A stretch of 64,000 nt of DNA from Tabrizicola piscis. GTDB lineage: Bacteria; Pseudomonadota; Alphaproteobacteria; Rhodobacterales; Rhodobacteraceae. Shown here one piece after another: positions 1 through 64,000 of the stretch. The stretch lies in the NCBI RefSeq assembly GCF_003940805.1, contig NZ_CP034328.1, positions 3,100,001 to 3,164,000 on the forward strand, written 5' to 3'. The stretch's first letter is position 1. Each line of letters starts with the position of its first letter. A program made the translations under genes and the position numbers. The notes under the pieces are model-generated. The model was not told the origin of the DNA, made no database searches, and saw nothing but the letters and a program-made list of their open reading frames with translations.

Positions 1-791
1 AGGTGCCCGTCGCGGCGGGTGTCGATGCCATCGACCGCCACGTCGCCCGCGTTGAAGTGGCTGGCTACAGCGCCATCGGCGCCAATCACGACGATATGAT
101 TGTTTTCCTGCAAGGTGACAACGATCTCGCCTGCAGCGTTCACGTCCAGATATTCCGGCTCTGGGTCATCGGCCCCGATGGTGGCAAGACCGGTCAGGTC
201 GATGCGGACCTGACCTGCACAGTCCACGACGCCCCCAGTGACCGGCAGCTTGACCACGTATCCCGCAGGCATCTGCGGGATCGCGCCATCGTTCACATCT
301 TCATCGCGCTCGTTTTCCACCGCGATTGCCAAGAATGAACCGTCCGGCGCACGGGCGACGGAATCGGGCTGGCCGCCGATGTCGCATTCGGCTGTGATAG
401 ACGTGGTGGCCGTGTCGACCGTCACCAGCTTGCCTGACGGCGCGGTGAAATTTTCCGAAGTATTCACGCCCGCGTATATCAGACCACCGACAAACACTGC
501 GGTCGTGGGTTCGCCCCCCATGCTGATATTGCCCAGCCCCTTCGGCGCGGCGGGGTCGGTGATGTCCACCAGCCCGATCACACCCAGCGGACTGTCGGAG
601 TAGACAAGGGTCATGCCGTCTTCCGACGCCGAGATGATCTCGGCCGAGGTTTCGCGGGCCCGGTCTTCGCCTTCGGCCATGTTCTGGGGCGTAGCGAAGG
701 TTGCGATGCGGTTGAAGACCGGCTCGGCGCTGGTCGGCAAGGCTGTGGCAATCGCTAAAGCGGATGTCAGGGAAAGGGAACGAAGATGCAT
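1..791 (-). CDS. Secreted esterase-like/phytase-family protein, 3' end outside window
   Basis: The reverse strand is open from an ATG at 791 to the window edge, giving about 263 residues of an incomplete protein. It starts with a Sec-type signal peptide (MHLRSLSLTSALAIATALPTS, cleavage probably after SA-E). Mature segments read like a beta-propeller of the 'esterase-like activity of phytase' type: VDITDPAAPKGLG, GGEPTTAVFVGG, GGQPDSVARAPDGSFLA, VENERDEDVNDGAIPQMPAG and VVTLQENNHIVVIGADG. These are repeated blade-like motifs with acidic loops. The role is extracellular or periplasmic; the substrate is unknown. Overlapping forward reading frames here are shadows. The family call is from memory of related Rhodobacterales proteins. 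Confidence 0.72.
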   Translation of the reverse strand, partial: MHLRSLSLTSALAIATALPTSAEPVFNRIATFATPQNMAEGEDRARETSAEIISASEDGMTLVYSDSPLGVIGLVDITDPAAPKGLGNISMGGEPTTAVFVGGLIYAGVNTSENFTAPSGKLVTVDTATTSITAECDIGGQPDSVARAPDGSFLAIAVENERDEDVNDGAIPQMPAGYVVKLPVTGGVVDCAGQVRIDLTGLATIGADDPEPEYLDVNAAGEIVVTLQENNHIVVIGADGAVASHFNAGDVAVDGIDTRRDGH

Positions 792-850
792 GGCCAATCC
801 TGTCGCGGGTTTCTAACGTCGCAGAATTGGACCATTCGAGTTACAGAGGG

Positions 851-888
851 GCGACTGCCGCGTAACAGATTTACGTCACGGCAGTCGC
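851..888. terminator. Nested inverted repeat, possible terminator or regulatory hairpin
   Basis: GCGACTGCCG (851-860) pairs perfectly with CGGCAGTCGC (879-888). Inside, CGTAA (861-865) pairs with TTACG (871-875). It lies between the small gene at 1075-1395 and the start of the gene at 791, both on the minus strand. No T-run follows on either strand, so a rho-independent terminator is not certain. Confidence 0.4.
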
Positions 889-1074
889 AATGCTTTGCGC
901 TGGACGCCGGCGAACCGTCACATTTCTTGGCGCGCGACGAGCCATTCTAATCTCCGCCAGCGTCGGCGGTGCCCGATCTGCAAAGCCAAGGTGGAAACCA
1001 GTCCAACTGACGCCTTGCATCGCGAACTTCGTATCTTCGGCAGGAAGATCGATCTCTGCTAGGTCGCGCCGGTC

Positions 1075-1395
1075 CTACGTTGGGACCTGTTCAATAACCT
1101 TCCGCCGTCCGCGCTTGGCCGCTTGCGGCGGCAGCACACCCCCCGCATCCGCCGCAGGCGCGGGTTCCGTCACAACTTCCGATGTGGGTAAGGTGTCTTC
1201 GATCACGGTGGTCGGCGCTGCGTCGACTGGCGCATGCGAGGCAACGAACTCACGCATGAAACGCCGCAGTTCCCGAGCTGCGCTGGTGTCCAGTCGGTCA
1301 CAGAGGTGAACGAAAGCATCGCGCTCCGACTTCTCCACACGAATGACCAGTTGGCTTCCCTTCTTCCTTTTCTTCTTGTCTTTCTCTTTGCTCAT
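1075..1395 (-). CDS. Small basic ribbon-helix-helix-like protein
   Basis: The protein has 106 residues if it starts at the ATG at 1395 (MSKEKDKKKRKKG); an upstream in-frame ATG would add ten residues. After a lysine-rich N-terminus comes a short beta-strand and two-helix pattern, GSQLVIRVEKSERDAF then VHLCDRLDTSAARELRRFMREFVASH. This resembles a CopG/Arc-type DNA-binding fold. The C-terminal half is Ala/Pro-rich and ends in a basic KRGRRK patch. A shortened paralogue lies at 6793-6990 next to tRNA-Ser. Function is not known; DNA binding is an inference from the pattern. There is no antitoxin partner next to it. Confidence 0.6.
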   Translation of the reverse strand: MSKEKDKKKRKKGSQLVIRVEKSERDAFVHLCDRLDTSAARELRRFMREFVASHAPVDAAPTTVIEDTLPTSEVVTEPAPAADAGGVLPPQAAKRGRRKVIEQVPT

Positions 1396-1651
1396 GATCT
1401 GCCCATCCACATTTTGCATCGACAATGTATATACAAATACTCGTTGCTGATCCAGCGCGATAACCGCGCAAACGACACACGCTGCGCGGTTGGGGGCACA
1501 CTGGCAAGCAACTGAAGCACGTCATCTACCCCGAGAGTGGAGCATTGATGCAAAACGGCGCTTCACGAAACCTACACCGCATCTTTGCAGCGTTGTTGCC
1601 TGGCCGGTCTAAGCCCATGGGCAGCGATGTAGCGGGACGAAAGGTCGGGTC

Positions 1652-2464
1652 ATGGTCAGAAAGCCGGATCACCACCATGTCCGGTGCTATCGAAGTCTCT
1701 TCCTGTCCGACTTGCACCTGGGTGCGCCTGGCTGTCGTGCTGATGCACTTCTGGCGTTCCTTCAGGGTCATGATGCCAAGACGATCTATCTCGTGGGCGA
1801 CACATTCGACCTGTGGGATCCGTTGTTCGTGACATGGGGTGCCACAGAGCGGCAGATCGTCAGCTTGATATCCTCCCGGGTCACTTCGGGTCGCCGGGTT
1901 GTCTGTCTCGTCGGCAACCACGACCGCGCGCTCTTGACAGAGCAGGCCCGCGCAAGGCCCGAGGTTGCCGCGTTGGCCTTGGAGATCCATCGTGAGATCG
2001 TCCATCTTAACGGCGATGGTACACGTCTTCTGGTGCTGCACGGCGATGTCTGCGACGCGCGGCTGCTCAGGTTCCACATCTGGACCCGCCTCGGCAGTCG
2101 GGTCGACAGCTTCCTGCGCATGGCCTACCGGTCCCTGCGAGGTCTTCGCCCTCGATTGGATCGCGGGGTGCGGAGCCCCGTCGAGGCATTGATCACTGGG
2201 CTTAACGGAATGCTGTATCGCGGCCGCGGGCACGAACGGCGGCTGGTTGCGCTGGCGCGGACGTTTGGCTGCGACGGGGTCATCTGCGGTCATTTCCACA
2301 TAGCAGCTCTGCATGACGAACACGGCCTGCGCTACGCGAACTGTGGTGACTGGACGGACAGCTGCACTGCGCTTGCTGAAGATTGGGATGGCAGCCTGGC
2401 GTTGATCGGCTTTCCGCAAGGTGCCGACGCCCGGATCGGCAAGCTTGCAGCGGAAGTCGCATGA
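1652..2464 (+). CDS. Calcineurin-like phosphoesterase, UDP-diacylglucosamine hydrolase/PlcP-like
   Basis: A 270-residue metallophosphoesterase with the full metal-ligand series: SDLHLG near residue 19, GDTFDLW near 50, GNHD near 89, LHGDV near 127 and CGHFH near 210. Proteins of this length are usually annotated as UDP-2,3-diacylglucosamine pyrophosphatase-like. The same family includes PlcP, which cleaves the phospho-headgroup of membrane phospholipids during phosphate starvation. The stop codon overlaps the start of the GT21 glycosyltransferase (ATGA), so the two are translationally coupled. That pairing favours PlcP-like lipid remodelling over lipid A synthesis (inference). No convincing Pho box was seen upstream. 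Confidence 0.82.
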   Translation: MVRKPDHHHVRCYRSLFLSDLHLGAPGCRADALLAFLQGHDAKTIYLVGDTFDLWDPLFVTWGATERQIVSLISSRVTSGRRVVCLVGNHDRALLTEQARARPEVAALALEIHREIVHLNGDGTRLLVLHGDVCDARLLRFHIWTRLGSRVDSFLRMAYRSLRGLRPRLDRGVRSPVEALITGLNGMLYRGRGHERRLVALARTFGCDGVICGHFHIAALHDEHGLRYANCGDWTDSCTALAEDWDGSLALIGFPQGADARIGKLAAEVA

Positions 2465-3573
2465 CGCTGGCCGAAACACTTCTGGCGGGCTTTGCGCTGG
2501 GGATGCTGGCCCTGCATCTGGGCAGTGTGCTGCTGGTGGTGCTGCGCAGCGCACGCGCCGTCCGCCCGCATGTTTCCGAAGCACCGCGCATCACGCTGCT
2601 GCGCCCGGTGTGCGGGGTCGAGCCGTTTGACCGGGAAACACTGGGATCAAGTTTTGCGCTGGACTATCCGACTTTCGAAATCATCTTCTGCGTGGCGGAT
2701 CCGGACGACCCGGCGGCCGCGCTGGTGGAAGACCTGATCGCGGCACATCCGCAGGTGCCCGCCCGCCTGCTGGTCGGCGACTGTCATCTGACAGCCAATC
2801 CAAAACTCAACAACCTCGCCAAGGGCTGGGACGCCGCACGGGGCGACCTAGTGGTCATGGCGGACAGCAACCTGCTCTTGCCGCCGGACTACCTTAGGCA
2901 GTTGGTCGGGGCACGGGCACCGGATGTCGGTCTGGTGTCTTGTCCGCCAATCGGTATCCGGCCTGCGGGCGCATGGGGGGCCCTTGAATGCGCATTCCTG
3001 AACGGCAATCAGGCCCGCCTGCAACTGGCTGCTGACGCGTTGGGTCTTGGCTTTGCCCAAGGCAAGACAATGATGTGGGACCGCGCCTTCCTGGAGCGGC
3101 ATGGCGGGCTTCGCGCCCTTGGCAATCGGCTGGCCGAGGATGTGGCGGCGACCTGCCTGGTGCGTCGGTCGGGACTTCGCGTGGCACTGCCCCACAAGCC
3201 CTTTGCCCAGCCTGTTGGGCGGCGAACCCTTGGGCAGGTTTGGCGGCGGCAACTGCGGTGGTCAAAGGTAAGGCGCGAGGGTTTTCCCATGATGTTCCTG
3301 CTGGAACCGCTGAACGGCCCCGTGTTGCCTCTGATAGCGGCGGGGCTTGCGTGCGGGCCTTGGGCGGCGGCAACGCTGGCAGCATTGTGGTACGGTGCAG
3401 AAATCGCGCTTTCCCTACGTGAAGGATGGCCGTCCCGCATGGTCGACGTGGTCATGTTCCCAGTCCGGGACTTGATGCTTCCGGCGATCTGGCTGGCAAC
3501 GCTGCGCAACACCAGGTTTGAATGGCGCGGCAATGCCATGGGTCCTGGCGCATTGACGAAGCTGCCGGGGTAA
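2461..3573 (+). CDS. GT21-type glycosyltransferase (ceramide/diacylglycerol glucosyltransferase-like)
   Basis: A 370-residue protein starting at the ATG that overlaps the upstream stop. It has an N-terminal membrane helix (ALGMLALHLGSVLLVVL), a GT-A domain with VADPDDP and VMADSN acid motifs, the acceptor-side block LAEDVAATCLV and the (Q/R)xxRW motif RRQLRWSKVRR typical of GT21 processive enzymes, then C-terminal membrane helices. GT21 enzymes transfer glucose or galactose from UDP-sugars to ceramide or diacylglycerol. HpnI-like hopanoid enzymes are an alternative. Coupling to a PlcP-like phosphoesterase suggests diacylglycerol is the acceptor (inference). Confidence 0.82.
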   Translation: MTLAETLLAGFALGMLALHLGSVLLVVLRSARAVRPHVSEAPRITLLRPVCGVEPFDRETLGSSFALDYPTFEIIFCVADPDDPAAALVEDLIAAHPQVPARLLVGDCHLTANPKLNNLAKGWDAARGDLVVMADSNLLLPPDYLRQLVGARAPDVGLVSCPPIGIRPAGAWGALECAFLNGNQARLQLAADALGLGFAQGKTMMWDRAFLERHGGLRALGNRLAEDVAATCLVRRSGLRVALPHKPFAQPVGRRTLGQVWRRQLRWSKVRREGFPMMFLLEPLNGPVLPLIAAGLACGPWAAATLAALWYGAEIALSLREGWPSRMVDVVMFPVRDLMLPAIWLATLRNTRFEWRGNAMGPGALTKLPG

Positions 3574-3729
3574 CCGTTGACCGGAGACCGATACCCAGAT
3601 CGGCAGCCTGACCGGCGACGTGATGACAGGCGAAGGGCTGCTCGACCCCTTCGCGCTACTTGGGCGACCCTGTCAGGGGATTTGGCCCAAGACCGGGCTC
3701 CTTTCTGGGTCGGACAGGTGGAGGACGAA

Positions 3730-4449
3730 ATGACAGCTTCAGTCAGTTGCATCATACCGGCTTGGAACGAAGCATCGCGTATCGGCGCGGTCCTGCATGC
3801 CACGATAGGTCATTCTGGTCTGAGTGAGGTTATCGTCGTTGACGATGCCTCGTCAGACACCTCAGCCGATGTCGCCGAGGCCGCTGGAGCACGGGTTTTT
3901 CGCCAGCGTCGAAACGGCGGAAAGTCCGCCGCCATCGCGCGAGGGCTGGCCGAGGCGACCGGCAGTCACATCCTGTTTCTTGACGCAGATCTGGTCGGAT
4001 TGACCGCCGCTCACGTCTCTTCTCTGCTGGCACCAGTGCTCTCCGGCCGGGCGGATGTGACCATCAGTCTGCGAGAGAATGCGCCGTGGCCGTGGCGGAT
4101 TTTCGGGCTGGACTACATCTCAGGCGAACGGGTAATGGCTCGCGCGCTGCTGCACCAGCACTTGGACCGGATCGCGGCACTGCGCCGGTTTGGGCTTGAG
4201 GTGTTCCTCAACGACCTTTGGATCGAACAGGGTCTACGCCTCGAAGTGGTGCCGCTGTCTATCCGCAGCCCGCTCAAGACTGAAAAACACGGAATGCTTA
4301 AGGGCATTTCCGGAGACTTGGGCATGATCGGCGACATATTCAGGACTGTAGGGCCGCATCGGACGCTTGCCCAGATCGCTGCCATGCGGGCAATGGCCCG
4401 GTCAGCGCTGAAAAACCAGGGATCTTTGCGAGTTCCGGAGCGAGTATAG
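3730..4449 (+). CDS. GT2-family glycosyltransferase
   Basis: A 239-residue GT-A enzyme. The ATG at 3730 follows the ribosome site GTGGAGGACGAA; an earlier TTG at 3577 would add an arginine-rich tail with no family resemblance. Motifs include SCIIPAWNEASRIG, VIVVDDASSDTS, RNGGKSAAIARGL and LFLDADL (the DxD nucleotide-metal site). It lies about 150 bp after the GT21 gene on the same strand and probably belongs to the same operon. The likely role is a second sugar transfer in glycolipid or surface polysaccharide synthesis. The C-terminus has no clear membrane helix. Confidence 0.75.
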   Translation: MTASVSCIIPAWNEASRIGAVLHATIGHSGLSEVIVVDDASSDTSADVAEAAGARVFRQRRNGGKSAAIARGLAEATGSHILFLDADLVGLTAAHVSSLLAPVLSGRADVTISLRENAPWPWRIFGLDYISGERVMARALLHQHLDRIAALRRFGLEVFLNDLWIEQGLRLEVVPLSIRSPLKTEKHGMLKGISGDLGMIGDIFRTVGPHRTLAQIAAMRAMARSALKNQGSLRVPERV

Positions 4450-4727
4450 GCGGCTGATCGTCGACGTCTTTAGATGCGGCAGGTTAACAGTCCCGGTGGG
4501 ATTGTCAGAAGAAAGTCCCGGCGGCGCCTTCCACAGTCCCCCCGCGCGGAAGTTGGCAACGTTCCAGTGTTGTTGGACTATTGCCAAGCAGCTTGACCCA
4601 CCCGACCCTGAAATCCCTCATTTGCACGCTATCAGATCAGTTTTTTTTGAGCACACCCGCGCATGGCCTCGACACGCTTTCCCCTGGATAAGGCCTCGGT
4701 TGCGCCAGGAGTTGCCATACCCCCCGT

Positions 4728-5720
4728 TCAGCCCCCGATGCCAAACTGCTGGCGATAAGCCGCCGGCGGCAGGCCCGTCAGTTTCTGGAACAGCTTCCGG
4801 AACGCCGCCGGATCGGAATAGCCGACATCCCAGGCGATCCGGTCGACCGGCGTCAGCGTGCGCTCCAGCGCCTCGCGGGCCTTGGCGATGCGGACTTGCT
4901 GCAGGTATTCGACCGGTGTGAACCCGGTGGCCGCACTGAACCGGCGCAGAAAGGTGCGGCCCGTCATCCCTGCCTGCTTCGCAAGGTCAGCCACGCCCTG
5001 CATCGTTTCGGCATGGGCATGGATGTGATGCTGACTGGTGCGGACCGCGTCGTCGCCATGATCAAAACGCGGGACGAACTGGGCAAAGGGCCGCTGGCTT
5101 TGTCGGGGAGGATCAACCAGCAGGAAGCGCGCGGTTGCCAGCATCGTTGCAGGACCAAGCAGCCGCCCGACCAGCGTCAGGCCCAGATCAGCCCAGGCCA
5201 GGATGCCGCCCGCCGTCATGATGTCCCCCTCGTCCACCACCATGTCTTCATCGGCGAGCTTCACCTTCGGAAAGCGTTGGGCAAGCTGCTTGGCAAAGGC
5301 CCAATGCGTCGTAGCACGGCGACCGTCGATCAACCCGGTCTCGGCCAGCACAAACGCCCCGGCGCAGACCGAGCACAGGGTTGCACCGGCGGTGTGCCGA
5401 TCGCGCAACCAGACGGCAGCGGTGGGCGCTGGGGCCATCCTGTCGGGCATGATGATGCTGGGCGGCGCGATCACATGCGTCAGCCGGTGCGGTGCACCGG
5501 GATGGCTGTCCCAGATGCAGGTAACGCCCGTGTCGTCAGCCTGCCAGTGCGAGACGCGGATGGCCCGTGCTTCCTCACCTGTCCACTCTCCCGCGATCCG
5601 GAAGAGGTCGGTCAACCCGTAAATCGCCGCCAGCTGGCATCCCGGGTACAGCAGCAGGCCAATATCGGCGACGAGGTCCACTTGCTGCGACATTGTCCGA
5701 TATGCCTCGCTCATTGTCAT
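4728..5720 (-). CDS. GlxA-type transcriptional regulator (DJ-1/PfpI + AraC HTH)
   Basis: A 330-residue protein starting at the ATG at 5720, preceded by AAGGACGTGG; an upstream in-frame ATG exists. Residues about 15-190 form a DJ-1/PfpI-like amidotransferase fold with the nucleophile-elbow region LCSVCAGAFVLAE. Residues about 230-330 form two AraC helix-turn-helix motifs (MTGRTFLRRFSAATGFTPVEYLQQVRIAKARE and the conserved VGYSDPAAFRKLFQKLTGLPPAAYRQ). Such regulators usually activate adjacent catabolic genes. It is divergent from the hydrolase at 5786, with about 65 bp between them, so it probably controls that gene (inference). Confidence 0.88.
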   Translation of the reverse strand: MTMSEAYRTMSQQVDLVADIGLLLYPGCQLAAIYGLTDLFRIAGEWTGEEARAIRVSHWQADDTGVTCIWDSHPGAPHRLTHVIAPPSIIMPDRMAPAPTAAVWLRDRHTAGATLCSVCAGAFVLAETGLIDGRRATTHWAFAKQLAQRFPKVKLADEDMVVDEGDIMTAGGILAWADLGLTLVGRLLGPATMLATARFLLVDPPRQSQRPFAQFVPRFDHGDDAVRTSQHHIHAHAETMQGVADLAKQAGMTGRTFLRRFSAATGFTPVEYLQQVRIAKAREALERTLTPVDRIAWDVGYSDPAAFRKLFQKLTGLPPAAYRQQFGIGG

Positions 5721-5785
5721 TTCCGCCACGTCCTTTTCTGCCAACCAAGGCGTAGCTTGTCCATACCGAAACGAAAGGCTCTGCA

Positions 5786-6724
5786 ATGAACCCCACGCTC
5801 ACCAGACGGACACTGATAGCCTCCGGGGCCGCTGCGGCTGCCCTTCTCATCCTCCACCGCACCTCCCACGCACAAACTGAAGGAGACCTTGTCATGACAA
5901 CGTTCACCACCGCCGACGGCACGAACATCTTCTACAAGGACTGGGGACCGCGCGACGCGCAGCCCGTGGTCTTCCACCACGGCTGGCCGCTTTCGGGCGA
6001 CGATTGGGACAACCAGATGCTCTACTTCCTCGAACAGGGTTACCGCGTCATCGCCCATGACCGGCGCGGCCATGGCCGGTCGGACCAGACCGACACCGGC
6101 AACGAGATGGACACCTATGCCCAGGACGTGGTCGAACTGGCCCGGGCGCTGGACCTGAAGAACGCCATCCACATCGGCCATTCGACCGGCGGTGGCGAAG
6201 TCGCCCGCTATGCCGCACGGGCCGAAGCCGGGCGCATCGCGAAGGCCGTGCTGATCGGCGCGGTGCCGCCGGTGATGGTGGCGTCCGAAGCGAACCCGGA
6301 CGGCATCCCGATGGAGGTGTTCGATGGCTTCCGCGCTGCATTGATCGCCAACAGGGCGCAGTTCTTCCTCGACATCCCCTCAGGTCCCTTCTTTGGCTTC
6401 AACCGCGAGGGCGCCAAGGTCAGCCAAGGCCAAATCCAGAACTGGTGGCGCCAAGGAATGATGGGCGGTGCCAAGGCCCATTACGACTGCATCAAGGCCT
6501 TCTCGGAAACCGACTTCACCGAAGATTTGAAGGCCCTGACCATCCCGGTCCTCTTGATGCATGGTGAGGATGACCAGATCGTCCCCATCGCCAACTCGGC
6601 GCACAAGGCGATCAAGCTGTTGCAGAACGGCAAGCTGAAAACCTACCCCGGCCTGTCGCACGCTCCCTTCGCGACCCACCCCGAGGTGGTCAACCCCGAC
6701 CTTCTGGCCTTCGCCAAGGCCTGA
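5786..6724 (+). CDS. Tat-exported alpha/beta hydrolase, non-haem chloroperoxidase/arylesterase-like
   Basis: A 312-residue hydrolase with a twin-arginine type leader (TRRTLIASGAAAAALL). The body matches the chloroperoxidase/arylesterase group: oxyanion motif HHGWPLSGDDW, DRRGHGRS, nucleophile elbow GHSTGGGEVARY, acid in LLMHGEDDQIVP and catalytic His in GLSHAPF. It probably hydrolyses small esters or lactones, with possible perhydrolysis, in the periplasm. A shorter start at MTTFTTADG (around 5894) would give a cytoplasmic form. It is divergent from the GlxA-type regulator and ends just before a strong terminator. Confidence 0.88.
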   Translation: MNPTLTRRTLIASGAAAAALLILHRTSHAQTEGDLVMTTFTTADGTNIFYKDWGPRDAQPVVFHHGWPLSGDDWDNQMLYFLEQGYRVIAHDRRGHGRSDQTDTGNEMDTYAQDVVELARALDLKNAIHIGHSTGGGEVARYAARAEAGRIAKAVLIGAVPPVMVASEANPDGIPMEVFDGFRAALIANRAQFFLDIPSGPFFGFNREGAKVSQGQIQNWWRQGMMGGAKAHYDCIKAFSETDFTEDLKALTIPVLLMHGEDDQIVPIANSAHKAIKLLQNGKLKTYPGLSHAPFATHPEVVNPDLLAFAKA

Positions 6725-6732
6725 TCAAGCAT

Positions 6733-6768
6733 TGAGGGGCAGGCCAGTCCTGGCCCCTCATCTGCTCT
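6733..6768 (+). terminator. Rho-independent-like terminator after the hydrolase
   Basis: TGAGGGGC (6733-6740) pairs with GCCCCTCA (6753-6760), with an imperfect inner extension, followed by a pyrimidine/T-rich tract. It separates the hydrolase from the convergent small gene at 6793-6990. Confidence 0.65.
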
Positions 6769-6792
6769 TTCTTCTCCTATCAAGCGACCCGT

Positions 6793-6990
6793 CTAGACGC
6801 CTAAGGAGTGATGGATCGCGGCCGTCGAAGCGGCGTCGGCCGGTGCATGCGAGGCGACGAACACTCGTATAGGGCGCCGCAGGTTCCGGTCGGTGCTGGT
6901 GTCCAGTTGGTCGCAGAGATCAACGAAAACAGCGCGCTCGGACTTCTCCATGCGAATGGCCAGTTGGCCACCCTTCGTCACTTTCTTCAT
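6793..6990 (-). CDS. Small ribbon-helix-helix-like protein, shortened paralogue of the 1075-1395 gene
   Basis: A 65-residue product from the ATG at 6990 (MKKVTKGGQLAIRMEKSERAVF then VDLCDQLDTSTDRNLRR). It aligns with the 1075-1395 protein through the core (QLxIRxEKSERxxFVxLCDxLDTS, then FVASHAPxDAA). It lacks the basic N-terminus and Pro/Ala-rich tail, and a helix-breaking Pro replaces the Phe in LRRFMRE, so it may be decaying. It begins 25 bp after the encoded CCA of tRNA-Ser on the same strand. Longer readings would run into the tRNA and are rejected. It may be a relic of an element inserted at the tRNA. Confidence 0.5.
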   Translation of the reverse strand: MKKVTKGGQLAIRMEKSERAVFVDLCDQLDTSTDRNLRRPIRVFVASHAPADAASTAAIHHSLGV

Positions 6991-7015
6991 GCAATCAAAA
7001 ATATCAAGGGGTTGG

Positions 7016-7103
7016 TGGCGGAGTGGAAGGGATTCGAACCCTCGAGACGTTGCCGTCTGCACCCTTAGCAGGGGTGTGCCTTCGACCACTCGGCCACCAC
7101 TCC
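7016..7103 (-). tRNA. tRNA-Ser (anticodon GCU)
   Basis: The reverse strand folds as a class II tRNA. Acceptor GGAGTGG (7097-7103) pairs with CCACTCC (7020-7026), with discriminator G and an encoded CCA at 7016-7018. The anticodon loop CTGCTAA carries GCT, a long variable arm (GCAGACGGCAACGTCTC region) follows, and the T-loop is GGTTCGAATCC. It reads serine AGC/AGU codons. Reverse-strand ORFs crossing it are artefacts. Confidence 0.97.
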
Positions 7104-7840
7104 GCCGTCTCGTTTAAGGAAAGGGGCGTTGGGGGGCAAGGGGGAAGCGTATGCCGAGTGGTTTTCTTGACCAGGATTTTCCTGCACCGGTCGAAGGCGA
7201 TGATTTAGGCTCACCCGGCTCCTCCACCGGCTGTTGGTGGCAGGACCAAGATGATCCGCCTTTCCGGCCCTTGGTATGAGTCCAACGATACCTGCGGCGG
7301 ACACAAGAGCTTTCGCCGCAACTTGATCGCCACCCAACCCGCCGGGCTGGCTGACATCACGGTCGAGGTGCCGGACCCTGGCCCCGACTGCTGCCTGAAA
7401 GGGAGATGGCAACCAACAAATACGGCCGTGAAAGCATTTGTGGATTTGCCGGGGCCGCTGGCGTAAGCGGCCCATTCAGTGCAGGGGTCGGGTTCGATCC
7501 CTCCAGGCCCGATGGTGCCGGATGGATCGATCAGGATGGCTTGGTCAAAGCTGCTCCGACCCCTTGGCAAGTGTGCGTCGACAGCATCCCGTCAGGGCCA
7601 ACGAACCCCTTTGGCTGACGGGCGGCACTGCGGTCGCGACGCCGACCTTCGTCGATCATTCGATGCGGCAATGGCTGCAGGGGCAGGGCGGCCCGACGAC
7701 GGAGAACCGGTCCGGTGGCCGCCCCGACCCCTACTCGGACTGGAACAACTTGAACCTGCGAGGGTCACAGGCTGATGATCATGGGCATGTCGAACCAGCT
7801 CACCGAGCAGCAAGAGCCGACGCATGTCAGGGCATGACAG
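7104..7840. other. Gene-poor stretch between tRNA-Ser and ychF
   Basis: About 740 bp with no gene I can support. A short forward frame at 7251-7466 (beginning MIRLSGPWYESNDTCGGHKS) and continuing fragments in other frames downstream could be a decayed gene, but no family is recognisable. A GGTTCGATCC string near 7490 resembles a tRNA T-loop, but no acceptor or anticodon arms surround it. Confidence 0.5.
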
Positions 7841-8938
7841 TTAGCCGCTGAACAGGAAGTGCAGCACGTCGCCGTCCTTGACCTCGTAGGTTTTTCCTTC
7901 CACCCGGAACTTGCCGGCTTCCTTGGCGCCGCTCTCGCCGCCTCCGGCGACGTAGTCGTGGTAGGCTACGGTTTCGGCGCGGATGAAGCCCTTTTCGAAG
8001 TCGCCATGGATGACGCCGGCCGCCTGAGGCGCCAGCGTGCCTTTCAGGATCGTCCACGCGCGGGCCTCTTTTGGTCCCACGGTGAAATAGGTCTGCAACC
8101 CCAGAAGGACGTAGCCTGCCTTGATAAGCCGGTCGAGCCCCGCTTCATGAAGGCCCATCTCTTCAAGGAACATCGCGGCCTCGTCTTCGGCCAACTGACT
8201 GATCTCTTCCTCGATCCGGGCGCTGATCACCACCGAAGCCGCGCCCTGCTTTGCGGCCATCTCGGCAACGCGGGCCGACTGGGAGTTGCCCGACGCTGCC
8301 GAGGCTTCCTCGACGTTGCAGACGTACAGCACCGGCTTCGAGGTCAGCAACTGCAGCAGCCGCCATTGCCGCTGATCGTCCTCCGCGACCTGAACCGTTC
8401 GCGCCGGCTTGCCCGCCTCCAGCGCCACAAGGGCCTGACGCAGCAGCCGATCCTGATCTGCCGCGTCCTTGTCGCCGCCCTTGATCTTGCGGGCAAGGCC
8501 CGCCAGCCGACGTTCGACCGACTCCAGATCAGCAAGCATCAGTTCGGTCTCAATGGTCTCGGCATCGGCGACCGGGTCGATCCGGCCTTCCACATGGGTG
8601 ATGTCGCCGTCTTCAAAGCAACGCAGCACATGGGCGATGGCATCGCATTCCCGGATGTTGGCCAGGAACTGGTTGCCCAGGCCTTCGCCCTTCGAAGCCC
8701 CCCGCACAAGGCCCGCGATATCTACAAAGGTCATCCGCGTCGGGATGATCTGCTTGGACCCCGCAATCGCCGCCAGCTTTTCCAAGCGGGGGTCGGGGAC
8801 GGCAACTTCGCCCACGTTCGGTTCGATGGTGCAGAACGGGAAATTCGCCGCCTGTGCCGCCGCCGTTCGGGTCAGCGCGTTGAAGAGGGTGGACTTGCCC
8901 ACGTTCGGCAGCCCGACGATGCCCATCTTGAAACCCAT
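7841..8938 (-). CDS. ychF: Redox-regulated ATPase YchF (Obg-family P-loop protein)
   Basis: A 365-residue protein, the usual YchF length, starting at [17 protein letters not shown] (ATG at 8938). The P-loop GLPNVGKST, switch [20 protein letters not shown] and NVEEASA in place of the canonical NKxD identify YchF, which prefers ATP over GTP. A coiled-coil segment lies in the middle, and a C-terminal TGS-like domain ends in [13 protein letters not shown]. It binds ribosomes and acts in stress responses. It is transcribed alone here; a large antisense frame on the plus strand is a shadow. Confidence 0.96.
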
Positions 8939-9091
8939 GATACCCTCCAGTGGCGACGTGGCGCTTCTATGCGGCACCGGGTCGGGGATCAAGCGGCGCC
9001 CGTTGATTTCGTCTGCCAGACGGTCGCGAATGACGCGTATATGGAAGCATCGGTACGGACATCATCCACGCTACCGTGTGGAGGAGACTGC

Positions 9092-9139
9092 ATGGCGTGG
9101 TTCGACTACCCGCCTGTCAATACGGTGGGCCACCCCTGA
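9092..9139 (+). CDS. Possible 15-residue leader peptide with a strong ribosome binding site
   Basis: An ATG at 9092 follows TGGAGGAGACTGC, the best Shine-Dalgarno between ychF and the MBL hydrolase. It encodes [15 protein letters not shown] and then TGA. It could be a leader peptide, or the start of a gene disrupted soon after its start. No family is recognised and no attenuator hairpin was identified. Confidence 0.25.
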
Positions 9140-9262
9140 CAGCCTGTGCAACCAAGCCCGGGCCAAACCATGCTGGTTGGGTATCGCGGGACCGTGGAAT
9201 TGGTATTGGCATGACGCGCGCGGTCGAACCTATCCTGCGCCAAAAGCGTACGGGAATTCACC

Positions 9263-10162
9263 ATGACCACCGGCTCGTTGCCACGCATGACACCCAAGGC
9301 ATTGGGGAATATGAAGGTTCATGCGTTGGTCGACTCGGTCGGCCTTACTCGACAGCCCGTCGAGATGCTGATTGGCCTGCCCGAAGCGACAGTAGGGGAC
9401 CACGCTGATTGGCTGGCCCCTGACTACCTCGACATGGGCACAGGCCGGATGGTCATGGCCTACAGCTCGTTTGTGATCCAACTGGAAGATCGCGTCATTC
9501 TTGTGGACTGCGCGGTGGGCGAGGACGGAAATTTCCCGACGCGCCCGGATTGGCATGAGCAGAAATCCGACTGGCTGAACCATCTTGGGCAGGCGGGACT
9601 GTCGCCCGAAGATATTGACACTGTCTTTCTGACCCATCTCCACGTGGACCATACTGGCTGGCTGACACGCAAATCGCCAAAGGGCTGGCTGCCGACCTTT
9701 CCTGGCGCCACGCATCTGGCAAGCCAGAAGGAACTGGAGTACTGGCGGGAAAATCACGAAAAATTCGCCTATATGTCGACCTCATTCCAGGACAGTGTCG
9801 CCCCTGTCCTTGATGCAGGGCTGTTTGAAACAACTGTACCTGAAGCCGAAATCGCTCCGGGACTGTTCGTGGTTGACCTCTCGGGGCATTCACCCGGCAT
9901 GATTGGCCTTGAGTATCGCAAGGGCCACCGCGTCGTCGCGGCTTTCAACGCAGATCTCATGCACAGCCCTGTCCAGATGGCTGCACCGCAATGTTCCACG
10001 CTGTTCTGTGCGGACCCCGCCGCTGCCGCCGCCATCAGGTCGTCGAAGCTTGCAAAATATGCAGCCGATGAGACAGTGATGTTCTGCAACCATTTCCCAG
10101 GGGAATGTGCGGGGCGTGCTGTTGCGCATCGCGAAGGGTTTCGGTTCGTCCCCGTCGTCTGA
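9263..10162 (+). CDS. MBL-fold metallo-hydrolase (lactonase-like)
   Basis: A 299-residue metallo-beta-lactamase-fold protein with the zinc signature HLHVDHTGW (around residue 130) and further ligands in [15 protein letters not shown] and FCNHFPG. The fold with a long N-terminal segment resembles N-acyl-homoserine lactonases and related quorum-quenching or ester hydrolases. It has no signal peptide, so it is cytoplasmic. It stands alone, about 535 bp before the ring-cleavage dioxygenase on the same strand, so a lactone- or ester-cleaving role in the aromatic pathway is possible but unproven. The ribosome site is weak, and downstream ATGs at 9290 and 9311 are alternatives. Confidence 0.8.
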
Positions 10163-10575
10163 CCCGTCGCTGCACCCAATTCCTATAGGGCTGATGTGGA
10201 AACGCTCCTTCTGGCCTGATCACGGTCGAGCTGGCACTCCACAGTCATCATACACCACACTATGTCGCTCAAAGTGCCTGCAGGGCCGACTGACCGCATG
10301 ACAGCCGAGGTGAATCCCGGCGTCTGAGGATGTTCCTGAACCTTCTGCGGCATTGTCTTTCGCCACAAGGCGAGCCGTCGCCTGATTCCCTGACTGACGT
10401 TTCTGCGCCCGAGTTGCAGGTGCGGCATTTTCGTCAGCCGCTGCCTGGGGAAGGTACCTTACCCAGCAGGTATTGATGCATTCCGCCCAGCTTGGAACGA
10501 GCCGAAAGATGCCAAAGCACTGATTTTTATAAAAATTACCGTCGATACCCAAACCGACTGCAACGGTGCGTCTTG

Positions 10576-10590
10576 ATGCAAACTTCGTAT
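10576..10590. promoter_or_regulatory. Imperfect LysR-type box upstream of the dioxygenase
   Basis: ATGC-N7-GTAT at 10576-10590 fits the T-N11-A rule and differs in one half-site from the ATAC-N7-GTAT boxes at 22175-22189 and 26144-26158. It lies about 108 bp before the dioxygenase start, a usual distance for a LysR recognition site. Confidence 0.35.
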
Positions 10591-10623
10591 CGGCAGCCTT
10601 CCATAAAAGTATTGGCTGGGTCC

Positions 10624-10670
10624 GGTACTCGTAGATACCGTCACGGGGAACTATGGTATCGAAGCGTACC
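10624..10670. promoter_or_regulatory. Tandem GGTA-N8-TACC operator-like motifs before the dioxygenase
   Basis: Two identical-format inverted repeats, GGTA-N8-TACC at 10624-10639 and 10655-10670, start 31 bp apart, about three helical turns. They end 27 bp before the dioxygenase ATG. The outer half-sites also form GATACC-N15-GGTATC. The placement suggests regulator binding over the promoter or 5' leader. Which regulator binds is not known. Confidence 0.45.
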
Positions 10671-10697
10671 AAGTCATCAGATCCACGGGAGGGAACT

Positions 10698-11477
10698 ATG
10701 AACCAAAGAGCAAAAACTGTGGCGACCGAGATCGTCGAAGCTGTCCGCGACGTGCTGCGCCGGAACAAGGTGACCTTTGCAGAGTATCGTGCAGGCTTCA
10801 TGCACCTCGCAAAGACGCAGGCCGCCGGAGAGATCCCGCTGATGCTCGACCTGTTCTTCAACACGACCATCGTCCAGATCGAGAACGAGTCGCGCAAGGG
10901 TTCGAAGGCCGATATCCAGGGTCCCTACTTTGTGCCGAACGTCCCCTTCGTTGATCACGAGATCGCAATCGAGGAAGAGCACAAAGCGATGCCGCGTATG
11001 GTGATGCGTGGCAAGGTCGTGGACATGTCGGGCACGCCTGTGGCCGGTGCGGTGATCGACGTCTGGCATTCGACGCCGGATGGCCGCTATTCCGGGATCG
11101 AGCGTCACGGGAACCTCGACAAGAAATACTACCGCGGCAAGATCAAGACCGACAGCGAAGGTCGCTACGAAGTCCGCTCGATCATCCCGGTTCCCTATCA
11201 GGTCCCGAACAAGGGCCCGACCGGCCAGCTGCTGGAAGAATACATGGGTGTTCACTCCTGGCGTCCGGCCCACATCCACTACTGGGTGCAGGCAGAAGGT
11301 CTGCGTGACGTGATCCGCCAAGCGTATTTCGAAGGCGGCGACTACGTCCACGACGACTGCTGCGAAGGTGGTGGTGATGAGTTCATCGTTGCCGAGGCTT
11401 ATGAGGATGGTGTCCGGGTGATGGAAGTCGACTTCCAACTCGAGCCCGCCCAGACGCTTGTCCAAGCGGCAGAGTGA
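10698..11477 (+). CDS. Intradiol ring-cleavage dioxygenase (hydroxyquinol/catechol 1,2-dioxygenase-like)
   Basis: A 259-residue protein from the ATG at 10698, preceded by GGGAGGGAACT. Residues 1-80 are the helical N-terminal dimerisation domain of catechol-type dioxygenases, followed by IQGPYFVPNVPFVD. The catalytic beta-sandwich has VIDVWHSTPDGRYSG (first Tyr ligand), KKYYRGKIKTDSEGRY (second Tyr region) and RPAHIHYWV (the two His ligands), so non-haem Fe(III) binding looks intact. Such enzymes cleave catechol or hydroxyquinol between the hydroxyls. The maleylacetate reductase at 26236 points to hydroxyquinol, giving maleylacetate (inference). It is slightly shorter than typical hydroxyquinol dioxygenases. 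Confidence 0.88.
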   Translation: MNQRAKTVATEIVEAVRDVLRRNKVTFAEYRAGFMHLAKTQAAGEIPLMLDLFFNTTIVQIENESRKGSKADIQGPYFVPNVPFVDHEIAIEEEHKAMPRMVMRGKVVDMSGTPVAGAVIDVWHSTPDGRYSGIERHGNLDKKYYRGKIKTDSEGRYEVRSIIPVPYQVPNKGPTGQLLEEYMGVHSWRPAHIHYWVQAEGLRDVIRQAYFEGGDYVHDDCCEGGGDEFIVAEAYEDGVRVMEVDFQLEPAQTLVQAAE

Positions 11478-11486
11478 CATGGTTAG

Positions 11487-11512
11487 CTCTCGGGGCTGAT
11501 GCGCCCCGAGAG
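11487..11512 (+). terminator. 10-bp-stem hairpin after the dioxygenase
   Basis: CTCTCGGGGC (11487-11496) pairs perfectly with GCCCCGAGAG (11503-11512) across a 6-nt loop, 10 bp after the dioxygenase stop. No T-run follows, so it may be an mRNA-stabilising or attenuating hairpin before the Rieske gene rather than a full terminator. Confidence 0.5.
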
Positions 11513-11764
11513 ACCCTCGTTCTCAGCTCGGCACTGCGTAAGCGCCACGACCCGGGTTAATCCCCACCGACTGACTGTGTGTTGGTCGTCTCGTGGCTGC
11601 GCCTCCCCCAGAAGGTCAGCTTCAGACCACAGTGCCGGGCTGGGAACACTCTTTAGACCCCACCAAAGCCTCTTCTCCATATGGACATAAATGCTGCAGC
11701 CCAAGGGCTCGCACGGGTCCGTATGCGCCGACGAGAGAGCTAACACGCACGCAAAGGAAACGTC

Positions 11765-13147
11765 ATGTCTTTCGTCAAAGAAGCACTGGAGCCCGAAGAC
11801 AAGTTCGGCAGGGCTGTCCCGACGACATCGTACATTCGTCGGCTCCGTTACGACCTGAAGCACTATGCCTGGAGAAAGCTGGCCAACACCATTGCCATCA
11901 TTCCCGGGCTGAGTGGCCCCAAGAAAGCAATAAACAGCAAACCCGAACTGCGCGAGCTTTCCTCAGAAGCCAGCTTCATGGCGGATTGGTACAAGCGGCC
12001 CTACGGCACAGCAGACAAGCCGGAAAGCCTGCAGGAAGTTCCCTGGGACTACATCGAGGCATTTCAGGACGAGATCCCGTTCTGGGGCCTTCGGGAATAT
12101 TGGTACCCGGCGCTGATGTCGGATGAGTTGAAGCACAATGAATCCAAGGCGATCAAGCTGTTGGGTGACAACATCGTTCTGTTCCGCAATGGCGATGGTT
12201 CCCCGAATGCGCTTGAGAACCGCTGTCCGCATCGGGGGCCTCTGCTCTCGCTTGGACAGACGAACGTGTGGGAAGTGGGCACGATCACTTGCCGCTATCA
12301 CGGCATGACATTCGATGGAAAAGGCAACTGCGTTGCCTTCCTGGCTGACGGCGCGGACTCTCCAGCCTGCGCCAAGGTGAAGGCAAAGGCCTATCCGGCC
12401 GAAGAGGTCGGCGGGGTGATCTTCGTCTACATGGGGGTCAAGGAGCCGAAACCTTTCCTCGACTCGATGCCGCACGCGCGCGAGGTATTTGCGCCCGGTA
12501 CGCGCATCCGCAACACGATGACGGTGCCCTACAGCCACCTCAACCAGTTGGATAACACCGTCGACATGACGCATGTCGGCTGCCTGCATCGGACCTGCTA
12601 CCTGTTTGGCGATCAGAAGATGGGCGGCGGCGTCGCCTTTGAGCAACTGCCGGGCGACGGGATCTACGCCCATCTGCGCGACGTCGGCGATCATGGCGGG
12701 GAAAAGGCCATCGATGACATCCGCTGGTTCATGCCCAACCTCGTCCACCACGGCGAGGAGTTCATGGAGGGCAAGGTCAACGGACTGTATTTCTGGTTCG
12801 TCCCCGAAGATGTCGGCTCCTTCAAAGGTTGGTTGATCGGCTCGATCAACGACAAGAAGGCCGGTGTCATGGGCGCCAAGATGATCAAGACCGTCCTGAC
12901 GCGTGCGCTTCAATCTGATGCTCTGCCAGGCATGGCCTGTTTCGTCGGTGGTGATGCTCCCATGCAGATGTCTCAGGGCCGGGTCGTGCGCTGGGATCAG
13001 GAGCAACTGGCCAGGACAGACCGGGCGGTCGTGAAGGTCCGGCAGATGATGAAGGACGCCCACAAGGCGGAAATGAAACTCCGCGCCGAGATGGGGCTGG
13101 ATCCGCTTGTGCACCGGGCACCGAAACTGCGCGTCGCTCCGGCCTAA
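11765..13147 (+). CDS. Rieske non-haem iron aromatic oxygenase, alpha subunit
   Basis: A 460-residue oxygenase with AAAGGAAA before the ATG. The Rieske 2Fe-2S site is CPHRG (about residue 156) plus CRYHG about 20 residues later. The mononuclear iron site is in the segment NQLDNTVDMTHVGCLHR, which supplies the two His; a downstream Asp is expected from the family. The N-terminus is longer than in Rieske demethylases. No separate small beta subunit is present, suggesting an alpha-only enzyme. The reductase at 18053 is the likely electron donor. It probably does the first hydroxylation or demethylation of the cluster substrate; the substrate cannot be read from the sequence. Confidence 0.9.
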   Translation: MSFVKEALEPEDKFGRAVPTTSYIRRLRYDLKHYAWRKLANTIAIIPGLSGPKKAINSKPELRELSSEASFMADWYKRPYGTADKPESLQEVPWDYIEAFQDEIPFWGLREYWYPALMSDELKHNESKAIKLLGDNIVLFRNGDGSPNALENRCPHRGPLLSLGQTNVWEVGTITCRYHGMTFDGKGNCVAFLADGADSPACAKVKAKAYPAEEVGGVIFVYMGVKEPKPFLDSMPHAREVFAPGTRIRNTMTVPYSHLNQLDNTVDMTHVGCLHRTCYLFGDQKMGGGVAFEQLPGDGIYAHLRDVGDHGGEKAIDDIRWFMPNLVHHGEEFMEGKVNGLYFWFVPEDVGSFKGWLIGSINDKKAGVMGAKMIKTVLTRALQSDALPGMACFVGGDAPMQMSQGRVVRWDQEQLARTDRAVVKVRQMMKDAHKAEMKLRAEMGLDPLVHRAPKLRVAPA

Positions 13148-13264
13148 GCGCGGGCGCCTCGCCCGCGACTGCGTGGTGATGGCGGCATGAACGCCGGACG
13201 GGCCCCTATCGGGCCCGTCACAAGACCTGGACCGGGCAGGGTCACAAATCACAGGGAGGGGAAC

Positions 13265-14413
13265 GTGAACCACATCTTCAAGACCAAGTTGGCCTATGCG
13301 CTGACCACCGCTGTACTTGCAACCGGCGCACATGCCGAGGGTTTCGACCGGAACGTGCCGGACAACCTTTTCATGTTCGAACCGGGTGGCTACGTCGAGC
13401 TGGGGTCCGCGTTCCTGAGACCGGACATTACCGGCAGTTTCGCCACCCCAGGCGAAAGTATTCCGACCGGCAACATCTCGGACAACTTCGCCATTCCGCA
13501 ATTTGCGATCAAAACGGACATCAATGACCGTTTCTCGCTTGGCCTGCGCTACTCCCAACCCTATGGGCTGACGGCACAGTATCCTGACAATACGCCGCCC
13601 CTGTCCCCGCCATTTGCCCGAGGAACTGGGGGAGAGTTCGGTGCGAACGAACTGGCACTTTTCGGGCGCTACAAACTTAACGACCGCCACAGCGTCTTTG
13701 GGTCCCTACGGCTTCAGGAATATTCCGGCTATCTGCGGCGGGGCGGCGTTCAATTCGATTTCGAAAGCAGCTACGAGCTTGGGTATTCGCTTGGCTATGC
13801 CTTCGAAATCCCCGAGCAGCGGCTTTTGTTTTCGGCTGAATATCGGTCTGCCGTTGAACACTCCAACACTACCGTACCGCGCAACAGTGGCATTGCGGCA
13901 ATTGCAGACCCCACGTCACCACTTGGCATTACGCTTATCCCCGTCACCGCCGGTGAGGCTATGGCGCAGGACACAATCCACCGGACACCGCAGTCGTTGA
14001 CGCTGACCTTTCTGACCAAATTGCCGATCGGAGACGGCCGCAACCAGATGTTCGCCCGTTATCGTTGGGCAGAATGGTCCGAGGCGGACATCACGTTCAA
14101 CGGCTTGAACCCGACGCAATTCGTCAACAGCCAGATCTTCGGTCTGGGTTTCGGTCGCCTTGTGACGGACAACCTCGCAGTGACCGTTGTCGCAGAATAT
14201 CGCACAGGCGGCGAAAGCCCCAAACCCGGGCTTACCCCCTTCGAGGATTCCTACGGCCTTCTTTTCGGCATGCGGTACGCCCTGAACGACGACACTGTCC
14301 TGCAGGCTGGCTACAGCAAAATCTGGTTTGAGGACGCGACGACGGCAAACGGCGGGACCTTTGAAAACAACAGCGCGGACGGCGTCTTCCTGAAGATTGG
14401 CTACTACTTCTAA
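13265..14413 (+). CDS. FadL/OmpP1-type outer-membrane channel for hydrophobic substrates
   Basis: A 382-residue beta-barrel protein. The chosen start is the GTG at 13265 (VNHIFKTKLAYALTTAVLATGAHA), because the strong ribosome site GGGAGGGGAAC precedes it and a signal peptide begins there; an upstream ATG gives a non-family tail. The mature part has the FadL/TodX pattern: YVELGSAFLRPDITG, LGLRYSQPYG, repeated amphipathic strands (LSVFGSLRLQEYSGY, QMFARYRWAEWSEADI) and a terminal aromatic residue (FLKIGYYF). These porins take up hydrocarbons and aromatics. Placement directly after the Rieske gene suggests uptake of that pathway's substrate. Confidence 0.85.
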   Translation: MNHIFKTKLAYALTTAVLATGAHAEGFDRNVPDNLFMFEPGGYVELGSAFLRPDITGSFATPGESIPTGNISDNFAIPQFAIKTDINDRFSLGLRYSQPYGLTAQYPDNTPPLSPPFARGTGGEFGANELALFGRYKLNDRHSVFGSLRLQEYSGYLRRGGVQFDFESSYELGYSLGYAFEIPEQRLLFSAEYRSAVEHSNTTVPRNSGIAAIADPTSPLGITLIPVTAGEAMAQDTIHRTPQSLTLTFLTKLPIGDGRNQMFARYRWAEWSEADITFNGLNPTQFVNSQIFGLGFGRLVTDNLAVTVVAEYRTGGESPKPGLTPFEDSYGLLFGMRYALNDDTVLQAGYSKIWFEDATTANGGTFENNSADGVFLKIGYYF

Positions 14414-14466
14414 GCGTAGCGCAGCCCCTGTCTCAACAAAAGAGAAACAAGTGGAGAGGAGAAATC

Positions 14467-14826
14467 ATGAAAGTGCTCAGTAAGTTCATAGTTGGCCTGG
14501 GTGTGGCCATTGCCGCTGCTGCCAGTTCACCGGCCATCGCTGCACCGCTCACTGCAAGTGAGGTCGAGGAGGCCCTGATCGGGAAGACCATTCAGGGAAA
14601 GCGGATGGGAATGACCATCAAGATCAAGCTGGAAGGGAACGGCAGCGCTGCGATGGAGTCGACCATAATGGACGACACCGGAAACTGGCGGATGAACGGG
14701 CCGGAACTTTGCATGAAATGGCAAAGCTTCAACAACGGTGAGGAGCGCTGCTCGCTCATCACCCGGGAAAAGGATGGCTACCGTCTTGAGGGTGGCCCCT
14801 TGATGAAAGTGCTGCCTGACTCCTAA
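14467..14826 (+). CDS. Small periplasmic protein of unknown function
   Basis: 119 residues with a clear signal peptide (MKVLSKFIVGLGVAIAAAASSPAIA, cleavage before APL). The mature protein is a short beta-rich domain with two Cys (ELCMKWQ and EERCSLIT) that could form a disulfide. It looks like the small DUF995-type periplasmic proteins with a GKTIQG opening, but I cannot name a family with certainty. A strong ribosome site (GAGAGGAGAAATC) and 53-bp spacing place it in the operon with the outer-membrane channel. It may assist substrate handling in the periplasm (inference). Confidence 0.75.
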   Translation: MKVLSKFIVGLGVAIAAAASSPAIAAPLTASEVEEALIGKTIQGKRMGMTIKIKLEGNGSAAMESTIMDDTGNWRMNGPELCMKWQSFNNGEERCSLITREKDGYRLEGGPLMKVLPDS

Positions 14827-15016
14827 GCGCACAAGATCCGCTGGCGGCATATCCTCGTGCTTGGGCCGCGAGGATATGCCACCGCGTCAGCAAGCCAGAA
14901 ATCAATGCTGTGGCTTGATACCAAAACCGTATGGATGCGCAGACCAAACGGTACTTTTTCAGAACATGCATTGGTTTCAAGGTAAACCAAGCATCTTCCA
15001 TCCCGACGGAGCGGCT

Positions 15017-15322
15017 ATGCACTACGCGATCACGAACATTGACCATCCGGGCCGGAACTGGCTTCGGACAGATTTGCGGCCCAAGCATATCGAATACCTA
15101 AGGACGCCCCACGAAGGGGTGAAGCTGGTTCTGGCTGGCCCATTCATTAACGAGGATAATGGCGAGATGATTGGCTCTCTGCTGATCGTGTCCGCCGATG
15201 ATGTCGCCGCCGCCGAGCGGTTTCGGGACGGTGATCCCTTCGCATCCGGCGGATTGTTCCAATCCAGCGATGTGCGTCCTTGGAAGTGGGCTATCGGTGC
15301 CCCCGAAAGCTCAGAGGTTTGA
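15017..15322 (+). CDS. YciI-like protein
   Basis: 101 residues from the ATG at 15017, with GGAG upstream; an earlier in-frame start adds a tail unlike the family. The ferredoxin-like YciI fold is recognisable: MHYAITNIDHPGRNWLR, RPKHIEYLR, KLVLAGPFINEDNGEMIGSLLIV, AAAERFRDGDPFASGGLF. The conserved His and Asp (H at the start of HIEYL and D in RDGDPF) are present. Members include chlorohydroquinone- and muconolactone-processing enzymes and many of unknown role. In this cluster an isomerase or dehalogenase-like step on a ring-cleavage product is possible (inference). Confidence 0.8.
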   Translation: MHYAITNIDHPGRNWLRTDLRPKHIEYLRTPHEGVKLVLAGPFINEDNGEMIGSLLIVSADDVAAAERFRDGDPFASGGLFQSSDVRPWKWAIGAPESSEV

Positions 15323-15330
15323 GTGCCCGA

Positions 15331-16104
15331 ATGACTGATGAGGCAATAACAAAGCGCAGGACGTCCAGGACCGAATTGCGCGCCATCGCGGCGGAGGCGA
15401 TGCAAACGTTCGGGACCGACGCCCATGAACGCGCTTCGGTCCCGGCAGGAATCCGCTCCTGCATGGAAGAGCTGGAGCTGGGGATGATAAAGTCCCGCGA
15501 TCAACTTACCCTGCAGGAGCGGTTCATTGTCTGGCTAAGCGCGGCCTGCGTTCTGGGCCAAACGGAAAAGCTCGGCGTGCTTGCAAAAGGCGCGCAGGAC
15601 GCAGGGCTCACAAAGACCCAGATTTCGGAAGTCTTTCTGCAGTGCGTCCTCTACGCAGGTACCCCGAATGTGGAGCTTGCCTTCAAAGCTGCAAACTTGG
15701 GCCAGGTCGACAGCACTGGGACTGACTGTAGTGCGAATTTCGCAGACTTGTCGGCGACAATGCGCGCCAAACTGCACGGTGACTTGCAGAACAAGGGATA
15801 TTCAGACCCAAGCCGGAAGCATATGGCCGATCTTTATGAGATCGCAGCCTCTTATGGCTATGGGGTGATCTGGCGGCGTCCAGGTCTTGATCTGCGCCAC
15901 AGGCTTTTCTGCGCGATGGCGGCAATGGCAAGCCTGCCGGTCGCCTCAGCTTCCCTCAACAAGTTCGCGAGAACCGCCATAAGCCATGGTTTCACCTCGC
16001 CCGAGATTGTCGAGATTGTCATCCAGACCGCGCCCTTTTGCGGCTTCCCTGCCGCAATCGGCGCAATGAATACCGTCAGCGGCGCAGTCGCCGACCGAAA
16101 CTAA
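15331..16104 (+). CDS. Double carboxymuconolactone-decarboxylase-like domain protein
   Basis: 257 residues, starting 8 bp after the YciI-like gene. Two CMD/AhpD-fold repeats are visible: LTLQERFIVWLSAACVLGQTEKL, then QCVLYAGTPNVELAFKAAN in the first half, and LDLRHRLFCAMAAMASLPVAS, then TAPFCGFPAAIGAMN in the second. Neither half has the CxxC of AhpD, so a peroxidase role is unlikely. The GxPxA pattern is that of the gamma-carboxymuconolactone decarboxylase branch. It probably acts on a lactone or ring-cleavage intermediate; the exact reaction is unknown. Confidence 0.82.
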   Translation: MTDEAITKRRTSRTELRAIAAEAMQTFGTDAHERASVPAGIRSCMEELELGMIKSRDQLTLQERFIVWLSAACVLGQTEKLGVLAKGAQDAGLTKTQISEVFLQCVLYAGTPNVELAFKAANLGQVDSTGTDCSANFADLSATMRAKLHGDLQNKGYSDPSRKHMADLYEIAASYGYGVIWRRPGLDLRHRLFCAMAAMASLPVASASLNKFARTAISHGFTSPEIVEIVIQTAPFCGFPAAIGAMNTVSGAVADRN

Positions 16105-16115
16105 GGACGAAGACG

Positions 16116-16637
16116 ATGCCGACCACTTTGATACCCGGTCAACCGGTTCCATCCCTGACCTTCCCGCTGTTGGGCGGGCAAGTCTTTGACATCACGCAAA
16201 GCAAGCCGGGCTATCTGACGCTTGTGGAGGTGTACCGTGGCCTTCATTGCCCGCGATGCCACCGCCACATTCTGGGCTTGAACTCGGTCATGCCGCGCAT
16301 GGCCGAACGTGGTGTGAATGTCGTGGCCGTTTCGGCCGACCCGCAGGATCGCGCGCAAACCGCGAAAGACAAATGGGGGATCGACGCATTGCCATTGGGC
16401 TATGACCTTGACGAGGCAACAGCCCGAGCTTGGGGCCTGTTCATTTCGAACCCGATCACCCCGAATGAACCAAAGCCGTTCTATGAGCCGGGAACCTTTT
16501 TTGTAAGGCCTGACGGTGTCCTGTTCGCTGTCTCTCTTGGGTCAACCCCTTTCGGCCGCGCGCATTGGCCTGACTGGCTGGAAGGCCTGGATGCAGCCAA
16601 GGCACGCAACTATCCGCCCCGCGGCGACCGTGCCTGA
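16116..16637 (+). CDS. Peroxiredoxin-like (AhpC/TSA) redoxin
   Basis: 173 residues from the ATG at 16116 after AAGGACGAAGAC; the longer frame overlaps the previous gene. It has the thioredoxin fold, GQPVPSLTFPLLGGQVFDI, with the redox motif YRGLHCPRCHRH (CxxC, residues about 42-45), then VVAVSADPQD and a cis-Pro region PGTFFVRPDGVLF. It belongs to the peroxiredoxin-like group near AhpC/TSA. It sits two genes before a second thioredoxin-fold protein (17170-17862), which suggests a shared redox step or protection against by-products of the oxygenases (inference). Confidence 0.82.
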   Translation: MPTTLIPGQPVPSLTFPLLGGQVFDITQSKPGYLTLVEVYRGLHCPRCHRHILGLNSVMPRMAERGVNVVAVSADPQDRAQTAKDKWGIDALPLGYDLDEATARAWGLFISNPITPNEPKPFYEPGTFFVRPDGVLFAVSLGSTPFGRAHWPDWLEGLDAAKARNYPPRGDRA

Positions 16638-16666
16638 AACGGATCGTCAGGAAAGGTTTCCCGTCA

Positions 16667-17140
16667 ATGCAACAGCTGACGCCCAGTCTGATCACCGCGC
16701 TGTTTGGCTTTGCCATAGGGATCTTCCTTGTCTTGTCGCTGATCGAAAAGCCGGTCTGGAAACTCATGTGGCAGCCGCGCGCTGTCGATGTGCCCGACGG
16801 GATGGTCCGAACAATTCACTCGCAACTGAAGCGCGTGATCCACCTGTTGCCGCCGACAATGATCACCACGGTGATAAGCTTGATCTGTCTTCTGGTCCTG
16901 CAGGTCTTTCAGTCCGGCTTTGCCGCACTTGCGTTGGCCGTTCTGCTGATCTTTGCCGGTCAGCAGATCCTGATCATGCTTGCGTTGAAACAAGGCATTG
17001 AAGGCGTTGATCTTGTCGCTTCCGATGCAGGAATTGGCCGGGTGCGGGACGGTCTGGGTGCACTGGCACTGCTTCATCATCGCGGTCTGTTGAGCATGGC
17101 AAGCGGTCTTGCCGCACAGATGTGCTTTCTCGTCCTTTAG
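16667..17140 (+). CDS. Integral membrane protein of unknown function
   Basis: 157 residues with four hydrophobic segments: ALFGFAIGIFLVLSLI near the N-terminus, LPPTMITTVISLICLLVLQVF, FAALALAVLLIFAGQQILIML, and a C-terminal helix around LSMASGLAAQMCFLVL. A charged loop after the first helix carries EKPVWKLMWQP. AGGAAAGG precedes the ATG. No family is recognised. Spacing (29 bp on either side) shows it is part of the operon between the two thioredoxin-fold genes, so it may anchor or supply them at the membrane. Confidence 0.68.
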   Translation: MQQLTPSLITALFGFAIGIFLVLSLIEKPVWKLMWQPRAVDVPDGMVRTIHSQLKRVIHLLPPTMITTVISLICLLVLQVFQSGFAALALAVLLIFAGQQILIMLALKQGIEGVDLVASDAGIGRVRDGLGALALLHHRGLLSMASGLAAQMCFLVL

Positions 17141-17169
17141 GACTTCTACCTGAAACCAAGGATCATCAA

Positions 17170-17862
17170 ATGCGTGATACCGGCCTGAATCGAACCTACA
17201 ACTACAAACATTTCACGCCCGAGGAGTATGACTTTTCGGTGTTTCACGGCTTGAACGTCGGAGAGTCCTTCTTTGATGCAGACGTCTTCACATTCGACGG
17301 TGTGGCGCGGAAACTTTCGGACTACGTCGGCGGCAAGCCGTTGGTGCTTGAGATTGGCAGCATGACTTGCCCGATGTACGCGCGAAGCGCGCGTGAAATG
17401 AAGCCGATGCCAAGTCAGTACCCTGGACTGAACTTTGCGATTCTATACGTCCGTGAGGCCCACCCGGGTGAGCGCGTCGGTCAGCATGAAACCATCGAAG
17501 ACAAGATTGCGGCTGCCAAGATGTCCTGCACCAAACACGCGGAAGAGCGTCTGACCCTTGTCGACAATATCGATGGCACTGGCCACCAGGCCTACGGCTC
17601 CAAGCCCAACTCCATCTATGTCATCGGCACTGACGGCACGATCCTGTTCCGCAGCATCTGGAACAACGCGCCACAGATCGTGGACGTCCTTCAGGCCATT
17701 TCGGAAGAACAGAAACTGATAAAGCGCGAACTTGATGCGCGGCCTCCGTTCTCACTGCTGTCGGTCAGGACCCTCATGATGGGGGGCTGGGTCGCGTTTT
17801 TCGATTTTGTCACCGGCCTGCCGCGCCTGATCATGAGCCATCGGAAAGCGGGCAACATGTAA
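17170..17862 (+). CDS. Iodothyronine-deiodinase-like thioredoxin-fold protein
   Basis: 230 residues from the ATG at 17170 (MRDTGLNRTYNYKHFTPEEYDF). The core is the deiodinase/redoxin fold: LSDYVGGKPLVLEIGSMTCPMYARS, FAILYVREAHPGERV, KMSCTKHAEERLTLVDNIDGTGHQAYG and NSIYVIGTDGTILFRSIWNNAP. The position that is selenocysteine in animal deiodinases is Cys (codon TGC). Bacterial homologues often occur near aromatic or dehalogenating pathways, and their reaction is mostly untested. A C-terminal amphipathic/hydrophobic segment (LMMGGWVAFFDFVTGLP) may attach it to the membrane. Reductive dehalogenation or peroxide reduction are possible roles (inference). Confidence 0.8.
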   Translation: MRDTGLNRTYNYKHFTPEEYDFSVFHGLNVGESFFDADVFTFDGVARKLSDYVGGKPLVLEIGSMTCPMYARSAREMKPMPSQYPGLNFAILYVREAHPGERVGQHETIEDKIAAAKMSCTKHAEERLTLVDNIDGTGHQAYGSKPNSIYVIGTDGTILFRSIWNNAPQIVDVLQAISEEQKLIKRELDARPPFSLLSVRTLMMGGWVAFFDFVTGLPRLIMSHRKAGNM

Positions 17863-18052
17863 ACGACAGCGCCGCCTGTCTGAAAGGGCGGTTGGCGGTG
17901 CGCTGTGTGTCGCCTGTCTGCCCTGACGCATACGGGTCGGCGCGTCACACGGTGCCGCGGCATCTGCACAAGCCCCTCATCCAGCCCTCAGGGCCGACCG
18001 TCATGCCTGACGCGGCACTCTGGCGGATGAGGGCGCGCTTCAAGGAGAAGAC

Positions 18053-19021
18053 ATGACTGACACCCTGACTGTCCGCGTTGTCGCCAAGGCGATTGTCGCA
18101 CAAGACACCTACGCTTTCCGTTTTGCCGGTATCGACCAGCAGCTGCCCGCCTGTGACGCCGGTGCGCATGTCGACGTGCATCTCCCCTCGGGGTTGGTGC
18201 GCCAATACTCGTTGACCCGTCCGAACCACGGCAATGAGCGCTATGAGATCGGGGTGCTGCGCGACCCGAACGGGCGCGGCGGCTCGGTGGAGATGTGCGA
18301 CACAGTGCAGGTGGGTGATACAGTCCGCATCTCTTCGCCGCGGAACAACTTTGCGCTGCATCCGGGCCATGGTCGGTATCTTCTTCTGGCTGGCGGGATC
18401 GGTATCACGCCGATCCTGGCCATGGCCCGCGCGCTGGAGGCCCGTGGGGCCGACTATCTTGTCTATGCCTGCGCGCGCAAGCCCGAGCGTGCGCCCTTCA
18501 TGGAAGAGATCAAGGCTGAGCCGATTGCAGCGAATTTTCAGTGGTATTTTGATGAGGTCGAGGGTGGATGCCGGCTGGATATCGGTGCCCTCGTCGCAAC
18601 TGTGACCAAGAACGATCAGGTTTACGCTTGTGGGCCGACAGCTTTCCTTGATGCAGCCGAAAAGGCCTGTGCAGTTCTGGCGCCTGGCCGTTTCCATCAG
18701 GAAAGGTTCAAGGCCAATCTGGAGCCGCTGAGCGAGGATCAGATGGGCGCCTTTGAAGTCCAGCTTCGGGTGGACGGACCCGTTCTGACAGTGCCCGGTG
18801 ACAAGTCCCTGCTCGAGACATTGGCTGATCACGGCTACGAAGTGCCGAAGTCGTGCTTGGAGGGTGTTTGCGGGACTTGCATCATGCCGCTTCTGGCAAG
18901 CGGAGAGGTCATTCATCGTGACACCTGCCTCTATCCGGATGAGCAGCAGAACAACACATCCATCGCCGTTTGCGTGTCGCGCGGCGCGCCGGGATCGCGT
19001 TTGGTGATCGATTTCGGATGA
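18053..19021 (+). CDS. Phthalate-dioxygenase-reductase-type FMN/2Fe-2S oxidoreductase
   Basis: 322 residues after AAGGAGAAGAC. Domains in order: FMN-binding barrel with RQYSLTRP; NAD-binding domain with LAGGIGITPILAM and YACGPTAFL; and a C-terminal plant-type 2Fe-2S ferredoxin with CLEGVCGTC and a later Cys in RDTCLYPD. This is the PDR/VanB architecture that passes NADH electrons to a Rieske oxygenase. It is the obvious partner of the oxygenase at 11765 and closes this operon before a strong terminator. The fourth cluster-Cys spacing looks normal. Confidence 0.92.
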   Translation: MTDTLTVRVVAKAIVAQDTYAFRFAGIDQQLPACDAGAHVDVHLPSGLVRQYSLTRPNHGNERYEIGVLRDPNGRGGSVEMCDTVQVGDTVRISSPRNNFALHPGHGRYLLLAGGIGITPILAMARALEARGADYLVYACARKPERAPFMEEIKAEPIAANFQWYFDEVEGGCRLDIGALVATVTKNDQVYACGPTAFLDAAEKACAVLAPGRFHQERFKANLEPLSEDQMGAFEVQLRVDGPVLTVPGDKSLLETLADHGYEVPKSCLEGVCGTCIMPLLASGEVIHRDTCLYPDEQQNNTSIAVCVSRGAPGSRLVIDFG

Positions 19022-19055
19022 CGATCCCGCCGACTGTGCGGTGAACACGATGCAA

Positions 19056-19087
19056 AAAGGCCCCCGTCAACCGGGGGCCTTTCTTTT
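19056..19087 (+). terminator. Strong rho-independent terminator closing the oxygenase operon
   Basis: AAAGGCCCCCG (19056-19066) pairs with CGGGGGCCTTT (19072-19082): an 11-bp stem, 5-nt loop and a following CTTTT. It lies 35 bp after the reductase stop and faces the convergent hydroxylase gene, for which the A-run on the other side may also serve. Confidence 0.88.
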
Positions 19088-19165
19088 CACCGCATCCACC
19101 TGCCGGGAACACCGCTGCCTCTGACGATCCGACCACAGGCGCTTGGATCGTCCGTAAGCGTGCCT

Positions 19166-20926
19166 TCAGTGAACAAAAGTACGGCCCAAGATCCGCGATG
19201 CCGCTTGGACAAGGGCGGTTTGAGCATTGCTGTCATATTCCTGCGCCCGGAAAGCCACGTGGAAATCGGGCCGGACAAGAAGCGCGCCGCTGTCCGTGGT
19301 CCCCCGCACTTTGGCAAACTCACCATAGTGATCCTCAAGCGCCTGGCCTGGCCCGATGACATGCACGTCAATCTCAACCCCCAAAGCCTCGCGGACGGCT
19401 TTCGCTGCTGTGTGCCACCCTTCACCGCCCAATCCCGTCAGCAAGGTAAATCGGCCTTTGCCACAAAGGTCCTTGGTCGAAACGCGATGCCCACTGGAGT
19501 GGTAGACCCAGACATGCGGGACCGGAGCGCCTGGCCGGGACGATGCCTGATGATAAAGCTCTTCATCCTTGAACACTTCGGGTGCGGAACCGTCCGAAAC
19601 GATTGCGGCGCTGTCATATCGCTGGTTCATCTCAACGCCGTGGGCGTTGTAGACGTAGTCCGTCCCCGCAATGGCCGCCCGAAGCTGGGCGCGCTGCTTT
19701 TCGGCCTCTGGCGTGGAGTCCTTGCGTTTGGCCATGTTGGCATACATCTCATCGATGCTTTTTGCCTGCGGCAACCCCAAGGCGACGGCAATGGGCGGAA
19801 AGTCCTTCAACGACTTGTTGGCACGCTTGACGATCTGCCTTGCCACAGGTGCGCGCTCGACAGAGTAGGTTTCCAGCAGACGTTCATCGGCCTGCCCGCG
19901 CAACACCATGGCGATTTTCCAGCACAGGTTGAAACTGTCCTGGATCGATGTGTTCGACCCCAACCCATTGGTGGGTGGGTGGCGGTGGATCGCATCGCCG
20001 GCACAGAACACCCGGCCCTTCTGCAGATGCGTCGCGTACATGTCGTTGACCGTCCATGTCGAAGTGCCCTCGATCCTGACCGGAACGCTGTCATCGCCGA
20101 TCAGCTTGTGGACGATCTTCGTGGCAAAAGCTTCGTTAAGTTCGGGCGGGCCCTTCTCGACGTCGTAGCCCCAGATTGCCAGCCACTTGTTCCAGGGGCG
20201 CACCATGCGAACGACCCCGATGCCAAGGCCGCCGATGTCTGACCCGGGCTGGATCACCCAGTAAAGGACCGATGGCCGGTGGGCGACGAACTTGGAAAGA
20301 TCAGCCTCAAACAGCATGTTGATCGAGCCTGACTTGCCCATCTCGCCTTCCAGCGGCAGGTCAAGATCTTCCAGGACTTTCGAATTGGCGCCGTCACACC
20401 CGATCATGTATTTCGCCCGCACCTCAAACGTCTGACCGGTCAGCCGATCCCGCAAGGTGGCCGTCACCCCGCTGCTGTCCTGCTCATGCGACAGATACTC
20501 GGTGTCAAAGCGGACCTTGCCGCCATCCAGCGCCGAGGAGCGGACAAAGATCGGCTCCAGAAGGTTCTGGGGCAGGTCGCACATCGAGGTGGGCGAGGCC
20601 TCGTCGTAATCTGCGCGGCGGCGCACATCGGTGCCCCAGGTCTTGATCCGCCCGAACTCTTCGCCCGCAAGGCTGGCGCAGATGGTGTTCTCGCCCATCA
20701 AGTCGTTGGAAACGCCGTATTTCTTGGCCTCGTCCTCAAGCCCCAGATCGCGGATCACCTCCATCGTGCGCTGGTTCGTGATGTGCGCGCGCGGCGTTGG
20801 CGCTGTCCATCCGTATTTGTTCACCAAAAGGGTCTTGATCCCGTATCTTGCCAACAAGGCTGCGGCTGAGGAACCGGATGGGCCGGAGCCGATGATCAAA
20901 ACCTCGGTTTCGTAGCGTGCGGACAT
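19166..20926 (-). CDS. FAD-dependent aromatic hydroxylase, TfdB/phenol monooxygenase-like
   Basis: 586 residues from the ATG at 20926 (ribosome site GGGAGGAACAAGAC). Single-component flavoprotein hydroxylase motifs: GSGPSGSSAAALLARYG (FAD), GCDGANSKV (DG motif) and GDAIHRHPPTNGLGSNTSIQD (GD motif with the extended signature of 2,4-dichlorophenol hydroxylase TfdB). The C-terminal third is the thioredoxin-like domain of this group. It hydroxylates phenols ortho to the OH with NAD(P)H and O2. With hydroxyquinol-type cleavage downstream, it may convert a resorcinol- or quinol-like intermediate to hydroxyquinol (inference). It is transcribed towards the oxygenase operon. Confidence 0.9.
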   Translation of the reverse strand: MSARYETEVLIIGSGPSGSSAAALLARYGIKTLLVNKYGWTAPTPRAHITNQRTMEVIRDLGLEDEAKKYGVSNDLMGENTICASLAGEEFGRIKTWGTDVRRRADYDEASPTSMCDLPQNLLEPIFVRSSALDGGKVRFDTEYLSHEQDSSGVTATLRDRLTGQTFEVRAKYMIGCDGANSKVLEDLDLPLEGEMGKSGSINMLFEADLSKFVAHRPSVLYWVIQPGSDIGGLGIGVVRMVRPWNKWLAIWGYDVEKGPPELNEAFATKIVHKLIGDDSVPVRIEGTSTWTVNDMYATHLQKGRVFCAGDAIHRHPPTNGLGSNTSIQDSFNLCWKIAMVLRGQADERLLETYSVERAPVARQIVKRANKSLKDFPPIAVALGLPQAKSIDEMYANMAKRKDSTPEAEKQRAQLRAAIAGTDYVYNAHGVEMNQRYDSAAIVSDGSAPEVFKDEELYHQASSRPGAPVPHVWVYHSSGHRVSTKDLCGKGRFTLLTGLGGEGWHTAAKAVREALGVEIDVHVIGPGQALEDHYGEFAKVRGTTDSGALLVRPDFHVAFRAQEYDSNAQTALVQAASRILGRTFVH

Positions 20927-21127
20927 GTCTTGTTCCTCCCTGACAGTCATATCAGATCGCCGCCCGAACATCCGACGGTCGACCTTTGGTCGTGGCGTTG
21001 TGTCTTGAGCAGTGGTGGCGGGACGAGGGTGCAGCGCAAACAGGCGGATCAATCAGACGTGGATGTCTTGCCCATGGCCGAAGCGCCAACGTTGGTTGGA
21101 ATGCACCGCGTCATCTAAGCCACGGAT

Positions 21128-21149
21128 GGATACCGGCTGCGCAGTATCC
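21128..21149. promoter_or_regulatory. GGATAC-N10-GTATCC inverted repeat upstream of the hydroxylase
   Basis: Perfect 6-bp arms (21128-21133 and 21144-21149) lie about 200 bp before the hydroxylase start, between it and the LysR gene. The half-sites match those of the ATAC-N7-GTAT boxes but with a wider spacer, so it is a variant or different site. Confidence 0.4.
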
Positions 21150-21231
21150 TGCGGGTCGCCGTCAAGCGCCTCTGCATAGCTCTCCTCCCAAAGATCGCAT
21201 CCTCGGGATAAAGGCTAGACGACGGCCGCCC

Positions 21232-22176
21232 TTACGCTCCAATACCTTTGAAACCGCCAGGCGATGCGCCTTCCGCATTGGCTGCCGCGGAAAGGGAAAC
21301 ACTTCTGAGAACTTTCAGGAATTCCTTGAGCACGGGGCGCTGATCGTCTTCCAGATAGATGCAGGAACTGGGTGCAAGCGTCCTGCAATCCTTGATCGGC
21401 ACACAGTTCAGGGCGGGAAACTGCAGTTTTGCAATGGCTTCAGGCACGATCGTGCACCGTGTCCCGCTGGCGACAAGGGCAAGCGCCGCCGTTGAATCTG
21501 TGGCAATGCTGTCCACTTCGAATTCGACCTTCGCGCCGCGGAACAGGCTTATGATCTCATCCGCAAAACTTGGGCGATCCCCTGCCGGAAAGAGGACGAC
21601 AGGCAAATGCGCCAGATCGGCAAGACGAACCTCGTCCTGCGTACCAAGAGCAAGGTCCGCCGGAATCGCCGCATAAAGCGGCTCGCGTGAGATCAGCTCA
21701 ATCGCAAGTCCGCTGGCCTGATTGTAGTAACGTCCGAACCCGATATGGATACGTCCATCGCGCAGGGCGTTGACCTGATCCGCCTTGCCCATGCGGGTCA
21801 GCGACACTTCGATCTGCGGCTGCGCCCGGTGAAAGGCGCGCAGCAAAAGCGGCACGGTCTGGTAGACGGTCGACCCAAAGAACGCGATATCAAGCCTGCC
21901 CAATTCCCCCCGCTCGGCGGCGCGGGTGCGGTCGACAGCGTTCTTTGCCTGCGACAGCACTTTCTGCGCGTCGGCGTAAAAGACGCGGCCCGCCTCGGTC
22001 AGGTCAACGCCTTTGGGCGTTCGGATGAACAGGGCTGCTCCAAGCTCATGCTCCAAGGCCTGGATCTGTCGGCTGATCGGCGGCTGCGATATGTTCAGGC
22101 GTTGCGCCGCGCGTCCGATGTTGCCCTCTTCGGCGACAGCGATGAAGTATTTCAACTGCCTGAATTCCAAATCCAT
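21232..22176 (-). CDS. LysR-type regulator, CatM/BenM/TfdR group
   Basis: 314 residues. The N-terminal winged helix MDLEFRQLKYFIAVAEEGNIG, then AAQRLNISQPPISRQIQALE and the following LGAALFIRT are those of the muconate/chloromuconate-responsive group (CatM, BenM, ClcR, TfdR). A periplasmic-binding-like effector domain follows (LDIAFFGSTVYQTVPLLLRAF, IHIGFGRYY, ALVASGTRCTIVPEAI). The effector is probably a ring-cleavage product or the phenol. Its start codon lies inside an ATAC-N7-GTAT box, consistent with autoregulation. The gene lies upstream of the hydroxylase on the same strand and probably controls several operons here. Confidence 0.92.
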   Translation of the reverse strand: MDLEFRQLKYFIAVAEEGNIGRAAQRLNISQPPISRQIQALEHELGAALFIRTPKGVDLTEAGRVFYADAQKVLSQAKNAVDRTRAAERGELGRLDIAFFGSTVYQTVPLLLRAFHRAQPQIEVSLTRMGKADQVNALRDGRIHIGFGRYYNQASGLAIELISREPLYAAIPADLALGTQDEVRLADLAHLPVVLFPAGDRPSFADEIISLFRGAKVEFEVDSIATDSTAALALVASGTRCTIVPEAIAKLQFPALNCVPIKDCRTLAPSSCIYLEDDQRPVLKEFLKVLRSVSLSAAANAEGASPGGFKGIGA

Positions 22177-22189
22177 ACCCCTTCGGTAT
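22175..22189. promoter_or_regulatory. ATAC-N7-GTAT LysR box at the regulator's own start
   Basis: ATAC (22175-22178), seven bases, GTAT (22186-22189). It fits the T-N11-A rule and exactly matches the published BenM/CatM consensus form. It overlaps the ATG of the LysR gene on the minus strand, so binding could repress its own expression. Confidence 0.6.
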
Positions 22190-22285
22190 CAGCAATGCCT
22201 GCAAGCCGCAGTCTACGGTAATGCGGCTGCCGCGGTAATCAAGGGGCCGGGTCGCGACCAGCAAGTGTCAAACGACAGGCGCGGC

Positions 22286-23218
22286 CTAGGCAAATGGCAT
22301 GTGGCGATCCCTTTGCATGACCGAACTGCGCAAGCAGTCGGCGAAGGCAATCATCTCGGGCGCGGGGGGATCGCTGCGTTGCATCAAGCCGATGGACCCG
22401 ATCGTGTCTGTTGTATCGACGGGCAGAAAAACCAACCGGCCTTCAGCCACTGCCGCCTCGGCCACCCCACGTGAGATGATCCAGATCGCGTCGGTTTCGC
22501 GCAGGATTGCCGTTGCGACGGCTTCGGCGGTGGTCTCGATCCGGTCATCGGGCAGACCAATTCCCCGGGCCGCTAGAAAGCGATCAACCACCGGGCGGAT
22601 CACGGCCTGCTCGGGCGGCATTATGACGGGGAAGCGGGACAGCGCGCTTGCAGGAAACTTGCCATGGCTCAGGGGATGCCCCACGCGGGCGACGAAGGCC
22701 AGACGATCCATGAACAGCGGGTCGAACCGCAGACCCGCCATGTGTTCAACCGCTGCCATCCGCCCCACGACACCGTCCAGATGCCCGCTGCGCAAGCGCG
22801 GAAGAAGCTGGTCGCCGGACCCCGTCTCGATCCTGATCAGCAGGTCGGGAACAGCAGCGCGAAGCTGCAGCACGGCTTGTGGCACAAGTGTAGCGGCAAC
22901 GGTCGGCAAAGCGCCGACGACCAGCGTCGGTCGCGCAGGCCCGCCGGCCCCGGCAATCAAATCAAGCCCGGTGCCAAGTTTCTGCAATGCCGCCTCTGCA
23001 TGGCGCAACAGCAGGCCCGCCGTGACGTTTGGCACCAGCCGACGCCCGGCCCGCGTGAACAGCTGCGTGGCCAGCAGGGTTTCCAGATCCGTAATTCTTC
23101 GGCTGGCAGCGGATTGGGTAATCCCCAAAGCCTCGGCCGCATCAGCGACGCTGTGCGTGTGATAGGTCTCAACGAAGCAGCGCAGATGCTTCAGCGTAAT
23201 TGATGCCAGCAAGTCCAT
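22286..23218 (-). CDS. LysR-type regulator, PcaQ/GbpR-like
   Basis: 310 residues. The helix-turn-helix region is LKHLRCFVETYHTHSVADAAEALGITQSAASRRITDLETLL, in the style of PcaQ/GbpR regulators, followed by an effector domain (TLVVGALPTVAATLVPQAVLQLRAAVPDLLIRIETG, GRMAAVEHMAGLRFDPLF). It is divergent from the 3-oxoadipate CoA-transferase genes, with about 90 bp between the starts, so control of the 3-oxoadipate branch is likely, perhaps in response to 3-oxoadipate or a related acid. A palindromic AAAATC-C-GATTTT lies in the shared promoter region. Confidence 0.9.
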   Translation of the reverse strand: MDLLASITLKHLRCFVETYHTHSVADAAEALGITQSAASRRITDLETLLATQLFTRAGRRLVPNVTAGLLLRHAEAALQKLGTGLDLIAGAGGPARPTLVVGALPTVAATLVPQAVLQLRAAVPDLLIRIETGSGDQLLPRLRSGHLDGVVGRMAAVEHMAGLRFDPLFMDRLAFVARVGHPLSHGKFPASALSRFPVIMPPEQAVIRPVVDRFLAARGIGLPDDRIETTAEAVATAILRETDAIWIISRGVAEAAVAEGRLVFLPVDTTDTIGSIGLMQRSDPPAPEMIAFADCLRSSVMQRDRHMPFA

Positions 23219-23233
23219 GATTTTTACTCATGC

Positions 23234-23246
23234 AAAATCCGATTTT
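23234..23246. promoter_or_regulatory. AAAATC-C-GATTTT palindrome between the second LysR and the CoA-transferase
   Basis: Perfect 6-bp arms around one base (23234-23246), in an AT-rich divergent promoter region of about 90 bp. It is the likely binding site of the adjacent LysR regulator. It differs from the ATAC-N7-GTAT form used near the other LysR gene. Confidence 0.45.
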
Positions 23247-23308
23247 CTCATTTTTATTTCACTTTCTTGCAAGATATCCAAGCGATGTCGCGGGGAGGTT
23301 CGGAAGAA

Positions 23309-24163
23309 ATGACCAAGTTCTGCAGCTTGAAGGATGCTATCGGCACGCATGTCCGTCCCGGCATGACCGTTGCATTCGAAGGGTTCACGCATCTGATCCC
23401 GCATGCCGCCGCGCATGAAACCATTCGTCAGGGGATCGGGGATCTGACCCTGATCCGCATGACCCCCGACGTGATCTATGACCAGATGATCGGCATGGGT
23501 CTGGTGCGCAAAGTCGTGTTTTCCTATGCGGGCAATCCGGGTGTCGGCCTGTTGCGCCGCCTGCGGGACGCGGTTGAAAACGCATGGCCGCGGCCGCTTG
23601 AGATTGAGGAACATTCCCACGCCGCCATGGCCAATGCCTATGAGGCAGGGGCCGCCGGTCTGCCGATGGCCGTGTTCCGCGGCTATCTGGGTGCCGGGCT
23701 CAAGGCTGTGAACCCCAACATCCGCAGTGTCACCTGCCCCTTCACGGGCGAGGAATTGGCCGCCGTCCCGGCCATCCGGCCGGATGTCAGCATCATCCAT
23801 GCGCAAAAGGCCGACAAGCAAGGCAATGTCCTGATCGAAGGGATCGTCGGCGTGCAGAAAGAGGCGGTCCTCAGCGCCCGGGCCGCCATCGTCACCGTCG
23901 AAGAGGTGGTCGAACGGCTGGACGCGCATCCCAATGCTTGCGTCCTGCCGCATTGGACGCTTGATGCCATCGTCGAAGTGCCGGGGGGCGCGCATCCCTC
24001 CTACGCCCATGGCTACTATGACCGCGACAATGCTGCCTATCTTGAATGGGACCAGATCGCAGCGGATCGCGATGCGTTCAAAGAATGGATGCAAAGGCAT
24101 GTTCTGGACGCTGACGAAGCCATTTTCGCAACCCGCGCGAACAGAATCGTAGGTGCAGCATGA
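23309..24163 (+). CDS. catI: 3-oxoadipate CoA-transferase subunit A (CatI/glutaconate CoA-transferase type)
   Basis: 284 residues from the ATG at 23309, with GGGGAGG and GGAAGAA upstream; an earlier in-frame start is less likely. It is the alpha subunit of the long CatI/GctA type rather than the short PcaI type: LKDAIGTHVRPGMTVAFEGFTHLIPHAAAHE, DLTLIRMTPDVIYDQMIG, VFSYAGNPGVGLLRRLRDAVEN and IIHAQKADKQGNVLIEG. It pairs with subunit B by an ATGA overlap. The pair moves CoA from succinyl-CoA to 3-oxoadipate. A different dicarboxylate is possible, but the adjacent thiolase and maleylacetate reductase support 3-oxoadipate. Confidence 0.87.
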   Translation: MTKFCSLKDAIGTHVRPGMTVAFEGFTHLIPHAAAHETIRQGIGDLTLIRMTPDVIYDQMIGMGLVRKVVFSYAGNPGVGLLRRLRDAVENAWPRPLEIEEHSHAAMANAYEAGAAGLPMAVFRGYLGAGLKAVNPNIRSVTCPFTGEELAAVPAIRPDVSIIHAQKADKQGNVLIEGIVGVQKEAVLSARAAIVTVEEVVERLDAHPNACVLPHWTLDAIVEVPGGAHPSYAHGYYDRDNAAYLEWDQIAADRDAFKEWMQRHVLDADEAIFATRANRIVGAA

Positions 24164-24939
24164 CCGGCTTTTCCCCAGATGAGATGATGACGGTTGCAGC
24201 GGCGCGCGCCCTGTCCAGTCGGGATGTCTGCTTTGTGGGCATCGGCGCGCCATCGGCGGCGTGCAATCTGGCACGGCTGACCCACGCCCCAGACATCACC
24301 CTGATCTACGAATCCGGCACCATCGGCACCGCGCCGCAGGTCCTGCCGCTTTCAATCGGCGACGGCGAACTATGCGACACGGCTGTGACGACTGTGCCGG
24401 TCCCGGAAATGTTCCGCTATTGGCTGCAGGGCGGTCGGATCACGGTGGGCTTCCTGGGGGCGGCCCAACTGGACCGGTTTGGAAACATCAACACCACCGT
24501 CGTAGGCGACTACAACGCGCCCAAGGTGCGTTTGCCAGGGGGCGGCGGCGCGCCCGAGATTGCGTCGTCCAGCCAGCAGATCTTCATCACGATGAAGCAG
24601 TCAAAGCGCAGCTTCGTGCCGAAGATTGATTTCTTCACCTCGTTTGGCCATGGAAACGGCGGCTCACATCGCCAAGACCTGGGGATCACGACGGCTGGCC
24701 CAAGCCTTTTGGTGACCGATATGGCGGTGTGGCGGCCGGACCCGGTGACCAAGGAATTCACCGTCATCTCGCTGCATCCCGGCGTCACACTGCAGGACAT
24801 GGCCGATACGGTTGGCTGGACCATCCGCTACAGCGACGCGATGACCGAAACCCCCGCACCCACCGCGGAAGAGCTTGAGGTGCTGCGCGCCCTGAAGGCC
24901 CGGACACAGGCCGCCCATAACCGTGAGGTAGCGTCATGA
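24160..24939 (+). CDS. catJ: 3-oxoadipate CoA-transferase subunit B (CatJ type)
   Basis: 259 residues, start overlapping the stop of subunit A. The catalytic Glu is in LIYESGTIGTAP (about residue 50), where CoA is covalently held. GGRITVGFLGAAQLDRFGNINTTVVGDYNAPKVRLPGGGGAPEIASSS is the conserved core (quoted in part: GGGGAPEIASSS). The C-terminal helix ends close to the thiolase start, again with an ATGA overlap, so the three genes are translated as one unit. Confidence 0.88.
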   Translation: MTGFSPDEMMTVAAARALSSRDVCFVGIGAPSAACNLARLTHAPDITLIYESGTIGTAPQVLPLSIGDGELCDTAVTTVPVPEMFRYWLQGGRITVGFLGAAQLDRFGNINTTVVGDYNAPKVRLPGGGGAPEIASSSQQIFITMKQSKRSFVPKIDFFTSFGHGNGGSHRQDLGITTAGPSLLVTDMAVWRPDPVTKEFTVISLHPGVTLQDMADTVGWTIRYSDAMTETPAPTAEELEVLRALKARTQAAHNREVAS

Positions 24940-26138
24940 TCGACGCGTTCATCTGTGACTACATCCGCACCCCGATTGGCCGCTTCGGGGGCACCTTGGC
25001 GGCTGTCCGGGCTGACGATCTGGGCGCGGTTCCCTTGCGGGCGCTGATGGCGCGCAACCCGGCGCTCGACTGGGCGGCGGTGGATGAGGTGATCTTCGGC
25101 TGCGCCAATCAGGCGGGCGAAGACAACCGAAATGTCGCGCGGATGTCGTCCTTGCTGGCGGGCCTACCAGAAAGCGTGCCGGGCACCACGATCAACCGGT
25201 TGTGCGGTTCAGGCATGGACGCCGTCATCATGGCCGCCCGTGCCATCCGTTCGGGTGAGGCGGATCTGGTGATTGCGGGCGGCGTCGAAAACATGAGCCG
25301 CGCGCCCTTCGTCCTTCCCAAGGCCGAATCCGCCTTTTCGCGCGCTGCCAGCATCGAGGACACGACGATTGGATGGCGCTTCATCAATCCGCTGATGAAG
25401 GCACAATACGGCGTCGATTCCATGCCCGAGACGGGCGAGAATGTCGCCGAGGATTTTGGCATATCCCGCGCCGATCAGGATCTCTTTGCCCTCCGCAGCC
25501 AGGAACGTGCGTCCCATGCCATCGCCTCGGGTCGGCTGGCGCAAGAGATCACACCGGTCACAATCCCCCAACGCAAGGGCGCGCCGCTTGTGTTCACGAC
25601 CGACGAACACCCGCGCCCTTCGACGCTGGAGTCGCTGGCAAACCTGCCGACGCCATTCCGCAAGGGCGGCTCGGTCACGGCAGGCAACGCGTCCGGCGTG
25701 AATGATGGGTCGGCGGCGATGATCGTCGCTTCGGCGGCGGCCGTCAAAGCACATGGCCTGATCCCAATGGCCCGGATCCTTGGCGGTGCCACCGCAGGCG
25801 TGCCCCCAAGGATCATGGGTATCGGGCCGGCCCCTGCCACACTCAAGCTTTGCGCTAGGCTGGGCATCTCTCCGACCGATTTCGATGTGATCGAACTGAA
25901 CGAAGCCTTCGCCTCGCAAGGAATTGCCGTGTTGCGGCAGTTGGGCCTGCCCGAGGATGCGCCGCATATCAACCCGAATGGGGGCGCCATCGCCCTGGGT
26001 CACCCGCTTGGGATGTCGGGGGCGCGGATCACGGGGACGGCAGCGTTGGAGCTGCAGCAGCGCGGTGGCAAGTTGGCGCTGGCGACCATGTGCATCGGGG
26101 TCGGTCAAGGCATAGCAATCGCGCTTGCGGCGGCCTGA
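24936..26138 (+). CDS. pcaF: 3-oxoadipyl-CoA thiolase
   Basis: 400 residues, the standard thiolase length. Nucleophile Cys in TTINRLCGSGMDAV (about residue 90); GGVENMSRAPFV; His in NPNGGAIALGHPLGMSGAR (about 356); second Cys in ATMCIGVGQGIA. The closing steps ELNEAFASQG and IGPAPATLKLC match PcaF/CatF/PaaJ enzymes. It cleaves 3-oxoadipyl-CoA to succinyl-CoA and acetyl-CoA, the last step of the route. A generic acetyl-CoA acetyltransferase cannot be excluded by sequence alone, but the gene order settles it well. Confidence 0.9.
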   Translation: MIDAFICDYIRTPIGRFGGTLAAVRADDLGAVPLRALMARNPALDWAAVDEVIFGCANQAGEDNRNVARMSSLLAGLPESVPGTTINRLCGSGMDAVIMAARAIRSGEADLVIAGGVENMSRAPFVLPKAESAFSRAASIEDTTIGWRFINPLMKAQYGVDSMPETGENVAEDFGISRADQDLFALRSQERASHAIASGRLAQEITPVTIPQRKGAPLVFTTDEHPRPSTLESLANLPTPFRKGGSVTAGNASGVNDGSAAMIVASAAAVKAHGLIPMARILGGATAGVPPRIMGIGPAPATLKLCARLGISPTDFDVIELNEAFASQGIAVLRQLGLPEDAPHINPNGGAIALGHPLGMSGARITGTAALELQQRGGKLALATMCIGVGQGIAIALAAA

Positions 26139-26143
26139 AGACG

Positions 26144-26158
26144 ATACCACTTTCGTAT
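26144..26158. promoter_or_regulatory. ATAC-N7-GTAT LysR box before maleylacetate reductase
   Basis: ATAC (26144-26147), seven bases, GTAT (26155-26158), five bases after the thiolase stop and 77 bp before the reductase start. It is identical in form to the box at the LysR start (22175-22189). An extra GTAT half-site follows at 26165-26168. Confidence 0.6.
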
Positions 26159-26235
26159 GATCCAGTATGCCAAACGATATTGGACGCTCCCCTGCCCAAG
26201 CGGCACGGTGCGCGCGTAAAGGGCAGGACAAACTT

Positions 26236-27297
26236 ATGGACAGCTTCATCTATACCAGCCTTCCCGCGCGCGTGGTGTTCGGCGTGGGCACCACAGCATC
26301 CTTGCCGCAGGAGGTCCATGCCCTTGGGATCACCAAGGCCCTCGTCCTTGCGACGCCGCAGCAAGTCAGCGAAGCACAGGCGCTGGCGGACCTTTTGGGT
26401 GATGCTGCTGCGGGTATCTTCGCCGAAGCGGAAATGCACACGCCCGTGGACGTGACCGAACGCGCCCTCGCTGCCTTTGCAGCCCTGGGCGCTGATGGCA
26501 TCGTTTCGATCGGCGGCGGCTCTACCGTAGGTCTGGGCAAGGCCATCGCGCTGCGCACCGATGCGCCTCAGGTGGTCTTGCCGACATCCTACGCCGGTTC
26601 GGAAATGACCCCACTGCTGGGGCAGACCGAAGGGGGCAAGAAGACAACGCTGCGCTCGCTCAAGGTGCTGCCCGAAACGGTGATCTATGACGTGAACTAC
26701 ACGTTGACCCTGCCACCGCGGATGACGGTCACCAGCGGCATGAATGCCATCGCCCATGCCGTCGAAACGCTTTACGCGCAGGAAGCCAATCCCGTGCTGT
26801 CGCTGATGGCCGAGGACGGGATTGCCAAGATGACCCGCGCGCTGGACCGCGTTCTGGTCGCCCCTTCGGATATCGCGGCACGCTCGGACGCGCTTTACGG
26901 GGCCTGGCTCTGCGCGGTTTGCCTTGGGGCAGGCGGCGTGGCACTGCATCACAAGCTGTGCCACGTTCTGGGTGGGTCGTTCAATCTCCCCCATGCCGAG
27001 ACGCATACCATCATCCTGCCCCATGCGCTTGCCTACAATGCTCCGGAAATTCCGCAAGCCATGGCAGCGATGCGCCGTGCGACCGGGGCGGAAAAGCCTG
27101 CGAAAGCCTTGTTCCGCATCGCCCAATCCGCCGGCGTGCCGACGGCACTGAAGGATCTGGGCATGCCGCAGGACGGCATCGCGCGCGCTGTGGAAATCAC
27201 GTTGGAGAACCCGTATTTCAACCCGCGTGCCTTTGAACGCGACGCGCTTTTGCAACTGTTGGAGAACGCCTGGCATGGGAACGAACCCGATGCCTGA
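26236..27297 (+). CDS. Maleylacetate reductase
   Basis: 353 residues from the ATG at 26236; the longer frame runs through the operator. It is an iron-type alcohol-dehydrogenase fold protein of the maleylacetate reductase group: FIYTSLPARVVFGVGTTASLPQEV, VSIGGGSTVGLGKAIAL (NAD(P)H site), PTSYAGSEMTPLLGQTEGGKKTT, SGMNAIAHAVETLYAQEANP and HHKLCHVLGGSFNLPHAETH. The His residues of the metal/substrate site are present. It reduces maleylacetate to 3-oxoadipate and links ring cleavage of hydroxyquinol or chlorocatechol to the CoA-transferase and thiolase. It is the key diagnostic gene of the cluster. Confidence 0.93.
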   Translation: MDSFIYTSLPARVVFGVGTTASLPQEVHALGITKALVLATPQQVSEAQALADLLGDAAAGIFAEAEMHTPVDVTERALAAFAALGADGIVSIGGGSTVGLGKAIALRTDAPQVVLPTSYAGSEMTPLLGQTEGGKKTTLRSLKVLPETVIYDVNYTLTLPPRMTVTSGMNAIAHAVETLYAQEANPVLSLMAEDGIAKMTRALDRVLVAPSDIAARSDALYGAWLCAVCLGAGGVALHHKLCHVLGGSFNLPHAETHTIILPHALAYNAPEIPQAMAAMRRATGAEKPAKALFRIAQSAGVPTALKDLGMPQDGIARAVEITLENPYFNPRAFERDALLQLLENAWHGNEPDA

Positions 27298-27598
27298 TCA
27301 GGGCCGCGCCAGACATGTCCTGCGTCTGGCAACCCGGTGGCCTGTCATGAAACGGGCGCTTCTGACGGCGCTGGTCGTCGGCAACGTGATCGGTGCCATC
27401 AATCACGGCGACAAGATCCTGGCAGGCGTCATGGAACAGGGTGACTGGATCAAGGTCGCCCTGACGTTCCTCGCCCCCTACAGTGTGGCGACCTATTCAG
27501 CCGTGATGACCCTGCTTGAACAGGACCGGGCCCGCCGGGATATGCTGGCCAGCCCTGCGGTTGGCCCCAAACCTGCGGCTGCGGCCAAGCTTGGCTGA
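27290..27598 (+). CDS. nrtS: NrtS-family small membrane transporter (nitrate/nitrite)
   Basis: 102 residues if it starts at the ATG at 27290, which overlaps the maleylacetate reductase stop; the conserved part starts at MKRALLTALVVGNVIGAINHGDKIL. Two membrane helices are seen, with the NrtS pattern GNVIGAINHGDKI, then IKVALTFLAPYSVATYSAV. NrtS proteins of cyanobacteria take up nitrate/nitrite; in other bacteria the substrate is untested. Translational coupling to an aromatic-pathway gene is unusual and may mean nitrite or another small anion is relevant to the pathway, or may be chance. Confidence 0.72.
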   Translation: MPDQGRARHVLRLATRWPVMKRALLTALVVGNVIGAINHGDKILAGVMEQGDWIKVALTFLAPYSVATYSAVMTLLEQDRARRDMLASPAVGPKPAAAAKLG

Positions 27599-27763
27599 CC
27601 TAGCATCGTTTGGTGGCGATCCTTGTTCCCTGCGCCAAGGGTCGGGGGAAAGGGGCAAAGTCGTGCTGCCGTCCTGCCCCGGCTTCAAACAGTCGTTTCT
27701 CCTACCCCATTGATTTCCGTCACCGCGGCGTGGCACATGGGGGCGGATTTTGAGGGGGCCTTC

Positions 27764-28555
27764 ATGACACGGATCGACACCACCTTCGCGCGGCTCAAGG
27801 CCGAAGGGAAGAAGGCTTTCGTCGCCTATATCATGGGCGGTGACCCCGATGAAGCGACCAGCCTTGCCGTGATGCAGGGCCTGCCTGCCGCCGGGGTGGA
27901 TATCATCGAACTGGGGATGCCCTTCACGGACCCGATGGCGGATGGCCCGACCATTCAGGCGGCAGGCCAGCGCGCGCTGGAGGTCGGCATGACGATGGAC
28001 AAGGTCCTCGCCATGGTCCGCGCCTTCCGGGCAGGGGACAATGCCACGCCGATTGTTCTGATGGGGTATTACAACCCGATCTATTCCCGCGGTGTGGACC
28101 GGTTCCTGAAGGACGCGATCTCTGCCGGTGTTGACGGGCTGATCGTCGTCGACCTGCCCCCGGAAGAGGATGATGAGCTTTGCATCCCCGCCCAGAAGGC
28201 CGGTCTCAACTTCATTCGCCTTGCCACGCCCACCACCGATGACAAACGCCTGCCAAAGGTGCTGCAGAACACGTCAGGCTTTGTCTACTATGTCTCGATC
28301 ACCGGGATCACCGGCGCCGCCACTGCGCAGGCCACAAACGTGGGGCCCGAGGTTGCGCGGATCAAGCGGTCCACCGACCTGCCGGTGATCGTAGGCTTCG
28401 GCATCAACACACCTGACGCGGCCCGGACCATCGCCTCTGTCGCGGACGGTTGTGTGGTGGGCTCTGCCATCGTCAAGGACATCGGCAACGGCGTCCCGGT
28501 GAACGAGGTGCTGGCCAAGGTCGCGGCCCTAGCCGCAGGCGCACATTCGGCCTGA
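27764..28555 (+). CDS. trpA: Tryptophan synthase alpha subunit
   Basis: 263 residues from the ATG at 27764. It is a complete TIM barrel with the catalytic Glu in [17 protein letters not shown] (E about 49, D about 60), [32 protein letters not shown], and phosphate-binding GFGIN and GSAIVK. It cleaves indole-3-glycerol phosphate to indole, which TrpB uses. trpB is not next to it in this window; in many alphaproteobacteria trpA is separate. The upstream frame to 27623 is too long for the family and was not used. Confidence 0.97.
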
Positions 28556-28576
28556 GCCTGCAAACAGGGCCTGTGC

Positions 28577-28613
28577 CAGCCACCTGACACGGGGAAGCCC
28601 GATCCGGTGGCTG
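28577..28613. terminator. Nested hairpin between convergent trpA and the 28633 gene
   Basis: CAGCCACC (28577-28584) pairs with GGTGGCTG (28606-28613), and CGGG (28590-28593) pairs with CCCG (28598-28601) inside. It sits between two converging genes, as expected for a shared terminator, though no T-run is present. Confidence 0.5.
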
Positions 28614-28632
28614 TACATGCAAGGCGGGGGCG

Positions 28633-29397
28633 TCAGACCGTGCCGGCCAACGCCTCAAGCCCGGTGATGATGTCCAAAAGCGGTGCCGCGTCGAACGTCA
28701 CCGGACCAGACGCCGCCGGATCGGGCATCGAGATGATGACATCGTCCATTGCCAGCCCAAGCTTCTTAGCAGCCTGGATCACAGGCGCATCCTGGCCTTG
28801 CGTCAGCAGGTCGATCTGGTTGCGCGCGACCAGCAGCATGGCCCAGGCGTCCTGATAGTTCTGCACCTCGGTTGGCCCGGCCGGGTTGATTTCACCGACA
28901 ACCGCGCGGGTCTGGTCGGCGATGGACGCCACCAAGTCCGGCACGGACGGTCGCAACGTCGACCGCGCGCCCATGATGGCTGCCACGGCCGCAGTATAGG
29001 CGGCGGTCACCGTTGCGCTGTCGCCCCCAGCCTCAAGTGCCATAAGCTGCGGCTCGAAATCGGCGATGCCCGCCTTGGCCAAACCATCCTTGATTGTCGG
29101 ATAGGTTTCCGCCCGGGGATGGGTGAAATGCGATCCGGACGGATTGGTCAGCCCGTCTGCAAGGAACAGCATCCCAAGCTGCAGGTCGCTTTCGATCTTC
29201 GCCAGACCCGTCAACAGCGGGACCACTTCAGGGTTCGACACCTCGCCTTCCACAAGGACCGGCCCGGCAAGGGTTCCGGGGTGAAGCGGCAGATCGGACC
29301 GGAAGGCCTGCGCGCTGGTATCAGCGCCGGTCAGCGCAAGCGCGGTCGCCAGCACCAAGGCCGCAGGAAGGGATCGTTTCGGGAAGGTTTTCAGCAT
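28633..29397 (-). CDS. Secreted protein of unknown function
   Basis: 254 residues from the ATG at 29397 (ribosome site GAGGACC). The signal peptide is MLKTFPKRSLPAALVLATALALTGADTSAQA. The mature protein is largely helical and Ala-rich (PTIKDGLAKAGIADFEPQLMALEAG, AAYTAAVAAIMGARSTLRPSVPDLVASIADQTR). It has no Cys and no recognised domain. It lies divergent to the Crp-family gene, about 285 bp away, and convergent with trpA. I do not recognise a function; an extracytoplasmic binding or imelysin-like role is only a guess from the helical, secreted character. Confidence 0.72.
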   Translation of the reverse strand: MLKTFPKRSLPAALVLATALALTGADTSAQAFRSDLPLHPGTLAGPVLVEGEVSNPEVVPLLTGLAKIESDLQLGMLFLADGLTNPSGSHFTHPRAETYPTIKDGLAKAGIADFEPQLMALEAGGDSATVTAAYTAAVAAIMGARSTLRPSVPDLVASIADQTRAVVGEINPAGPTEVQNYQDAWAMLLVARNQIDLLTQGQDAPVIQAAKKLGLAMDDVIISMPDPAASGPVTFDAAPLLDIITGLEALAGTV

Positions 29398-29682
29398 GAA
29401 GGTCCTCGAATTGACTGGGGCGGCCATGGGGCCGATGGACGAAACTCTGCACTCGAAGGCCGGAGAGCAGACGTCAGCTCGCCCCCCGGAAACTGGTTTT
29501 CGCCGCCGTGGATGCCGCGAGATTGTGACGGCATTGCGGTACAACTTCGGCAATAGCAGGCACGCCCGTCATGCAACCTTAAGCAGTCGTGCGGCTCGCC
29601 GCATTGCCTTCGCGCTGGCCTTCACCACCGCAAAGGGCCATGCTGGCGCAGCCCCCGAAACAGGGGCCGGGAAAGCGCGGAC

Positions 29683-30339
29683 ATGGACAGGATCGCTCAA
29701 CTTGCAGGGCTGGACACGCTGCCTGCCGATGTAGCCAAGGCGCTGATTGCGGGCAGCAAAGTCGTGCATCTGCCCGCCGGCGCCTGTGTATTCGAACCGG
29801 GCCAGCATGCCGACAATTTTCTTCTCCTCCTGTCCGGCACCGTGCGTGTCCAGCAAAGGTCCGAAACCGGGCGTGAGGTCTTTCTCTACCGGGTGAACGC
29901 GGGCGAAAGCTGTGTGCTGACAACCGCCTGCATGCTGGCGGACGAAGACTATGCCGCCGAGGGCCTGACCGAGACCGAGGTTGACGCGCTGGTCATCCCC
30001 CGTAGTGTTTTTGACGATCTGGCCGCCCGGTCCGCGATCTTCCGCAGCTTCATCTTCCGGGCCTATTCGCGGCGGATCGCGGACCTTTTCAGCCTGATCG
30101 ACGATATCGTGTTCCAGCGGGTCGATGTCCGACTGGCCGCCCGCCTCTTGGACCTAGCGCAGGACGGTACTGTGCAGGCCACGCATCAGGTGCTGGCCGT
30201 GGAACTTGGCACCGCGCGCGAAGTGATCTCACGCACCTTGGGCGAGTTTCAGCGCAGGGCCTGGGTGGAGCAGGCCCGCGGCGTGATCCGCATCCTTGAC
30301 CGCGGCGCGCTGCAGCGTCTGGCGCGGTCAGTGACCTAG
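29683..30339 (+). CDS. Crp/Fnr-family regulator, likely controlling the sulfur cluster
   Basis: 218 residues. It has an N-terminal cyclic-nucleotide-binding-like jelly roll (VVHLPAGACVFEPGQHADNFLLLLSGTVRVQ) and a C-terminal winged helix (HQVLAVELGTAREVISRTLGEFQRRAW). There are three Cys, at 35, 77 and 83 (GESCVLTTACM), and no FNR-type Cys cluster. It lies directly upstream of DUF2892, YeeE/YedE and a persulfide-dioxygenase-like gene. In comparable clusters the regulator is BigR or SqrR, which sense persulfide through Cys pairs. C77/C83 might act likewise here (inference). Confidence 0.88.
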   Translation: MDRIAQLAGLDTLPADVAKALIAGSKVVHLPAGACVFEPGQHADNFLLLLSGTVRVQQRSETGREVFLYRVNAGESCVLTTACMLADEDYAAEGLTETEVDALVIPRSVFDDLAARSAIFRSFIFRAYSRRIADLFSLIDDIVFQRVDVRLAARLLDLAQDGTVQATHQVLAVELGTAREVISRTLGEFQRRAWVEQARGVIRILDRGALQRLARSVT

Positions 30340-30405
30340 TCACCGTCGCAACCTGTGCACCTGTGGCATGCTGGGTCATCGGATGATTCTCGAAAGGAGA
30401 ACGAC

Positions 30406-30609
30406 ATGACCAGAAATATGGGATCGATCGACCGGGGCCTGCGCGCGCTTGTGGGACTGGCCCTTCTGGCTGGGGCCTTCCTTCTTGGCTGGTTCGGGGG
30501 CTGGATGGTCTGGGCGGCGGCAGCCGTTGGGGTTATCATGCTGGCGACAGCCGCGATGGGCAATTGCCCGGCCTACAGCATCGTGGGGATCAAGACCTGC
30601 AAGACCTGA
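30406..30609 (+). CDS. DUF2892 small membrane protein
   Basis: 67 residues with GAAAGGAGAACGAC before the ATG. Typical DUF2892 sequence: MTRNMGSIDRGLRALVGLALL, two membrane helices, then GNCPAYSIVGIKTC. The NCPAY(S)xxGIxTC tail with two Cys is the family signature. These proteins are common in sulfide/thiosulfate clusters next to YeeE transporters and rhodaneses, with no defined activity. It is in one operon with the next three genes. Confidence 0.9.
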   Translation: MTRNMGSIDRGLRALVGLALLAGAFLLGWFGGWMVWAAAAVGVIMLATAAMGNCPAYSIVGIKTCKT

Positions 30610-30616
30610 GGATGGA

Positions 30617-31048
30617 ATGGTAACTGACTTTACGCCCCTGCAATCGTTGGGAGGCGGGGCGCTGATCGGCCTCGCCGCCGTTGTGTTGATGGCGCTGCAC
30701 GGGCGTATACTGGGGGCTACGGGCATCCTTGGCGGGCTGTTGCGGTTCGATGATCTGGCTGATTGGCGGTTGAAGGCGGCGCTTCTGGTCGGCATGGCCA
30801 TGGGGCCGCTGGTTCTGCTGTGGCTGACCGGGTCCGTGCCGGTGGTGGATATTCCCGTCTCCCCGCTCGCCATCGTCCTTGGGGGCGTGGTCGTCGGGAT
30901 CGGGGTCAGCTACGGCGGCGGCTGCACCTCGGGGCACGGGGTCTGCGGCAATGCCCGCTTCTCGCGCCGGTCGCTGGTGGCGACGGTGACCTTCATGGCC
31001 ACGGCCTTTGCCACCGTTTACGTCACCCGCCACCTGATCGGGGCCTGA
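30617..31048 (+). CDS. YeeE/YedE sulfur transporter, N-terminal half
   Basis: 143 residues from the ATG at 30617, 7 bp after DUF2892. Four membrane helices. The signature VSYGGGCTSGHGVCGNARFSRRSLVA carries two conserved Cys that pass thiosulfate or another sulfur species through the YeeE pore. The protein is only half of the usual fused transporter; the other half is the next gene. Inner-membrane location. Confidence 0.88.
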   Translation: MVTDFTPLQSLGGGALIGLAAVVLMALHGRILGATGILGGLLRFDDLADWRLKAALLVGMAMGPLVLLWLTGSVPVVDIPVSPLAIVLGGVVVGIGVSYGGGCTSGHGVCGNARFSRRSLVATVTFMATAFATVYVTRHLIGA

Positions 31049-31049
31049 G

Positions 31050-31508
31050 ATGCGCATCGTCTCGGCACTGCTCATCGGGATGATCTTCGGCATCGGGATT
31101 GCCGTTTCCGGCATGATGAACCCGGCCAAGGTGCTGAACTTCTTCGACCTGGCCCAGATTGCCCAAGGCACCTGGGACCCAAGCCTTGCCTTCGTCATGG
31201 GTGGCGCACTCGCGGTGGCCATTCCCGGCTACCGGCTGGTGCTAGGCCGCCGTGCCCCCCGCTCCGCCCCGCTGCTGGCCAACCGGTTCGACCTGCCCGG
31301 CACCCGCGTCATCGACCGCCGGCTTGTGCTTGGCTCGGCCACCTTCGGCATCGGCTGGGGGATCGCGGGCTTCTGCCCCGGCGGCGCACTCCCCGCCCTT
31401 GGCACGGCCGAACCCGAGGCGTTTCTCTTCGTCGCCGCCCTGATCGGCGGCCTTCTGTTGGCGCGGGTTCTGCAGGCCCGCAGCCTGCACCCCAAACCTG
31501 CTACCTGA
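31050..31508 (+). CDS. YeeE/YedE-type transporter, C-terminal half (DUF6691)
   Basis: 152 residues, starting 1 bp after the first half. Four membrane helices; GIGIAVSGMMNPAKVLNFFD and the Cys motif GWGIAGFCPGGALPALG match the second half of YeeE/YedE proteins. Together the two halves probably form one transporter for thiosulfate or a related sulfur compound. Confidence 0.86.
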   Translation: MRIVSALLIGMIFGIGIAVSGMMNPAKVLNFFDLAQIAQGTWDPSLAFVMGGALAVAIPGYRLVLGRRAPRSAPLLANRFDLPGTRVIDRRLVLGSATFGIGWGIAGFCPGGALPALGTAEPEAFLFVAALIGGLLLARVLQARSLHPKPAT

Positions 31509-31530
31509 GCCTGCACTCAAGGAGGCCACC

Positions 31531-32403
31531 ATGACCGACATGACCATCAAACCCAAGGTGACGGGCTTCTTCGACGCCGCCACCAACACCATCAGCTATG
31601 TGGTCCAGGACCCCGCGTCCAAAGCCTGCGCCATCGTCGACAGCGTCATGGACATCGACTACGCCGCCGGGCGCATCACCTATGACCATGCCGATGCGAT
31701 GATCGCCTTTGTCCGCGACAATGGCCTTACCGTCGACTGGCTGATCGAAACCCATGTCCACGCCGACCACCTGTCCGCCGCGCCCTATATCCAGACGGCG
31801 CTGGGCGGCAAGATCGGCATCGGGCGCAACATCACCATGGTGCAGGACACCTTCGGCAAGATCTTCAACGAAGGGACCGAGTTTCAGCGCGACGGGTCCC
31901 AGTTCGACCGGCTGTTTGACGACGGCGACACCTACACCGTCGGCACCATGACCTGCGAGGCGATACATACCCCCGGCCATACCCCCGCCTGCATGACCCA
32001 CATCATGGGCGATGCGGCCTTTGTCGGCGATACGCTCTTCATGCCCGACGGCGGGTCCGCCCGTGCCGACTTTCCCGGCGGCGATGCGGGCCAGCTTTAT
32101 GACAGCATCCAGCGCGTCCTGTCGCTGCCTGATGAGATGCGCCTGTTCATGTGCCATGACTACGGACCGAACGGCCGCGACATCGCGTATGAGACCACCG
32201 TGGCCGAAGAAAAGGCCAACAACATCCACATCAGCGGCAAGACGCGGGAGGAGTTTGTCAAACTCCGCACCGCCCGCGACGCAACGCTGGCCATGCCAAG
32301 GCTGATCATCCCGTCGCTTCAGGTAAACATGCGCGGCGGTGAACTGCCGCCACCTGACGAAGACGGCAAGCGCTACCTCAAGGTGCCGCTGAACGGCCTG
32401 TGA
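31531..32403 (+). CDS. MBL-fold protein, persulfide dioxygenase/Blh-like
   Basis: 290 residues with AAGGAGG before the ATG. Metal site: ETHVHADHLSAAPY (residues about 72-80), HTPGHTPACM and GDTLFMPDGGSARADFPGG, which are the hallmarks of the ETHE1/Blh group that oxidises persulfide to sulfite with Fe(II). Longer than ETHE1 and matching Blh/SdoA of bigR-type operons. It ends the sulfur operon. Likely role: detoxifying sulfide or persulfide taken up or formed with YeeE/YedE. Confidence 0.88.
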   Translation: MTDMTIKPKVTGFFDAATNTISYVVQDPASKACAIVDSVMDIDYAAGRITYDHADAMIAFVRDNGLTVDWLIETHVHADHLSAAPYIQTALGGKIGIGRNITMVQDTFGKIFNEGTEFQRDGSQFDRLFDDGDTYTVGTMTCEAIHTPGHTPACMTHIMGDAAFVGDTLFMPDGGSARADFPGGDAGQLYDSIQRVLSLPDEMRLFMCHDYGPNGRDIAYETTVAEEKANNIHISGKTREEFVKLRTARDATLAMPRLIIPSLQVNMRGGELPPPDEDGKRYLKVPLNGL

Positions 32404-32511
32404 TCCTGCCTTGAAAGCAGGCATCTGCCCTGCGGGCTGACGTTTCGGCCCGCAAAGCGTTTGACTTCGCCCCGACGCGGCACAACCTTCCCGGTAACAC
32501 CGGGGAAAACG

Positions 32512-33324
32512 ATGAAACACCGCTTCTGGGCCGACTACACCGCGCGCGACTTCGCCGCCCTGCCGCGCGACCGGCTGATTGCCATCCTGCCCGTGGGTGC
32601 CGTGGAACAACACGGGCCGCACCTGCCCCTCAGCGTTGATCAGGCGATCCTTGATGGCATCCTTGCCGCGACCGTCCCGCTGATCCCCGATGACCTGCCC
32701 GCGCTGATCCTGCCCACCTTGCCGGTGGGCAAGTCTGATGAACACTCCGCCTATCCCGGCACGCTGACCTTTTCAGCGGCGACCCTTATGGCAATGTGGT
32801 CCGACATCGGCGCATCCGTGGCCCGGGCAGGGGTGCGCAAGCTGGTGATCCTGAACTCCCACGGGGGGCAGATCGCCCCGATGGACATCGTCGCCCGCGA
32901 CTTGCGGCTGCGCCACAAGATGATGGTCGTCGCCGCCAACTGGTTTGCCATGGGAATGCCCGAGGGTCTGTTCACGGCTGAGGAAAACCGCTTCGGCATC
33001 CATGCCGGCGACATGGAAACCTCGGTCATGCGCGCGCTGCACCCGGGGCTGGTGCAGATGGACCACGCCCGCGACTTCCGCCCGCTGGTCGCGAAAATGG
33101 CCAAGGATAACAAGCATCTGGGGCTTACCCCCGCTGGAAAGCTCGCCTGGGCCGCGCAGGACATGCACCCCGCCGGGGCCTGCGGCAACGCCGCACTGGC
33201 GACGGTGGAAAAGGGCCAGCAGGTCATCGACCACGCCGCACGCCAGATCGTGACGCTGCTGGGCGAAGTGCACCGGATGCCGCTGGACTATCTTGAAAAT
33301 ACGCCGGACCCGGACGCGCAATGA
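32512..33324 (+). CDS. Creatininase-family amidohydrolase
   Basis: 270 residues from the ATG at 32512. Metal ligands in PVGAVEQHGPHLPLSVD (E and H), LPVGKSDEHSAYPG, LNSHGGQIAPMD and AGDMETSVM place it in the creatininase family (creatinine amidohydrolase, FAPy deformylase, MftE-like). A TTGACT (32461-32466) and AACCTT spaced 17 bp could be its promoter. It starts a three-gene operon and overlaps the next gene by ATGA. The substrate is unknown; the partners suggest a cyclic amide or ureido compound. Confidence 0.85.
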   Translation: MKHRFWADYTARDFAALPRDRLIAILPVGAVEQHGPHLPLSVDQAILDGILAATVPLIPDDLPALILPTLPVGKSDEHSAYPGTLTFSAATLMAMWSDIGASVARAGVRKLVILNSHGGQIAPMDIVARDLRLRHKMMVVAANWFAMGMPEGLFTAEENRFGIHAGDMETSVMRALHPGLVQMDHARDFRPLVAKMAKDNKHLGLTPAGKLAWAAQDMHPAGACGNAALATVEKGQQVIDHAARQIVTLLGEVHRMPLDYLENTPDPDAQ

Positions 33325-34463
33325 TCCTGCAGGATGTGAACCTCGACGGCCAGACCGTCCGGCTGACCTTGGCCAAAGGGCGGATTGCTGCCATTGAGCC
33401 GACCCCCGGCCCGGCAACGCAAACCGTGCTTTCCCTGCCGGTAGAACCCCACGTCCATCTGGACAAGACCGGCACGATCTCCCGTTGCCGCCCCAAGGCC
33501 CCCGGCCTGTTCGGCGCGATCGAGGCGATGGCGCAGGACAAGGCCAACTGGACTGCCGCCGACCTACGCAACCGGATCACTGCGGGGATGGATGAGGCTT
33601 GGGCCGCCGGCTGCCGCGCGATCCGCAGCCACATCGACTGGAACGAACCTGCCGTCCCCCTTGCCTGGGACATCGCGGCCGAGGTCGCGCAGGCTTGGGC
33701 CGCCCGCATGCCGCTGATCCGGTCCTCGCTGTCCGGCATCGACCTGCTGGGCGACCCCGACATTGGCGCGCAGATCGCCGCCCGCGTGGCGCAGGACGGG
33801 CAGGTCCTCGGTGCCTTCATCTACCGCCACCCCGACCTTGAAACCCGCGTCCCCTTCGTCTTCGACCTTGCGGAACGCTTTGGCCTGATGCTGGATTTCC
33901 ACGTCGACGAAGGGCTGGAGGTCGAAGCGACCGGCCTTGACCTGATCGTGGCCGAGGCGACGCGCCGGGGCATGGGAACCCGCGTCCTCTGCGGCCATGC
34001 CTGCTCTCTCGCCATTCGCCCCGACGCCGACCGCGCGATGGACGCACTGGCCCGGTCGGGCATGGCGCTGACGGTGATGCCGACCACCAACCTTTACCTG
34101 CAGGACATGACCCCCGGCCGCAGCCCCCGCCTGCGCGGCCTTGCCCCGGCGCAAGACCTGCGGGCAGCCGGGGTGCCAGTCCTGCTTGGTACGGACAACG
34201 TATGCGATCCTTTCTATCCGATGGGCCTTCACGACCCTCTGGAAAGCCTCCGCCTCGCCACCCTTGCCGCCCACCTTGCCCCCGGCGATTGGGTGGACGC
34301 CATCACCGATGCCCCCGCCCGCGCGCTTGGCCTTGCGCCCCAGCGCCTTGCGGTGGGCGAGGCTGCCGATTTCCTCCTCCTCCCCGCTCCCGATGTCCTG
34401 GCCGCCCTCGCCCATCCGGGCGTGCCGCGTCAGGTGATCCGGGGCGGTGCCCTCCAAACCTAA
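33321..34463 (+). CDS. Cytosine-deaminase-like amidohydrolase
   Basis: 380 residues, ATGA-coupled to the creatininase gene. Amidohydrolase motifs: LSLPVEPHVHLDKT (HxH), IRSHIDWNEP, LDFHVDEGLEVE, VLCGHACSLA and VLLGTDNVCDPF (catalytic Asp). The HLDKT plus GTDNV pattern is that of the cytosine deaminase/isoguanine deaminase group, which also includes N-isopropylammelide and hydantoin-like hydrolases. It probably deaminates or hydrolyses a ring handled jointly with its neighbours. Confidence 0.84.
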   Translation: MILQDVNLDGQTVRLTLAKGRIAAIEPTPGPATQTVLSLPVEPHVHLDKTGTISRCRPKAPGLFGAIEAMAQDKANWTAADLRNRITAGMDEAWAAGCRAIRSHIDWNEPAVPLAWDIAAEVAQAWAARMPLIRSSLSGIDLLGDPDIGAQIAARVAQDGQVLGAFIYRHPDLETRVPFVFDLAERFGLMLDFHVDEGLEVEATGLDLIVAEATRRGMGTRVLCGHACSLAIRPDADRAMDALARSGMALTVMPTTNLYLQDMTPGRSPRLRGLAPAQDLRAAGVPVLLGTDNVCDPFYPMGLHDPLESLRLATLAAHLAPGDWVDAITDAPARALGLAPQRLAVGEAADFLLLPAPDVLAALAHPGVPRQVIRGGALQT

Positions 34464-34472
34464 GGTGCCCCG

Positions 34473-35834
34473 ATGACTGTTCCGCTCGAAAAGATGACCG
34501 CCTTCCGCGCCATGATTGCCGAGGTTCCGGTCAACGACGACCCGAAATACGTCCTCGCCAAATCGCGCGACTACTACTGGTACTCGCCGATCCTGAAGGA
34601 TCAGCTTGACGCGATGACCGGCCAGATCGTCGTCCAGCCCCGGACCGAGGCCGAGGTCATCACCGTCGCGGCGGCCTGCGCCAAGCTGCGGATTCCCTTG
34701 ACCTTGCGGGGGGGTGGAACCGGCAACTACGGCCAGTGCGTCCCGATGGAGGGCGGCGTGGTGATGGAGATGACCAAGCTGGACCGGATCATCGAGATCA
34801 CCCCGGGACGGGTGGTGTGCGAGGCAGGCGCGCGGATCGAAAAGGTCGAACACGCAGTGGCGGAAACCGGGCAGATGCTGTCGATGTTCCCATCGACCAA
34901 GCGGCTGGCGACAATGGCAGGCTTCGTCTCGGGCGGGTCCGGGGGGATCGGGTCGCTCAAGAACGGCATGCTGCGGGACGGGACGAACATCACATATGTG
35001 CGGCTGGTCACGGTGGAGGAGGAGCCGCGTGTGATCGAGTTGCGCGGGCAAGAGATCCTCAAGGTCCAGCACGCCTACGGCACCAACGGCATCATCACCG
35101 CGTTGGACTACGGCCTGACCCCCGCGGTCGACTACCTGCAGGTGGTGGCCCTGTTCGACGGCTACGACGTCGCGCTGAGTGCGAGTGTCGAGGCTGAGAC
35201 CCGGGGGATCGAAAGCTTCCTCCTGACCGTCTGCGAACGCCGGTTTTCCCGGTTCTACAAGAAGTTCGCCGACATCTTCCCCCCCACCCACGACGCGATC
35301 TTCGCCATGGTCGCCCCCTCCAGCTTAAACGCCTACAAGACCCTCGTGGCCGACCACGGCGGCACAGTCGTGCTGGTCAAAACCGACGCCGAGATGGATG
35401 CGGCCGGCCTTCCCCCCGTCTGGGAATGTGGCTGGAACCACACCACCCTGCAGGCCCTGAAAGTGGAGCCGGGCATCTGGACCTACCTCCAGGTCGCCTA
35501 CGAGCCCCCCCTCGACTTCGCCCTCTGCGCCCGCCAGCTGGAGCGGTATGGCGAGGAGATTTACTGGCACCACGAAACCGCAAGGATGGGTGGAGAGGTC
35601 CATTTCTTCGCCCTGCCCATCGTCCGCTGGACCTCGAAGGACCGGATGTATGAGATCATCGCCGAACTGGAGGCCGAGGGCTGCGCGATCTACGACCCCC
35701 ATGCGATCACGATTGAGGATGGGGGGATGAAGGCGATCGACACCACCCAGATCGACTTCAAGCGGGAGGCCGACCCGCATGGGCTGATGAACCCCGGCAA
35801 GACCCGGGGCTGGTCGGCGGAGATGGCCCGGTAG
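34473..35834 (+). CDS. FAD-binding oxidase (GlcD/VAO-like)
   Basis: 453 residues, starting 9 bp after the amidohydrolase. PCMH-type FAD domain: VVQPRTEAEVITVAAACAK, PLTLRGGGTGNYGQ, FPSTKRLATMAGFVSGGSGGIGS and HAYGTNGIITALDYGL. The C-terminal cap ends with HGLMNPGKTRGW, as in glycolate- or lactate-type oxidases. No Cys/His for covalent FAD was evident. It completes the operon with creatininase and deaminase; the oxidation step may act on a hydroxy acid or amine made by them. Confidence 0.84.
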   Translation: MTVPLEKMTAFRAMIAEVPVNDDPKYVLAKSRDYYWYSPILKDQLDAMTGQIVVQPRTEAEVITVAAACAKLRIPLTLRGGGTGNYGQCVPMEGGVVMEMTKLDRIIEITPGRVVCEAGARIEKVEHAVAETGQMLSMFPSTKRLATMAGFVSGGSGGIGSLKNGMLRDGTNITYVRLVTVEEEPRVIELRGQEILKVQHAYGTNGIITALDYGLTPAVDYLQVVALFDGYDVALSASVEAETRGIESFLLTVCERRFSRFYKKFADIFPPTHDAIFAMVAPSSLNAYKTLVADHGGTVVLVKTDAEMDAAGLPPVWECGWNHTTLQALKVEPGIWTYLQVAYEPPLDFALCARQLERYGEEIYWHHETARMGGEVHFFALPIVRWTSKDRMYEIIAELEAEGCAIYDPHAITIEDGGMKAIDTTQIDFKREADPHGLMNPGKTRGWSAEMAR

Positions 35835-36000
35835 GAGGGTGTCCCGGGCAGGGACAGCTGGGTGCCGCAAGGGATTCCAAGGGGTTGGAGGAGGGCGCTA
35901 AGGGGTTGTTAGGGGTTGGTCCGTAGCGCCATTGAAAGAAGGGCGCTTGACTCGGATTGCACTGATGCTCACCTTCGAAATGAAATTGGAGATGGCGCTC

Positions 36001-37329
36001 ATGGAATGGTCAAAGCTTCTGAATGGTTCGCGCTTGAATGAGGCCGACTATGAGGAGCAACCTCACAGGCCATCCTACGTTCGAGATCTGGACAGAATAG
36101 TCTTTTCTGCTCCTTTCCGTCGGTTGGCAAATAAAACCCAAGTACACCCTCTCCATGACCACGATCACATACACCATCGCTTGATTCACAGCGTCGAGAC
36201 TGGCAGCGTTGGACGATCTCTGGGGATGCAGATCGGACATTGGCTAGAGCAAAATGGCCAGATACCTTCGGGGGGAAAGCATACTGTTAGTGGTGTTGTA
36301 CAGTCAGCATGCTTGGCGCATGATATAGGTAACCCGCCGTTTGGGCATTCTGGAGAGGCGGCAATCGGCAGCTGGTTTCAGGAGCGATTTATAACGCCTT
36401 CCGGCTTATTCACTGAGATGGATAAGATATTACGTTCGGAATTTGAGGAGTTCGAAGGAAACGCTCAAGGCTTTCGGATCATCGCGAACACCGAAATGTA
36501 TCGCGGAGCCGGTGGCATGCGCTTAACCAAAAGCGTTTTAGGCGCTTTCTCTAAGTACCCGGTTTCGGCACATGTAAAAGCATCGGTCGACGAAAACTAT
36601 TGTGGCACAAAGAAGTTTGGTTTCTTCATGTCAGAGGCGCCAGTGTTTACTTCGGTCGCTGCCGACTTGGGCCTGATTGAACAGAAAGCCAAGTCTGGCT
36701 CTTGGTGGCGTAGGCATCCGCTTGTCTTCCTCGTGGAGGCTGCTGACGATATTTGTTATAATATTTTGGACATCGAAGACGCCTGTACAGCCGGCGACCT
36801 AAGTTTTGAGACCGTCAAAGGCGCGCTGGCCCCGATTGCGGGATCTAACACCTTCTTGGATGGGAAAAGTGAAGAGGAGCAGGTGTCGTATCTACGTGCG
36901 AAAGGCATTGGGACAGCGATTGATGCGTGCGTGGAAGCATTTAAAGAAAACTACCAAGATATCATGTCTGGGACTTTCACTAGTTCACTAATTGAGTCGT
37001 CGACCAAGGCGCAAGACTTCCAAAATCTAAAAGACATGGCTCGAAGGCAAATATTTAAGGCAAAGCGCAAAACTGAATTGGAAGTTTCAGGTCGAAATGT
37101 TCTTCATAGGGTCCTCACTGGAGTTTATCCAATCTATGAGGCGCTTGGAAAAGTGGGCTGGGATGCGGAAAGACTCCAGGGGTATAATCCACAGCTGGTT
37201 AGAGCTTTGGGTCTGGAGTTACGCGGCGTAACCGACGCTTACTCTGCACTTCACTCTCTTACCGACTATGTCTCTGGGATGACAGATAGATACACTGTAA
37301 AAATTGCTCGAATGGTCTCGGGAACGTAA
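36001..37329 (+). CDS. dGTPase-family HD phosphohydrolase, AT-rich, probably acquired
   Basis: 442 residues from the ATG at 36001, with GGAG nine bases upstream; an ATG at 35992 abuts that site and earlier starts add a tail. HD-domain dNTP triphosphohydrolase: RDLDRIVFSAPFRRLANKTQV, HHRLIHSVETGSVGRSL, CLAHDIGNPPFGHSGE and EAADDICYNILDIED supply the H, HD and D metal ligands. It splits dGTP or other dNTPs to nucleoside and triphosphate. Codons such as ATA, TTA and AGA and long AT stretches set it apart from all neighbours. Lone dGTPases of this type can act as phage defence by depleting dNTPs (established for some homologues; inferred here). Confidence 0.9.
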   Translation: MEWSKLLNGSRLNEADYEEQPHRPSYVRDLDRIVFSAPFRRLANKTQVHPLHDHDHIHHRLIHSVETGSVGRSLGMQIGHWLEQNGQIPSGGKHTVSGVVQSACLAHDIGNPPFGHSGEAAIGSWFQERFITPSGLFTEMDKILRSEFEEFEGNAQGFRIIANTEMYRGAGGMRLTKSVLGAFSKYPVSAHVKASVDENYCGTKKFGFFMSEAPVFTSVAADLGLIEQKAKSGSWWRRHPLVFLVEAADDICYNILDIEDACTAGDLSFETVKGALAPIAGSNTFLDGKSEEEQVSYLRAKGIGTAIDACVEAFKENYQDIMSGTFTSSLIESSTKAQDFQNLKDMARRQIFKAKRKTELEVSGRNVLHRVLTGVYPIYEALGKVGWDAERLQGYNPQLVRALGLELRGVTDAYSALHSLTDYVSGMTDRYTVKIARMVSGT

Positions 37330-37331
37330 AG

Positions 37332-40703
<3,372 letters not shown>

Positions 40704-40890
40704 GGTCAGCCCCCATCTATCGCGCAAAATTGTGCGGGTTATAGACAGAAGCCGGGGGGGCGCAAGGGGCAAACCAAGGCGCACCCCGGCTGATCGGGCG
40801 TGTCGCATCCGGGCGCTGGCAGGGCGGGAAATGGGCTGGCGCGGTCCTGATGATCGGCCTATCTGGACCTTGGGGCAACGGGGGCGCGCG

Positions 40891-42027
40891 GTGATCCTTC
40901 TGGAACATGGTCCGGCGGACAAACCGGCGCTGTTTGAGGCGCCTCGGCGGGTGATTGCCGCCTGGTCCCCGGCGGAGGTTCTGCCAGCCCTGCAGCGGGC
41001 CGAGGCGGCGCGGGCCAAGGGTGCGTGGATCGCGGGTTATGTCGCCTATGAGGCGGGCTTTGCGCTGGAACCGAAGCTGGCGCATCTGATGCCGCGCAAA
41101 CGGCCCGGGCCTTTGCTGGCGCTGGGCCTCTTTGACGGGCCGCAGGATGCCGGGCCGCTTTTGGCCCGGGCGGCGGAAGAGGGGCGCGCGACGGCGATGA
41201 CCCCGCCGGAACCGCTGGTCAGCCGCCGCGCCTATGGCAATGCGGCAAGGCGGGTGTTCGACTGGATCGCCGCCGGCGACTGCTATCAGGTGAACCTGAC
41301 CTTTCCGATGGCGGCGCGGTTGGTCAAGGGCACCCCACTGGGCCTATATGGCGCGTTCCGGCGTACGGGGGCAGTGGGGCACGGGGCCTTTGTCGATCTG
41401 GGCGTAGGGCCAGTGGTGGTGTCGCGTTCGCCCGAGTTGTTCTTCAAGGTCAAGGGCGGCAAGATCATCACGCGCCCGATGAAGGGCACGCGGCCGCGCG
41501 GCAAGGATGCGGCAGAGGATGCGGTGATCATCGCGGGGCTGCTGGCCGATGAAAAGGACCGGGCAGAAAACCTGATGATCGTGGACCTTCTGCGCAACGA
41601 TATCAGCCGCTTGGCGCGGGTGGGGTCGGTCAAGGTTCCGGCACTTTATGCCATCGAAAGCTATTCGACGGTGCATCAGATGACCTCGACCGTCGAAGGC
41701 GTGCTGGAGGGGCCGCCGTCGCTGCCCGGGTTGATGACGGCGCTGTTCCCGTGCGGGTCCGTCACCGGCGCGCCGAAAATCCGCGCGATGGAGATCATCC
41801 GCACGGTGGAGCGCGCGGCGCGCGGGGTCTATTGCGGTGCGGTGGGCTGGATGTCACCGGCTGGCGATGCCGATTTCAGCGTGGCGATCCGGACGCTGTC
41901 GGTCAGTGGCAGCGACATCGTGATGAATGTGGGCGGGGGGCTGACGCATGGCTCGACGGTCGACGGGGAATGGGAGGAGGCGCTGTGGAAAGCGCGCTTC
42001 GTGAAGGCGGCCGTCAGCCGGGGCTGA
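40891..42027 (+). CDS. pabB: Aminodeoxychorismate synthase component I
   Basis: 378 residues if it starts at the GTG at 40891 ([15 protein letters not shown]), where family similarity begins; an ATG at 40831 is an alternative. Chorismate-binding core: [90 protein letters not shown] and AIRTLSV. The length fits the short alphaproteobacterial PabB. It forms aminodeoxychorismate for folate. Divergent from carB, and overlapping pabC. Confidence 0.94.
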
Positions 42028-42593
42028 GGCTGATCGAGACGATGCTGTGGGATGGCCAGACCGCCCCGCGCTGGCCGCTGCACCTTGCCCGGCTGCAGCG
42101 CAGTGCGGCGCTGCTGGGCTGGGCGTGTCCTGCACTTGCCCCGGAAGGCCCCGACCACCCCGCCCGCCTGCGCCTGACGCTGGACAGTGCGGGGGCGGTG
42201 GAGTGGCAGGCTTCCCCCTTGCCCGCCGCGAAACTGGACTGGCGGATCGGGCTGGCCCCCGCGCGGCTGGCCTCGGGCGATCCTTGGCTGCGGGTGAAAT
42301 CCACGAACCGGGTGGCCTATGAGGAGGCGCGGGCGGCGATGCCCGCAGACCTTGACGAGATGGTCTTCCAGAACGAGCGTGGCGAAGTCTGTGATGGCAC
42401 CATCACCACCGTGTTCTTTGATCGGGGGCAGGGGATGCGGACGCCGCCCTTGTCCTCGGGCCTGCTGCCCGGAGTCCTGCGCGCCGAGATCGCTTGCATG
42501 GAGGAGGTGCTGCTGGCTGCAGACCTGCCGCATGTCCGGCTTTGGGTTGGAAATGCGGTGCGGGGGCTGATCCCCGGTATTTTCTGTCCTTAA
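42024..42593 (+). CDS. pabC: Aminotransferase class IV, aminodeoxychorismate lyase-like
   Basis: About 189 residues. The start is uncertain: family similarity begins at [11 protein letters not shown], encoded by a CTG at 42024 that overlaps the pabB stop, and the first ATG is at 42042. Class IV PLP features: LHLARLQRSAALLGW, the catalytic Lys in WLRVKSTNRVAYEEAR, EMVFQNERGEVCDGTITTVFF and LLPGVLRAE. It releases pyruvate to give 4-aminobenzoate. Its last codons lie inside the long inverted repeat at 42579-42662. Confidence 0.9.
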   Translation: MRLIETMLWDGQTAPRWPLHLARLQRSAALLGWACPALAPEGPDHPARLRLTLDSAGAVEWQASPLPAAKLDWRIGLAPARLASGDPWLRVKSTNRVAYEEARAAMPADLDEMVFQNERGEVCDGTITTVFFDRGQGMRTPPLSSGLLPGVLRAEIACMEEVLLAADLPHVRLWVGNAVRGLIPGIFCP

Positions 42594-42662
42594 ATATCCC
42601 CGCCGGAGGCTTCTGCCGCCAGCCGCGGATGCCTCCGGCGGGGATATTTGGAGACAGAAAAT
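42579..42662. repeat. Long inverted repeat (two-part arms totalling 29 matched bp) after pabC
   Basis: Inner arms of 19 bp (42592-42610 and 42631-42649, beginning AAATATCCCCGCCGGAGGC) match perfectly around a 20-nt loop. Outer arms ATTTTCTGTC (42579-42588) and GACAGAAAAT (42653-42662) also match, separated by a 3-nt bubble. It is probably a terminator and is similar in look to intergenic palindromes repeated in Rhodobacterales genomes. Confidence 0.85.
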
Positions 42663-42739
42663 GGCTTGGGGTTGACTTGGGGGCCCGGGCGCGGTGTATC
42701 GGCGCGATCAGATGAAAAGCCCTCGGAAGGGGAACGGAA

Positions 42740-44536
42740 ATGCACGCCTATCGCAGCCATACTTGCGCAGACCTGAACACCGCCCATGTCGGGCAGGAGG
42801 TGCGGCTGTCCGGCTGGGTCCACCGGGTGCGGGACCATGGCGGGGTGCTGTTCATCGACCTGCGCGACCATTACGGGATCACTCAGGTGATCGCGGACGG
42901 CGACAGTGCCGCTTTCGCGGACATTGAGAAGGTGCGTGCCGAATGGGTGGTGCGGATCGACGGGCGGGTAAAGGCGCGGGATGCGTCCTTGGTGAACCCG
43001 AAGCTCTCGACCGGCGAGATCGAGGTTTATGCCACCGGGCTGACCGTTCTGGGCGCGGCGGATGAGCTGCCGATGCCGGTGTTCGGCGATGTGGACTACC
43101 CCGAGGAGACGCGGTTGACCTACCGCTTCCTGGACCTGCGGCGGGAAAAGCTGCACCGCAACATGATGCTGCGGTCGAACGTGGTGCGGTCGATGCGGCA
43201 GCGGATGTGGGATCAGGGGTTCACCGAGTTCCAGACGCCGATCATCACCGCCTCGTCGCCCGAAGGCGCGCGGGATTTTCTGGTGCCGTCGCGGCTGCAT
43301 CCGGGCAAGTTCTACGCCCTGCCGCAGGCGCCGCAGCAGTTCAAGCAGCTGATCATGGTGGCGGGCTTTGACCGCTATTTCCAGATCGCGCCATGTTTCC
43401 GCGATGAAGACCCGCGCGCCGACCGGTCGCCCACCGACTTTTACCAGCTTGATATCGAGATGAGTTTTGTCGAGCAGGAAGATGTCTTTGCCGCCGTGCA
43501 GCCGGTGGTGCAGGGGATTTTCGAGGAATTCGCGCCGGGCAAGAAGGTTTACTCTGACTGGACCCGCATCGCCTATCGGGATGCGTTGAAGTGGTATGGG
43601 TCGGACAAGCCCGACCTGCGCAACCCGATCCGGATGCAGGATGTGAGCGACCATTTCCGCGGCTCGGGCTTTGCGATCTTCGCCAAGCTTCTGGAGCAGG
43701 AGGGCAACGAAGTCCGTGCCATTCCCGCGCCGAAGGGGCCGTCGGGCGAACCTGTGGGGCGCAAGTTCTGTGACCGGATGAACGCTTTTGCGCAACAGCA
43801 GGGGCTGCCGGGGATGGGGTATATCTTCTGGCGCGAGGCCGAGGATGGGTCAGGCATGGAGGCTGCTGGCCCCCTTGCCAAGAATATCGGGCCGGAGCGG
43901 ACCGAGGCGATCCGGCTGCAGTTGGGACTGGAGAAGGGCGATGCGGCCTTCTTCCTTGGCGGCAAGCCGGAGACGTTCGAAGCCATCGCCGGGCGCGCGC
44001 GCAACGTGATTGGGGAAGAGCTTGGGCTGACCGAGAAGGACTGCTTCAAGTTCGCCTGGATCGTCGATTTCCCGATGTATGAGAAAACCGACGACGGGAA
44101 GATCGACTTCAGCCACAACCCCTTCTCGATGCCGCAGGGGGGGTTGGAGGCGCTGCAGGGCAACCCGCTTGACGTTTATGCCTACCAGTATGATCTGGCC
44201 TGCAACGGTTATGAGCTGATCAGTGGCGGCATTCGCAACCACAAGCCGGAAATCATGTACAGGGCCTTTGAGCTCGCGGGTTACCCGAACAGTGAGGTGG
44301 ACAAGCGCTTTGGCGGGATGGTCAAGGCGTTCAAATATGGCGCGCCGCCCCACGGCGGCTGTGCGGCGGGGATCGACCGGATCGTGATGCTGCTGGCGGA
44401 TGAGCCGAACATCCGCGAAGTCATCATGTTCCCGATGAACCAGCGGGCCGAAGACATGCTGATGAACGCGCCAAGCGACCCCACGAACGAGCAACTGCGC
44501 GAGTTGCGCTTGCGCGTCGTGCCGAAGGACAGCTGA
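42740..44536 (+). CDS. aspS: Aspartate--tRNA ligase
   Basis: 598 residues, normal for bacterial AspRS, with GGAACGGAA near the ATG. Anticodon-binding OB fold ([23 protein letters not shown]); class II motif 1 around [13 protein letters not shown]; motif 2 [20 protein letters not shown]; bacterial GAD insertion in the middle; motif 3 [20 protein letters not shown]. Many alphaproteobacterial AspRS are non-discriminating and rely on GatCAB; that cannot be settled here. Followed at one-base overlap by a DUF1993 gene. Confidence 0.98.
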
Positions 44537-45018
44537 TGTATCAGGCCTCGGTCCCCGTGTTCCGACACTACCTTGCCCGGGTTTCCGAGATGGTAGAGCG
44601 GGCCGGGGCCGAAGCCTTGGCCGCGCAGGTGGCCGATGCCTTTCCCGCAGGTCAGCAGTTCGCCACGGCGGCCGGGTTTTCCTTGCGCATCGCCTGCCCC
44701 CTTGCCGGGCGCGAGGTGCCAAGCCTGCCAGCCGCCCTTGGACCAAGGCTGGCCGTGGCGCGGGCGATGCTTGGGGCGATGGCCCCGGCGGATTTCGAAG
44801 GGGCCGAGTCGCGGATCATCCGGCACCATGCAGGCTTTGCCGAGCTGGAGCAGACCGGTGCCGATTTCCTGCACCTGTACGGGATGCCGAATTTCTTCTT
44901 TCACCTGACGATGGGCTATGCGGCGCTGCGGTCTGCCGGGGTCCCGCTGGGAAAGGCGGATTTCGACGGGTTCCACAGCTATCCCGAAGGGTTCAGCTTC
45001 CAGGACGTTGGCCGGTAA
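44536..45018 (+). CDS. DUF1993 family protein
   Basis: 160 residues. The ATG shares a base with the aspS stop (TGATG). DUF1993 pattern: [74 protein letters not shown] (quoted in part: FFFHLTMGYAALR). It resembles DinB-like four-helix bundles with conserved His residues that may bind metal. Function unknown. Confidence 0.88.
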   Translation: MYQASVPVFRHYLARVSEMVERAGAEALAAQVADAFPAGQQFATAAGFSLRIACPLAGREVPSLPAALGPRLAVARAMLGAMAPADFEGAESRIIRHHAGFAELEQTGADFLHLYGMPNFFFHLTMGYAALRSAGVPLGKADFDGFHSYPEGFSFQDVGR

Positions 45019-45092
45019 GGTTCAAATGCAGCGGCCTTGCGCGCCGAACCCCGCCCGGCATAGCCTTTGCGCCTGTGCAGGGGGAGAGTGCC

Positions 45093-45824
45093 GTGACCGA
45101 CGCCAGACTGACCGAAGCCAGACTGGGTGAGCCGATTGCCAACTGGACGCCGCCGCGGCGACCGGACGTGGCGGCGATGGACGGCCGCCATGTGCGGCTG
45201 GAACCCCTTGTGGCCGACCAGCATGCCTTTGACCTGCATGCGGCGTTTTCCGGGCATGATGCGCTTTGGGACTACATGCCCTATGGGCCCTTTGCCTCAG
45301 CCTCGGCCTATCATCGCTGGGCGCGGGAGCGGGAAGCGGGTGAAGACCCGCGCTTTTTCGTTCTGCGGGACGCAGGCACGGGAAAATGTGGCGGCATCGC
45401 CAGCTATTTGCGGATCGCACCCGAGGCGGGGTCGATCGAGGTGGGCAACATCTGCATCGCGCCTGCGATGCAGCGCGGGGTGGCCGCGACCGAGGCAATG
45501 TTCCTGATGATGGCTTGGGCGTTTCAGGCTGGTTATCGTCGCTACGAATGGAAGTGCAACGCGCTGAACCTGCCGTCACGCCGGGCAGCACAGCGGTTGG
45601 GGTTCAGTTTCGAAGGCGTGTTCCGCAACCACATGGTGGTCAAGGGGCGCAACAGGGACACGGCGTGGTTTTCGGTGATCGACAGCGAATGGCCGGCCTT
45701 GTCCGAGGCGTTTTCGGTGTGGCTTGCGCCGGGGAATTTCGACCATGCCGGTCGCCAGCGGGAGCGGTTGTCAGATCTGACGCAATTGGTGCGGGCTGCG
45801 GGCGATCCGGCGTTGGTGGGCTGA
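45093..45824 (+). CDS. GNAT-family N-acetyltransferase (RimJ/RimL-like)
   Basis: 243 residues from the GTG at 45093 after GGGGGAGAGTGCC; an in-frame GTG at 45075 is less well placed. GNAT features: VRLEPLVADQHAFDLHAAFSG, DALWDYMPYGPFAS, GSIEVGNICIAPAMQRGVAATEA (acetyl-CoA loop Q-x-x-G), NLPSRRAAQRLGFSFEGVFRNH. It acetylates an unknown amine, perhaps a protein N-terminus or small molecule. Confidence 0.9.
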   Translation: MTDARLTEARLGEPIANWTPPRRPDVAAMDGRHVRLEPLVADQHAFDLHAAFSGHDALWDYMPYGPFASASAYHRWAREREAGEDPRFFVLRDAGTGKCGGIASYLRIAPEAGSIEVGNICIAPAMQRGVAATEAMFLMMAWAFQAGYRRYEWKCNALNLPSRRAAQRLGFSFEGVFRNHMVVKGRNRDTAWFSVIDSEWPALSEAFSVWLAPGNFDHAGRQRERLSDLTQLVRAAGDPALVG

Positions 45825-45848
45825 GGCGAAGGCGCAAGGATACCGCGG

Positions 45849-46550
45849 TCAGGCAAGGGGGTGGATTTCGGCCAGGCGGGCGGTGACCAGTCGGGCAAGG
45901 GCGGCTTGGCCGGGGCCGGTGGCGGGACCATCGGCTGCGGCAAGGGCGGCCGCTTCCAGCGCATGGTCGCCGGCAGAGCGGCCAAGGCTGCGCAGGAACC
46001 CGGTGGCATAGCTGCTGTCCGCCCCGCCGATCAGTGGCGAGGCCCGCGCCAGATCATCGCGGAAGGCGAGTGTGTCAGGCGTCGCGGGGGCATGGGGCGC
46101 GCTGTCTGGTGGCGGGTGGGCAAGGCCCAGACTGCCAAGGATCAGCTGTTGAAAGGCCGCAACGCCGGGCACGGGTTTGTCCAGATACCCGCAGGCACCG
46201 GCGGCGAGTGCGGGCGCGCGACCGTCAGGATCACCGCTGGTGGCAAGGACCGGAACGCCATTGCGCCGCAGATCGGTGATCAGGTCTTCGCCCCGGCCAT
46301 CCGGAAGGCCAAGATCGACGATCACCACATCAGGGCGGTGGGACGCCAGAAAGGCACGGGCGGCAGCCAGTGTTTCCGCCCGCCGCAGGCGCGCACCGAG
46401 CCGGATGCAGATCAGACGCAGCGCATCGCTGGCAAAGCGGCTGTCATCGACCACCAGCAGGGTGATCCCGCGCAGGGGAAGGGCATCTGCGCCAGAAAGC
46501 GCCGTTGGCGGGGCTGAAGGCGGGCGGGGGGTATCGGGGGGAAAGGGCAT
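45849..46550 (-). CDS. Response regulator with REC domain and uncharacterised C-terminus
   Basis: 233 residues from the ATG at 46550 (GAGGATGCC upstream). After a Pro-rich N-terminus, a receiver domain occupies residues about 27-145: TLLVVDDSRFASDAL (acidic pocket), VIVDLGLPDGRG (phospho-Asp), VLATSGDP and YLDKPV (Lys). The C-terminal about 85 residues are helical, without HTH, GGDEF or an Hpt histidine motif, so output is probably by protein contact. No kinase is adjacent. Confidence 0.82.
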   Translation of the reverse strand: MPFPPDTPRPPSAPPTALSGADALPLRGITLLVVDDSRFASDALRLICIRLGARLRRAETLAAARAFLASHRPDVVIVDLGLPDGRGEDLITDLRRNGVPVLATSGDPDGRAPALAAGACGYLDKPVPGVAAFQQLILGSLGLAHPPPDSAPHAPATPDTLAFRDDLARASPLIGGADSSYATGFLRSLGRSAGDHALEAAALAAADGPATGPGQAALARLVTARLAEIHPLA

Positions 46551-46687
46551 GGCATCCTCGGTCAGTCGGGGCAGCTTGCGCGGGTCGGGTAAAGACCCGG
46601 TTAACGTCCCTGCGACGGGCTGGCCCTTGCAGACCAGCGGCGGGGTGCCCATAACCGGGGGATCAGCCGCTGGAGGGAGCCCGCTTG

Positions 46688-47092
46688 ATGATCGGCCGCT
46701 TGAACCATGTCGCCATTGCCGTGCCAGACCTTGAGGCTGCCGCCGCGCAGTATCGCGGGGCGTTGGGGGCAACTGTCGGTGCCCCGCAGCCTGAACCGGA
46801 CCACGGGGTCACCGTGATCTTCATCGAACTGCCGAACACCAAGATCGAACTGCTGCATCCTTTGGGCGAGAACTCACCGATCCTCGGGTTTCTGGAAAAG
46901 AACCCCGCCGGGGGGATTCACCACATCTGCTACGAGGTTGACGATATCCTTGCGGCGCGGGATCACCTGAAGTCCACCGGCGCGCGGGTGCTTGGCAGCG
47001 GCGAGCCGAAGATCGGCGCGCATGGCAAGCCGGTGCTGTTTCTGCACCCCAAGGATTTCAACGGCTGTCTGGTGGAACTGGAACAGGCATGA
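46688..47092 (+). CDS. mce: Methylmalonyl-CoA epimerase
   Basis: 134 residues; start at ATG 46688, three bases after an alternative TTG. Glyoxalase/VOC fold: GRLNHVAIAVPDLEAAAAQY (first metal His), VIFIELPNTKIELLHPLGENSPI (Glu), GGIHHICYEVDDI (His) and LFLHPKDFNGCLVELEQ (Glu). It interconverts the two methylmalonyl-CoA epimers in propionyl-CoA use. The stop overlaps the DUF1467 start, a gene pair often seen in Rhodobacterales. Confidence 0.95.
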   Translation: MIGRLNHVAIAVPDLEAAAAQYRGALGATVGAPQPEPDHGVTVIFIELPNTKIELLHPLGENSPILGFLEKNPAGGIHHICYEVDDILAARDHLKSTGARVLGSGEPKIGAHGKPVLFLHPKDFNGCLVELEQA

Positions 47093-47358
47093 CCATTACC
47101 GCCGCCTTCGTGATGTATTCCGTGACCTGGTTCATGACGTTCTTCGTCGTGCTGCAGATCCGCACCGTGTCGCAGCGGGAGCAAGGCCATGTCGAACCCG
47201 GAACCCCACCGGGCGCACCGGCGGAAGAGGTCGTGGGCAGAAAGGCGAAGCTGACCACGCTGATCGCCACGCCGATCTGGGCGGTGATCTGCGGGGTGAT
47301 CCTGTCAGGCTGGATCACGCTGGACGATCTGGACTGGTTTGGCAGGATGGGGCCGTAG
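47089..47358 (+). CDS. DUF1467 family membrane protein
   Basis: 89 residues, ATGA-coupled to mce. Two membrane helices (AFVMYSVTWFMTFFVVLQI and LIATPIWAVICGVILSGWI) joined by a charged loop with a Pro/Gly-rich segment. This is the DUF1467 pattern; function unknown. Confidence 0.9.
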   Translation: MTITAAFVMYSVTWFMTFFVVLQIRTVSQREQGHVEPGTPPGAPAEEVVGRKAKLTTLIATPIWAVICGVILSGWITLDDLDWFGRMGP

Positions 47359-47371
47359 CGACAGGCCAGCC

Positions 47372-48067
47372 TTAGCGCCCGGCGGCCATTAGCCGGTGGA
47401 ACAGGTGGGTGAAGGTCGCGACGCCCAAGACCGGGATCACGAGGTTCACGATCGGCATCGACAGCGGCGCTGCCATCAGCGTGCCCGCCAGCCAAAGCTG
47501 CAGCCCGTTGCGGCGGCGCATGGCCTTTACCTCGGCCGGCGCGAGGCGGCGCAGGGCGACGAGGGTGAAGTATTCCCGGCCAAGCAGGAAACCGTTCACC
47601 ACCCAGAACACCAGCGGGGCCGCGGGCCCGGCGAAGGGGTAGATGAACAATGCCACGACGTTCACTGCCACAATCAGGCCAAGGAAATTGATGGATTGGC
47701 GCACCGCCTCGGCCATCGGCATCGTGCGCGCTGGGGGCAGGTGGGGATAATGCCGCGCCTCGACCGCCTGGGCCACTTCTTCCAGAAAGAACCCGGTGAA
47801 GGCTGACGCGACAGGGACCATCAGGAACACCGACAGCCCCAGCATCAGCACCAGCGAGGCCCAGCCGAGGAGGGTTTCCACCCCGGTCACCGGGCCGACG
47901 ATCGGGAGATCGACGCTGTCGGGCGTCAGCCACCAGATCAGCTGCAAAAAGCCGGCATAGGCGGCGAACAGCAAGGCAAGCGCCAGCAGCACACCCAGCC
48001 CCAGGACACGACGAAAGCGGCGGTCGCCCAGCTGCGACAGGGCGCTGAGAAAGGCCTTCAGGATCAT
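47372..48067 (-). CDS. EI24 domain (CysZ-like) membrane protein
   Basis: 231 residues with about six membrane segments. EI24/CysZ pattern: FLSALSQLGDRRFRRVLGLGV, ASAFTGFFLEEVAQAVEARHYP, RQSINFLGLIVAVNVVALFIYPF, FWVVNGFLLGREYFTLVALRRL and PIVNLVIPVLGVATFTHLFHRL. CysZ transports sulfate; most alphaproteobacterial relatives are uncharacterised. Overlaps the upstream nitroreductase gene by four bases. Confidence 0.88.
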   Translation of the reverse strand: MILKAFLSALSQLGDRRFRRVLGLGVLLALALLFAAYAGFLQLIWWLTPDSVDLPIVGPVTGVETLLGWASLVLMLGLSVFLMVPVASAFTGFFLEEVAQAVEARHYPHLPPARTMPMAEAVRQSINFLGLIVAVNVVALFIYPFAGPAAPLVFWVVNGFLLGREYFTLVALRRLAPAEVKAMRRRNGLQLWLAGTLMAAPLSMPIVNLVIPVLGVATFTHLFHRLMAAGR

Positions 48068-48642
48068 TGGTCGACCCAGGTGGTCAGGCGGGCAAGGTCG
48101 GGGCGCGGGCGGTCGGGGGCATCGGGGGGCGGCGTGCCGATATGCACGATCCCCGCGACGCTTTCGCCTTCGGTGCAGCCAAAGGCGCTGGCGACAAAGG
48201 CCGCGTCATGCGCGGGCCAGCCAGTCAGCCAGCAGGCCCCCCAGCCCGCCGCCTCGGCTGCGTTGACGATGCCGAAGCATAGCGCGCCTGCGGACAGGCG
48301 CTGTTCCACCTCGGGCACTTTGGGCGCGGGTTTCGGGGACGAGATCACCACCACCGCCAGCTTGCCCACGTCATATTGGCCGCGACCCTTGGCGACCTTT
48401 TCGGCATCCCCGTTCAATTCATGCGCCCGCGCTTCGGCAAGATCAGCCAGCCGGGCGAAGGCGGCACCCTGCAGGATGACCAGCCGCCAGGGTTCCAGCT
48501 TGCCATGATCGGGCACGCGCAGGGCGGCGGTCAGGATCTCGACCAGTTGGTCGCGGTCGGGAACGGGGTGGGTGAACAGCTTGGCCGGGTGTGACCGGCG
48601 CGTCAGCAGGAAATCGAGAGCGGCTTGGTTGCGGGCGGGCAT
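48064..48642 (-). CDS. Nitroreductase family protein
   Basis: 192 residues: FMN-dependent nitroreductase/YdjA type. ALDFLLTRRSHPAKLF (FMN phosphate Arg/Ser), LRVPDHGKLEPWRLVILQG, GALCFGIVNAAEAAGWGACWLTGWPAHD and GIVHIGTPP. The single-domain YdjA-like length and PDHGKLEPWR motif are characteristic. Reduces nitroaromatics or quinones with NAD(P)H; the native substrate is unknown. ATGA-coupled to the EI24 gene. Confidence 0.92.
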   Translation of the reverse strand: MPARNQAALDFLLTRRSHPAKLFTHPVPDRDQLVEILTAALRVPDHGKLEPWRLVILQGAAFARLADLAEARAHELNGDAEKVAKGRGQYDVGKLAVVVISSPKPAPKVPEVEQRLSAGALCFGIVNAAEAAGWGACWLTGWPAHDAAFVASAFGCTEGESVAGIVHIGTPPPDAPDRPRPDLARLTTWVDQ

Positions 48643-48798
48643 CTGGTCCTGATCCGTAGGGGCAAGGTGACTTTACGGCCAAGTCCCGGCTACCGCCAGA
48701 GCCGCCGGTCAGAACTGCTGGAAAGCCACGACTTCGACCGTGATTCGTGTTAAGGTTGTGGCATTTGCGCCCGTTGATTTCAGTCTTGCGGAGATATC

Positions 48799-49644
48799 AT
48801 GACCGACAATTCCAGCATTTTGCCTGCCTCAGCCCCCATTGCGCATTTCCTTGAATTCTTCTGCCTGTTCGGCCCCCCGGCAAACGCGCCGACCAATCCG
48901 CCGGTCACCACCATCGTCAATCACGGCTATGCGCTGGGCTATTGCCCTGACCGGGGACAGGCCCTGTGGGCGGCCTATCAGGTGGCCGCTGCCGTCCGCG
49001 ATGTGGATTTTCAGCGGCCCGAGTTCTTTTACGATGATCCCCGCTTGCCCGAAGGCTTGCGGATCGGCACCAAGGGGTTTCGCAAGCTTGGCACGCAAAG
49101 TTATGATCGGGGCCATCTGGTGCCGAATTTTGCCATCAACACCCAGTTCGGCCGGGTGGCGCAGTTCGAGACCTTTTTCATGTCCAACATCGTGCCGCAG
49201 GCAAGTGCGATGAACCGTGGCATCTGGAAGAATCTGGAGCATGGGATCGTCAAGGCCTATGCGCCGATGCGCAAGCATGTCTGGGCGCTGACCGGGCCGA
49301 TCTTTGCTGCCAATCCGCCGATGATCGAACGACCGAACGGCAGGCTGGTGCCGGTGCCCGAAGCGCTGTTCCTGATCCTGGCCGACCCCGAGCGCTATCC
49401 CTATGACAGCCCCGGCAACCTGAACATTCTGGCGCTGGTGTTGCCGCAGACGCTGGGCTACGCCAAGCCGGAAACCGCCCCAGTGTCCACCCTGCCCGAG
49501 ATCGAGGCGCGGACCGGGTTGACGTTCTTTCCCCGCCTTTCCGTGAAGGACAAGGCAAAACTGGTGAACCAGACCAGCCCGACAGTCTGGCCTTTCGAAG
49601 CAATCACGCCGGAAAACAGCGACCAGCCTGCGCCCGAGGGGTAA
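48799..49644 (+). CDS. DNA/RNA non-specific endonuclease (NUC1 family)
   Basis: 281 residues with GGAGATATC before the ATG. Catalytic motif SYDRGHLVPN (DRGH, about residue 112), followed by metal-binding Asn in ASAMNRGIWKNLEH and WALTGPIF, as in Serratia-type endonucleases. An obvious signal peptide is lacking, although the N-terminal segment is mildly hydrophobic. A cytoplasmic nuclease of this class would need an inhibitor; none is evident next to it. Tandem palindromes follow its stop codon. Confidence 0.9.
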   Translation: MTDNSSILPASAPIAHFLEFFCLFGPPANAPTNPPVTTIVNHGYALGYCPDRGQALWAAYQVAAAVRDVDFQRPEFFYDDPRLPEGLRIGTKGFRKLGTQSYDRGHLVPNFAINTQFGRVAQFETFFMSNIVPQASAMNRGIWKNLEHGIVKAYAPMRKHVWALTGPIFAANPPMIERPNGRLVPVPEALFLILADPERYPYDSPGNLNILALVLPQTLGYAKPETAPVSTLPEIEARTGLTFFPRLSVKDKAKLVNQTSPTVWPFEAITPENSDQPAPEG

Positions 49645-49662
49645 GGTCCGGCGTCCGGGGGG

Positions 49663-49706
49663 CGGAGTTTTCGAAAACTCCGGTCCGATTTCTTCGAAGA
49701 AATCGG
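49663..49706. repeat. Paired TTCGAA-type palindromes, module 1
   Basis: Two perfect palindromes: 49663-49682 (20 bp, centre TTCGAA, arms CGGAGTTT/AAACTCCG) and 49685-49706 (22 bp, centre TTCGAA, arms CCGATTTC/GAAATCGG). Centres are 23 bp apart. They lie between the convergent endonuclease and deacetylase-like genes and probably act as a two-way terminator. Confidence 0.85.
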
Positions 49707-49708
49707 GC

Positions 49709-50812
49709 TTACAGCGGCAGCAGTTGTGCCATGTCGTCGATCCAGCTCTTGGCAAAGGCATCAAAGCGGGCGTCGGGCTGGCGTTTTTCCAGCGTTGCGG
49801 CCAGCGGGTCGGGTGCCGTCATTGGGGCGGCGGAAAGCTGTTCCAGCACGGCATGGCCGCAGAAGGGAACATAGACCTCGGAATAGCCGCCCTCATGGAC
49901 CAGCGTCAGGCGGCCGTTACACAGCCGGTCGGCGGCGTCCATGGCCCTTTCGGTGAGGGCGCGGAAGGTTTCGGCGGTGCACAGCATCCGGCCGAGGGGG
50001 TCGACGGCTGCCGCGTCAAAGCCGCAGGCGACGATGATCGCTTCGGGCTTGAAGCGGTCCAACGCCGGCAGGACCACGCGGTCCATCGCGTAAAGATAGG
50101 CCGCTTGGCCGCAGCCGGGCGGCAGGGGAAGGTTGAGGTTGGTGCCAAGCCCCGCGCCTGCGCCGACAGCTTCGATGCCGCCGGTATCCAGCGGGTAGTT
50201 CCGGTCCTGATGCAGGCTGATGGTCAGCACGTCGGGGTCTTCCCAGAACACCGCCTCGGTCCCGTTGCCGTGGTGGACGTCCCAGTCGATGACCGCCACG
50301 CGGCGGACCAACCCTGCGGCCTGTGCGGCGCGGATGGCGACGGCGATGTTGTTCAACAGGCAAAAGCCGTTCGGGAAATCGGGCAGGCAGTGGTGCCCGG
50401 GCGGGCGCGACAGGGCGTAGGCGTTGCGCACCTCACCTTTCAGGACCGCAGACAGGGCGGCGGTGGCAAGGCCCGCCGACAGGGCGGCGATCTCGTACCC
50501 GCCGCGACCAAAGGGGGTGCGCAGGCCAAGTTCGCCGCCGCCGGCATCGGACATGTCCTTGAAGGCGGACAGGTAGCTTTCGGGGTGCACCCGGGCGAGG
50601 TCGGCATGCGTTGCCGCCTCGGCTCCGCGCATGGAGAGGTGGCGGGCAAGACCCGTCACCTCAATCAGGTTGCGCAGGCGGCGCTTGGTTTCGGGGTTTT
50701 CGGGCAGGCCTGCGGGCATCGGCTGGACAAGGCCACCGACGGGCAGGGTGAAGGCGTAGTTGCCGCCACCGTGCCAGAAGCAGCGTTCGTCAGAAAAGAA
50801 GGCGGTGGTCAT
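49709..50812 (-). CDS. Histone-deacetylase-family amidohydrolase
   Basis: 367 residues. Class II HDAC/acetylpolyamine-hydrolase fold: LSRPPGHHCLPDFPNGFCLLNNIAVA (catalytic His pair), AVIDWDVHHGNGTEAVFW (zinc Asp/His), SLHQDRNYPLDTG, CGFDAAAVDPLGRM and HEGGYSEVYVPFCG. Bacterial members deacetylate polyamines, acetoin or other small molecules. Flanked on both sides by the paired palindrome modules. Confidence 0.93.
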   Translation of the reverse strand: MTTAFFSDERCFWHGGGNYAFTLPVGGLVQPMPAGLPENPETKRRLRNLIEVTGLARHLSMRGAEAATHADLARVHPESYLSAFKDMSDAGGGELGLRTPFGRGGYEIAALSAGLATAALSAVLKGEVRNAYALSRPPGHHCLPDFPNGFCLLNNIAVAIRAAQAAGLVRRVAVIDWDVHHGNGTEAVFWEDPDVLTISLHQDRNYPLDTGGIEAVGAGAGLGTNLNLPLPPGCGQAAYLYAMDRVVLPALDRFKPEAIIVACGFDAAAVDPLGRMLCTAETFRALTERAMDAADRLCNGRLTLVHEGGYSEVYVPFCGHAVLEQLSAAPMTAPDPLAATLEKRQPDARFDAFAKSWIDDMAQLLPL

Positions 50813-50897
50813 GTGGCGGTCTCCCTTGACGGCAGCCTAGGCAGGATTGGCGCGCTTGGCCAGACGGGCAGAGATCTGCGCGCGGGGTTGGGTGGGA

Positions 50898-50942
50898 CAA
50901 AATCCTTCGAAGGATTTTGGCAAATTTCTTCGAAGAAATTTG
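50898..50942. repeat. Paired TTCGAA-type palindromes, module 2
   Basis: Two perfect 22-bp palindromes, 50898-50919 (arms CAAAATCC/GGATTTTG) and 50921-50942 (arms CAAATTTC/GAAATTTG), both centred on TTCGAA with centres 23 bp apart. Outer GGGA/TCCC bases add pairing across the whole module. It lies in the divergent gap between the deacetylase-like gene and the DUF167 gene, where a terminator would not be expected. Confidence 0.85.
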
Positions 50943-50983
50943 TCCCTTGCCCCAGGGTGGGGCGCAAGGGCATCACGGTCGCG

Positions 50984-51238
50984 ATGACCGACCTTGCCCA
51001 TCTTGCCGTTCCGGGTGCCGAGATTTCGGTGCGCGTCACCCCCAATGCCCGCCGCGCTGCGGTGGCGGTCGTGGACGGTCAGATCCGCATAGCCGTGACC
51101 GTCGTGCCGGAGGATGGCCGCGCGACCGAGGCGGCGCGGGAGGCGCTGGCCAAGGCGCTTGGGGTTGCCAAGACGCGGCTGGTGCTGGTGCGGGGGGCGA
51201 AGTCGCGGGACAAGCTGTTCCGGCTGGATGCGCCCTGA
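50984..51238 (+). CDS. DUF167 (YggU-like) protein
   Basis: 84 residues from the ATG at 50984. Typical DUF167: ISVRVTPNARRAAVAVVDGQIRIAVTVVPEDGRATEAAREALAKALGV in outline (core VTPNARR and EDGRATEAA), then LVLVRGAKSRDKLFRL. A small alpha/beta protein of unknown function. The long open frame running upstream from 49724 is antisense to the deacetylase gene and was not used. Confidence 0.92.
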   Translation: MTDLAHLAVPGAEISVRVTPNARRAAVAVVDGQIRIAVTVVPEDGRATEAAREALAKALGVAKTRLVLVRGAKSRDKLFRLDAP

Positions 51239-51244
51239 CGGGGC

Positions 51245-51487
51245 TTAATCCGCCGGGCGTTCCAGACGGTAGCTGCCCTCGGGCAGGTTCAGCGCTGCTG
51301 CAAGATCACGGACCTGGCCGAGCGACAGGGTGATCCGCATCACCTCTTCCGTCCGGGGATCGGTCTGGTCGATCGTGACGCAATCTTCGAAGGCGTTGAT
51401 GACCACGTCTTCGACAAGCGGCAGGTCTTCGCCCTCATCGACAAGGGTGATCACGGTGGCGTCGAATTCGTGCTCGATGGTGAACAT
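51245..51487 (-). CDS. Small acidic hypothetical protein
   Basis: 80 residues from the ATG at 51487 (MFTIEHEFDATVITLVDEGEDLP). Beta-rich N-terminal half, then VINAFEDCVTIDQTDPRTEEVMRITLSLGQVRDLAAALNLPEGSYRL in outline (core DPRTEEVMRITLS). Strongly acidic, one Cys. I recall similar conserved small Rhodobacterales proteins but no function. Convergent with DUF167. Confidence 0.7.
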   Translation of the reverse strand: MFTIEHEFDATVITLVDEGEDLPLVEDVVINAFEDCVTIDQTDPRTEEVMRITLSLGQVRDLAAALNLPEGSYRLERPAD

Positions 51488-51649
51488 GGTATCAGGGTAG
51501 ACGTCGCCGCGCGGCAAGGCAACTGCCGCCGGGTCAGAGTCGGACTTTCCGGCCCCGGTCCTGCATGACACCTGCGTGAGCCACCCTTTCCCTTGCGCCG
51601 CGATTTGCTACCGTTAACACATGCCAACTCTGGCCCGCCGAGGATTGAC

Positions 51650-52354
51650 ATGCGCTTGCCCCTGTTTGCTGCACTTGCGCTGTCGCTTGCCGGCTGTGTC
51701 GCTATCGCCCCGCCACCGGAGCCGGTGGCTGCGCCCGTACCGGTCGATCAGGCCGCGCGGGCGCAGGCGCTGACCTTCCTGCAGGTGGTCGCGGCGGTCG
51801 AACCCGTTGCCGAACGGGTCTGTCGCAGCCAAGGCGTGGCGCGAAACTGCGATTTCCGGATCGTTGTGGATGATCGCCCGGGCCAACCGCCGAACGCGTT
51901 TCAGACCTTGGACAGCCGGGGCCGCCCGGTTGTGGGCTTTACCCTCGCGCTAATTCGGGATGCCCGTAACGCGGACGAGTTGGCCTTTGTCCTGGGCCAT
52001 GAGGCAGCCCACCATATTGCCGGGCATATCCCGCGTCGGCAGGAGCAGGCCATGTCGGGGGCCTTGCTTGCCGGGCTGCTGGCGCAGGCGAACGGCCTGT
52101 CGCCGGAGGAAGTGCGTGCCGCGCAGGATCTGGGGGCGCAGGTCGCGGCCCGCACCTATTCGCGCGAGTTCGAGCTGGAGGCGGATGCGCTGGGGGCCGA
52201 GATCGCGCTGATTGCGGGCTTTGACCCGATGCGGGGCAGCGGGTTCTTCGACCGTCTGCCGGACCCGGGCGACAAGTTCCTGGGCAGCCATCCGCCGAAT
52301 TCCCAACGGAAGGCGCAGGTGGCAGCCACGGTGCGGCGGCTGACGGGCGGTTGA
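51650..52354 (+). CDS. M48-family metallopeptidase lipoprotein
   Basis: 234 residues from the ATG at 51650. Lipoprotein signal MRLPLFAALALSLAGC with lipobox LAGC. Zinc motif GHEAAHHIAGH (HExxH, about residue 121) and the downstream Glu in REFELEADALGAEIA. Ends with HPPNSQRKAQV. This is the small LoiP/YcaL-like M48 group attached to a membrane by lipid and cleaving misfolded envelope proteins. Confidence 0.93.
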   Translation: MRLPLFAALALSLAGCVAIAPPPEPVAAPVPVDQAARAQALTFLQVVAAVEPVAERVCRSQGVARNCDFRIVVDDRPGQPPNAFQTLDSRGRPVVGFTLALIRDARNADELAFVLGHEAAHHIAGHIPRRQEQAMSGALLAGLLAQANGLSPEEVRAAQDLGAQVAARTYSREFELEADALGAEIALIAGFDPMRGSGFFDRLPDPGDKFLGSHPPNSQRKAQVAATVRRLTGG

Positions 52355-52421
52355 TCTGCGTCAAGGCAGGTAGCTTTGCCACCGGGCAGCATGGGGCCAT
52401 GACAGCCAAGAGGAACTGGCA

Positions 52422-52673
52422 ATGATCGGATACCCAGAAGCACCGAAAGCCTGGTGGCTGACCCGTGGGATGGCGCGGATCAGCGGGGTCAATCTGCCGC
52501 GCGCCGTGGTCGAGGGCTGGCTGCAGCGCGCCGAGCTGGAAGACCTGATCACCCGCTGCGCCATGTGCCGGGCGGGGCAGGACTGTGAAGCCTGGCTGAT
52601 GCGGTCGGGCGCCGAGCGGGCGATGCCGGAGTTCTGCCCGAACAAATCCGGGATCGAGGCGTTGATCGCCTGA
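52422..52673 (+). CDS. DUF6455 family protein
   Basis: 83 residues, with AGGAACTGGC upstream. Pattern LVTRMARxxGVxL-like (WWLTRGMARISGVNLPRAVV), ITRCAMCRAGQDCEAWL and MPEFCPNKSGIEAL. Conserved Cys residues (C-x2-C, C, C) suggest metal or Fe-S binding. Widespread in Rhodobacterales, function unknown. Confidence 0.87.
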   Translation: MIGYPEAPKAWWLTRGMARISGVNLPRAVVEGWLQRAELEDLITRCAMCRAGQDCEAWLMRSGAERAMPEFCPNKSGIEALIA

Positions 52674-52747
52674 GGCCGCCAGCATGGCCTGAGGGGCTCG
52701 CAGAGTATCGGCTGGTGGCAGGCACAAGGCTGGCGTAGCCTTTGCCG

Positions 52748-53107
52748 ATGATCGTTCTTGAAGACTTGGTGCGTGACCGGGGGTCACGCTATGCGGCATC
52801 GGTCGGTGAGGTGCGGACCCGAGCCGAGATTGACGCTTTTCTGGCCGCTCTGCGCACCCGGCGCAAGTTCAGCAAGGCCACGCATCACAGCTGGGCTGCC
52901 GTCCTGTCAGAGGGCGGGCCACTGAAGGGCGACGATGGCGAGGCGGGTGCTGGTGCCGTGATCCTGAAGATGCTGGAGCGTGAGGAGGTGGCCGACCGCA
53001 TCGTCGTGGTGACCCGCTGGTACGGCGGCGTGCATCTGGGGGGCGACCGCTTTGCCCATGTGGTGACCTGCACCCGCGCCGCGCTGGCGGCACTGCGGGA
53101 GGCCTGA
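52748..53107 (+). CDS. YigZ/IMPACT-type protein (UPF0029)
   Basis: 119 residues from the ATG at 52748. IMPACT N-terminal domain: VRDRGSRYAASVGEVRTRAEIDAFLAALR, KATHHSWAAVLSEGGPLKGDDGEAG, VVVTRWYGGVHLGGDRFAHV. Shorter than E. coli YigZ because the C-terminal ferredoxin-like domain is absent. Function unclear; relatives are linked to translation control. Confidence 0.9.
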   Translation: MIVLEDLVRDRGSRYAASVGEVRTRAEIDAFLAALRTRRKFSKATHHSWAAVLSEGGPLKGDDGEAGAGAVILKMLEREEVADRIVVVTRWYGGVHLGGDRFAHVVTCTRAALAALREA

Positions 53108-53208
53108 GCGTACAGATAATAAATATTGCATATGTCCTTTTCGAACCGGGGGCGCGGTTGCTAAACTGGAGTGCGGGCAACAAGACCCGTGAAACCTCAG
53201 GGACAGCC

Positions 53209-53583
53209 ATGGACATTTCACGCAGTTTTCTTCTGACCGGCGCGGTGTATCTGATCGCCGGTATTCTTTTCGGGGCCTATATGGGCGCAAGCGGGGACCA
53301 TTCGCTGGCGCCGGTGCATGCCCATATCAACCTGCTGGGCTTTACGCTGATGACCATCTTTGGTCTGGCGTACCGCCTGATCCCCGGCCTTGACGAGGGG
53401 ACCTTGCCGCGCCTGCACTTCTGGTTGCATCAGGTGGGGTCCTTGCTGCTGCTGATCGGGCTTGCCCTGATGATGTCGGGGCAAGTTGCCGCGGAAACCA
53501 TCGGCCCGGCGTTCCCGGTTCTGGAGGGCGCAATCCTTCTGGGGGCAGTTCTTTGGCTGGTGAACCTCCTGCGCCGGGCATAG
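53209..53583 (+). CDS. Small membrane protein resembling a haem-copper oxidase subunit I fragment
   Basis: 124 residues from the ATG at 53209 (AGGGACAGCC upstream). Four membrane helices: FLLTGAVYLIAGILFGAYMG, PVHAHINLLGFTLMTIFGLAYRLIP, LHFWLHQVGSLLLLIGLALMMSG and VLEGAILLGAVLWLVNLL. The HAHINLLGF motif recalls the helix with haem-ligating His in cbb3-type subunits, so it may bind haem. An AT-rich promoter-like stretch lies at about 53110-53140. Confidence 0.78.
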   Translation: MDISRSFLLTGAVYLIAGILFGAYMGASGDHSLAPVHAHINLLGFTLMTIFGLAYRLIPGLDEGTLPRLHFWLHQVGSLLLLIGLALMMSGQVAAETIGPAFPVLEGAILLGAVLWLVNLLRRA

Positions 53584-53676
53584 GGCATCGGGTGCTGCGC
53601 ATAGGCCCCGGACGCTCGACCTGTGCTGCGTCCGGGGCTACCCTTGTTCCGGGATGTGGGGAACAGGGGCACGGCG

Positions 53677-54039
53677 ATGCGCGACATTCTTGCGGCCGAG
53701 GTGAAGCGGCTGGCAAACACGGTGATCTGGTCGTGGGAGGGGTTTCGCGCCGCCTGGGCCACGGAAAAGACGCTGCGGCAATGGACGGTGGCGAATGCGC
53801 TGGCGGCGGTGCTTGCCTTTTCGCTGGACCTTGCGGCGGCCGAACGGGGGCTGGTTCTGGCGCTGGGGCTTTTGATCCTGGCGGCAGAGTTGATCAATAC
53901 CGCGGTGGAGGAGGTGGTCGACCACCTGTCGCCGGGGCTTGATCCGCGGGCGAAGAAGGCCAAGGACTGCGGGTCGGCCTGTGTGGCGCTGACGGCGATT
54001 GCGGCGGGGGTGGCTTGGGTGGTGGTGCTGGTGGGGTAG
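53677..54039 (+). CDS. dgkA: Diacylglycerol kinase (DgkA)
   Basis: 120 residues from the ATG at 53677. Three membrane helices with DgkA catalytic features: RLANTVIWSWEGFRAAWATEKTLRQW, LLILAAELINTAVEEVVDHLSPG (ExxN, E, D) and AKDCGSACVALT. It phosphorylates diacylglycerol to phosphatidic acid at the inner membrane. Confidence 0.94.
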   Translation: MRDILAAEVKRLANTVIWSWEGFRAAWATEKTLRQWTVANALAAVLAFSLDLAAAERGLVLALGLLILAAELINTAVEEVVDHLSPGLDPRAKKAKDCGSACVALTAIAAGVAWVVVLVG

Positions 54040-54050
54040 GGCAGAGGACC

Positions 54051-54413
54051 TTAGCCGCGCTGCTGGCGGCGCAGGTGCGCCCGGTACAGAAGCGGGGCAG
54101 CGACATAGGTGTAGAGGCCCTTTGTCAGCGGGCGCAGGATCGGCCAGCCGGTTGCCCGCGCCAGCCAGCGCCAGCGCGGCATGGCCGACCAGAGCGCCCG
54201 AAAGGCCTCAAGGCCCGCCAAAACACGGCCATCCTGCCAGACATGCAACTGGCGCGCCGCCTGATCGGGGGTCAGGCCCCAGTCGACGGCTTGGTCCAGT
54301 TGGTCAAAGCGGATCGGCAGCCCGTCCGCCAGCGCGCGGCGGCGGTAGGCGTCAATCTCGAACCGGCAGACCGGGCAGGTGTCGTTGTAAAGGACGCGGG
54401 TTTCGCTGGTCAT
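54051..54413 (-). CDS. Thiol-disulfide oxidoreductase DCC family protein (DUF393)
   Basis: 120 residues from the ATG at 54413. Begins TRVLYNDTCPVCRFEIDAYRR; the DTCPVC motif is the family's redox CxxC. Then IRFDQLDQA, VWQDGRVLAGLEAFRALW and LLYRAHLRRQQRG. A thioredoxin-like protein with unknown substrate, convergent with dgkA. Confidence 0.92.
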   Translation of the reverse strand: MTSETRVLYNDTCPVCRFEIDAYRRRALADGLPIRFDQLDQAVDWGLTPDQAARQLHVWQDGRVLAGLEAFRALWSAMPRWRWLARATGWPILRPLTKGLYTYVAAPLLYRAHLRRQQRG

Positions 54414-54537
54414 GACGCAAAGATAGCGCGCAAGGGATCGCCGATCAGGGGGCAAGCTGCCGCATGTTTGTTCGAAAGCTTGGAACACTGTCGTCCCTCA
54501 GGGGTTGTACCATCAGGCAACAACACTGGAGGACGAC

Positions 54538-54921
54538 ATGCAGAATACGGCATTTTCCCAAGGGGCAACCGGCGACCGCGCGCCCTCGTCGATGGTGTCC
54601 AGCACGGACGTGAACGGTACGGCTGTCTACAGCCCGTCCGGTGACCAGCTGGGCGAGATCGACCATCTGATGATCGACAAGCAGTCGGGCCAGATCGCCT
54701 ATGCGGTAATGACGTTCGGCGGGTTTCTTGGCATCGGCAGCGACGAACACCCGCTGCCGTGGAAGAAGCTGAGCTTTGACACCGGTCTTGCTGGCTTCGT
54801 CACTGACGTAACGCAAGAGCAGCTGACAGGTGCCCCGCAGCGCAGCGAAGGCTGGTTCGATGACCGCGACTACGCCCGCCGCAACTACGACTACTACGGC
54901 GTTTCACCTTACTGGATCTGA
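54538..54921 (+). CDS. PRC-barrel domain protein
   Basis: 127 residues with GGAGGACGAC upstream. The PRC-barrel spans about residues 22-95: VNGTAVYSPSGDQLGEIDHLMIDKQSGQIAYAVMTFGGFLGIGSDEHPLPW in outline (core GDQLGEIDHLMID). The Tyr/Asp-rich tail (DDRDYARRNYDYYGVSPYW) is common in stress-related members. Function unknown. Confidence 0.92.
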   Translation: MQNTAFSQGATGDRAPSSMVSSTDVNGTAVYSPSGDQLGEIDHLMIDKQSGQIAYAVMTFGGFLGIGSDEHPLPWKKLSFDTGLAGFVTDVTQEQLTGAPQRSEGWFDDRDYARRNYDYYGVSPYWI

Positions 54922-54934
54922 TGGGTCTAGATTG

Positions 54935-54962
54935 CCCCGGGCCGCACAGGCCCGGGGTTTTT
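54935..54962 (+). terminator. Rho-independent terminator after the PRC-barrel gene
   Basis: CCCCGGGCC (54935-54943), loop GCACA, GGCCCGGGG (54949-54957), then TTTTT. It lies between the convergent PRC-barrel and rimO genes. Confidence 0.92.
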
Positions 54963-54976
54963 ACAGTCCGGGGGCG

Positions 54977-56371
54977 TCAGTGGAGCCGACCCCAAAGGTC
55001 ATATTCCCCCGCCTCATCCACCGTCACCTTGACGATGTCGCCGGGCTTCAGCGTTTCAAAGCCTTCGTCGATGAACAGGTTGCCGTCGATTTCCGGCGCG
55101 TCGGCCTTGGTGCGGCAGGTGGCGCCGTCTTCGTCGACCTCATCCACGATCACCTCTAGCACTTTTCCAACTTTCGCGGCCAGTTTCGCCTCGGAAATGG
55201 CCTGTGCCTTTTCCATGAAGCGATCGAACCGGTCTTGCTTCACGTCCGCGTCGACATGGTCCGGCAGGGCGTTCGACCGCGCTCCGGCGACGTTTTCGTA
55301 TTGGAAGCAACCGACCCGGTCCAGTTGCGCCTCATCCAGCCAGTCCAGCAGGGTCTGGAACTCGGCCTCCGTCTCGCCGGGGTAGCCGACGATGAAGGTG
55401 GAGCGCAGGGTCAGGTCGGGGGCAATCGCGCGCCAGGCGGCGATTTCGTCCAGCGTCTTGGCCGCCGCCGCTGGGCGGGCCATGCGGCGCAGGACATCCG
55501 GGTGGGCGTGCTGGAACGGGATGTCGAGGTAGGGCAGCACCAGACCTTCGGCCATCAGCGGGATCAGCTGCCGCACGTGGGGGTAGGGGTAGACGTAGTG
55601 CAGCCGTACCCAGGCCCCCAGCTTGCCCATTTCGCGCGCGAGGTCGGTGATATGGGCGCGCACCTCGGCCCCCTTCCAGGGGGAGAGGTCGTGCTTGCGG
55701 TCCACCCCATAGGCGCTGGTGTCCTGTGAGATGACCAGAAGCTCTTTCACCCCCGCCTCGACCAGCTTTTCCGCCTCACGCAGGATGGCATGGGCGGGGC
55801 GGCTGACCAGTTTCCCGCGCATGTCGGGGATGATGCAGAACTTGCAGGCGTGGTTGCAGCCTTCGGAAATCTTCAGATAGCTGTAGTGGCGCGGTGTCAG
55901 GGAAACCCCGGTTGCGGGCAGAAGGTCGATGAACGGGTCTGGCGCGGGCGGCACGGCGCTGTGGACGGCATCCAGCACCGCCTCGTACTGATGCGGGCCG
56001 GTGACGGCCAGCACCTTGGGATGCGCGCCGGTGATGTATTCGGGTTCCGCCCCAAGGCAGCCCGTGACGATCACCCGGCCGTTTTCCTGCAAGGCTTCGC
56101 CAATCGCCTCAAGGCTCTCGGCCTTGGCGCTGTCAAGGAAGCCGCAGGTGTTCACGATCACCGCATCGGCGCCCTTGTAGTCGGGGCTGATGGCATAGCC
56201 CTCGGCGCGCAGCCGCGTCAGGATGCGTTCGCTATCGACCAGCGCCTTGGGGCAGCCAAGGCTGACCATGCCGATGGTGGGTTGGCGCGAACCGTCCGAT
56301 CGGGCGCGCCGCGTGTCGGGGACAAGGGCGCGGGCAAGGTCAGGGCGAAGGAGGGGCGGGTTTTCGGACAT
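54977..56371 (-). CDS. rimO: Ribosomal protein S12 methylthiotransferase
   Basis: 464 residues from the ATG at 56371. Order of domains: UPF0004 N-terminus ([42 protein letters not shown] with three Fe-S Cys), radical SAM ([15 protein letters not shown], CxxxCxxC) and C-terminal TRAM. RimO features include [15 protein letters not shown]. Adds a methylthio group to an Asp of S12. Confidence 0.97.
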
Positions 56372-56512
56372 TTCCGCCCTATACAGGCCCGGCGCGGCTG
56401 AGGGAAGGGCTGGCCCTCTCGGCCATTTGATGCCGGGGGGGGATGGCTGACTTGGCAAGCCCGGGGGCGAGGCATAGAGTCAAGCCAACGCCATGATTTG
56501 CCGGAGGATTGC

Positions 56513-58516
56513 ATGCGCTGGATCATCCGTTTCGGGGTTGGGCTGGCGGTTCTGGTGCTGCTTGGGCTTGGGCTTCTGGCGATGGTTCCGGCCGAGCGGG
56601 TGGCTGCCGCCGTGTCGGCCGAGTTCGAAAGCATGACCGGCCGCAAGCTGACCCTGACCGGCGAGGTGACGCCCCGTCTTTGGCCCAGTCTGGGGGTGAC
56701 GACCGGCCCTGTCAGCATCGCCAATGCCGATTGGGCCGAGACGGAGGCCCCGCTGTTTCAGGCTGAAGGCCTGGTGATCGACATCAACTATGGCGCGCTG
56801 TTGGGCGGTTCCGTGCAGATCGAGGGGCTGACGGCGGACCGCCCACAGATCGTGCTGGAGCGTGATCCGGACGGGCGGGAAAGTTGGGACTTTGGTGCGG
56901 CATCCGGTGCAGACGGAACAGGCGGGACAGGCGATGCTGCGGTGGTGCCTGCAGCGGCGACGCCTGTCACGCTGGACAAGGCCACGATCACGGGCGGCAG
57001 CATCCGCTTCATCGACCGGCAGGCTGACCGGGTGATCGCGCTGGACGCGGTCGATGCCACGCTGGCGATCCCGGATCTGGCGGGGCCGTTTACGCTGGCC
57101 TTGACGGGCCTTGCTTCGGGCAAGCCGGTGGCGATGGACCTGACGGGCGGCGTGTTTTCGGCCTTTGCCGCCGGGCGCGTGGTGCCGCTGACAGCCAGCC
57201 TTACGACCGGCGGGTCGTCCCTGTCGTTTGACGGGCGGGCCGGAACGGCACCGCTGGTGGCCGAGGGCGCGCTTGTGGCCGATCTGGGCGACCTGCCGGC
57301 GCTGGGTGCGCTGATTGGGTCGACGCTTGCTGCCCCGGGGCCGGGGCTTGGCAGGGACCGTCTGACCGCGACGGGCGACCTCACGCTGGACGGCACTGGC
57401 GCGGTCTTTCTGCGCGGGGCGACGATCGTGGCTGACGGAAACCAGCTGACTGGTGACCTTGATCTGCGGCCGGGTGAGGCGCGGCCAAAGCTGGTTGGCC
57501 AGTTGACCGCCGGGCCGGTCGTCATTGGCACAGGGTCGGCAGAGGATGGCGGCACCCGGACGGGGTCTGCGGCGCCCGACGGTTGGTCAGAGGACGAGAT
57601 CGACGTTTCGGCCCTGGGTGCGTTGGATGCCGAACTGGTGCTGGTGGCACCATCGGTCAGCGTGGGCGGGATGACGCTGGGCGAGACCCGCGTGCTTGTC
57701 ACGCTGGACCGGTCGCGGGCGGTGACAGAAATCCGCCAGATGGCGGCCTATGGCGGCCAGATCACCGGCGAGTTCGTGGTGAACGGTCGGGGCGGGCTGT
57801 CGGTGGGGGGTAAGCTGGACTTTGCCAGCCTTGATCTGCAGGCGCTGTTGCGGGACGTGTCAGGCTATGACCGGGTCGTTGCGACAGGGGATCTGGACCT
57901 TCGGTTCCTTGGGGTCGGCAATTCGGTGGCCGCGATCATGCAAAGTCTTGAAGGCGAAGGCGCGCTGGAGCTTGGCCGGGGCGAAGTGCGCGGTCTGGAC
58001 ATCGCCGCCATGCTGCAGACGCTGGACCCGGCCTATATCGGCGATGACCAGAAAACTGCGTTTGACGGGCTGGCGGGTACTTTCACGATCGCCGAAGGGG
58101 TCCTGTCCAACCGCGATCTCAAGCTGGTCGCGCCACAACTGACCGCCGCTGGCGCGGGCGAGGTGGACCTTGGCGACCGGACGCTGGACTATCGGCTGCG
58201 GCCGACGGCGCTGGCGGCGGCAGATGGCAGTGGCGGCGTGATGGTGCCCCTGCTGATCACCGGGCCCTGGGCCGAGCCGCGCTTCAGGCTCGACCTCGAA
58301 AGCATCGCGCGCGAGAAGATGGAGGCCGAAGCCCGCGCCGCTGCAGCCGAGGTTGAGGCCCGCGCCAAGGCCGAACTGGAACGGCGGCTGAAAGAGGAAC
58401 TGGGGGTCGAGGTCGCCCCGGACGAAAGCCTTGGCGATGCGGCCGTGCGCGGTGCCGAAGAGGCGCTGGAGGATGAAACCCGCAGGCTGCTGGAAGACAT
58501 CCTGGGCAATGACTGA
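56513..58516 (+). CDS. AsmA-family protein
   Basis: 667 residues from the ATG at 56513 (GCCGGAGGATTGC upstream). N-terminal membrane helix, then AsmA repeat-rich beta structure: VTPRLWPSLGVTTGPVSIANADW, GLTADRPQIVLERDPDGRESW, VNGRGGLSVGGKLDFASLDLQALLRD, GQGALELGRGEVRGLDIAAMLQ-like (EGALELGRGEVRGLDIAA). A C-terminal charged helical tail (AEARAAAAEVEARAKAELERRL) follows. Such proteins bridge the envelope and help lipid transport. Confidence 0.93.
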   Translation: MRWIIRFGVGLAVLVLLGLGLLAMVPAERVAAAVSAEFESMTGRKLTLTGEVTPRLWPSLGVTTGPVSIANADWAETEAPLFQAEGLVIDINYGALLGGSVQIEGLTADRPQIVLERDPDGRESWDFGAASGADGTGGTGDAAVVPAAATPVTLDKATITGGSIRFIDRQADRVIALDAVDATLAIPDLAGPFTLALTGLASGKPVAMDLTGGVFSAFAAGRVVPLTASLTTGGSSLSFDGRAGTAPLVAEGALVADLGDLPALGALIGSTLAAPGPGLGRDRLTATGDLTLDGTGAVFLRGATIVADGNQLTGDLDLRPGEARPKLVGQLTAGPVVIGTGSAEDGGTRTGSAAPDGWSEDEIDVSALGALDAELVLVAPSVSVGGMTLGETRVLVTLDRSRAVTEIRQMAAYGGQITGEFVVNGRGGLSVGGKLDFASLDLQALLRDVSGYDRVVATGDLDLRFLGVGNSVAAIMQSLEGEGALELGRGEVRGLDIAAMLQTLDPAYIGDDQKTAFDGLAGTFTIAEGVLSNRDLKLVAPQLTAAGAGEVDLGDRTLDYRLRPTALAAADGSGGVMVPLLITGPWAEPRFRLDLESIAREKMEAEARAAAAEVEARAKAELERRLKEELGVEVAPDESLGDAAVRGAEEALEDETRRLLEDILGND

Positions 58517-58537
58517 CCGGACAGACGCGGGACCGGC

Positions 58538-60736
58538 CTAGCGCAGGGCGCTGAGCAGGTCGGCGTGATCGTCGGTCCAGAACGGGATCTGTGGTGCGCC
58601 GAGCGGCACCCAGCGCGGGTCTGTTGCCAACTCTCCCAGCGCTTCGGAGCTGCGCGCCAAGGCCACCACGGCGGACGCGGTATCGCCTTCGGCAAAGGGC
58701 GTGTCGCTGGAGCCACGATTCCAGATCCGCGCCTCAAGCCCCAGTTCCTGCGCAAGGCCGGACAGCGGCAGGGACAGGTCGTAAAACCGGTTCGAGATGT
58801 GGAACAGCAAGAGGCCGCCGTCGTTCAGGCGGTCCATGTAAAGCTGTGCCGCCTCCAGCGTGGCCAGATGGACCGGGATCGCGTCGGAACTGTAGGCGTC
58901 GATCACGAGGATGTCGTATTTCTGGTCGGTCTGGCCCTGCAGCACGATGCGGGCATCGCCAAGGTGAAGCTGAACGTCCTGGCCGCATTGCGCCATGAAG
59001 TCGAAAAGGTCGGGATCGCGGGCGATGTCCACGACCTTCTGGTCGATCTCGTAAAAGTGCCAGTCCTGGTCCGGGCGGCTGTAGCAGGTCATGGCACCGA
59101 TCCCGAGGCCGATGACGCCAATCTCTTTTGCGCTTGCCGCGCGGGGGGTGGCAAGCGCCTGCGCCAGCGGGCCGTTGGGGTGATAGTAGTACAGCGGCGT
59201 CGGGCGTTGCCCACGTTCGTTCAGCCACTGGGCGCCATGGATCGTGGTGCCGTTTGAATATCGGCGCAGGCCCTCATCGTCGGCAACGATGTGCAGTCCA
59301 AAGAAGCTGCGGTCATAAAGCACGGCGTCTTCCCGTCCGAAAACGCCCCAGATGCCCATGACACTGATCGCGGCCATGACCGGGACCAGCCGCTGACGGT
59401 AGAGCAGCAGATAGGCCAGGGCGAGCAGCAGGAGCATCGCGATCACGCGCTGATCGACCGTCAGGTCGCGGACGACGGGCACGAAGTCGAGAAGCGGCAG
59501 CAACAGGAACAGCGACAGCACCAGCCCCATGGCCAGTTCCCGCGGCAGGTTGCGGCTGCGTTCGGCCAGCAGCAGGAAGATGCACAGGCCAACAGTCACC
59601 GGGTATTCCGTCAGCCGGTCAAAGACGATGGGGGCTACGATCGAGTTGAAGACACCGCCAAGGGCGCCACCGATCGACATGGTCAGGTAGAACACGGTCA
59701 GGTGGCGCGCGTCGGGGCGGGCGTCGAACAGGATCCGGTGCGCGGCCAGCGCGATGATGAAGAAGGCCACCAGCATGGCGGCGAAGCCGGTCAGCGTGCC
59801 GGCGGGCTTGAAGGTGAAGTAGATCAGGGTGATCAGCGCAAATGGCAAGACCAGCTGCAGCCGCCCGGCGGTCAGGGGTGATTTGACGGAAAAGACCAGC
59901 ACGAAGGTCAGCAGATAAAGCGCCAGCGGGATGACCCAGACCAGCGGGAAGGACCCAAGGTCGGTGCTGATCTTCGTTGTCACGCACAGCATGAGGGACG
60001 ACGGCAGGAAGGCCAGGAATGCCCACAGCGCCAGTTGCTGCGGTGTGATGCGATCAGTGGGCGGGAGTGTGGTCGGGCTTGCGGGCAGGTCGGGCATGGC
60101 CGACCCGCGCGCGGCAAGGCCCGACAGCAGCAGCATCGGCCCGAGGATGACGAAGCCCACAGACCAGCCGACCGAAATGGCCGAGACGCCGAACAACGGC
60201 TCGGCCACCAAGGGAAAGGCCAGAAGGGCCACCAGCGACCCAAGGTTGCTGGCGGCGTAAAGGAAGTAGGGGTCATCGGCGCTTGGCCCGCCGCTGCGCC
60301 GATACCATGACTGGATCAGCGGGGCGTTGGCGGACAGGACGGCAAAGGGCAGGCCCACGCCAAGGGCATAAAGCCACAGCGTCTGGGTGACGACCGGTTG
60401 GGCCGGGTCATAGGCCCAGCTGTCCGGCACCGCCAGCGGCAGGGCGGTGAGTGCGAGCAATACCAAAGCAATATGCACCACGATCTGCAGGTTGACCGGC
60501 AGATGGCGGTTCATCAGATGCGCATATAGATATCCGCCGATCAGAACTGTCTGGAAGAACAGCATCGCCGTGGTCCAGACCGCCGCCGCGCCGCCGATCT
60601 GCGGCAGGACCATCCGGGTATAGAGCGGCTGGACGAAAAACAGCAAAAGCGCACTGGTGAAAATCGTTACGGTGAACAGGAGCACCATCAGCCCGCCACG
60701 TTGCCGGGAAACGACCATATCCGCCGATTGCGTCAT
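58538..60736 (-). CDS. Fused membrane transporter-like/spermidine synthase-like protein
   Basis: 732 residues from the ATG at 60736. The N-terminal about 470 residues carry some ten to twelve membrane helices (MVLLFTVTIFTSALLLFFVQPLY; SNLGSLVALLAFPLVAEPL). The C-terminal part has a spermidine synthase/SAM-binding fold: EIGVIGLGIGAMTCYS, HFYEIDQKVVDIARDP, DVQLHLGDARIVL and YDILVIDAYSSDAIPVHL. The fusion is known in many proteobacteria; the substrate is unknown, and polyamine production is not assured. Confidence 0.9.
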   Translation of the reverse strand: MTQSADMVVSRQRGGLMVLLFTVTIFTSALLLFFVQPLYTRMVLPQIGGAAAVWTTAMLFFQTVLIGGYLYAHLMNRHLPVNLQIVVHIALVLLALTALPLAVPDSWAYDPAQPVVTQTLWLYALGVGLPFAVLSANAPLIQSWYRRSGGPSADDPYFLYAASNLGSLVALLAFPLVAEPLFGVSAISVGWSVGFVILGPMLLLSGLAARGSAMPDLPASPTTLPPTDRITPQQLALWAFLAFLPSSLMLCVTTKISTDLGSFPLVWVIPLALYLLTFVLVFSVKSPLTAGRLQLVLPFALITLIYFTFKPAGTLTGFAAMLVAFFIIALAAHRILFDARPDARHLTVFYLTMSIGGALGGVFNSIVAPIVFDRLTEYPVTVGLCIFLLLAERSRNLPRELAMGLVLSLFLLLPLLDFVPVVRDLTVDQRVIAMLLLLALAYLLLYRQRLVPVMAAISVMGIWGVFGREDAVLYDRSFFGLHIVADDEGLRRYSNGTTIHGAQWLNERGQRPTPLYYYHPNGPLAQALATPRAASAKEIGVIGLGIGAMTCYSRPDQDWHFYEIDQKVVDIARDPDLFDFMAQCGQDVQLHLGDARIVLQGQTDQKYDILVIDAYSSDAIPVHLATLEAAQLYMDRLNDGGLLLFHISNRFYDLSLPLSGLAQELGLEARIWNRGSSDTPFAEGDTASAVVALARSSEALGELATDPRWVPLGAPQIPFWTDDHADLLSALR

Positions 60737-60807
60737 GCCTGCTGCTCCATCGATGCCGTATCGGCAACAATGATGGGAAATGTGGCGAAACTGAGCATAA
60801 ATGACGC

Positions 60808-60839
60808 AAAACGCGCGACCATTGCTGATCACGCGTTTT
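60808..60839 (-). terminator. Hairpin between gcrA and the spermidine-synthase-like gene
   Basis: AAAACGCG (60808-60815) and CGCGTTTT (60832-60839) form an 8-bp stem with a 16-nt loop. On the minus strand the second arm ends in TTTT, so it could terminate gcrA transcription. Confidence 0.5.
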
Positions 60840-60869
60840 AGTGGCCTTGCGTCAGGTCTTGCGTGGGAC

Positions 60870-61481
60870 TTAGCGGCGGCGGTCGCGCCGGGCGCTCATC
60901 GGCTGGAAGGCCACGCCGACATGCGCCTCGCAATAGGGTTTGCCGGGCAGGCTGGGCAGGCCGCAGAACCAGAAGTCATCCGTCGCTGGGTCGCCGATCG
61001 GCCATTTGCAGGTGCGTTCGGTCAGTTCCATCAGCGTCAGCCGCTTGGCGCGCTTTTCCACCTCGCGGACTGACGCGAGCGCTTCGGGGCTGATCTCGTT
61101 CAAGGATGGCTGCGGCGGCAGGGGCTGGCCTGCGGGGATGATCGCCTTGCGCAAGGGCAGGGGCGTCACGTTCGATGCGGGTGCCGCCGCTGCCGGGGGG
61201 GCCGCGGGACGCGGCGGTTCGGCGCGGGGGGCGGCGGGTTCAGGCCGCGGTGGGGCAGGCTCGGGGCGCGATGCTGTCGCCGCAACTGGCGCAGGGGCGG
61301 ATGCGGAGGTATCTTCTTCCTCATCCTTGCCGCCGACGCGGTTCGACAGGCCCAGCCGATGCACCTTGCCGATCACGGCATTGCGGGTGACCCCGCCCAA
61401 TTCCTTGGCGATCTGGCTGGCCGACTGACCCTCGCCCCACATACGCTTGAGCGTCTCGACGCGCTCGTCGGTCCAGGACAT
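60870..61481 (-). CDS. gcrA: GcrA cell-cycle regulator
   Basis: 203 residues. N-terminal helix-turn-helix MSWTDERVETLKRMWGEGQSASQIAKELGGVTRNAVIGKVHRLGLSNR is the GcrA hallmark (quoted in outline: WGEGQSASQIAKELGG). An Ala/Pro-rich linker and a C-terminal conserved Cys/Trp block follow (CKWPIGDPATDDFWFCGLP, KPYCEAHVGVAFQP), which contacts sigma-70. With CcrM it activates promoters carrying methylated GANTC. Its presence supports an alphaproteobacterial origin. Confidence 0.97.
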   Translation of the reverse strand: MSWTDERVETLKRMWGEGQSASQIAKELGGVTRNAVIGKVHRLGLSNRVGGKDEEEDTSASAPAPVAATASRPEPAPPRPEPAAPRAEPPRPAAPPAAAAPASNVTPLPLRKAIIPAGQPLPPQPSLNEISPEALASVREVEKRAKRLTLMELTERTCKWPIGDPATDDFWFCGLPSLPGKPYCEAHVGVAFQPMSARRDRRR

Positions 61482-61619
61482 CTTGCTCTCCGGCTGTCAC
61501 AATTCCCGTGCATTGTATCCGGGTGGGGCAGGGGGCCGCAAGGGCAGGCGAAATTATCGGTGCAAGGCCGGGATTCCCACGCCACGCATGGCGATGCACG
61601 GGGTCTGACATTGCCCCCT

Positions 61620-62627
61620 TCAGCCCGGCAGGCGCAAGGCGCGCGCCTCGGCCATCCGCACGATCGCAAAGGCCGCCCGCCGCCGTTCCAGCGCCTGACC
61701 GGGGAAAAGCGCCCCGATCTCCTGGCGCTGGGCGGTGTCCAGTGCGCCAAGGCCGGTCTCGCCCGGATGGAAGCTTTCCGACAGCGTACCTTCAGCGATA
61801 ATCACCTCATGCCGGTCGAACAGCAGGTGGATGTAGGTGACGCCACTGTCCGGCAGGATCTGGCGCACAGAGGCACCGTTGATCAAGGCCTGGGCTGGGA
61901 TCAACACCTCGTCCTCACCGAAATAGACCTGCGCCCGCCAGTCGTTCAGCAAGATCCGGTGCCGGGGTGACACCACAAGAGGAGCCGGATTGCCGAACGC
62001 CCCTGCGTCAAGATGAACGGGCCGCAAATCCTCACGCAGCTGCATTTCGGCGGGGGAAACCCAGCGGCTGCCCACCCAGCGCACGGGTTGCGAGCCGTTG
62101 TCCAGCGTCGACACCAGATCGCCCGGGGCCAGATCCTCGACCAGACGGGCGCCCTGTGGCGTGTCAATCCGCGTGCCGGGGGTAAAGGCGAACAGCGTCT
62201 TGCGGGGCCTGCTGCTGACCGGCTGCGGCAGGCTGTCATCGGCAAGTGACCTGAGCGTCGCAGGGTCGCCCGGCGGTTCGGTGCCCGTCACCAGAAGCCA
62301 GACGCCGGACGGCGGCACGTCGGCCCCGATCAGCCCCACCGCCACGCCGTCGAGTTTCAGCACATGAAACCGCAGCATGCGCGGACCGGCCTCGTCAGAG
62401 ATCGCGGTGATCTGCAGCCCAAGTTCAACCGCCTGCCCGGCACGGCCAAGCGGGCTGTCTGGTGCCACCACGGGATCATCGGGGCCCCCCGGCCCATCCT
62501 CGACCAGAACCGCACCGACGTCGACCGAAGCAAGCGCAAAGCGCAGTCCCTTGGGTTCGGGCACTGCAAAAGCCCCCGTCGCCCCATCCGGGCCCAGCGC
62601 GAAGAAGCTGATCTGGTACGTCGCCAT
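61620..62627 (-). CDS. Hint-domain protein lacking the Cys1 nucleophile
   Basis: 335 residues from the ATG at 62627. The N-terminal 140 residues are a beta-rich domain (MATYQISFFALGPDGATG; VWLLVTGTEPPG). The Hint domain begins at FAFTPGTRIDTPQGARLVEDLAPGDLV; most relatives read CFTPGT here. Ala147 (codon 62187-62189) replaces the nucleophilic Cys, while the later SPRHRILL (T/SxxH-type block) remains. The end of the domain, HLLFDRHEVIIAEGTLSESFHPGE, is typical of Rhodobacterales Hint_2 proteins. Autoprocessing is therefore doubtful. Confidence 0.85.
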   Translation of the reverse strand: MATYQISFFALGPDGATGAFAVPEPKGLRFALASVDVGAVLVEDGPGGPDDPVVAPDSPLGRAGQAVELGLQITAISDEAGPRMLRFHVLKLDGVAVGLIGADVPPSGVWLLVTGTEPPGDPATLRSLADDSLPQPVSSRPRKTLFAFTPGTRIDTPQGARLVEDLAPGDLVSTLDNGSQPVRWVGSRWVSPAEMQLREDLRPVHLDAGAFGNPAPLVVSPRHRILLNDWRAQVYFGEDEVLIPAQALINGASVRQILPDSGVTYIHLLFDRHEVIIAEGTLSESFHPGETGLGALDTAQRQEIGALFPGQALERRRAAFAIVRMAEARALRLPG

Positions 62628-62949
62628 GCCTGTTCCCCAGGGCCCCGGCATGGCCTAGAAAACCACCCCAACAATTGCGGCGACGTTTCGCACAAAGTTT
62701 TCGACAATTCGAGAAGATTTGTCCTGCCATCGTGGTCGCCGGCTTATTTCCACTTTACCGACAGTCAAGGCCGGGCTATTCCCGTCTGATGATCGACCGG
62801 ACCCGCCTTTTCCCCGCCCTGCGCCGACGCTGCCGCGTCTGACGCCCTGCGTCCTGTCCGTCGTGCCCTTGCAAGGGCGCCCCTTCCCCTCGTTGACTAA
62901 ACTGCAGCCCTCAGGCACCCATTGACCTGACCATTCAAGGACCATTCCC

Positions 62950-64000
62950 ATGATCCCGACCGTTCTGCCGACCTACAACCGCGCGCCGCTGGCTTTTGTC
63001 CGGGGCGAAGGCAGCTGGCTGGTGGCCGACGACGGGCGCCGATATCTTGACCTTGGTGCCGGGATTGCCGTGAACGCGCTGGGCCATGCCCACCCGGCGC
63101 TGGTGCAGGCGCTGACCGATCAGGCGGCGAAGGTCTGGCATGTGTCCAACGTCTACACGATCCCCGAACAGCAGCGGCTGGCCGACCTTCTGGTGGCCGA
63201 AACCTTCGCCGACACGGTGTTTTTCACCAACTCTGGCACCGAAACGGCCGAGCTTGCGATCAAGATGGCGCGCAAGTTCCACTACGACAACGGCCAGCCC
63301 GACCGGGTTGAGATCATCGCTTTCGAAGGCGCGTTCCACGGGCGGTCCACCGGCGCCATCGCGGCGGCGGGGTCGGAAAAGATGGTCAAGGGCTTCGGGC
63401 CGCTGATGCCGGGCTTCACCCATCTGAAATGGGCCGACCATGATGCGATCCGCGCGGCCATCACCGACCGGACCTGCGCCGTGATGATCGAACCGATCCA
63501 GGGCGAAGGCGGCATCCGCACGGTCCCCGACCAGTGTCTGAAGGGACTGCGCGACCTGTGCGATGCGACGGGCACGCTCTTGATCTTCGACGAGGTGCAA
63601 TGCGGCATGGGTCGCACCGGCCGCCTGTTCGCGCATGAATGGTCGGGCATCACCCCCGACATCATGATGGTCGCCAAGGGCATCGGCGGTGGCTTCCCGC
63701 TGGGGGCCGTCCTTGCCACCGAACGCGCAGCCATGGGGATGACGGCGGGCACCCACGGGTCAACCTATGGCGGCAACCCGCTGGGCTGCGCTGTCGGGGC
63801 GAAGGTGACCGAAATCATTTCGGATCCCGCCTTCCTGGCCGAGGTGGCCCGCAAGGGCGCGCTGTTCCGGCAGGGACTGGAAAGCCTGGTTGCCCGCCAC
63901 CCCAAGGTATTCGAGGGCGTCCGGGGCGAAGGGCTGATGCTGGGCCTGAAGTGCAAGCCCGCACCGGCGGATCTGGTCAAGGCTGGCCATGGCGCCGGTG
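62950..64000 (+). CDS. argD: Acetylornithine/succinyldiaminopimelate aminotransferase, 3' end outside window
   Basis: The first 350 residues from the ATG at 62950 (AAGGACC upstream). Class III PLP aminotransferase: [61 protein letters not shown] (PLP Asp) and [15 protein letters not shown] (catalytic Lys). The start [21 protein letters not shown] is typical of ArgD. Acts in arginine synthesis and possibly lysine synthesis. The frame is open to the window edge. Confidence 0.95.

Follow-up and report, generated by a model that had tools for sequence, protein, structure and literature searches.

A possible halocatechol ortho-cleavage island with an alpha-only Rieske oxygenase and exchanged middle enzymes in Tabrizicola piscis

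The 64,000-nucleotide stretch of Tabrizicola piscis DNA analysed here (the window) holds an aromatic-degradation block that appears to have been acquired by this marine-type bacterium. We regard it as evenly balanced whether this island encodes a modified ortho-cleavage pathway for halocatechols, with an alpha-only Rieske oxygenase (RIE) as its upper step and a double carboxymuconolactone-decarboxylase-fold protein (CMD2) and a metallo-beta-lactamase-fold hydrolase (MBL) in its middle (Table 1). In the proposed route, a FadL-type channel would admit a hydrophobic aromatic, RIE and its reductase would yield a catechol and/or a phenol by hydroxylation, ether cleavage or methyl removal, and a flavin hydroxylase (FMO) would hydroxylate the phenol in the ortho position. 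The intradiol dioxygenase (IDO) would convert the catechol to a (halo)muconate, to be lactonised by CMD2, which would replace the customary cycloisomerase; MBL, standing in for the customary dienelactone hydrolase (DLH), would turn the dienelactone into maleylacetate, and maleylacetate reductase (MAR), a CoA-transferase and PcaF would lead on to acetyl-CoA and succinyl-CoA. Chlorocatechol degradation is a textbook example of how pathways evolve on synthetic compounds; if true, a chromosomally encoded form in which two steps are exchanged would represent another natural way to handle halogenated aromatics, provide two new enzyme assignments testable on known substrates, and give a small, rare Rieske family its first function.

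Table 1. Features of the putative island and its flanks (window positions)
Feature	Position	Strand	Basis
ychF, left flank	7841-8992	-	neighbour of block
Whole acquired block	9003..27710	.	ychF-trpA juxtaposition in relatives L139-L143
MBL, metallo-beta-lactamase-fold hydrolase, proposed dienelactone hydrolase	9263..10162	+	PF00753
IDO, chlorocatechol-type intradiol dioxygenase	10698..11477	+	PDB relatives, identity, tree
RIE, alpha-only Rieske oxygenase, proposed upper-pathway enzyme	11765..13147	+	PF00355
FadL/TodX-type outer-membrane channel	13187..14413	+	PF03349; 61% in Litoreibacter
Small protein, signal-like N terminus	14467..14826	+	no Pfam match; 48-51% in Litoreibacter
YciI-like protein, 101 aa, candidate dehalogenase	15017..15322	+	PF03795; start set by inspection
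CMD2, double CMD-fold protein, proposed cycloisomerase substitute	15331..16104	+	PF02627 twice
AhpC/TSA-type redoxin with CPRC	16116..16637	+	PF00578
Small membrane protein	16667..17140	+	translation; no Pfam match
Deiodinase-like thioredoxin-fold protein, candidate reductive dehalogenase or peroxidase	17170..17862	+	PF00837
Reductase (FAD, NAD and plant-type 2Fe-2S domains), RIE partner	18053..19021	+	PF00970, PF00175, PF00111
FMO, HbpA/TfdB-type flavin phenol hydroxylase, 586 aa	19166..20926	-	bit scores (see text)
LysR1, LysR regulator	21232..22176	-	BenM/CatM and AlsR among best models, all below cut-offs
LysR2, PcaQ-like LysR regulator	22286..23218	-	TIGR02424 287.8 bits, just under cut-off 303.8
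CoA-transferase subunits A and B, glutaconate-CoA-transferase type	23309..24939	+	PF01144
PcaF, 3-oxoadipyl-CoA thiolase	24936..26138	+	TIGR02430 673 bits, cut-off 597
MAR, maleylacetate reductase	26236..27297	+	392 bits to solved maleylacetate reductases
trpA, right flank	start about 27764	+	neighbour of block

The 18.7 kb block (window ~9003-27710) lies between ychF and trpA, and its borders are set by sequence comparison with relatives in which these two genes adjoin: four same-genus genomes (L139-L142) and a Litoreibacter (L143) have them together with the block absent, and the alignments of L140 and L142 skip from window 9010 to 27705. The block has a GC content of 60.2%, against 62.7% on its upstream side and 65.0% on its downstream side. 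The original prediction had delimited the region as 10698..27297; position 10698 is likely the true dioxygenase start, but the unit is larger and also holds the MBL gene. All genes then listed were recovered at the positions given, using Pfam, NCBIfam, PDB or translation. The analysis likewise supports the predicted breakdown of aromatics whose final stages are maleylacetate, 3-oxoadipate and acetyl-/succinyl-CoA, the Rieske upper step without assignment and the possibly halogenated substrate, and the same gene order was not found characterised for a known substrate.

The 'hydroxyquinol-type' label attached to the region was not supported. The best solved relative of IDO is a chlorocatechol 1,2-dioxygenase (246 bits), versus 73-94 bits for enzymes named hydroxyquinol or chlorohydroxyquinol dioxygenase, and these scores, together with the HbpA/TfdB-like hydroxylase, speak against a hydroxyquinol-type lower pathway. 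IDO is 46-52% identical to the plasmid-borne chlorocatechol dioxygenases found in sphingomonads and on pJP4, clusters with chlorocatechol dioxygenases in the tree, and has 69% orthologues in Litoreibacter and genome G416 that adjoin chloromuconate-cycloisomerase-like genes. As with FMO, MAR and PcaF, its enzyme type is assigned from sequence, here as chlorocatechol-type; because of this type and the neighbours of its orthologues, its product is more likely muconate than maleylacetate. The block pairs a chlorocatechol-type intradiol dioxygenase with MAR, and encodes neither an MLE-family cycloisomerase (MLE) nor a PF01738 DLH. Because MLE is missing, we class the route, which works like chlorocatechol modified ortho-cleavage, as a variant only.

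These same absences would fit a hydroxyquinol pathway, in which IDO would turn hydroxyquinol directly into maleylacetate, so that cycloisomerase and DLH would not be needed, and the YciI-like protein would act like TftG, its best solved relative, on a halohydroxyquinol. MAR is present as such a pathway demands, though it is common to the chlorocatechol pathway, and a genome search at E<=1e-25 gave no MLE. We nevertheless consider this reading improbable: by sequence comparison the dioxygenase is not of the hydroxyquinol type, its close orthologues adjoin MLE, and MBL is kept in all six loci of its clade although a hydroxyquinol route would not need it.

For the halocatechol route, the middle enzymes were compared across 13 related IDO loci. 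MBL occurs in six and DLH in six others, never both, while CMD2 occurs in four (the window, L108, L109 and L110) and MLE in exactly the other nine, never both and never neither. With kinship ignored, Fisher tests gave 0.0047 for the MBL/DLH and 0.0014 for the CMD2/MLE alternation. In the IDO tree the MBL loci form one clade (100/97), inside which one CMD2 locus pairs with one MLE locus (89/86), and therefore at least two changes of state took place; within this clade, of six loci only, two of them from one genome, the Fisher value was 0.067. The metal-site motifs of MBL (HxHxDH, H, D and H) are kept in 6/6 orthologues and, given this intact site and the strict gene exchange, MBL likely opens dienelactone. 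The Rhizorhabdus locus (L005) has no DLH and no MBL orthologue, and only a distant MBL-fold protein (28%).

That CMD2 replaces the cycloisomerase is a speculative proposal drawn from the gene exchange alone. CMD2 was found in 3/374 family genomes (E<=1e-20), all three among the 4/394 that hold IDO, and its L108 counterpart is divergent (31-36%). The protein belongs to the CMD fold (PF02627) and scores 81.3 bits as PcaC, below the NCBIfam cut-off of 155.7; the His of a solved archaeal CMD, which we take to be catalytic, aligns with Phe in its second domain, and we know of no precedent for lactonisation by this fold. Among 11 genomes searched, that of the window was the only one with no MLE match at E<=1e-25. 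It does hold five weak MLE-superfamily matches (best 25% identity) and two PF01738 matches outside the block, one of them strong, with a canonical DLH about 430 kb away; against the island model, these might serve, as could the MLE-like genes (37-39%) on other contigs of G112 and G116 in those genomes.

There is an appreciable chance, if somewhat short of even, that the route is a halocatechol one in which CMD2 acts as a dehalogenase, a lactone decarboxylase/isomerase or an AhpC-like redox partner, with lactonisation spontaneous or performed by a distant MLE-superfamily enzyme such as the weak matches above. The CMD2 and redoxin genes are neighbours in the window, L108 and L110 (L111 and L113 carry more distant redoxins), a Mycolicibacterium plasmid has a CMD gene next to one for a deiodinase-like protein, and one report describes the CMD homologue Bmp8 as debrominating (PMC7918430). 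However, L109 has CMD2 and no redoxin on its stretch, CxxC is absent from 6/7 CMD2 rows, including that of the window, and a redox or dehalogenase function leaves the CMD2/MLE alternation unexplained. The boldest combination, in which roseobacters would use CMD2 as an unrecognised, non-homologous chloromuconate cycloisomerase, MBL as a new dienelactone hydrolase and an uncharacterised Rieske family to open natural halogenated phenols or aryl ethers, is put forward tentatively, as rather less probable still.

RIE keeps CxH...CxxH, H270, H275 and D397 in alignment A1, and its predicted model (pLDDT 88.3) has the alpha-only Rieske oxygenase fold of CARDO-type angular dioxygenases. RIE was found in 2/394 genomes, both with IDO. 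Of the 12 genomes from which the named RIE loci come, 9 contain an IDO relative at E<=1e-20 (8/12 at E<=1e-40), the one in Kordiimonas being of the catechol-dioxygenase kind, and three contain none. Relatives of RIE are repeatedly found alongside chlorocatechol-type genes. One such case is a symbiont of a PBDE-producing sponge; the symbiont's chlorocatechol pathway has been published (PMC7313196), and Rieske does not come up in the main text of that paper. The reductase is 65% identical in Litoreibacter and 42-44% in four further RIE genomes. RIE probably feeds the halocatechol route. The substrate most likely belongs to the halogenated phenols or diaryl ethers, halogenation being suggested by the kinds of enzyme present and by a small number of habitats.

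A narrower reading, in which a halogenated diaryl ether (e.g. a PBDE bearing hydroxyl or methoxyl groups) is split into a catechol and a phenol through angular dioxygenation by RIE, with FMO salvaging the phenol half, seems unlikely. The RIE model resembles CARDO, but the scores of guaiacol O-demethylase (28.4) and phthalate dioxygenase (28.1) come close behind; isophthalate and phthalate dioxygenases (100.8, 83 and 79 bits) outrank CARDO (77.5 bits) in sequence; and at E<=0.001 RIE matches only PF00355, with no match to the CARDO catalytic domain PF11723. In the same reading the YciI- and deiodinase-like proteins would strip the halogens, but the deiodinase-like gene is unmatched in the other loci, and YciI relatives occur only in Litoreibacter, plus a distant one in Rhizorhabdus.

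The companion genes, previously grouped as one unexplained set, split into Rieske-linked, dioxygenase-linked and unmatched members. The FadL, secreted-type and YciI genes also follow the RIE gene in Litoreibacter, CMD2 and the redoxin belong with dioxygenase clusters, and neither the membrane protein nor the deiodinase-like protein had a match in the 17 other stretches compared. The YciI-like protein has a YCII domain and two PDB matches, the nearer being the 5-chlorohydroxyhydroquinone dehydrochlorinase TftG, of the same length and weakly similar (33.7 bits), with which the His of KHIEYL and the Asp of DPF, presumably the dyad residues, align. A His-Asp dyad has been reported (PMC7641849). 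Aligned to Dio3, the deiodinase-like protein keeps TCP, EAHP and QH..ED, with Cys at the Sec place and a motif that we infer to map to Dio3 His202; because it scores 60 bits against the NCBIfam deiodinase_rel cut-off of 250, it may be a distant fold-family member at most.

FMO matches the 2-hydroxybiphenyl 3-monooxygenase HbpA over its full length (667 bits) and 2,4-dichlorophenol 6-monooxygenase at 492 bits; HbpA feeds an extradiol route, whereas the ring-cleaving enzyme here is intradiol. Relatives of LysR1 adjoin IDO in most loci. CoA-transferase subunit B is nearest to glutaconate CoA-transferase, and we propose the pair as a 3-oxoadipate CoA-transferase.

The tfd cluster of pJP4 (Cupriavidus pinatubonensis JMP134), ordered cycloisomerase, dioxygenase, DLH, MAR and flavin hydroxylase, resembles the block in IDO (46%), MAR, a TfdB-type hydroxylase and LysR control, but has cycloisomerase and DLH where the window has CMD2 and MBL; RIE with its reductase, the CoA-transferase and the thiolase are additional in the window. 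The Litoreibacter roseus cluster (L004/L114) shares MAR, PcaF, CoA-transferase, LysR2, MBL, LysR1, IDO, FMO, RIE, FadL, the small protein, YciI and the reductase; it differs in having two MLE genes instead of CMD2, an AraC regulator before the reductase and no redoxin, membrane or deiodinase-like gene, and it lies elsewhere in a genome where ychF and trpA stand together. A related chlorocatechol cluster has been predicted in print for one relative, Hyphomonadaceae SP12AHP1, as a 3,5-dichlorocatechol pathway (PMC7313196); it has MLE and DLH and neither MBL nor CMD2, but is alike in IDO (44-45%) and MAR (63%) and carries, on the same stretch, RIE at 67% and a reductase at 42% identity to the window.

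Hydroxyquinol-type catabolism, the reading of the block given in the original prediction, is disfavoured by the type of its intradiol dioxygenase (IDO) and is probably wrong. The best solved relative of IDO was a chlorocatechol 1,2-dioxygenase (246 bits, PDB comparison), followed by other chlorocatechol enzymes (169–180 bits) and the best catechol dioxygenases (175–176 bits), whereas enzymes named as hydroxyquinol or chlorohydroxyquinol dioxygenases reached 73–94 bits and PnpC 102 bits. Sphingomonad plasmid enzymes share about 50% identity with IDO, and a pJP4 enzyme shares 46%. For the flavin hydroxylase (FMO), HbpA ranks first (667 bits) and 2,4-dichlorophenol 6-monooxygenase second (492 bits); a glutaconate-type CoA-transferase, maleylacetate reductase (MAR) and 3-oxoadipyl-CoA thiolase (PcaF) complete the lower-pathway gene set. 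Judged by sequence, IDO, FMO, MAR, PcaF and the CoA-transferase make up the predicted frame of a tfd-type route, for which the gene order on pJP4 is cycloisomerase, dioxygenase, dienelactone hydrolase, maleylacetate reductase and flavin hydroxylase. A halocatechol-type route is the likely pathway of the block, with the disfavoured hydroxyquinol pathway kept as its rival.

The block holds neither a cycloisomerase (MLE) nor a dienelactone hydrolase (DLH). A Litoreibacter MLE used as query gave five matches at E ≤ 0.001 in the window's genome, the best of them 25% identical, and with a second Litoreibacter MLE this genome alone among 11 lacked a match at E ≤ 1e-25. Its DLH matches lie outside the block, one strong about 430 kb away and one weak elsewhere. 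Across 13 IDO loci, two middle-pathway genes are exchanged exactly, a more interesting fact than the reading first proposed. MLE and DLH occur together in Henriciella pelagia, Henriciella sp., the hyphomonad SP12AHP1, Halieaceae and two Acidimicrobiia; MLE accompanies a metallo-beta-lactamase-fold protein (MBL) in Litoreibacter and genome G416; a double carboxymuconolactone-decarboxylase-fold protein (CMD2) accompanies MBL in the window, at two loci of genome G116 and at one of G112; and the Rhizorhabdus locus has MLE with neither DLH nor MBL. None of the 13 loci holds both MBL and DLH (Fisher 0.0047), and every one has exactly one of CMD2 and MLE (Fisher 0.0014), both values being uncorrected for kinship; inside the six MBL loci only, CMD2 versus MLE gives 0.067. 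Loci L112 and L113 are one genome, as are L008 and L116, and a single genome contributes the two loci L108 and L109. The count leaves out L115, whose IDO (30%) falls with the catechol-dioxygenase outgroup, the stretches L007 and L009, which carry no IDO, and two reference plasmids. Absences at L013 carry little weight because this stretch has only 5,977 bases; L108 reaches the end of its contig, and its CMD2, missing from the ORF list, was detected by tblastn. The nearby MLEs are 33–52% identical to pJP4 TfdDII, or to one another at the low end, and have the KxK, D, E, D and K positions in common. In the IDO tree, which has modest support at several inner forks, the six MBL loci form one clade (100/97), within which the CMD2 locus L108 groups with the MLE locus L118 (89/86), while another CMD2 locus, L110, branches at the base; this topology requires a minimum of two changes of state.

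MBL and CMD2 are the candidate replacement proteins (REPLACEMENTS). The HxHxDH, H, D and H motifs of MBL, the pattern of metal-dependent lactonases, are kept in all six orthologues, and on balance we favour MBL as a dienelactone hydrolase. The trans-dienelactone hydrolase of P. reinekei MT1 was rejected as a precedent: this zinc-dependent enzyme is placed with cyclase-like proteins in PF04199 (PMC4108320, PMC5341072), and therefore in a family other than that of MBL. CMD2 has two CMD domains and 37 invariant positions across seven sequences, including Leu148-His149, Arg189, Arg191 and Lys211-Phe212. In domain 2 a Phe aligned to the His of a solved archaeal CMD protein, and CMD2 scored 81 bits against the PcaC model (cut-off 155.7); its best fold matches were CMD proteins (predicted model of middling confidence, pLDDT 65.8). 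CMD2 is therefore probably no standard decarboxylase. An AhpD-like role was rejected, as CxxC is missing in six of the seven rows. We put CMD2 forward, tentatively, as a candidate lactonising cycloisomerase. Among the main texts searched, no paper was found on these replacements or on a Rieske gene in such a cluster.

Within the family, the alpha-only Rieske oxygenase (RIE, E ≤ 1e-60) was found in 2 of 394 genomes, IDO (E ≤ 1e-40) in 4 of 394 and CMD2 (E ≤ 1e-20) in 3 of 374 (the window's own, G112 and G116), all three with IDO; the Fisher test of CMD2 versus IDO pools these two draws (374 and 394 genomes) as one. Genome G026 has a weak partial CMD2 match only (8.3e-13). IDO occurred in 1/385 class genomes (the window's own), 3/390 order genomes and 1/19 in the genus of G416. 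A protein search gave six CMD2 relatives, the window's own included; for three of the other five, the longest contig is the same size as that of an IDO match (548,243, 37,407 and 3,650,170 bases), and the 37,407-base size recurs for a RIE relative at 81%, a pairing by agreement of sizes alone. Plasmid carriage was rejected, as the plasmid matches to RIE, MBL and CMD2 were distant, all under 60% identity (best among the 20 listed for each: about 30%, 38% and 27%, respectively), and no RIE relative was found in viral contigs. At the acidimicrobial locus L011, two related Rieske genes adjoin (7067 and 10001), with an IDO relative and MLE near.

Hints to the substrate come from the companion genes. 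The best solved relative of YciI is TftG (33.7 bits), a dehydrochlorinase. The deiodinase-like protein has Cys at the Sec place of Dio3 and keeps the EAHP and QH..ED motifs; redoxin relatives are present at L108, L110, L111 and L113. PBDEs, according to PMC7144113, have a diphenyl ether core in common with thyroid hormones and can inhibit deiodinases. In Henriciella pelagia, RIE is flanked by a sulfatase gene and, on the opposite side, a sulfatase-maturation-type gene, and in Halieaceae a sulfatase lies about 3 kb from RIE (L006, 8312–13361; L010, 5154–7040); with such genes nearby, the natural substrates may be sulfated phenols. Taken as a whole, the hints prove nothing, though they are compatible with marine phenols or diaryl ethers that are halogenated and perhaps sulfated; a halogenated diaryl ether specifically is an unlikely substrate. 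Sterol use by RIE was rejected (4beta-methylsterol monooxygenase NCBIfam, 73 bits versus a cut-off of 600; unsupported by PDB or fold matches). Pairing of CMD and deiodinase is also found outside the halocatechol pathway: on a Mycolicibacterium vanbaalenii plasmid (L150, 7330–9300), a CMD-family gene and a deiodinase-like gene overlap, and a glutaredoxin-domain gene comes next. In neither of two plasmid records of deiodinase-like neighbourhoods was an intradiol dioxygenase annotated in the stretch.

All genes named in the original prediction were confirmed within the window; the prediction omitted the first gene, the MBL-fold hydrolase at 9263, which opens the unit. For several genes the true start falls downstream of the one given by the mechanical ORF call.

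Gene starts in the block (window positions)
Gene	Start	Remark
YciI	15017	101 aa, same size as TftG
CMD2	15331	revised start
Redoxin	16116	revised start
Deiodinase-like protein	17170	revised start
Flavin hydroxylase (FMO)	20926	586 aa, same size as HbpA

The unit is one acquired block. The ychF search covered five same-genus genomes; in the four compared (L139–L142), as in Litoreibacter (L143), no more than about 1.2 kb separates trpA from ychF. Aligned to the window, L140 and L142 end on the left at 9010 and restart on the right at 27705, and the 13 bases common to both ends form, by inspection, an imperfect repeat (8998–9010 and 27705–27717, 11/13 identical). Different, shorter DNA occupies the same ychF–trpA point in L139 and L141, so that insertions seem to favour this point, which is likely a hotspot. 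GC content is 60.2% in the block and 62.7% and 65.0% in its flanks. Among the block's genes there was no sign of a transposase or integrase, and neither promoter-like sites (2 versus 5.1 expected from shuffling) nor terminator-like sites (12 versus 16.8) exceeded expectation. About 2 kb outside the block lies a tRNA-Ser gene (anticodon gct, 7016–7103); at 4728–6724 an AraC regulator with a DJ-1/PfpI domain is divergent to an alpha/beta hydrolase, and downstream of the block, at 31531–33324, a second MBL-fold gene adjoins a creatininase-family gene.
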